This document shows, one piece after another, positions 1 to 29,702 of a stretch of DNA of 29,702 nucleotides (positions are counted from its first letter, which is position 1; each line of letters begins with the position of its first letter). The DNA is taken from positions 1 through 29,702 of the forward strand of contig JWZX01003239.1 of the NCBI GenBank assembly GCA_001275005.1. The letters are read 5' to 3'. This DNA comes from Chrysochromulina tobinii. Taxonomy: Eukaryota; Haptophyta; Prymnesiales; Chrysochromulinaceae. Under the pieces are notes generated by a model that did no database searches, was not told the origin of the DNA, and worked only from the letters and a program-made list of their open reading frames with translations. Made by a program: the position numbers and the translations under genes.

Positions 1-235
1 TATGAGCAAAACGTGTTGTAGCGGTCATATAAGTCATTCAAGCACACGTTCAATCACGCGCTACTGGAATCGAAGATAAGTGGCACCATGTCTTTCGCGC
101 AGTGGTGGGTGCTAGACCTGACCTCAGAAACGCTCGGCTCTCACATACGCGTCGTTGTTCGTGGCCCAGTTGACCACGACATGTTCCCGCGCCTACACCA
201 CAGCGCCCATCCAACTCTGTTTTGTAGCATGTGAC
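1..235. other. Intergenic flank downstream of the oxidoreductase gene
   Basis: This is the left edge of the window and lies 3' of the minus-strand oxidoreductase, whose stop codon is at 236-238. I see no convincing coding region, RNA gene or repeat array here. Confidence 0.5.
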
Positions 236-1586
236 TCAGGCCTTCTGGAAGGCGTGGATCATTTTCTTGCGAAATAGATCCTTTGACTTCATCATGGTGA
301 CCACGCACTGCGGGAGGACAAAGTTGTCGAAATGACCCGCGCCGTTGTTGGGTCCAAGCGAGAGAATCCCTCCGCGTTTCGAGGGGGGCTTACCCATCGG
401 CTTGAGCGGCTTCCCGCTGCACGCAGCGATGAGGTTCTTGGCCAGCTTGGGCGCCTCTTGCTGAGTGATGTACCCCGACGTAAACGGACTCTCCACCAGC
501 CCGGGAGTGATGATGTCACCGATGGCGAAGACTTTGGACTGGTCCTGCACCAGGAGCGTGTCGCGGTCCACCTTAAGCATTCCACGTGCGTCGAGGGCAG
601 AGGCGAGGGATCCTCCCTGCAGGAACTCGGTGTTGGGTGTGAAGCCAGTGGTGTAGTAGAGGACATCCGCCTGTAGCTCGGCAGGCTCCTCGCCAGGTGT
701 CACCACGGTATCTGACTTGATGGACAGATTCGGAAGGCGCGTAAGGTGCTTCATGATCTGCTTCTGCACCTTCGGGTGATACATGCCCCCGATCGTACCC
801 TTGCTGACGAGCGTCACCTGAAAGATAGAGGGTTATTACGCGCTGGTCATGATTGTGCCACCAATGTGCAGAGGCCGAGGCAAGGCAAGCTTTGCTGCGC
901 AGCTGAGCTTCAGCATCGAGCAAGCGCAGAGGGTGAGCCAGAACGGCACCGGGTGGCACTCTCTATCGAGCATACTACGTACCTTTGTCTGTGGATAGAA
1001 GTGGCAGATGTCGCATGCCAGCTCGATCCCGGTGGCCCCGCCTCCGACGATGGTCACCGTTTTCGCCGAAGCAAGGGCGGAGCTCTTGACCTGCATCTCC
1101 GCGACGCGCTCCTTAAGCCCCGTCGCGTTCTGAGGCAGAGGAAGTGCGGGGCGCATTGTCAGCCAGGCGAGATAGATGGGGCACTCCTGCCGCGATGCTG
1201 CAGCGGGATCGCACCTCTGGGGACTTGAGGAAGGCCGTGGTTGGATTCGCATAACGGCCGCCGGTTGCAATCACCAGCAGATCGTACGGCACCGTGACAG
1301 GTTCAGATTGGCCATTACTTGCAACCATAACCGCATCGCTAGTCACCGAGATGGCCTTTCCTTGGACAACCTTCGCGCCTTTCACGCAGGCGACGACCGA
1401 TGGCGCAAAGGACCGGTCAGCTTCCTTCGGCACTGCTAGCCCGCGAATGTGGCCACCCGGCCACTCCACAAACTCGGCCGGTGTGACAAGCGTCACCTCG
1501 AGGACGCCTTTGCTGATGGCGCCCTTGAGTGCTTTGGCTGTGAACACGCCGCCGAGGCCGCCTCCGACGATCACGACGCGGGACAT
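236..1586 (-). CDS. FAD-dependent NAD(P)H oxidoreductase, FSP1/AIFM2-like, 3 exons
   Basis: Exons on the minus strand are 1586-1215, 1129-983 and 817-236. Introns are 1130-1214 (GTGCGA...CTCAG, 85 nt) and 818-982 (GTACGT...TTCAG, 165 nt), both phase 0, giving 366 residues. The start is the ATG at 1586. An N-terminal FAD-binding Rossmann motif (VIVGGGLGG, about residues 5-13) is followed by a second dinucleotide-binding motif (VTIVGGGATGIELA, about 149-162) for NAD(P)H, and by the FAD-contacting VFAIGDI near the C-terminal third. The end (GGILSLGPNNGAGHFDNF, then KSKDLF) resembles the C-terminal part of FSP1/AIFM2, and the length is close to the roughly 370 residues of that family. In animals this family reduces coenzyme Q or vitamin K with NAD(P)H and protects membranes from lipid peroxidation; that role here is inferred. 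A more general type II NADH dehydrogenase-like role is possible. No myristoylation glycine follows the initiator Met (MSRVV). Confidence 0.87.
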
Positions 1587-2427
1587 CTACGTGGTCGGCA
1601 AAATCCTGGAATCGATCGCCGAACGGCCGAAGTTCCATTTATAGACACGAGAGGAGCGTTGCTCCATGCACAGACGGTACCGGTAAAAAGGCAAGGGCTC
1701 ATTTTCCAAAATTACCCAATGTGAGCGAATCACAAGACCGAACGCGGACCGCTTTTCTCAATGAGAAACAGTGCGGAAGACTTGGAAATAATCAAATAAA
1801 AGCTCGGGGCGGCGGCGGTTCGAGCGATACATGTAATGTAAGTGTGAGAAAAAAATCAATGACGCAATTGATGTCAGAGGCGCGTGCGTCGTGCGGCGCG
1901 CGGGAAGCCCTGAACCCCATGTCCCCCCTGTGCCCTGTGTGTGCTGGGCCGAACTCGGAACTGCATACTGGAATTCCATCTTTTTCCATCTGGGGGCATC
2001 TCCGCAATTGGATTTAAAACGAACTATAGAGAAAAATATTTGCGCGACGAACCGCGATCCCCTTATGATTCCCCCCAGATAAGTCCCTCGCGTATAACCA
2101 CACATCGGAATGAAGATCAACGCGAGATCGACAGATGGACTCGAGACTGGCTGTCAACGTGGTAATCTCTGGTGCCTACCGCTCCGATATACCCCGCACT
2201 GCGCACACCAATTGCCGCACACACCAACCCGTCCCCATTTTTGCATTCTTGGCAGTTGGCTCGCTGAAATTAGGTCGGATCTCGGATGGCCAGGTTCACT
2301 CCCCGAGCGAACCGCTGCCCACTGCGCGCTGCCCAAATCGATCCTTAAAACAAAACTTGGCGCCGGGCGCCGGCATCTCCCGAGCCCTGGCCCAACACAC
2401 GGCCCACGGGGAGAGCTCAGGGAGAGC
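1587..2427. other. Intergenic spacer with the oxidoreductase promoter
   Basis: This spacer of 841 bases separates two minus-strand genes. It should hold the promoter of the oxidoreductase and the 3' region of the Zn2Cys6 gene. It is noticeably richer in A and T around 1780-1870 and 2000-2060 than the flanking genes. No open frame in it looks coding, and no repeat array or RNA gene was recognised. Confidence 0.5.
1636..1645 (-). promoter_or_regulatory. Possible TATA box of the oxidoreductase gene
   Basis: On the minus strand the sequence reads GTCTATAAATGG roughly 50 nt upstream of the ATG at 1586. Position and match suit a TATA element with a short 5' leader. Algal promoters often lack TATA, so this is tentative. 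Confidence 0.35.
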
Positions 2428-4041
2428 TCAGTGCAGCCCCAACCCGTCGCCGTACAGGCTAATCAGGTCTCCCGGCGTCAGCACGTCCAGGTCGACCGAG
2501 AGCGTGTCGTCTTCGCCCTTACCAGGCACTTCGATGATCGAGAGCGTGTCGTCCCGAAGCGTCTCGTCTTCGACGTCTCGAAGCCCTTCGAGCATGCCTT
2601 CGAGGGACTCGCCGGAGGGTGTCCGTGCTGCCTTCTGGAGGGGCGGCGCTCGAGGCGGCGCGTGCTCCTCTCCAGAGGCTCCCCTCTCCAAAGGCTCCTC
2701 TCCAAAGGCTGCTGGCTCCTCTCTCGGCGCGCTCGAGATGGCGCTCGGCGGCATCAGTCTCGCGGGCCCCGTGTACCGCGCAGTCGTGAGCGCCATATGC
2801 CTGTGTTGGTGATTCTCCAGGACGAGCGCCGTCGTGAGCGCCATTGGGATCAACTCGATGGCAGCGGTCACCAGTCCCGTGTGCCGCGTGAGGAACACCA
2901 CCTGAAGCATGCACTCGAGATAGCCCTGGTCCTGTGCCTGGCGCACGCGCACCGGCTGGTCCAGCGAGCCGCGCACCTGAGGATGGAGGCGACCAGAGGT
3001 CGTCAGAGGTCATCAGAGGTCATCAGAGGTCATCAGAGGCATCGGAGGTCATCAGAGGTCATCAGAGGTCATCAGAGGGCATCAGAGGGCATCAAAGGTC
3101 AACGGTCCAGCGAGCGGCGCACCATCTCTCCGAGGTCATCAGTGGTCATCAGTGGTCATCAGATGACGGAGGCCATCAGCGAGCGGCGCACCATCTCTCC
3201 GCTTCGCCTCACTGCCTGTCCGAAGACGCTCGCTAGGAGCGGGTACACAACAGGCTGGTCGTCCGGGTGGATGAATAGGGTTAGAGGACTGGTTTTGTTC
3301 TGATCGTAGCAACGGCAGAGGGCTTCAACGCTGTACATGCCGTGCGCGAATCAGACGCACTCAGTGGCACTCAGTGGCACTCAGTGGCACTCGGTGGCAC
3401 TCAGTGTCACTCAGTGGCATTCACCTGCACACGCCGAGCTCGAAGGCCGCGTTGACAAAGAAGTGGTTGGAACCGCTCCGTGTGACCGTGCGCACAAAGC
3501 AGTAGCCGCGCGACGCGCTCACAACCTGAAGCATCTCGAGTGGGTGCGGACTCTCCTGTCGTCCTCCGTCTGAGACCCAGTCGTCATCCGGCATGGGCGG
3601 ATCGAGGTCGGTCAATCTGAACCCCCTGCTCTCACAGGTGCGCACGCACTCCATCATGAGGCTGTGCGCGTTGCGACGACGCGCAATCGCCGCAAAGTGC
3701 CGCAAGCAGAAGAGCTCCGCCTCTGTGGACTTGGCGGCACAGACCTCTCGCCAGAAGAGCGCAGTCACGTTGGGGCTCCCGCCAAAAGTCACTTGGCGCA
3801 CTGATAAGTCAAAGTTGTCCGGCGCTGTGCTGACCACGGCCGGCGCCATCGCGGTCTCCGTCTCGGCCCAGGTCGACGCCGTCTGCAACGAGAATTGTGC
3901 CATGATTCTCGGTTTCTTGGTTGGCGCCTCCTCGCAGCGCAAGCTGAGACGCTTGCAGCGCTCACACGTCTCTCCTGGCCAATAGTGACAGCGGACCTTG
4001 GAAGCCTTGCATGCCGTGCACACGTGCGTTGGGGGTGGCAT
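2428..4041 (-). CDS. Zn2Cys6 (fungal-type) DNA-binding protein with a PAS-like region, 3 exons
   Basis: Exons are 4041-3425, 3330-3192 and 2976-2428. Introns are 3331-3424 (phase 2) and 2977-3191 (phase 0), giving 434 residues. The ATG at 4041 is used because the in-frame extension upstream has no ATG. Six cysteines at residues 8, 11, 18, 26, 29 and 36 follow CX2CX6CX7CX2CX6C with a basic KASKVR between the second and third, the pattern of the fungal binuclear zinc cluster. About residues 170-310 read as a PAS-like domain (HFFVNAAFELGVC, LFIHPDD, then a strand-rich end), and this assembles only after both introns are removed. The C-terminal part is rich in Glu and Pro and contains short LEG/EE repeats. 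Zn2Cys6 plus PAS is the layout of fungal regulators such as ERT1/RDS2. A role as transcription regulator is inferred; target and ligand are unknown. It is divergent from the methyltransferase gene. Confidence 0.8.
3000..3180 (-). repeat. Intronic 10-bp tandem array in intron 2 of the Zn2Cys6 gene
   Basis: On the plus strand AGGTCATCAG is repeated with small variants (GGCATCAGAG, GTGGTCATCA). Read in the transcribed sense this is the CCTCTGATGA family. The array fills much of the 215-nt intron, which also contains a second copy of the donor region GGAGAGATGGTGCGCCGCTC (3105-3130 region and 3180-3200 region). Confidence 0.85.
3357..3425 (-). repeat. Short tandem repeat in intron 1 of the Zn2Cys6 gene
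   Basis: CACTCAGTGG is repeated about six times on the plus strand with single-base variants. It runs from inside the intron up to the donor site at 3424 and makes up most of the 94-nt intron. It differs from the CTGATGA arrays in the other introns. Confidence 0.85.
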
Positions 4042-4307
4042 ATGTGCTCGCAAAAGCTGCAAGGGGTCGTGAAGGGCGAGACCTCCGAGCGACCTCCGAG
4101 CAAGTTTGGTTGGGGGGGGATCACCGTGCTACTCGCATGTTGTGTACCGTCATATGTGTGAAGACTCTGCGTGCAGAATTTGAGAAGCTCATTACTTTTG
4201 GTGTCGCAAAAACTTGATGTGACAAAACTTGACAAAACTGACTTCGAAAGGCGCAACGCAGCGCACCCCTCTCGCCCACAGCCGCGCTTCGGCGGGGCGG
4301 TCGCAGC
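4042..4307. promoter_or_regulatory. Divergent promoter spacer between Zn2Cys6 and methyltransferase genes
   Basis: This spacer of 266 bases lies between two divergent start codons and must hold both promoters. It contains a G tract at 4112-4119, a duplicated GCGACCTCCGAGC-like element near 4083-4103, and a run of AAAACTTGATGTGACAAAAC repeats at 4208-4240. I recognise no TATA box. Confidence 0.4.
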
Positions 4308-7300
4308 ATGAACGACCATAATGCAAACGAGCTATGCGGCGTACTCTCTGGCGCGTACTGCTTCGCCGAGCTCGATGTGCGCATCACTGAAGCTCTCGAG
4401 CTCGCCGACTGCTGCAATCACATTGGCATCGACCTCGCCCAGCTCGCAGCGCCCTTAGATGCGGCCGCACGCGCTGCTGAGGCGGAGGAGGAGACAGCGC
4501 AGCCGCATTTGAAGCGCCAGCGCTCGGCCTCTGATGTGGGCGACGTGCTTCCGGGCGAGCGGCGCGCTGTGCTCGACGTGTCTGCCTTTGATCCGCACAC
4601 GGCGAGCGCCGTGCTTACCTGCGCAGGACGCTACTGCGCGCTCGTCAACCAGCCCGGGTTGGCGCTGGGCCACTTCCGTGCAGCGCTCGCGGCGTCGAGC
4701 ACGGGAGGGCATAGCCCGTCCACCTTCGGCCCGGCCGGCGTGCCTGAGCCCGAGGGCAGCAGCGAGGCCGAGGCGCACCTGGGGATGGTGCAGTCGGCGC
4801 TGCAGCTCGGGCTTCGTGAGCATGCCACCTCCCTCACGATGAGCTTCTGGCGGGGCGGCAGCGCGGGTGGCGTGGGCTCGTGCTCGCCCGCGTACATCCA
4901 TCTCGCCTTCCTGCTCGCCGCGCTCAGCGAAGCACTGCCCGCTCCACCACCTGACGCGCTCGCGCTCCTGCGCCGTCTCACTCCCTTATTAGGGACAGCG
5001 GCATGCTCAGCCGTTGAGAGTCTCGCGGCGCGCTGGCTGCCGAGCCAGGTGCCCACGGCGGCGCTCCCCCCTTCGGCCCGGGTGCCGCCCTCACCGCCCT
5101 CGCCTCTCACGCTCACGCCCGCGACGGCGCTCCATGCGCCCGCGACGGCGCTCCAGGCGCCCGCGACGGCGCTCCATGCGCCCGCGACGGCGCTCCAGGC
5201 GCCCGCGTACAGCGAGCCGCCGTACGAGAACGTCCTCGCCGAGCCTTTTGTGCAGGCGGCCCTCGCGGGCTCGCGCGCGTTTGGGTCTCGCTCACTCGAG
5301 ACGCTCGCCTGCGCCGCGCGCCGCCGGCTGCTCCTCCGGCTGCTCGGGCCGCTCGAGGGGCCGCTCGAGGGATCACTGGAGGGGATGGCTGAAGGGCGCG
5401 GGGGGGGAGGCGCGGCGGGCCGTCGCCTGCGGAATGCGTCGAGCGCCCACGACGGCGCGGGCTGCGAGGACGAGAGCCAGATGGCTGTGAACGAGAGCCA
5501 GATGGCTGTGAACGAGAGCCAGATGGCTGTGAACGAGAGCCAGATGGCTGTGAACGAGAGCCAGATGGCTGTGATGACCGATGTGATGGGGGACGACCTC
5601 GGCGAGAGCGATGACGAGCGGCAGCTCTTTTTGAGCGGCAGCAGCAGCGGCGCCAGGAACGGCGGCCGCGGCGCGCCGTGCCGCCTCGCCGCAGCATTTT
5701 GGGCAGGGGGCGCCGTCGTGGGCGGCGGCGGCGCCGGCGGCAGCAGCGAGGACGGCGGCGCGCGCCTGCAGCTCATCGAGGCCGCGGCCGCCGTGGCGTC
5801 GTGGGCGTCATTTGCGGACTTTTGCCTCGATGAAACGCCAGCCGAGGGCGCCGTCGTGGCACGCGCTTGCGCAATGCTTGAGGCAGGTCTCTCAGCGGGT
5901 AGCGCCGGTTGGCCCGTCTCGCATGCCCATGAGCTCTCGTGCCTCGTCGCTGCGGCGATGTACCAGGACCTCTCCAAAGTGCGCCAATGACCTCTGATGA
6001 CCCCTGATGACCTCGGAGGACCTCGGAGGACCTCAAATGACCTCTGATGACCCCTGATGACCTCTTCTCTACAAAGTGCGTCAATAACCTCTGATGACCC
6101 CTGATGACCTCTTCTCTCCAAAGTGGTCGAGCTCTGACTTCGTGACAGCCCCGTGCTGTGATGGCCGCTGATGGCCACGGATGACCTCCCTCATCGCATG
6201 CAGGTGCACAAGGGGGACGAACCCTCCCTCTGATTGCCTCTGAGTGCCTCTGATTGCATGCTGATGGCCTCCCTCATCGCATGCAGGTGCGAGCGGTCGA
6301 GCTCTGGCTTGATTGCCTCTGATTGCATGCTGATGGCCTCCCTCATCGCGTGCAGGTGCGAGCGGTCGAGCTCTGGCTTCGCGACAGCGACGTTGCGGCC
6401 GAGATGGGGCGGCGGCTGCAAGAGGCTGGGCTGACGCGCACTTGGTCCATGCTCCAAGAGCAGGTGCGCTGATTGCCTCTGATTGCATGTGATTGCGTCC
6501 CTCATCAGAAGGCCCTCCAAGTGCAGGTGCTCCTACCGTACGCACGCCAGCGTCGTGCCGAGCGGATCGCGGTGCTCACCCCGGTCCACTGCCTCGCGGT
6601 GCGTCACCTTCGACTACGTCGAACCCTTTGTCGAACACTTCCTATGACGAACCCTCACATCCTATGACGAACCCTCACATCATATGACGAACCCTCACAT
6701 TCTATGACGAACCCTCACATCCTTGACGAACCCTCACATCCTATGACGAACACATCCTATGACGAACCCTCACAACATATGACGAACCCTCACATCATAT
6801 GACGAACCCTCACATCCTATGACGAACCCTCACATCATATGACGCCCATCCAAAGTGGCACCTCTGAGTGCATGCATGTGACGGATTGATCTCCGCAGGT
6901 GCGTGACTTTTACAACGCGACGGTCTACCCCAAATGGCACGAGGCCGAGGTGCTCGGCTTCCGGAGCGCGCCCTCTTGATGACTTGATTGCATCTGATGA
7001 GCCATGATTGCGTCCCTACTTAGGTGTTCGGCATCCGGAGCGCCCCCTCGATCGCCGAGCGGTTACGTCGTCAGTTTCGTCACTTTCGCTGGCCGCATGG
7101 CGAGGACGCGCACCAGCATAGCATGCTCATCGCGGGCTGTGGCTCGGGCCACCAAGTCGCACAAGCGCTGCTCTCGTACGCTGATTGCATGCTGATTGCA
7201 TGCTGATTGCATGCTGATTGCATGCTGATTGCGGGCTGTAGTTCGGGCCACCAAGTCGCACAAGCGCTGCTCTCGTATGCTGATTGCATGCTGATTGCAT

Positions 7301-8631
7301 GCTGATTGCATGCTGATTGCATGCTGATTGCGGGCTGTAGTTCGGGCCACCAAGTCGCACAAGCGCTGCTCTCGTACGAGCACGTGTCCATCACGGCCAT
7401 TGGGATGATTGGCACTGATGAGCTTCTGATGAGCCTCTGATGGCGTCTGATGGCCTCCCTCATCAGGTACGACCACGTGTCCATCACAGCCATCGACTTG
7501 TCGCCTCTCACCCTCGCGTTCGCCCACCACAAGCTGCATGCGCGATGGCCCGAAGAGACCGCGCGCCGCGTGCGCTTCTGCGTCGCGGACGTGCTCGCGC
7601 TCACGACGGCGCGCCTTCCCCCCGTTGAGCTCGTCTGCTGCATTGGGATGCTGCATCACGTGCCACGGGTGGACGTGCCGCGCGCCCTCGAGAAGCTCGC
7701 GGGCGCGCTGCTCGAGGGCGGTGTGCTCCAGCTGGGGACCTACTCGACGCTCGGCATTGGCACATGGTACGTTGATTGCATGCTGATGGTATGTTGATTG
7801 CATGCTGATGGTATGTTGATTGCATGCTGGGGACCTACTCGACGCTCGGCATTGGCACATGGTGGCCTTGCATGCGACGAACCCTCCCTCTGATTGCCTC
7901 TGATTGCATGCTGATGGCCTCCCTCATCGCATGCAGGTGGCCTGGCATGCGACGGCTCCTCCATCGCCTCGCACCGGCGATCGTCGACGTGGCAGGCACG
8001 CTGCTTCGTCAGGTACGTTGATTGCATGCTGATGGCCTGCCTTGCATGCAAGTGCTCACCACAGCGCGCTCGATTGGCCTCGCTTCATCAGCCCGCGCCC
8101 CATGAGCTCCGAGAGCTCCGCGCGGCCCTCCTCGCCCTCGGCGCCCAACACGGCGTCCATGGGGACATACACGGCAGCAGCGGATCGGGTCCCCACAGCG
8201 GATCGGGTCCCCACAGTTTGGTGCTCGACGAGGCCGAGAGGCAGGCCATTGAGCACGTGCTCAGCGCTCCGGAGTTTTACACGGCCACCGGCTGCCGTGA
8301 CCTCCTGCTGCACCCGTGTGAATGCTCGTTCACAATGCTCGAGCTTCAAACGCTGCTCGAGGGCGCCGGGCTGGAGCTCGTGGGCGTGTGGTTTCAGAGC
8401 CTCGAGGCCGATCGAAAGGCGCGCGCCGCGTACGCGCAGAGCGCTCAATACGGCGCGCTCGGGGGTAGCCTCGCGCTGGCCGATGCGCCCGACTTGCAGA
8501 CGGACCTCGCGCGCTGGCATCGGCTTGAGGAGGAGGACCCTACCCTCTTTGGACGCATGCACGTCCTGTTTGCGCAGAAGCGGTCGCGAGGCGCCGCCGC
8601 CAACAGGACCTTTCGTCACAACGGGCCATGA
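4308..8631 (+). CDS. TPR-like protein with C-terminal class I SAM methyltransferase domain, 8 exons
   Basis: Exons are 4308-5978, 6356-6463, 6527-6598, 6899-6949, 7024-7175, 7467-7766, 7937-8012 and 8065-8631. All phases close, giving about 998 residues. The first 557 residues are Ala/Leu-rich helices resembling TPRs (AGRYCALVNQPGLALGHFRA) interrupted by low-complexity repeats. After the short exons comes DFYNATVYPKW, which resembles the PYPRW element preceding the methyltransferase domain in bacterial TPR-methyltransferases. SAM motif I is LIAGCGSGHQ, followed by ITAIDLSPL (acidic end of strand 2), VRFCVADVL and VELVCCIGMLHHV. The end (FYTATGCRDLLLHPCECSFT) matches the C-terminal region of the same bacterial family. 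The substrate is unknown. The last acceptor could instead be at 8052, adding four residues. The acceptor of exon 3 could be at 6508, adding six. Exon 7 is the least certain, as it has no family signature. The introns are unusual; see the findings. Confidence 0.8.
5121..5206 (+). repeat. In-frame 21-bp repeat (ATALHAP/ATALQAP)
   Basis: Four near-identical 21-bp units lie in exon 1 of the methyltransferase gene and encode alternating ATALHAP and ATALQAP. The Pro/Ala-rich linker they form probably lies between helical segments. Being in frame, copy-number change here would be tolerated. Confidence 0.9.
5472..5576 (+). repeat. In-frame 21-bp repeat (ESQMAVN x5)
   Basis: Five direct copies of a 21-bp unit encode ESQMAVN, the last ending in ESQMAVM. 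The copies are almost identical in DNA, so the expansion is recent. It precedes an acidic segment (DDLGESDDE). Confidence 0.93.
5979..6355 (+). repeat. Repeat-built intron 1 of the methyltransferase gene
   Basis: This 377-nt intron starts GTGCGCCAATGACC and ends TCGCGTGCAG. It contains CCTCTGATGA/CCCCTGATGA units and CCTCTGATTGC units. It also contains copies of the end of exon 1 (CTCTACAAAG, CTCTCCAAAG) and three partial copies of the start of exon 2 (GGTCGAGCTCTG followed by ACTTC, GCTT or the true exon). Confidence 0.85.
6643..6850 (+). repeat. 20-bp minisatellite in intron 3 of the methyltransferase gene
   Basis: About ten tandem copies of TATGACGAACCCTCACATCC occur with end variants (ATCA, ATTC, AACA) and one short copy. 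They fill most of the 300-nt intron 6599-6898. There are no unique spacers between the units, so this is not a CRISPR array. Confidence 0.95.
7176..7466 (+). repeat. Intron 5 of the methyltransferase gene, with repeated copies of the SAM-motif exon end
   Basis: Two blocks that copy the end of exon 5 (GCGGGCTGTAGTTCGGGCC through GCGCTGCTCTCGTA) lie inside the intron, at about 7225-7279 and 7329-7378. They are separated by tandem TGCTGATTGCA units. The second block runs straight into a copy of the start of exon 6 (TACGAGCACGTGTCCATCAC) with no intron between. Confidence 0.9.
7767..7936 (+). repeat. Intron 6 of the methyltransferase gene with embedded junction copy
   Basis: After GTACGTTGATTGCATGCTGATG-type units (three rounds), the intron contains a copy of the end of exon 6 from about 7828 to 7861. 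This is joined directly to a diverged copy of the start of exon 7 (GTGGCCTTGCATGCGACG), then CTGATTGC units and the acceptor TCGCATGCAG. Confidence 0.9.
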
Positions 8632-9400
8632 GTCCCGGTGTATGATGCGCATGTGTCCATGACTCCGCTCGGGCTCGCACGGTCGCGTCGCTCGCTCACT
8701 CCGTGCTCGGTGCTGCAGTGTATTACGTCCTTTGCGTTCGGCGTGACGCGTGTGAGTTGGGGCGGTTGGCTGTTGCTGTTCACGCCTCTTGTCATTGGCG
8801 TATCTAACAGCAAACAGGTGCTCTCGACGAAGAGTACTCCGAAGCCACCCATTGCGTTCGAAATTGTTCCCCGGCGCGCCCGCACCGCCTTCCCCGGCCG
8901 CGCCCGGGAGTCGCAGTCGGCGACGCGCACCCGACCCCGCTTCGCGCTTGACCCAGATCGAAGCGGCGAAAGGGGCACCAGCGGGGAGCCGGCAGCCGGG
9001 CAGACAGGCAGTCCTTCCGTTCTGGATTCACACACTATCCCCACCACCTGATTTTGAAGTCAGTGCCGGCCAACAGGGGTCATCAATATGCGGTATACTT
9101 TTGTCTTCCATTGTAACGGAGGATGGTGTAGAGTTGAATTGTTGATCTTGTTGCCGATGCCGTGCTGCGCTTGCATGCCGACCCATAACTTGCAATACAT
9201 ACACAAAGTTGACGCGGTGACCTGGCACCTTCACGTTGGGTTCACGGGGTGGCACTCTGCGAGAAGACATGAAAAAACCTAATTTGACGAAAACAGCAGA
9301 TTGCGACCCGAAAAAACCCTCCGACAATCTCACGCGGCAGATCTCGTACCTCGGACATCGACGGCTATCGGGGAAGCTTTTTCTTGGTTCTCTGATCATT
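8632..9400. other. Intergenic spacer upstream of the plastid-protein gene
   Basis: This spacer of 769 bases lies between two plus-strand genes. It should hold the 3' end of the methyltransferase gene and the promoter of the next gene. The stretch 8850-9020 is very GC-rich, and three overlapping frames stay open there, but none resembles a protein. No intron-type repeats occur here. Confidence 0.5.
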
Positions 9401-11257
9401 ATGCACTCCGCTCGGCAGCTCTCCGTCTCCTCGGTCGCGGGCCTCCTCATCGCGAATGCGGGGCCCGCGCTGGGCTTCTCGTCGTCGCCTCCGATGTGGG
9501 CCCCCGCATCAATGGCCCCCATGTCGAACCACCACCGCGCGTCTGCCCTCGCCATGAAGACGTACCCGGTGATTGATCTCGACGCCGAGTACATGACGTT
9601 GCAGAAGCAGATCGAGATCTTGCAGATCAAGTCGCGGATTCGGGAGCTGCAGGTGTCGCTCGACATCCTGCAGACGCCAACCGACGGTGCAGCCATCCCC
9701 ATCCCGCAGGAACTCGCCGACTCGATGGCCACGGCAACGCAGGACCTCGAGGCGGCGTTTGAAGCCGCCGATGCGGTGCCGGAGGAGGCCGTGGTCGCGA
9801 TGCAGTCGGCGGCGGACGCGGCGCCCGTGGATGCGGTGCCGGAGGAGGCCGTGGTCGCGATGCAGTCGGCGGCGGACGCGGCGCCCGTGGATGCCGTGCA
9901 GGCCGCGAGCGACGCCGCGAGCGACGCGGCAGCCGCAATGATGCAGAGCAACGCCGATGCGGCTGCCGACGCATTGCAGGGGGCCACGGAAGCAGCGGCC
10001 GCCGCGCTCTCAGCAGTCAGCGAGGCAGCAGCGCAGGCGGTGCAGAGCTCGGCGGACAATGGGGTGCCATTGGCGGAGATGAGCGCCATCTTTAGCTTGG
10101 TGTTGGCTGGAGTCCTCTTATCCGACTTTGGTCGTGAGAGCGTCTTCAGCGCGGTCAAGATGACGCCCCCCGACGCGACCAAGATTGACGACGCCAAGTT
10201 CAACTTTGCGACGACTGCAGGAGCCGTCACGATGCCCGCGACGGCACCCTCGTCAGACGCCGAGTACGAAGCCTACTTGGCCGCTGTGGGCGCCAACGGC
10301 GGCATGCGGGACCGCTCGGCACCGAGCATCCTCTTCGGCGGTGCCGCCAACCTCCTCGGCGCCCCGCTGGGCTGGATATACGGTGGGCCCACAGCACTCA
10401 CCTCTGGGCGCCAGTCCACGATCGCATCCGTCCAGGATGCGGTGCTCGGCTTTGTGGCTGCCTACGGAGCGTCGGAGCTGGCCTTTTACGCCGCCATCGC
10501 GCTCGTGTGCGTCGTCGGCTTCCCGGGCGAGTTCTTCAACCTGGCGAGCGACCCCGCGCTGGCTCAAGGGGGGCTGGACGCGTACGACGCGCTGACCGCC
10601 GCCGAGGCCTTCTTGCCACTGCGCGCGGCGCTCGCTCTCACGACGACAGGCTGGGCGCACGAAGCGGTCGTCATGCCGCTCGAGAAGTGGGCAACGCAGC
10701 TCAACTATGCTGAGCCTCGCGTCGAGAACGACTTCGTGAACGGCGACACATCGCGCTCGGCGGTCGTGCGCACGGTCGCCGCGATGCCGCTCTCGTACAT
10801 CGGCTGGGAGGCGGCGTTCTGGGCGTCCGTAGCCGCGGTGGGCCTGGTAGGCTACCCGAAAGAGTTCTTTGGGATCGAGGCCTCGGAGGAGATCAAGAGC
10901 TTGAGCGTGCAGGCGTTCGAGTTCCTCTCGGCTGCCCGAACAGATCCGCAGACGCGCCTCGGGCTGGCGCTCCTCAGTGCACCGTGGGTGAGCGAGACCA
11001 TCTTGGATAACGCGATCAAGTACATTAAGGCGCTCACGTACAGTGCGGAAGAGACGGTCGCGGAGGCCGAGGCGCTGGCTGCTTCTGGCGCCGTGCCTGA
11101 GCCCGTCTTCACCTCCGGCCGCGTTGTCTCGACCCTCACCGGCAGCGAGGATCCCAAGTCCGCTTCCGTGCCCGTGCCCGTGGCCGTCGGCGGGGGGCCC
11201 TTGCCCGTCAGCTACGAGGAGTACCTCGACTACCGCCGAGCCATCGCGCTCCGTTGA
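9401..11257 (+). CDS. Plastid-type protein of unknown function with duplicated membrane module
   Basis: This is a single exon of 618 residues if the ATG at 9401 is used. That start gives a hydrophobic signal segment (VAGLLIANAGPALGF) followed by a Ser/Met/Pro-rich stretch to about residue 55. The layout matches the bipartite signal-plus-transit leader of plastids of secondary origin, including the Phe just after the Ala-rich cleavage region. The frame is open further upstream, so a longer start cannot be excluded. Residues about 60-95 form a likely coiled coil (LQKQIEILQIKSRIRELQ). An Ala-rich helical part with a 20-residue tandem duplication follows. The C-terminal half contains two related modules of roughly 100 residues, one with FYAAIALVCVVGFPGEFFN and one with FWASVAAVGLVGYPKEFFG, each with a hydrophobic segment. 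I do not recognise the family. A thylakoid or envelope membrane location is inferred. Confidence 0.78.
   Translation: MHSARQLSVSSVAGLLIANAGPALGFSSSPPMWAPASMAPMSNHHRASALAMKTYPVIDLDAEYMTLQKQIEILQIKSRIRELQVSLDILQTPTDGAAIPIPQELADSMATATQDLEAAFEAADAVPEEAVVAMQSAADAAPVDAVPEEAVVAMQSAADAAPVDAVQAASDAASDAAAAMMQSNADAAADALQGATEAAAAALSAVSEAAAQAVQSSADNGVPLAEMSAIFSLVLAGVLLSDFGRESVFSAVKMTPPDATKIDDAKFNFATTAGAVTMPATAPSSDAEYEAYLAAVGANGGMRDRSAPSILFGGAANLLGAPLGWIYGGPTALTSGRQSTIASVQDAVLGFVAAYGASELAFYAAIALVCVVGFPGEFFNLASDPALAQGGLDAYDALTAAEAFLPLRAALALTTTGWAHEAVVMPLEKWATQLNYAEPRVENDFVNGDTSRSAVVRTVAAMPLSYIGWEAAFWASVAAVGLVGYPKEFFGIEASEEIKSLSVQAFEFLSAARTDPQTRLGLALLSAPWVSETILDNAIKYIKALTYSAEETVAEAEALAASGAVPEPVFTSGRVVSTLTGSEDPKSASVPVPVAVGGGPLPVSYEEYLDYRRAIALR
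9768..9897 (+). repeat. In-frame 60-bp tandem duplication
   Basis: Two consecutive 60-bp units, nearly identical at DNA level, encode DAVPEEAVVAMQSAADAAPV twice in the plastid-protein gene. The high identity points to a recent duplication within an alanine-rich amphipathic helix. Confidence 0.95.
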
Positions 11258-11292
11258 GAAGACGTTTGATCGCGCTCCGTTGAGAAGACGTT
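11243..11292 (+). repeat. 26-bp period duplication across the stop codon
   Basis: A 24-base block containing CGCTCCGTTGAGAAGACGTT occurs twice with a 26-base period. The first copy includes the TGA stop of the plastid-protein gene at 11255-11257. The second lies in the presumed 3' UTR. Confidence 0.93.
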
Positions 11293-12645
11293 CAGATAGC
11301 GATTGAGCTGGCCATTACACATCATTGATCATGGAGGCGGCAAGGCACGGTGCCGCGCTGGTGGCATGGGCTGCGGTAGCATGGGCTCTAGCAAGGGCTG
11401 TGGGAATTTTGGAGGCGCGGCAGGATAAATGGAGCAAGAATCTGGCTAGGATGAGGCAGAGGCGCTCTCTCATACGGCGAGGTTGACAAGGAGCACGAGA
11501 CCATAGCTGGCAAGGTCGCCGAGACGGCGCCCGGGGCGGGGGCACATTGATCACATGAGCGGCAATAGGCCGGCGTGGCTCATGCCGGCGGGGAGTAGGC
11601 CTACTTGTGCATGCAGTCGAGAAGTCCTCGGCGCTCTCGATCGATGCAGTGACACATGCAGTCCACGAAGGCGGTTCACGCAGAGATGATGGGGGCAAAG
11701 ATGATGATGCATGAGGTACAGCAGCGTGGCGAGGCGTGCAGCGTGGTCCGATGGAGAAGCGGCCTGGCGAGAGTGGGCACTGGTTTGTGCTCCAAGTTTG
11801 GGTCAAGCAAAATGTACTTGACAATCGAATATTCATGGATCATGCATATTCTCATGGAAGGGATGGTTCACGGTCATGCATTTCAGTGCGAATCATCAGA
11901 GGGCCATGCAGAGCACTATAAATCCTTTATTCTATATCATCCGTTATCTGGGTTAGTTATTTAATTGGATCCAAAGTACGTCGTAACGTGAAACGAACAG
12001 CGGTCAGCGCAATGCGGACGCGCAATGCAAATCATATTCATAATCAACATTTTCATTGTCAACAACTACAGTCAACACGGTCCGATTCCCTGCACCCCCT
12101 CTGCACGCGCAAGGTCCAAGGAGCTCTTCTCCGTCGTCCGGTCTCAACATCTCTGACCGGGCACCCCCGGCGCGTCGCATCTCGCATGTGGCGGCGCGTG
12201 TGAGAGAATAAAGAGAAAGGAAAACAGATCAGCAATTCAGCATCAGTTGAAAGGTTACGGAGGTTTTATGGCCCGCTCCGTCCTCGGTCGAGCTCGAGGC
12301 TGATTTAAACGGCGGCGTGGGCCGTGGTATAAGGCAGAAGCCGAGCGGGATTAAGGGAACGCTGTTAACGGTTAACTATCACTTGCATATCTTGTTCGGG
12401 GTTCGAACTGCTAATCGAACTGTGTCCACATGGGACATGCGCCCCCGCGTCACTCACTGTCACTCCTTAAAATATGGGCGTATCATTGGTGGATCTTGGA
12501 ACTCAAAGTCGAGCTGCAAAGTAGAAAGTTAACGTTACTAGATTACTCTTCCGGCGCCACCCTCCGCGCACACGAGACCCATCAGCCGACGGAGCCATCA
12601 CGCCTCGATTTCACCGAGGCAGCCCGCGAGGCGCGAGCAGCATTT
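11258..12645. other. Intergenic spacer between convergent genes
   Basis: These 1.39 kb separate the 3' ends of the plastid-protein gene and the kinase gene. Much of it, especially 11800-12540, is richer in A and T than the genes. I find no coding region, no intron-type repeat array and no confident RNA gene. A short TATTTAATTGGATCCA at about 11957 matches the end of intron 2 of the HMG-CoA reductase gene. Confidence 0.5.
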
Positions 12646-15225
12646 TTACGAGCGCCACTCGGGGCACACGTACTTGAACTTGTCCACACCGAGCAGCTCC
12701 GCAATGGCGACCATATCCATCTGCTTCATCTGCTCGACGAGCCCGCGCTCACCGCAGCGCTTGGCTGCCTCCTCCTTCCGCTGCGCCTCGGCGCGCTGTC
12801 TCGCCGCCTCGGCCTCCGCGGCCGCGCGCGCCACCGCTGCCTGCCGCGCCGCCTCCTCGGCCACGCGCTCAGCCTGGCGCTGCGCGACGGCCGCGGCCGC
12901 CACCTTCTCGAGCTCCGCCGTCGAGATCGTGAGCTCGAGAATCTCGGCCTCGAGCGTTGGGATCGTCTTGATCTTGTCGCGCTGGTCCTTGTTGAGCTCG
13001 GCTCCCGCCGCCTTCTGCTCGAGCAGCTCGGTCGCCTGCCGTAACTTCTTTTGGGACGCGCGTAGCTTCTTAGCGGCCTCGCTCGCGGCGTCTGTGGCGA
13101 GCTCAACCGCGGCGTCCTTGGCTGCGGTGGCCGCGAGCGAGGCCGCCGCGGCCTTGGCCGCAAGCGCCGCCTTGGCCTCGGCCTCCGCGTGCTCCGCGAG
13201 CTTTCGTTCCTGAGGAGGGACGCAATCATTCACCATCAGAGAGGCCATCAGTGGCCATCAGAGCTCCGCCAGCTTTCGTGCAGAGGCCATCAGAGGCCAT
13301 CAGAGGCCATCAGTGGCCATCAGAGGCCATCAGAGGCGACTCGAGGCAATTCGAGGTCATCAGAGGCAATTGACGAGACGCACCTGCTCCTTGAGCTCCG
13401 CCTTGCGCGCCGCCGCCGCTTGGGCCGCCTCCGCCTGAGCCACCACCACGTCAGACTCAACGCCCGCGCCCACCTCGGAGGCGGAGGTGGGCGTGGAGCA
13501 GCTAGTGAACTTGCGCGCAAAGTAACGCACGTCCGTCTCGCCCGAGAGCACCGGTACGTAAGGAGACTCGAGCGTGCCGGCTTCGAGCGCGGCCCAATCC
13601 AATGAGCGCAGAAACGGGTGCGCTCTGCACTCGTCGGCGCCCCTGGTGCCCAATCGTGCCTCCGCCTTCTTTGTGAGCAGCTTACGCACGAAGCTGATGA
13701 CCTCGCCGCTCAGCGTGGCGACGGGCGCCGCCGCGGGCGCCGACTCGCCATCCGAGCTGTTCGAGGTCACCGAGCTCGCCGAGCTCGGCCGCGGAGGTCC
13801 AAACGAGGGGCTCGCAAATGGGCTTGCGGCGGCAGGGGCTCCAGCGGGAAGGTCCTCATCCTCGTCATCCTCCTTGCAATGGCGGGGGAAGCGCAGTCGC
13901 GAGTTGCAGATCGCCGCGCCAAGCGCCTTGTCATTGTCGCCGCGGAAGGGGCCGTAGCCCACCAGTAATTCATACACCAAGACCCCCAGCGCCCACCAAT
14001 CGCAGGGCGCCGAGACGGGCAGACCAAGGATCGCCTCTGGCGCGAGGTAGCACCTCGTGCCGCCCGCACGCTTGACGGCCTGCAGCCGGCCGACGTCGAC
14101 GTCGCAGCGCACGAAGCCGAAGTCTACGAGCTTCGCGTCGCCGCGGGCATTGAGGATGACGTTCTCGAGCTTCAAGTCGAGATACAGCATGCCTCGACTG
14201 TGGAGCGCTCCGAGTGCAAGCACGAGCTGTGCGGCGTAGTAGCGTACGATCGGCTCGGGTAAGGCGAGGCCGGGCTGCGTCTGGTGCTGGATCGCCTCGT
14301 CAAGCAGCCTCGCGAGGGATCCTCCCTGCAGGAACTCCATCACGAAATGGAGATGCTTGGCGGAGCGAAAGCAGCAGCGCGCGTACGCGAGCCGCGCGTG
14401 AGGCGCCTCCGAAAGCTCCGTGAGCACACGACGCTCCGTCACGAGCTCAATCGCCATCTTGTCGGTCGCGAGCGAGTCCAGACGCACAGTCTTCATTGCG
14501 TACGGGCGCCCGTCGCCGCGCCAGCGCATAAGCGCCACGCGCCCGAACGCCCCCTTGCCCAGCATGCAAAGGATCGCAAAGTCCGACGGGGCGCAGCACG
14601 AGCGCCTCCCATCGACGACGCTCGCGTCGGGCTCAGGAGGAATCACTGCGCCGCTGTCCCGAAGACCCTCGCCGCTCGCCTTCGAAGCAAGCCGAAGCTT
14701 CTTCGCCTCCTTGCGCAGCCGCTTCGCTGCCGCCTCTGCAGCCGCCTCCGCCGCCTCTGCAGCCGCCGCCTCCGCCGCCGCCGCCGTCGCCGCCTCCGCC
14801 TCCGCCGCCACTCGCGCTGCCTCTGCCTCCGATGCCGCCCTTTGTTCCTCAGCTTCCTTGAGCTGAAGCTCCTCGAGCGCCCGTGAGATTTCGGCGTCAA
14901 CGTCGCGAGCAGGAGCGGCCATGTCCTCCCTGGCATCGGAGCCACCACGGCCTCCGCGGCCACCGCGGCCACCGCGGCCACCACGGCCACCCTTTCCGCC
15001 CCTGCCGCCGCGAGTGGCCCGTTCACCCTCGGCGAGCAGTGCCTGGGCCACCGCGGCTTGGTGCGGCAGCATATCCACAACCCCTCCAGTTCGATGGCCT
15101 TTGTCCGTCGCAGGCAGTGGCGGCGGCGGCGCACGTGGCGGTGGCGGTGGTGGCCGCGGCTGCTGACACTGAAGGTGATTCGGCTGTCGGCCGCGTGGTG
15201 GGGGTGCAGGTTGAAAAGGCGGCAT
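12646..15225 (-). CDS. AGC-type protein kinase with RGG tract and C-terminal coiled coil, 2 exons
   Basis: Exons are 15225-13384 and 13209-12646, with a phase-0 intron at 13210-13383 (GTGCGT...CTCAG), giving 801 residues. The first ATG in the open frame is at 15225. The N-terminus is proline-rich, followed by a GGRGGRGG tract (about 73-95) and an Ala/Glu helix (107-180). The kinase domain starts near 215: LGKGAFGRV, Lys245 in YAMK, Glu264 in TERRVL, catalytic loop YLDLKLEN (348-355), DFGF (368-371) and LAPEAIL (394-400). The AGC C-tail is visible as YVPVLSGETD and YFARKFTS. The catalytic Asp, Lys and Asn are present, but the HRD Arg is Leu and the usual Pro of LKPEN is Leu. Exon 2 encodes about 187 residues of Ala/Glu/Lys/Arg coiled coil. 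AGC membership is clear. The subfamily, and a role in lipid, Ca2+ or cAMP signalling, cannot be decided. Confidence 0.83.
13210..13383 (-). repeat. Repeat-built intron of the AGC kinase gene
   Basis: GAGGCCATCA units (transcribed sense TGATGGCCTC) fill the 174-nt intron. Near 13263-13285 there is a diverged copy of the start of exon 2 (transcribed sense ACGAAAGCTGGCGGAGC versus ACGAAAGCTCGCGGAGC). Confidence 0.85.
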
Positions 15226-15907
15226 TCGCGTCACTATCGACGGCAACACAACCTGGGCGCAGGGCGAAGAGACAGCGAGAGACTGCCGTGAACGATATCT
15301 CTTCACACGATATCTCTTCGATGAGAGCTAAGTGTTCCCGCCCACCCACCGCGATGTAAGCCTGGTCTAGCTTTAGGATAGCAGGGACCGGGTTGTCGCC
15401 CTCACCAGGCTGCTTTGTGTAGCTTTGATGAACCGCAATCATTTCAAGTTTCAACACATACGACCAGGTTTACGCGCGGTTTGAGAGCTTGACACGTGAA
15501 CTGATGAATTAACAGCCATCTGCGCGATCGAGAGCCCAAGGCCTCAGGGAACGTGAGAGCCGCGCTTCGATATCTCAGTGATGTCAATAATCGTCCGGCA
15601 ATCCGTGCGCTTACGTGGTGCGGTGTACACATGAGACACGTGGCCTCCACCTTCCTACACACGGGACATCGCATGCCCGTTGTATGTTTACTAGAAGTTG
15701 ATTACACGCGGGACAAAGACCGTCGCGGGCGGCGCTGGGGGACCCGGGGAGTCGGCGTCCGAGCTGGGCGGTACCGGTAGCCGCCCGCGGTGGCGAGTGT
15801 CCCGTGCCCCGTGGCGCGCAGGACGCGGACCGCATCGCCTGTCGAGAACATGTGTACGTTACGCGTGCATGCGACTATCTCGGCTCCCAGAGAGAGTGGA
15901 TCGGATC
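15226..15907. other. Intergenic spacer between channel and kinase genes
   Basis: This spacer of 682 bases lies between two minus-strand genes. It should hold the kinase promoter and the 3' region of the channel gene. The frame upstream of the kinase ATG stays open to about 15306 but has no ATG. No repeats or RNA genes were recognised. Confidence 0.5.
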
Positions 15908-18900
15908 TCACGCAGTATACGGATCTAGGGCCGCCGGCTCGATGGCAGAGCGAGAGAGCGTCGCGCGCTTCAGTTCACGCTGACGAGAGAGCTCGCGCTC
16001 GGTGTGCCCTTTCTCGGCGGCGGCGCTCCTCCGCCCGAGAAAAGACATGTCGAATGTACCGGTACATTTCTTGAGGAACGAGCCGTCGCTCGGCTGCTCT
16101 GTGGAGGAGCCAGCCTTGTTTCGATTCTCAAACTCGGCGAGCAGGCCGTTGGCCGCGAGGCCACGTTTGAGGTGCATCATGATCGAGGCCTTGGTGAACT
16201 TGTCCGAGGTCGATCCGGTGACGCGCTTCATCTTTTTAATTGAGTCGAGATATTTGGGGTGCATATGCATCAGCTTGGCCATGATCTGATCCTCATGCAC
16301 CACGCCCGTGAGCCGCTGCAAGAGAGCGAGGAGCACCTCGAGGAAGTGCACAGTTCCGTCTCGGTCGGGCGCATCGAGGTCGACGAGGATGCCCTCCATT
16401 TGCTCGAGATTGGGCGGCACCTGTCGTGGCTTCGTCAAGCCGTAGAAGGAGCCCTCGCCCACTTCCAGCTGCACTCCCACGAGCGGCGGCTTGCAGGTGT
16501 ACCTGACGAGGGAGGCAAGCAGCGCTCATCAGTGGCCAAGCACTCAGGAGCGGCGGCATGCATGCATGCATACAGCAGCAGCCCCAGGTCGATGGGGCGC
16601 TTGCAAGCACTCAGGAGCGGCGGCATGCATGCATGCATACAGCAGCAGCCCCAGGTCGATGGTGCGCATGTACGACGTGTTCTCCCGGTCGAACTCGAGC
16701 CATTTGCGCTGAAAAGACTCGATGTCCTCGAACTTGATCGAGATACCCTCCTCGTAATTCGAAGTTGCGTACGAGTCTTGCACGATGGCCACGAACATGG
16801 CAATGAGCACCCAAGCCACGAATGCGATGTAGGCGATGAAGAAGACGGCAACTGCCGAGTCAGGTGGCCGGGTCTCGATGCGCGCGACGTGCGGGTTGTT
16901 CAGCGCGTCGGCGAGCATCGCACCCCAGGCGTCGCCCGTTGCCATGCGGAAGAGGGCCGAAAAGGCGCGAAACGCAGTCTCGAAGTTGGCGTGGCGCGAC
17001 AGCCCGTCCCCTTCGTGGTCGTAGATGATGGTGCCGAGCAGGACCATCCCAAAGTGCGCGTACGAGAAGGTGAGGATGAAGATCCACGCGGAGGTGTAGA
17101 GGATGGAGGGGACCGCAAAGATGATGGTACGCAGTAGTTTGAGTAGCGAGGGCGACATCCCCGCGAGGCGCACCTGTGGGGAGAGAGAGGCAATCAGAGG
17201 TCATCAGAGGTCATCAGAGGTCATCAGAAGAGATCAGAGGACATCAGAGGCCATCCCCGCGAGACGCACGATGCGGATCGCCCGGAAGCAGCGCAGCCAG
17301 CGCATCGCCGGATCGTCCTTCAAATTGTATCCGTCGAGCACCGCAAAGGCGATGATGGTGACGAAGGAGAAAATGACCGAGACCACGGCTAGCACGAAGT
17401 CCAGCCGGTTCCACGGATTCCTCCAATACTCGATGAAGGTGAGTGCGCCGATGCGGACCTAATGAGGGGAGCCATCAACGAGTCATCAGAGGCAATCACA
17501 GAGAGACTATCAGAGGCACTCAAAGACCATCAGGGTGCTGGGAGACCATCAGGGTGCTGGGAGACCACACGCGCACCATCGCCTCGATCGCGAACAGTGC
17601 GACGAAGCCGTAGTCCAGCAGCTCATAGATCTGGAGCACGGTGCGATTGATCGGGTCGGAATAGAGCGTGAGCGCGACCACGTTGAGGCAGATGCACACG
17701 CTCACGGTCCGGTCGAACGCCTTGCCATGGAACCGCGCCGTATCGGGCGCGTTCACAGGCCTGCCGAGCTTCTCTTCATCGTGAATGAGTCGGAAGCACA
17801 CGCGCCGATACGGCGCGGTGGGCGGCGGCTCCCTGTGGGGAGAGGGTGGGGCGCCGTGGTGAGCACTTGCATGCAAGGCATCGGTCTCGCTGTAGGGTCC
17901 GCACAGGTGGCTCCTCTTCTCTGGCTGGAGGCGAAGGATGAGTCGCTGCGTCTTGAGCCACGTCATCTGATCGTTGGTGAGCCGCGCCGAGCCGTCGTAG
18001 ATTCGCTTGATATTCTCAAGCTCGGAGATGATGATGGCCGTGAAGACGCTCACGGACAGCCAGACGCCGAAGACGATGAACAGGATGAAGTAGAGAGCCG
18101 GGATGAAGGTGGATGCCTCGCGGGCGGGCTGCGTCTCGACTGCAATGTAGTCGCCGGTAAGGTAGAGAATGTTGGCCCATCCGTCGAGGGTAGAGATCTG
18201 ATGAGTGAGGCAATCGGAGGACATGAGCGGCACTCACACTGATGAGTGAGGCAATCGGAGGACATGAGCGGCACTCACACTGATGAGTGAGGCAATCGGA
18301 GGACATGAGGGGCACTCACACAGGCAATCATGAAGGACCAGCCGTCGCCAGCGAGAACCTGCATGCAATGAGGACGGCAATCAGGGAGGCAATCATGAAG
18401 GACCAGCCGTCGCCAGCGAGTACCTGGAAGAGTGCAGGCAATGAGGGAGGCAATCAGCGAGTGCCTGGAAGAGGGCGAGGAGCGCCATGGGCAGCGAGTC
18501 GAAGTTCGGGAAAGAGCGCGTCCATAGAAGCTCAGCCCCGTCGGCGGCGATGAACACGCTGCACTCGCGCCGGGCCCCGGTCCACTGGCAGCCGCATTGT
18601 GTCGAGTTGGTCTCGCCGGGCACAACGAGCGCGGGCGGCGGCAGAGGCCAGCGCGCGTACCGGCACTTGGTCGCGTCCGTGTAAAGGACGGAACCCTCCC
18701 CCCACACACCTTCCCCCACGCCGCAGCCGGGAATGCCGAGGGTCGCGTTGAGGTGGGCACATTGACTCGTGCCTCCTCCGAACAGCTCGACGCCTACGAG
18801 CGCAAAGATGAGCCAGACGGGTCAGGTGATCGCCTGATGAGAGAGGCCATCCGACGCAATCAGATGCACTCAGATGCACTCAGACCTATGAGCGCAAAGA

Positions 18901-21900
18901 TGAGCCAGCCGGCCACGAGCAAGATAAGCGCGATGAGCACGTTCGGCAACGAGCGAGCGATGGACTCAGAGATGTGTTTGAGCTCGTTGAATCTAGAGAA
19001 GAGCATTAAGGCCCGCAAGGAGGCAAGGGCTCCGAAGATGCGCTGGTTGAAAGTGATCACATCGGTGTTATTCAGCGGGTTGAAGAGGGCCAACAGCAAG
19101 CAGATGAGATCGAGCATGTACCTGGGGCACCACGCAATCAATGGGGTCATCAGTGAGGTCATCAGTGTCATCAAGGCCAACAGCAAGCAGGCCACATCGA
19201 GCATGTACCACGGCTGCCTGAAGAATGCCAAGGGGCCCTGTGTCATCATCTTGATGACGAGCCCGCCGCACGTCAATAGCATGAAGGTCACGTCTAGTCC
19301 GGACCGCACCTGTAATATTAGGGAGTATCACCATATTAGGGAAGGACGGCCATATTAGGGAGGGCGTCTAATCCGGAGCGAGGGCGCACCGATGGGGGAG
19401 TGAGGGCCGGGGAAGAAAGTGAGGGCGCGCCGCTGAGCAGGCGCCAGTGCCTGATCATGCCATCGATCTCCGAGGTGATCGCGAGCGAGGACGAGATGAT
19501 GAGCGTCACCTGATGAGGGAGGCAATCAAGGGCGTCCTCAAGTATCATCAGCGGCCATCATTGGATCGAGAAGATGAGCATCACCTGATGAGGGAGGCAA
19601 TCAAGGGCGTCCTCAAGTATCAGCGGCCATCAGAGGATCGAGAAGACGAGCGTCACCTCGAAGCACCAGAACGTGTTCGAGAACACTATCCGCTGCAGAT
19701 TGCGTGCGCGCTCCTCGCCCAGCCCGTCCTGTCCGAATTTCCCCAGTGGCGGCAGCCGGTCGAGGTAGACGGTGCGCAGCCAATCGCCCGCCGCACGCAC
19801 GCGCACCATGAGCAAGGTATACATGCGCCCGGCTAGAGGGCCGCTCTTGCGTTGATGACGCCGGAGCTCGATGTTCGTCTTCAACTGTTTGCCCAATGCG
19901 TCGCTTCGGTCTTTCTGAGGGTCGAGATCGTCGTTACGCTTGATGGACATGAACATGAGGAACTCATGCTGCGAGATGAGGTCGTCTACCGTCGAAGACT
20001 TGTCCAGTACCTGCACTCGGAGACGACCAGAGATGGGCGATCAGAGGCGATCAGAGGCGATCAGAGAGGCGATCAGAGGCAATCAGAGGCGATCAGAGGC
20101 CATCAGAGGCGATCAGAGGCGATCAGAGAGGCGATCAGAGGCGATCAGACGCACTCCGAGGGGCAATCAGAGGGGCAATCAGAGGGGCAATCAGAGGGGC
20201 CATCAGAGGGGCCATCAAAGGCCATCAGAGGCACTCCGAGAGGCAATGACGCACCTCCCACGTGGCCTCATTCTTGGGCTCTTCTCCGAGCTCGGCGAGG
20301 AGGCGATACACTTGGCTGCAGGTGATGTACCCGTCACCGTCCAAATCCGCGCGCTGGAAGGTATCCTTAAAGTACGCGATCTCCCACACGTTGAGTGATC
20401 CATAATCGGAAGCGTGCATGCGCATGCGCGAGCGACGCAACTTGCGCTGAATGCGCTCCCCTTTGCACCTGTGGGGAACATCGGGCGCCGTGGTAAGCAC
20501 ATGCATGCTGAGGGTCGGCGCACATGCTCTCCCCTTTGCACCTGCGCATCCACTTCTTCTTCTGGGCAGACAGGTAGCGCCTCTGCTCCGTTCGAACCCA
20601 GCCCCGATCACTGATCTGGACTCGCACAAAGGGGGGCAGCAGCCGAAAGAGGCTGCGGGCCCAAGGGCCGAATGGCTCATCGCCCTTCACGCCGTGTGGA
20701 AGCTTTGCCCAATGCGGTAGGCGAGGGGGGGCAGCGCCGGATGCCACCACGGCTTCGTGCGCTTCGATGACGCCGCGGTCGTCGGCATCGCCGTCATCGG
20801 CATCGCCGTCTTCCTCAATGTTGCGCTTGGGCTCACCATCGTCCAAACTGTTGCGCGAGGGCGCGCGCTCGTCCAACCGAGCTTGTAACGAATCTCTCTG
20901 TTTCAAGTTCTCTTCCTTCGGAGCCACCCAGGTGCCTCCCACGTCCATCCGTCCGGCGGCAGCATCCAGAGTCGGGGATCGCTGTCCACGTGCCAGAGGG
21001 GACCACCTACCAGAGCCAGAGGATGGGGAGGGCGAACGCGTGCGCCGCGCCTCGAGGTCGGCGAGCTTCCGCGCCTCTTCTTTAGTCTCCTTGCGCAGGC
21101 GCGCCTTGCGATTCAGCGGGGGTGGCCTGGCTGGAGCCTTCGTCGAGTCCCTTTTGGGAGGTGGCTGGCCGGAGTCGTCGGGTCCCTTGATCCGTAAGAT
21201 CTGTGTGTCTGTGTTTTGGGCATATGATCCGGAGGAGTGCGAGAAGCGCGCCGCCTTGACATCGGCGTCGCGCTGTGCTTTGAGTGCGTGGCGATCCTTA
21301 CGCTGCTCCTCCTCCTCCTGTGCCAGCCTGGCGGCAGTCTCTTGGCTCACTTTGGAGGCGATCTGCTTTGCCATCGACGAGAACGTAGAGAGCAGGATGG
21401 AAAGGAACATATTGACCATCACAAAGTTGCCCGAGATGACTACCGCTGGGAAGAAGATGAAGGCGAGGGGGCCCGAGACGAGATATGTGTCCCACATCAC
21501 CCGGCTCCACACGTCCTGCGTGACCGTCTGGAAGACGCTCACGATCGAGATGAGCAGGAAGTCGAAGTGATGACGTGGCTTGAGCGCGCATGAATCCGTG
21601 TGCAGCTGGGTGGAGTTGGCACCATCGGCGTATGGAAGACACCGACCGCCGGCATACACGTCGTCGTACATGCCCGAGTACAGGTGCATGCCAAGGATGG
21701 CGATGAGGAAGATCCATATGACGAGCGCCACCAACATCCAAGCGACCGCGACGAGCGACGCGTAAATTTGGTCGAGGAGCGCGGTCGTGCCACTCAACTC
21801 TGAGAGCGAATAAAGTAATTTGTGGAGGCGCAGCAGCCGAAAGGACTTGAGCGACGAGAGGACTTGATTCTCCAACTCGAGCCCGGTGAACCACGAAACC

Positions 21901-24900
21901 ACCTCGAAGAACCAAACGACCACCAGGAGACCTTCGAAGACGAAGGACGGCGTCGTGGCGTACGTGCGCAGGCCGAACACGTAGATCCTAAGCAACATCT
22001 CGAGGAGGAAATAGATGCCAAAGAGATGGCCAAGGATCCAGATGCGGTACGCCTCGTCGCCGCGTCCAAAGCGTTCATCGACGAAGGGGCCATCGAAAGC
22101 GCTCACGACGGCGTTCGCGAGGACGACGAAGAACGCGAGCGCCCGGAACGACGCCGAGACGAGCACCTTGCGCAATTTCAGTCGCGGGCCGCTCAGCCCG
22201 AGCACGGCGACAAACTCGTTGAAGCTGATCTCACCGCTACCATCCTTGTCGCACGCGTCGATGAATGACAGAAATTGCTGCTTGTCCATCGTCAGGTGTA
22301 ACCTCTCGTAGGCGTCCTCAAGTTCTTCCTCGGTCAGGAGGCCGTCGCCGTTCTTGTCGATGGTTTCGAACGCTTTTTTCAACGAGCCCACTGCTTCGAG
22401 GATCCCAGCTTCCGCCTCCTTCGCCACATTCTTGATGTGCCTCACCTCACCTTTCGCATCCTTCGGCGTCGGCAACCTTCGCCCGTTGATTTGGGCAGTG
22501 GCGCGTGGATCCTTAGGGATAGGCAGGCCGGTGATGATCGACTTGATGCGTGCGACGATCCGGTGGTCACGGAGGGTGGGGCGGAGGTACCTATCGAAGT
22601 TCTCCTTCAGCCGATCGTAACTGAGCCAATCGAGCACGTGGGTCGCATCCGCTTCCCTGCGCTTCAGCCTCTGCAACTGATGCAGCTTTTCACGTTCGTA
22701 TGCTGTCCCGAGCACCGCGATGAACACGTTCATCAGTACCCAGGAGCCGATGGCGTACATGATGATGAAGACTGATTCCCAGGCGGCGCCCTGCGTGTCA
22801 ACCACCAAGTTCTGCATAATCGACCAGTCGACGCCACACCAAATCTGGAAGACGGAGAGGACGGCCAGCGGGAAGTTATCGAAGCTGGGCTGGTACGGCG
22901 GGTTGGCATACCACGTGACAGGCTTGACCTCGTCAGCTGAGAGCCCTTTGCGCTCGTAATACGGCGTGAGTGCGAGGATGTCCCGCCCTCCCGTGCGCAA
23001 GCTCGCATGCTCGCCCGTACCCGAGTCGACGCACGTCGCGTTGGCGCGCGTGCACTGGCGGCCGATGGACTGGATGGAAGAGCAGACGAGGTAGGGCGAC
23101 TCATAGAACACGCCTTCGTGCGTGTCGTAGCATCGGAATCGCAACTTGGCCGAGAGAAGGCTGGTGAGGAAGAGACCGAACAAGAAGGTGAAGAAGGTGA
23201 TGATCATCAGCGTGCTCCCCAAGTCGTATGCCTGTGAAGAGAGAGAGAGGCGATCCACGGTCATCAGAGGCAATCCGATGGCAATCCGATGGCAAGTAAA
23301 ACTCCCACATCGCGCACCGCATACAACGTCGAGTTAATGATGATGCGCAGCCCGGGAATGGATTCGAGCACACGAAGCGGCCGCAGCACGCGCAGAATGC
23401 GCAAGTTGGTCACCGCGCCGGCGAATTGATTCCCCATCACGACCTCTACAATCAAGGCGGCCCAGCTCCCAACCACGATGGTGCCATCGAGGATGTTCCA
23501 CTTCTCAGCCAAGTACACGCGGCCGAGCCCCACCACCTTGATGACCATCTCGAAGGTGAAGAAGATGTTGAGCAACCAGTCAACCGTATCGTACAAATCA
23601 TCACGAGCGGGGTCGGGTGGAAAGGGTTCGGGGTACCTGCGACGAAATCCATTGATGACGCTGTCAGAATACCTCCGAGGGCAATCAGACGCACATGAGC
23701 GACGTACTCAGTCGCAAGGAAATACGCGCTCATGAGCACCGCTCCCAGCACAGTGTTGCGGAAGGACCAGTGGCGCTGCATCCGAAAGCACCAAAGGCCG
23801 ATGGTGCCCCAGCACCGGCCCAACCGTGCGAACATCGACGACCCGCCATTCCCTCGTCGAGCTGCGAGCCACGCCGCTTCGATCGATTCCGAGCGTTTGG
23901 CCCGGTCAAGTGATCGTTCACGTGACCGTTCACGTGACCGTTCACGTGATTCCGAGCGCTGCAGCGGAGCTGCGGGGCCGCCGCTAGGCTCGTCTCGCGG
24001 GTGCGCCTGCAATGAGCTCGCGTTGGTGCCCGTCTCGGCGCGCTCGTTTCCGCACGTGAGCACCTCGGGGCTGAAGCTCGCACTCTTCTTCTCCTTTCCA
24101 AGCGCTGGCGCCGTGCCTGGCGCCGTGCCGTGCTCCCGTGCGGCGTCCTCCGCCGAGGCCGAGCGCTCCTCACGGCGCTCGCCACCACTGAGCGCATGCT
24201 GCTGTAGCCGCGCCGCCCGCTCCAGAGCATGTCTGTCCCTCTCCGAGCGTGCCACCAATTTGAACTTGCCGTCCGCGCCGATGACGAAATCCATCTCCTC
24301 CTCGAGTGCGTCGGCCTCGTTGGCACGTTTCCAACTATCACGCGCCGGCTTGGCCGCCCCTGCCTCCCCTTCGAGCGGGCGGTCGAATGATGCGCCGTGT
24401 TGAGCGAGACCAAAAGAGACTGACCGCTTGCCGCCCGCGCCGCCGGGGCCGCCCGCGCCGCGCGCGCCGCGGGGGCTCGTCTCATCTTCGGTATCCGTGC
24501 CGACGGCTTCCTTGAGCCTCGACAGGTCGATCTCAATGAACTTGTGCACGAACTCCTTGAGTACGAGCTCAAGGAACTCGTGCCGGTCGAGGAGATGGTT
24601 GCCGTCCGTGTCGTACTTACTGTGGAGCTCGGTGACCTTTTTGGCGCTGGCGTCGAACCCGAGCTGGAGCAGCATGGGCTGCAGCTCCGCGACATCGAGA
24701 AAGCCGTCGCCGTCGGTGTCGAAGCGCTGGAAGAGCCGATTCGCCCGGAATCTGGTTTCGTTCTCGACGGCGAGATCGCCACGCTTCGGTGGGATCATCA
24801 TGACACGCCCACCCTTGAGCGCTCGCTCGCTCGGTGGTGGCGAGTCGAGCAGCTCGGGATTCAGCACGCGCGGTGAGAACGAGGCGCGCCGGGAATCTGC

Positions 24901-25320
24901 GGCCGCCGCCAACGATGCCGACGCCGACCCCGACGCCGACGCGCCACCGTTGTCGCTTCTCGCACCTGCCGTGCCACTGCTGCTGCGGCGGCGACGCGGT
25001 CGGCCTTCGACACCATCGCCGTCCTGCCGCTTGCGCCGCCGCTTACCGCCGCCATCCCCGCCATCTCCAGCATGCTGCTGCTGCCGCCGATGACGCCGTC
25101 CCTGCTCAGGGGAGCTCGTGGTGCCACTGCGAGTGCGGCTTCCGTTTCCGCGGCCGCCGGCATCGACGCTCCGGCCTCGCCCACTATCCACGCTGCTGCT
25201 CCAACGGACCTCTGCGCTGCGGCTGCGCATCTCGCCTCCGCCCGTGGTGCGCCCACCCTCGATGCTGCGGCTGTGGTCGCCGTCACGAGAAGCACCTTCT
25301 TCCTTCACGAAGGCGTCCAT
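15908..25320 (-). CDS. Four-domain voltage-gated cation channel with three EF-hand regions, 15 exons
   Basis: Exons are 25320-23708, 23636-23318, 23231-20542, 20468-20255, 20010-19657, 19509-19390, 19309-19209, 19121-18886, 18793-18465, 18358-18320, 18197-17905, 17832-17577, 17458-17270, 17173-16641 and 16502-15908. All phases close, giving 2,626 residues. The N-terminus is Ser/Arg/Gly-rich with an EF-hand pair (DTDGDGFLDVAE at 201, DTDGNHLLDRHE at 237). Domain I S4 is RILRVLRPLRVLESIPGLR and its filter is CGVDW (about 776-780). The I-II linker has a second EF pair (DKNGDGLLTEEE at 936, DKDGSGEISFNE at 972). The domain II filter is TQDVW (1215). The II-III linker has one clear EF loop (DLDGDGYITCSQ at 1582) and a degenerate partner. 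Domain III contains AGDGW (1995) and TLDGW (2008). The domain IV S4 is RCFRAIRIVRLAG and its filter is TGDAW (2330). It is the Cav/Nav/NALCN architecture in the plasma or another membrane. Acidic filters suggest Ca2+ permeability, but selectivity is inferred. The gating charges of domains II and III are sparse. Confidence 0.87.
17184..17250 (-). repeat. CTGATGA-type array in channel intron 13
   Basis: In the transcribed sense CCTCTGATGA is repeated about four times in the 96-nt intron 17174-17269. The intron begins with a copy of the exon 14 start (GTGCGTCTCGCGGGGATG versus GTGCGCCTCGCGGGGATG). Confidence 0.88.
18198..18319 (-). repeat. 41-bp triplicate repeat in channel intron 10
   Basis: Almost the whole 122-nt intron consists of three copies of a unit of about 41 bases that starts TGTGAGTGCCGCTCATG and ends TTGCCTCACTCATCAG in the transcribed sense. 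Each copy therefore carries a GTGAGT donor-like start and a TCATCAG acceptor-like end. Confidence 0.9.
20020..20254 (-). repeat. Long CTGATCGC/CTGATTGC array in channel intron 4
   Basis: On the plus strand GAGGCGATCA, GAGGCAATCA and GAGGGGCAATCA units repeat more than fifteen times and fill nearly all of the 244-nt intron 20011-20254. In the transcribed sense these are CCTCTGATCGC and CCTCTGATTGC, the same theme as in the other genes. Confidence 0.92.
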
Positions 25321-25457
25321 TGATTTGGCCGTTCGCGCACGAGACGCGTCGTCTCGACCAAAAGTGAACTTCGTGCAGTAAATGTTGTCCAACCAATTTG
25401 AATTCACATCTTGGCATCTTCATCACGTCGGCGTGCGCGACAGGATAGGACACCGGG
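25321..25457. promoter_or_regulatory. Short divergent spacer between channel and HMG-CoA reductase genes
   Basis: Only 137 bases separate the two chosen start codons, so the promoters are shared or overlap. The channel frame stays open to about 25407 without an ATG, so its leader may lie there. No core element was recognised. Confidence 0.4.
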
Positions 25458-27412
25458 ATGTCCTCTCCAGACGACGCGCCTACGCCCGCTCCCAGGCCTC
25501 CCTCAGAGACGGAGTCAGCGCCCGCCGCCCCGACGTCCAAGGTTGATTTCACGACGCTCTCGGACGAGGAGCTTGCCGCTCTCGTCGTCGCCGGCACGGT
25601 GGCGCCGCACAGTCTCGAGGCAGACCTTGGGAACTGCGCGCGCGCCGTGCGAGTGCGGCGGGCCTGGCTCGAGCGCTCGATGGGCGTGGGGGTCGGCACG
25701 CTGCCTCACGATGTGCTCGACTGCGAGGCCTTTTACAGCAGCGTGAAAGGCGCATGCGCGGAGATGGTCGTTGGCTTCGTGCCGCTGCCTGTGGGCGTGG
25801 CCGGTCCGCTGCTGCTCAACGGGAAGTCGTACCAGGTGCCCATGGCGACGGTCGAGGGCACGCTGATCGCCTCCACACGGCGCGGCTGCAAGGCCATCAC
25901 CGAGTCGGGCGGCGCCCAGGCGGCCGTGCTGCAGCAGGGCATGACGCGCGCACCGGTGCTGCAGTTTCCGAGCGCGATGCGGGCCGTGGCGTTCAAGCAG
26001 TGGCTAGAGGATCCGGTGCATTTCGAGGAGGCGAAGGCGCAGTTCGAGTCGACCACGCGCTTCGGCAAGCTCCTCTCGGTCAAGGTGACCGTCGCCGGCC
26101 GCTTTGCCTACGCTCGCTTCATGTGTGCCACTGGCGACGCGATGGGAATGAACATGGTCTCCAAGGTGCAGCGAGTCTCCGGATCGCATTTGTATTGCCT
26201 CGGAGTGCTGCTGAGTGCTGCTGAGCGCCCCGGAGTGCTGCTGAGTGCCTCGGAGTGCCTCGGAGTGCTGATGAGTGCTGATGCGTGCCTCTGGATGCCT
26301 CTGGATGCCTTCTGGATGCCTCTGGATGCTTATGAGAGTGCTGCTCGACATCGCCGTCCTGTCCTAGGGAGTGAACGCGGTACTCGAGCACCTCGCAGCC
26401 ACCGACTTCCCCGACTCGGAGGCACTCGGCCTGAGCGGCAACCTATGCTGCGATAAGAAGCCCGCCGCGATTAATTGGATCCAGGTGCGTGGTTGCACTT
26501 GATTGCACTTGATTGCACTTGATTGCTCATGATTGCTCTTGATGGCCTCTGATAGCCGCCGCTATTTAATTGGATCCAGGGACGAGGCTGCTCTGTGGTG
26601 GTCGAAGCGACCATCTCCGGCGCCATCGTCTCAAAGGTCCTCAAGACGACCGTTGCGGCCGTGTGCGAGCTCAACCTAGCCAAGAACCTGGTCGGCTCGG
26701 CGATGGCGGGCATGTCCGCGGGCGGCTTCAACGCACACGCGGCCAATCTCGTCACCGCGGTCTTCCTCGCCTGCGGCCAGGACCCCGCTCAGAATGTCGA
26801 GTCGTCCAACTGCATCACGCAGCTCACGCCCGTCAACGGCGGCGCGGACCTGCACATCTCGTGCACGATGCCATCGATTGAGGTGGGCACCTTGATTGCA
26901 TCGGATGGCCTCTGACGGCCTCCCTCCTCAGGTGGGCACCTTGATTGCATCGGATGGCCTCTGACGCCCTCCCTCCTCAGGTGGGCACTGTCGGCGGAGG
27001 AACCCACCTCGCGGCGCAGAAGGCGTGTCTGAACTTGCTCGGGGTCGCGGGCTCTGCCGACGCCTCGCCGGGTGCGCATGCACGCCAGCGACCTCTGATG
27101 ACCTCTGATGACCTCTGATGACCTCTGATGACCTCTAATCGCGTCCCTCATCAGGTGCGCATGCACGCCAGCGACCTCTGATGACCTCTGATGACCTCTG
27201 ATGACCTCTGATGACCTCTGATGACCTCTGATGACCTCTGATGACCTCTGATGACCTCTGATGACCTCTAATTGCGTCCCTCATCAGGTGCGCATGCACG
27301 CCAGCTGGCCATGGTCGTCGCGGCCACCGTCATGGCAGGAGAACTCTCCCTCCTTTCCGCCCTCTCGGCTGGGCATCTCGTTAAGGCCCACATGGCCCTC
27401 AACCGAAAGTGA
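25458..27412 (+). CDS. HMGR: Class I 3-hydroxy-3-methylglutaryl-CoA reductase, 5 exons
   Basis: Exons are 25458-26165, 26368-26484, 26580-26882, 26981-27071 and 27288-27412, giving 447 residues with every phase closing. The enzyme reduces HMG-CoA to mevalonate with two NADPH, the committed step of the cytosolic mevalonate route to sterols and isoprenoids. Catalytic residues are all visible: Glu133 ([13 protein letters not shown]), Lys266 ([10 protein letters not shown]), Asp227 (TGDAMGMNM) and His441 ([12 protein letters not shown]). [22 protein letters not shown] and [13 protein letters not shown] are family signatures. The N-terminus before the catalytic domain is only about 100 residues and has no hydrophobic segment, so the membrane anchor typical of animal, plant and fungal enzymes is missing. 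The protein would be soluble, or targeted by its Pro/Ala/Ser-rich start. The coding frame ends at TGA 27410-27412. Confidence 0.95.
26166..26367 (+). repeat. Degenerate GAGTGCTGCT/GGATGCCTCT repeats in HMGR intron 1
   Basis: The 202-nt intron is mostly overlapping units of GAGTGCTGCT, GAGTGCCTCG and TGGATGCCTC. These are related in length to, but different in sequence from, the CTGATGA units in the other introns. Confidence 0.8.
26883..26980 (+). repeat. HMGR intron 3: two tandem 49-bp GT...AG units
   Basis: The intron is exactly two 49-base units, 26883-26931 and 26932-26980. They differ at about one base. Each begins GTGGGCACCTTGATTGC and ends CCTCCCTCCTCAG. The downstream exon starts GTGGGCACTG, so each unit begins with a copy of the exon start. 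Confidence 0.95.
27072..27287 (+). repeat. HMGR intron 4: two tandem intron units with CCTCTGATGA arrays
   Basis: Unit 1 (27072-27154, 83 nt) and unit 2 (27155-27287, 133 nt) both begin GTGCGCATGCACGCCAGC and end GCGTCCCTCATCAG. Unit 1 has four CCTCTGATGA copies and unit 2 has nine, which accounts exactly for the 50-base difference. The true exon that follows also begins with those 18 bases. Confidence 0.96.
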
Positions 27413-27861
27413 TGACGTTCGGCACGGCGCTCGATTGGTGCTCGGTATGGCGCTCGGCACGGCGCTCGACACGGCGCTCGACACGGCGCTCGAGCGTCCG
27501 GACGCGGGCTACCTTGTCGGGTCTTTGGATGAAGGCGCACTGAGGACGGTGCTCAGCTCGGCGCCCCTGGACGGGAGAGGATCCATGGCTTGTGGCTTGG
27601 AACCGCGCCGCCGCCGCGCGCGCACCGGCCACCGCGCACGCATTCCGAACGCTGCAAACGTACGGTACTGTACGCGTGTAATCTTTATTATTGTGGTCCC
27701 GCCTTGTCTTGACGGGACTGGAATATCTTACCGTGTGTTTCTATCATTCGTTTTTGTGCGTTCACGTTAACGTAAATTGACGTGGTGTGGGTCGCCCCGC
27801 ACTCGCTGCAACCCCACCGCAGCGCGCACCTCCACGCCCCAACGCGGCGCCGCGGGATGAA
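27413..27861. other. Intergenic spacer between convergent genes
   Basis: These 449 bases separate the 3' ends of the HMG-CoA reductase and ankyrin genes. A stretch at 27428-27491 holds four or five CGGCGCTCGACA-type short repeats. The part 27660-27780 is A+T-rich and may contain the transcript ends. Nothing else was recognised. Confidence 0.5.
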
Positions 27862-29343
27862 TTAATCGAGCGCGTCCAGATCAGCGGCGACGGCGGCCAC
27901 CCCAATCACCTTGATGGCAGGCAGCTTGGCGCGCGGCGCTGCGTCGGCGTTGGTCAAGGTAAGGGGGTAGGTCAGACCTACCGGTACCCCCTCAGTCAAG
28001 GAGCTCCTCTCGTCTTCAATCGGTACATGTTTAGTCAAGGAGCTCCTCACGTCTTGAATCGGTTTAGTCAAGGAGCTCCTCACGTCTTCAATCGGTACAT
28101 GTATGCACGGCTTGGCTGGCGCGGGCGCGCCGCTCAGCACATCCGCCAAACCACCGCGGGCGGGCGACAGCTTGGGGATGCTGCCCATCGCATCCTTCTC
28201 CATAACTGCCGCGGGATAGGCGGCGAGGAGTACATTCAAGATGGCGTCCGACGCTCGCTTTTCAGCGGCCCAGTGCAACGGGAGCTTTGACAGCTTGTCC
28301 TTCTTCTGTGCCGCCTCGGGGTAGGCCGCAATCATCAGCTTCACGACGGCCTCCGACGAGTCACATGCGGCGCCATAGTGCACCGCCCAATGCAACGGTA
28401 GCTTCGACATCATGTCCTTCTCTCTGACTGCGTCGGGGTAAGCCGCTAACAGCTCCGTCACGACATCCACACAGACCTCACCAGCAGCAGCATAGTGCAG
28501 CGGTGTCCTCATCCCCATGTCCTTCTCCCTGGCGGCCGCTGGGTACGCGTCGAGCAACGCTTTCACAATAGCCTTCGACGGCGCCACACATGTAGCGGCC
28601 CAGTGCAGCGGGAGTCTCTGATCTGCGTCCTTCTTCTTGGCTGCTTCGGGATAGGCGGCGAGTAGCGCTTCCACGACGGCCACGGACGCCGACTGCTTCG
28701 CGGCGTAGTGCAAAGGGAGCCTCGAGCTGGCGTCCTTCTTCTTGACTGCTTCGGGGTAGGCTGTGAACAGCAACTTCACAACGGCCGCTGAGGCCTTACC
28801 CTGAGCGGCCCAGTGCAGCAGGTGCATCGAGTCACGGTCCTGCGCCTCGACCGCCTTGGGGTAGGCAGCGAGTAGCGCCTTCACGACAGCCTCTGACGCC
28901 TGATGCTCGATGGCATAGTGCAATGGGAGCCTCCAGTTATAGTCCTTCCTCTTGGCCGCCTCGGGGTAAGCGGTGAGCAGCGCTTGCACGACGGCCAACG
29001 ATGCTCGATTCATAGCGGCTAAGTGCAAGGGGAGGATCCCCGTGTGGCTAGACACCGGAGCAGGCGCGATCGCCGGCCAAAGCAGTCCATTGTCGCGCAG
29101 GTTGCTCTTCCACGCCGTGCACACCTCGGAGATGCGGAGGATGAGTACGCCCGGCCGCGAGTCGAGCACGTGGCCGAAAATCGACACGAGCAATGCATCC
29201 GGGAGTATATCCAACGTTGCATCCGTCGCATGGCTAACCGCCTCTGGAAAGCCGCCCGCGAGCTCCTCCTCCTCCTCCTCCCGCTGCCGCTGCGCTGTAC
29301 TCTCTTCCGCGTCGACTACTTTCTGAGTGAGCACGTGCGCCAT
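27862..29343 (-). CDS. F-box and ankyrin-repeat protein
   Basis: This is a single exon of 493 residues from the ATG at 29343 to TAA at 27862-27864. After an acidic start (REEEEEELAG), residues about 44-90 (LDILPDALLVSIFGHVL, VCTAWKSNL, LLWP) fit an F-box, the module that binds SKP1 in SCF ubiquitin ligases. Eight ankyrin-type repeats follow (about 102-390), each of roughly 35 residues with PLHWAA or PLHYAA and a strongly conserved LLAAYPEA. The repeat units probably bind a protein partner. The C-terminal tail has three copies of VPIEDVRSSLTK-like sequence. A role as substrate receptor of an SCF ligase is inferred; the substrate is unknown. It is the only multi-repeat gene here without introns. 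Confidence 0.88.
   Translation of the reverse strand: MAHVLTQKVVDAEESTAQRQREEEEEELAGGFPEAVSHATDATLDILPDALLVSIFGHVLDSRPGVLILRISEVCTAWKSNLRDNGLLWPAIAPAPVSSHTGILPLHLAAMNRASLAVVQALLTAYPEAAKRKDYNWRLPLHYAIEHQASEAVVKALLAAYPKAVEAQDRDSMHLLHWAAQGKASAAVVKLLFTAYPEAVKKKDASSRLPLHYAAKQSASVAVVEALLAAYPEAAKKKDADQRLPLHWAATCVAPSKAIVKALLDAYPAAAREKDMGMRTPLHYAAAGEVCVDVVTELLAAYPDAVREKDMMSKLPLHWAVHYGAACDSSEAVVKLMIAAYPEAAQKKDKLSKLPLHWAAEKRASDAILNVLLAAYPAAVMEKDAMGSIPKLSPARGGLADVLSGAPAPAKPCIHVPIEDVRSSLTKPIQDVRSSLTKHVPIEDERSSLTEGVPVGLTYPLTLTNADAAPRAKLPAIKVIGVAAVAADLDALD
27995..28105 (-). repeat. Tandem repeat in the C-terminal tail of the ankyrin gene
   Basis: Three copies of a block containing GTCAAGGAGCTCCTCACGTC on the plus strand encode EDVRSSLTK-like peptides. 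Spacing between copies is about 39 and 33 bases. The repeat stays in frame. Confidence 0.88.
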
Positions 29344-29702
29344 ATCGGATCACCGCCTTCAGTGCTGCATTGCTGGGCTTCGAATTTTTTACCACGTCTC
29401 TTCCGCTCGCGTGCCGTAGCCAAAATGTCTTTGTCGCGGCGAAGCTTCTCTCTTCCGCTCGCTCTCGCGCGCGCTGCAACGCAGTAAATCGCCCGCCGAC
29501 GCGCGCCCCGGCCGGCAGGACCCACGGACGCACGCCATAGCCAGCGCGCGCGCTCGCGCAGTCACCATGGCCACCGTGCAGCCGCCGTAAAACCTCAATC
29601 ACTCCGGAGGCTGGTCTTCACAGAGAAGGAAGATCTGCCTTGGGCTGCGCAGCGCGCCGAGGACGAGGCGCGCGTGCTTTACCTTTAGGTGCCGCTGCCA
29701 CG
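29344..29702. other. Upstream region of the F-box/ankyrin gene and window edge
   Basis: These 359 bases should hold the promoter of the minus-strand ankyrin gene. Several frames are open because of GC content, but none resembles a protein. No repeat array or RNA gene was recognised. Confidence 0.45.

Follow-up and report, generated by a model that had tools for sequence, protein, structure and literature searches.

Our combined findings suggest that many introns of the haptophyte Chrysochromulina tobinii were probably created by mobile elements of the introner type, each bringing just the 3' half of an intron. In the window (the whole 29,702-nt stretch of contig JWZX01003239.1 that was analyzed) and on other contigs, many introns open with an 8-48 nt duplicate of the start of the downstream exon. 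Bulk intron gain is an old question, and there are few examples in which the scar can be seen together with both its source and its target. In this small algal genome, a single element is present in about 2,000 near-identical copies, and 23 of the 37 sampled have a target duplication that can be read.

In the route that we propose, an element consisting of a branch-point-like motif, a pyrimidine tract and an AG would enter an exon and leave the adjoining 8-48 nt of target, on the element's 3' side, duplicated, giving the order target copy, element, target copy. Splicing would run from a GT (or GC) that opens the first target copy to the AG that closes the element, and would therefore leave the messenger unchanged; the duplicated target would thus act both as 5' splice site and as spacer to the branch point. 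In a rarer mirror class, the insert would bring the 5' splice site, while the 3' splice site would come from the duplicated target. We infer from the sequence that these introns are spliced and that the elements are mobile at present, and the predicted splice sites rest on reading frames, HMGR homologues and paralogues. The system opens both the insertion chemistry and the spacing between 5' splice site and branch point to direct test, with testable minimal intron parts (a branch point and a 3' splice site) and the host supplying the remainder.

A sequence-only reading of the window had named five introns whose starts copy the next exon, and all five are present: GTGCGCATGCACGCCAGC in HMGR intron 4 (18/18 match to the next exon start), GTGGGCAC in HMGR intron 3 (8/8), GTGCAAAGGGGAGAGCAT and GTGCGYCTCGCGGGGATG in the channel gene (17/18 each) and a 26-nt copy with 3 mismatches in the methyltransferase intron at 6950-7023. 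That reading had counted 30 introns, 20 of them followed by GT; our curated list for the window contains 29, with GT following 17. Twelve of the 29 have an exon-start copy scoring at least 8 (+1 per match, -2 per mismatch; a count made without a shuffled control), of which six lie at the donor and five deeper inside the intron, while one sits 27 nt upstream of the chosen donor (Table 1). One methyltransferase-like intron (7176..7466), with copies scoring 21 and 43, reads as two layered insertions.

Table 1. Target copies, inserts and introns located in the window
Feature	Positions	Strand	Details
HMGR intron 4, target copy 1 (intron start GTGCGCATGCACGCCAGC)	27072..27089	+	18/18 against 27288-27305, score 18
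HMGR intron 4, insert: CTGATGACCT array ending CCCTCATCAG, tandemly repeated	27090..27287	+	extra target copy at ~27155-27172
HMGR target copy 2 (exon start)	27288..27305	+	within conserved protein PGAHARQLA
HMGR intron 3, begins GTGGGCAC as does next exon	26883..26980	+	insert ends CTCCCTCCTCAG; two units
HMGR intron 2, mirror class; end repeats upstream exon end TTAATTGGATCCAG	26485..26579	+	insert starts GTGCG; acceptor score 14; boundary corrected by hand (gene finder chose 26555)
Methyltransferase-like gene intron	6950..7023	+	26-nt next-exon copy, then CTGAT-type insert ending CTTAG
Methyltransferase-like gene intron	7176..7466	+	27-nt target copy 7374-7400 of exon 7467-7493; array insertions; long duplicate across donor
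Intron with internal copy of next exon start GTGGCCTKGCATGCGACG	7767..7936	+	copy at 7862-7879
Intron with CTGAT-type array and compact core together	8013..8091	+	core with 1 mismatch
Intron	2977..3191	-	target copy 3104-3122 of exon start 2958-2976
Second insertion at intron 2977..3191	3108-3132 / 3177-3201	-	perfect 25-bp repeat across donor
Ion-channel-type gene intron	17174..17269	-	target copy 17252-17269 of exon start 17156-17173, 17/18
Intron containing exact compact core GCATGCAAGTGCTCACCACGGCGC	17833..17904	-	
Channel-type gene intron	19510..19656	-	target copy 19639-19656 of exon start 19492-19509, 16/18
Channel-type gene intron, compact element (tail CCCCACAG)	20469..20541	-	copy 20524-20541 of 20451-20468, 17/18; core with 2 mismatches; donor chosen by hand (gene finder put it after target copy)

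Six HMGR homologues have no extra residues at the intron 4 junction, P0024 being short of one residue beside it, and the exon junction at intron 3 (EV|GTVGGG) is gap-free across six homologues. The genome contains no second HMGR copy for a comparison with and without intron. Intron-less paralogues were found at three places, for 2 of the 11 queried sites, where a new intron thus occupies a site formerly without one; the other nine sites had no usable paralogue.

Two insert families recur. The first consists of CTGAT arrays ending CCCTCATCAG (759 exact sites of the 15-mer CTCCCTCATCAGGTG), for which a common element cannot be delimited because the inserts have no fixed 5' end. The second, a compact element, has the core GCATGCAAGTGCTCACCACGGCGC and the tail CCCCACAG, and its 24-mer is found in 1,991 copies with at most 2 mismatches, against 0 for the reversed control. 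An Rfam search of the window gave 0 matches, and nine IMG/VR contigs match GCCTCCCTCATCAGGT, which at that length may well be chance. We fetched 40 exact compact copies with their context, those on L043 and L053 being one sequence on two contigs. Near-identical introns lie at many unrelated positions (intron context was checked for these 40 copies), and 37 of the 40 have an acceptor-like end by a lenient criterion applied without a null. Among the 37 usable copies, the exon starts with GT or GC in 33, and an anchored target copy is seen for 23 (a mean of 0.02 and at most 1 after shuffling); a clear target copy is missing in 14. The compact duplications measure 14-48 nt (median 30), with the two copies identical in 10 of the 23. 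The element ends in CCCCACAG in 20 of the 23, its core-to-AG tail ranging from 11 to 27 nt. The 3' junction is precise; at the 5' junction, which is ragged, filler runs to as much as 36 nt.

Variable-length target duplication, a precise 3' end and a ragged or truncated 5' end are a hallmark of LINEs, and the compact copies display the same combination, as would a target-primed (LINE/SINE-like) retroposon. In the chemistry that we judge most likely, a nick in the target would prime synthesis, with the element (as RNA or single strand) being copied from its precise 3' end, and a second, distant nick followed by gap filling would set the variable length of the duplication. The genome has 26 matches to reverse-transcriptase domains, 22 of them above the family cut-off, which permit but do not prove such a target-primed copying step. 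The donor-to-core distance is 40 ± 7 nt, with repeat and filler lengths correlated at r = -0.73, and 0 of 10,000 permutations were as tight. This constancy counts against a simple variable-duplication model, unless there is selection on intron geometry.

The inserts are scarce outside sense introns. The array word CTGATTGC lies in sense introns at 247 of 257 sites, with 4 in sense exons, 6 intergenic (intergenic DNA making up 75 of 227 kb) and 0 antisense, the sense and intergenic classes resting partly on a home-made gene finder. Antisense sites number 6 of 131 for CTGATGGC, all in exons, and 5 of 132 for CTGATGAC (2 exon, 3 intron). In a census of 92 repeat events, in which the unclassified group was the largest (53, by eye mostly array-to-array or exon-repeat pairs), six further events were of antisense type, and by eye 0 of these 6 were a clear antisense array within a gene.

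This distribution bears on a different origin that is possible but that we doubt, namely repair of staggered double-strand breaks, with long overhangs filled in and a fragment of an existing intron captured; only spliceable captures would survive, and no dedicated mobile element would be involved. Captured filler should vary in origin and orientation, yet two sense families predominate, and a core found in ~2,000 copies speaks for a dedicated element. The variable repeat length does fit such repair, as do slipped extra target copies, with two further partial copies clear in the L069 filler and one, weaker, resembled by that of L047. Inserts without splice ends also lie between perfect 25- and 26-bp repeats, one in the window (3108-3201) and one, an array insert outside every predicted gene, on L028 (2671-2754). 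There is some local copying: array 12-mers are shared within genes at 0.053 (tandem units included; permuted mean 0.024, maximum 0.036 in 300 permutations), and 10 of 43 inserts have their best source within the local 10 kb (~2 expected by rank). For most inserts, however, other contigs are at least as good a source as the neighborhood (mean rank 0.40, and 0.45 when array-rich loci are compared), and a neighboring intron of the same gene as main source, via local template switching, is not supported. A precedent for such repair comes from Daphnia neo-introns (PMC4202315), which, as far as the available description goes, resemble the introns here in a direct repeat of one exon and the opposite intron end, in variable length and in later internal insertions, but have 4-12 bp repeats and no recurrent insert family.

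We also considered whether the filler is decayed target. The mean alignment scores of the 10 fillers of at least 8 nt were 5.0 for the exon after the target, 5.55 for the target and 5.35 for the upstream exon (permuted means 4.39, 4.18 and 5.42, respectively). Only the target comparison beats all permutations, mostly owing to L069, and the idea was rejected.

Within the half-intron model, a fairly unlikely version is that spread is RNA-templated and coupled to transcription, with an expressed gene being nicked in its transcribed strand and the 3' end of an excised intron RNA being copied onto that nick. It would account for inserts that are almost always sense and genic, for a 3' junction lying exactly at the intron end, and for a ragged 5' junction with slipped target copies alongside long, variable duplications. 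If so, the 40-nt donor-to-core distance would be a physical ruler and not only the outcome of selection on intron size, and retroposition of spliceosomal intron RNA would be a bulk source of new introns.

Ordinary cut-and-paste DNA transposons with target-site duplications, as in introners of other algae, are an improbable source. One splice site from the element and one from the target is a known introner design in the published excerpts (PMC9860276), and the predicted splice sites here follow it. Nevertheless, the duplications are not of a fixed 3-9 bp (14-48 nt and variable, in 23 of 37 copies), terminal inverted repeats of at least 6 nt are found in 0 of 23 compact copies, and the 5' end is not fixed. 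The sequence-only reading had held that variable copy length argues against a fixed target-site duplication, and a duplication of variable length fits. By the available description, Symbiodinium microadriaticum introners have 4-bp duplications and terminal inverted repeats (Gozashti et al. 2022, PMC9860276), as opposed to longer, variable duplicates without inverted repeats here, which would also form the spacer to the branch point. The nearest named host group, Chrysochromulina sp. TARA_PON_109_MAG_00232, has an introner family 5 that is described as carrying the 5' splice site and co-opting the 3' one, similar to our mirror class, but the description sets it apart by its 4-bp duplications (PMC9860276), compared with mirror repeats of 12-23 nt (8 of 159 introns) and 15-32 nt (8 repeat-census events). 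Relative to known introners, what differs here is thus long variable target duplications, no terminal inverted repeats, and a precise 3' with a ragged 5' junction. This suggests that an introner does not have to be a cut-and-paste DNA transposon leaving short duplications, and surveys seeking short ones may misjudge such families.

Direct repeats at intron borders have been described elsewhere. In ATP2A1 and potato RdRp, as far as the source text goes, the 5' splice site comes from a direct repeat at the intron start, as predicted here, and in potato RdRp the acceptor half derives from intron sequence (PMC4974935); the acceptor half here is instead an element repeated at ~2,000 places and not the gene's neighboring intron. 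Rogers and Bendich 2025 (PMC11782384), in the portion available, list 213 introns with direct repeats near their borders (4-30 bp, mean 11.4 bp), including repeats between intron start and downstream exon as well as the reverse. Theirs is a manual collection of diverse intron classes, whereas ours comes from one genome, with longer repeats, defined inserts and shuffled controls.

The sequence-only reading had explained the window by tandem duplication of an exon segment containing AG|GT, the first copy supplying the donor and the second the acceptor. Such a model predicts an intron that is exon copy throughout and an intron end that repeats the upstream exon end. Intron gain that leaves a variable-length direct repeat stands, with the first copy giving the donor, but not an acceptor from the second copy, and pure tandem duplication is very improbable. 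A non-exon insert separates the copies in 24 of 24 introns of the start-copy class (defined below) and in 23 compact introns, the copy covers 80% of the intron in 0 of the 24, and the longest exact run of acceptor-side repeat is 4 nt (n = 24). In 16 of the 24 the first copy has no AG in front of it, which means that the insert brought the acceptor AG; the intron-final AG itself is a gene-finder rule and hence not evidence. An AG is present in the other 8 of the 24, which tandem duplication would predict. For the compact element it is absent in 9 of 23 targets and ambiguous in the other 14, where it could belong to either. Six of the 92 repeat events also have AG|GT inside the repeat (script label class M), of which two, in L012, resemble exon repeats. 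The recurrence of the same two insert families at unrelated loci speaks against tandem duplication. We rejected it because 0 of 24 introns are exon copy throughout and AG is missing in 16 of 24 targets. In the mirror class, the downstream exon begins with GT in 0 of 8 introns.

We compared the copies with chance in 159 introns that the home-made gene finder predicted across 227 kb of this genome. The start-copy class (intron start matching downstream exon start, score at least 8) comprises 24 of the 159, against a shuffled-pair mean of 0.25 and a maximum of 2 in 200 shuffles. The mirror class (intron end matching upstream exon end) comprises 8 (shuffled mean 0.12, maximum 2), with 0 introns in both. 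The sequence-only reading had held that so many cases in one 30-kb segment would be exceptional; copies also occur outside that segment. Of 40 introns in unbiased contigs (L018-L028, 110 kb), only 4 reach a score of 8 or more (1 start-copy, 3 end-copy), so the window and repeat-picked loci are richer than average.

A census of 4-mers at repeat boundaries was negative in that version: of 339 pairs, 30 have AG|GT in the D role, a tie for ranks ten to twelve among 256, and 25 have it in the A role, where it falls outside the 14 listed; the unfiltered pairs are dominated by array units. It was replaced by the compact-copy test and one free of gene models. Although this census did not pick out AG|GT, the arrays are repetitive and the gene finder at times placed target copies within exons, an artefact of GT-rich starts and low-complexity introns is hardly credible given the shuffled controls on all three sets, the paralogue sites, and the same copies in a compact element without arrays. 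The gene-model-free test used 76 sites of the 3'-end motif CCYTCMTCAG, of which GT follows 57; 26 were removed because the exon start itself contained array words. An upstream exon-start copy scoring at least 10 was found at 26 of the 50 kept (shuffled mean 1.53, maximum 3), and CATCAG directly precedes 6 of the 26 best copies, marking tandem units. A copy of exon positions +15 to +60 scored at least 10 at 15 of the 50 sites, as expected where copies exceed 25 nt.

We searched a genome of 53.2 Mb (2,253 contigs, the window being contig C2080) and trained a small gene finder on the window genes, which was run on the window and 20 more stretches of that genome (227 kb; nine chosen for containing the repeat, eleven, L018–L028, otherwise). 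The sequence-only reading had held that many introns open with a duplicate of the following exon's start, and this was borne out: every one of its named examples was found in the sequence, and 24 of the 159 predicted introns carried such a copy (score of at least 8) versus a mean of 0.25 for shuffled pairs. The mirror arrangement, in which the intron end copies the end of the previous exon, was found in 8 introns (shuffled-pair mean 0.12), and none of the 159 had both. The signal was weaker in the eleven stretches picked without regard to the repeat (4/40 introns). A test free of gene models, from which 26 of 76 sites were dropped for array words in the exon start, found exon-start copies at 26 of the 50 usable sites versus 1.53 after shuffling, with tandem units making up six of the 26 positives. 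A 4-mer census at the boundaries of unfiltered repeat pairs did not single out AG|GT, because these pairs are mostly array units.

Two insert families recur among start-copy introns and introns with a compact element. In family 1 the insert is an array whose short units contain CTGAT (CTGATTGC, CTGATGGC, CTGATGAC) and which often ends in CCCTCATCAG; CTGAT agrees with the branch-point consensus CURAY. Family 2 is compact, with a core, GCATGCAAGTGCTCACCACGGCGC, followed by a pyrimidine-rich tail of 11–27 nt and then mostly CCCCACAG. Exact matches to the family 1 word CTCCCTCATCAGGTG number 759 in the genome, and the family 2 core matches 1,991 sites at two mismatches or fewer, while the reversed patterns of both had zero genome sites. 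On an IMG/VR contig listed as viral (L073) we observed a GACGAACCC-type array and a compact core adjoining a long repeated stretch; because of this array and core, the contig probably stems from a related alga or carries such an alga's introns.

The anatomy of family 2 was read from 40 exact core copies, picked blind to their surroundings. An acceptor-like end stood at the expected place in 37, by a lenient test without a null, and in one of the other three the contig ends. The following exon starts with GT or GC in 33 of the 37, and in 23 an upstream copy is anchored at the exon start (score of at least 10; shuffled mean 0.02, maximum 1). The layout is a target copy at the intron start, filler of up to 36 nt, core, tail and CACAG. 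Target copies are 14–48 nt long (median 30), with 5.1% divergence over all 23 and identity in 10. No AG precedes the first copy in 9 of the 23, and therefore the acceptor AG there is not from the target; in the other 14 it could be the target's or the insert's. At one of the 23 loci (L041) the match extends 9 nt leftward and a further element lies upstream, forming a tandem unit. One filler (L069) holds two additional partial target copies, and another (L047) looks like a partial target copy. Of the 14 introns with no clear target copy, some have short or indel-broken repeats and others may be old. Two loci (L043 and L053, on contigs C101 and C235) share an identical intron with identical flanks, reflecting either recent duplication or redundant contigs.

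Despite variable target copies and fillers, the donor-to-core distance in the family 2 loci is 40 ± 7 nt. Target-copy and filler lengths are inversely correlated (r = −0.73), and none of 10,000 permutations was as tight. The plain reading is selection on the distance from the 5′ splice site to the branch point; a bolder one is a ruler within the insertion process.

We used the joined flanks of 11 family 2 introns as genome queries, and junction-spanning paralogues were found for two. One intron lies directly after the HCxxGxSRS motif of a gene that, from this motif, we take to be dual-specificity-phosphatase-like (paralogues on contigs C2204, 85%, and C2168, 83%); the other is in a presumably EF-hand-like gene (C2040, 71%). 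All three paralogous stretches lack the core and have a single open frame across the site. The DNA alignment spans the whole target for C2204 and C2040, and for C2168 it ends 10 nt beyond the junction, with the reading frame continuing. The introns at these two sites were therefore gained together with the duplication. Introns 3 and 4 of the HMGR gene interrupt a conserved protein, whose spliced sequence is closest, among records from named sources, to one labelled Chrys... under the taxid of the prymnesiophyte haptophyte Haptolina brevifila (156173; 77%), then to Emiliania huxleyi (71%); the host would thus most likely be a haptophyte of the prymnesiophyte group. None of six homologues has extra residues at either junction; none has a gap at that of intron 3, and one lacks a single residue beside that of intron 4.

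These elements behave as introners, which would bring the back half of the intron, the duplicated target acting as its front half. Target-primed retroposition leaves a variable duplication, a precise 3′ end and a ragged 5′ end. In family 2 the 3′ junction is precise and the 5′ junction ragged, and no terminal inverted repeats were found. Reverse-transcriptase domains have 26 matches in the genome, which would permit target-primed copying. Staggered-break repair capturing intron pieces would likewise yield variable repeats and fillers, and two kinds of observation favor it: inserts lacking splice ends between perfect repeats, and a mild excess of local sources (best source local in 10 of 43 versus ~2 expected). 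Retroposition is nonetheless given slightly more weight, since ~2,000 sites share one core and the inserts show a sense bias, both of which speak against break repair. The tandem duplication across AG|GT first suggested for these introns predicts nothing between the copies and is contradicted by the insert that all 24 start-copy introns contain, as do the 23 compact-element introns bearing a target copy.

Gozashti et al. 2022 (PMC9860276) describe introners with 3–9 bp duplications, among them elements that bring a single splice site, and, in a Chrysochromulina metagenome, a family with a 4 bp duplication, whereas the family 2 duplications are longer and variable. Such duplications go unmentioned in the titles and abstract openings of the papers listed on haptophyte or Chrysochromulina introners, introner target site duplication, introners since 2022 and haptophyte intron gain. 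Within this coverage, which carries no claim of absence from the literature, the family reads as an introner variant of its own, and the window introns are a local view of it.

Within the 227 kb, CTGATTGC occurs 257 times (sense introns hold 247, sense exons 4 and intergenic DNA 6, with no antisense copy in genes), CCTCCCTCATCAG lies in sense introns in 31 of 31 cases, and antisense copies number 6 of 131 for CTGATGGC (all exon) and 5 of 132 for CTGATGAC (2 exon, 3 intron); gene-finder bias may inflate these sense counts, although only three of the blind-picked family 2 copies lacked an acceptor-like end. Introns make up 20.6 kb of this DNA versus 75 kb of intergenic DNA. Since random insertion with purging of harmful copies should leave survivors mostly intergenic, either the insertion process or its choice of target seems to be linked to sense exons. 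Judging from the array inserts without splice ends listed below, the process seems to act also where no new intron arises, and splicing at non-GT target copies seems to leave an in-frame protein duplication of a few residues.

Coordinates of individual features in the window and in other stretches (L-numbers) of the same genome
Stretch	Position	Strand	Feature
Window	3108-3201	-	Array insert without splice ends, perfect 25-bp flanking pair; straddles existing donor
Window	7176-7466	+	Array insert without splice ends, long flanking repeats; straddles existing donor
L028	2671-2754		Array insert without splice ends, perfect 26-bp flanking pair; outside any predicted gene
Window	9401-11251	+	Intron-free open frame, 617 residues, internal repeats; no Pfam match at E <= 0.001
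Window	5470-5575	+	21-bp in-frame tandem repeat (GAGAGCCAGATGGCTGTGAAC), first exon of methyltransferase-like gene
Window	6642-6840		Third intron array type, GACGAACCC units
L011	7594-7713		Non-GT target copies or several tandem element-target units
L017	5293-5455		Non-GT target copies or several tandem element-target units
L021	4082-4226		Non-GT target copies or several tandem element-target units
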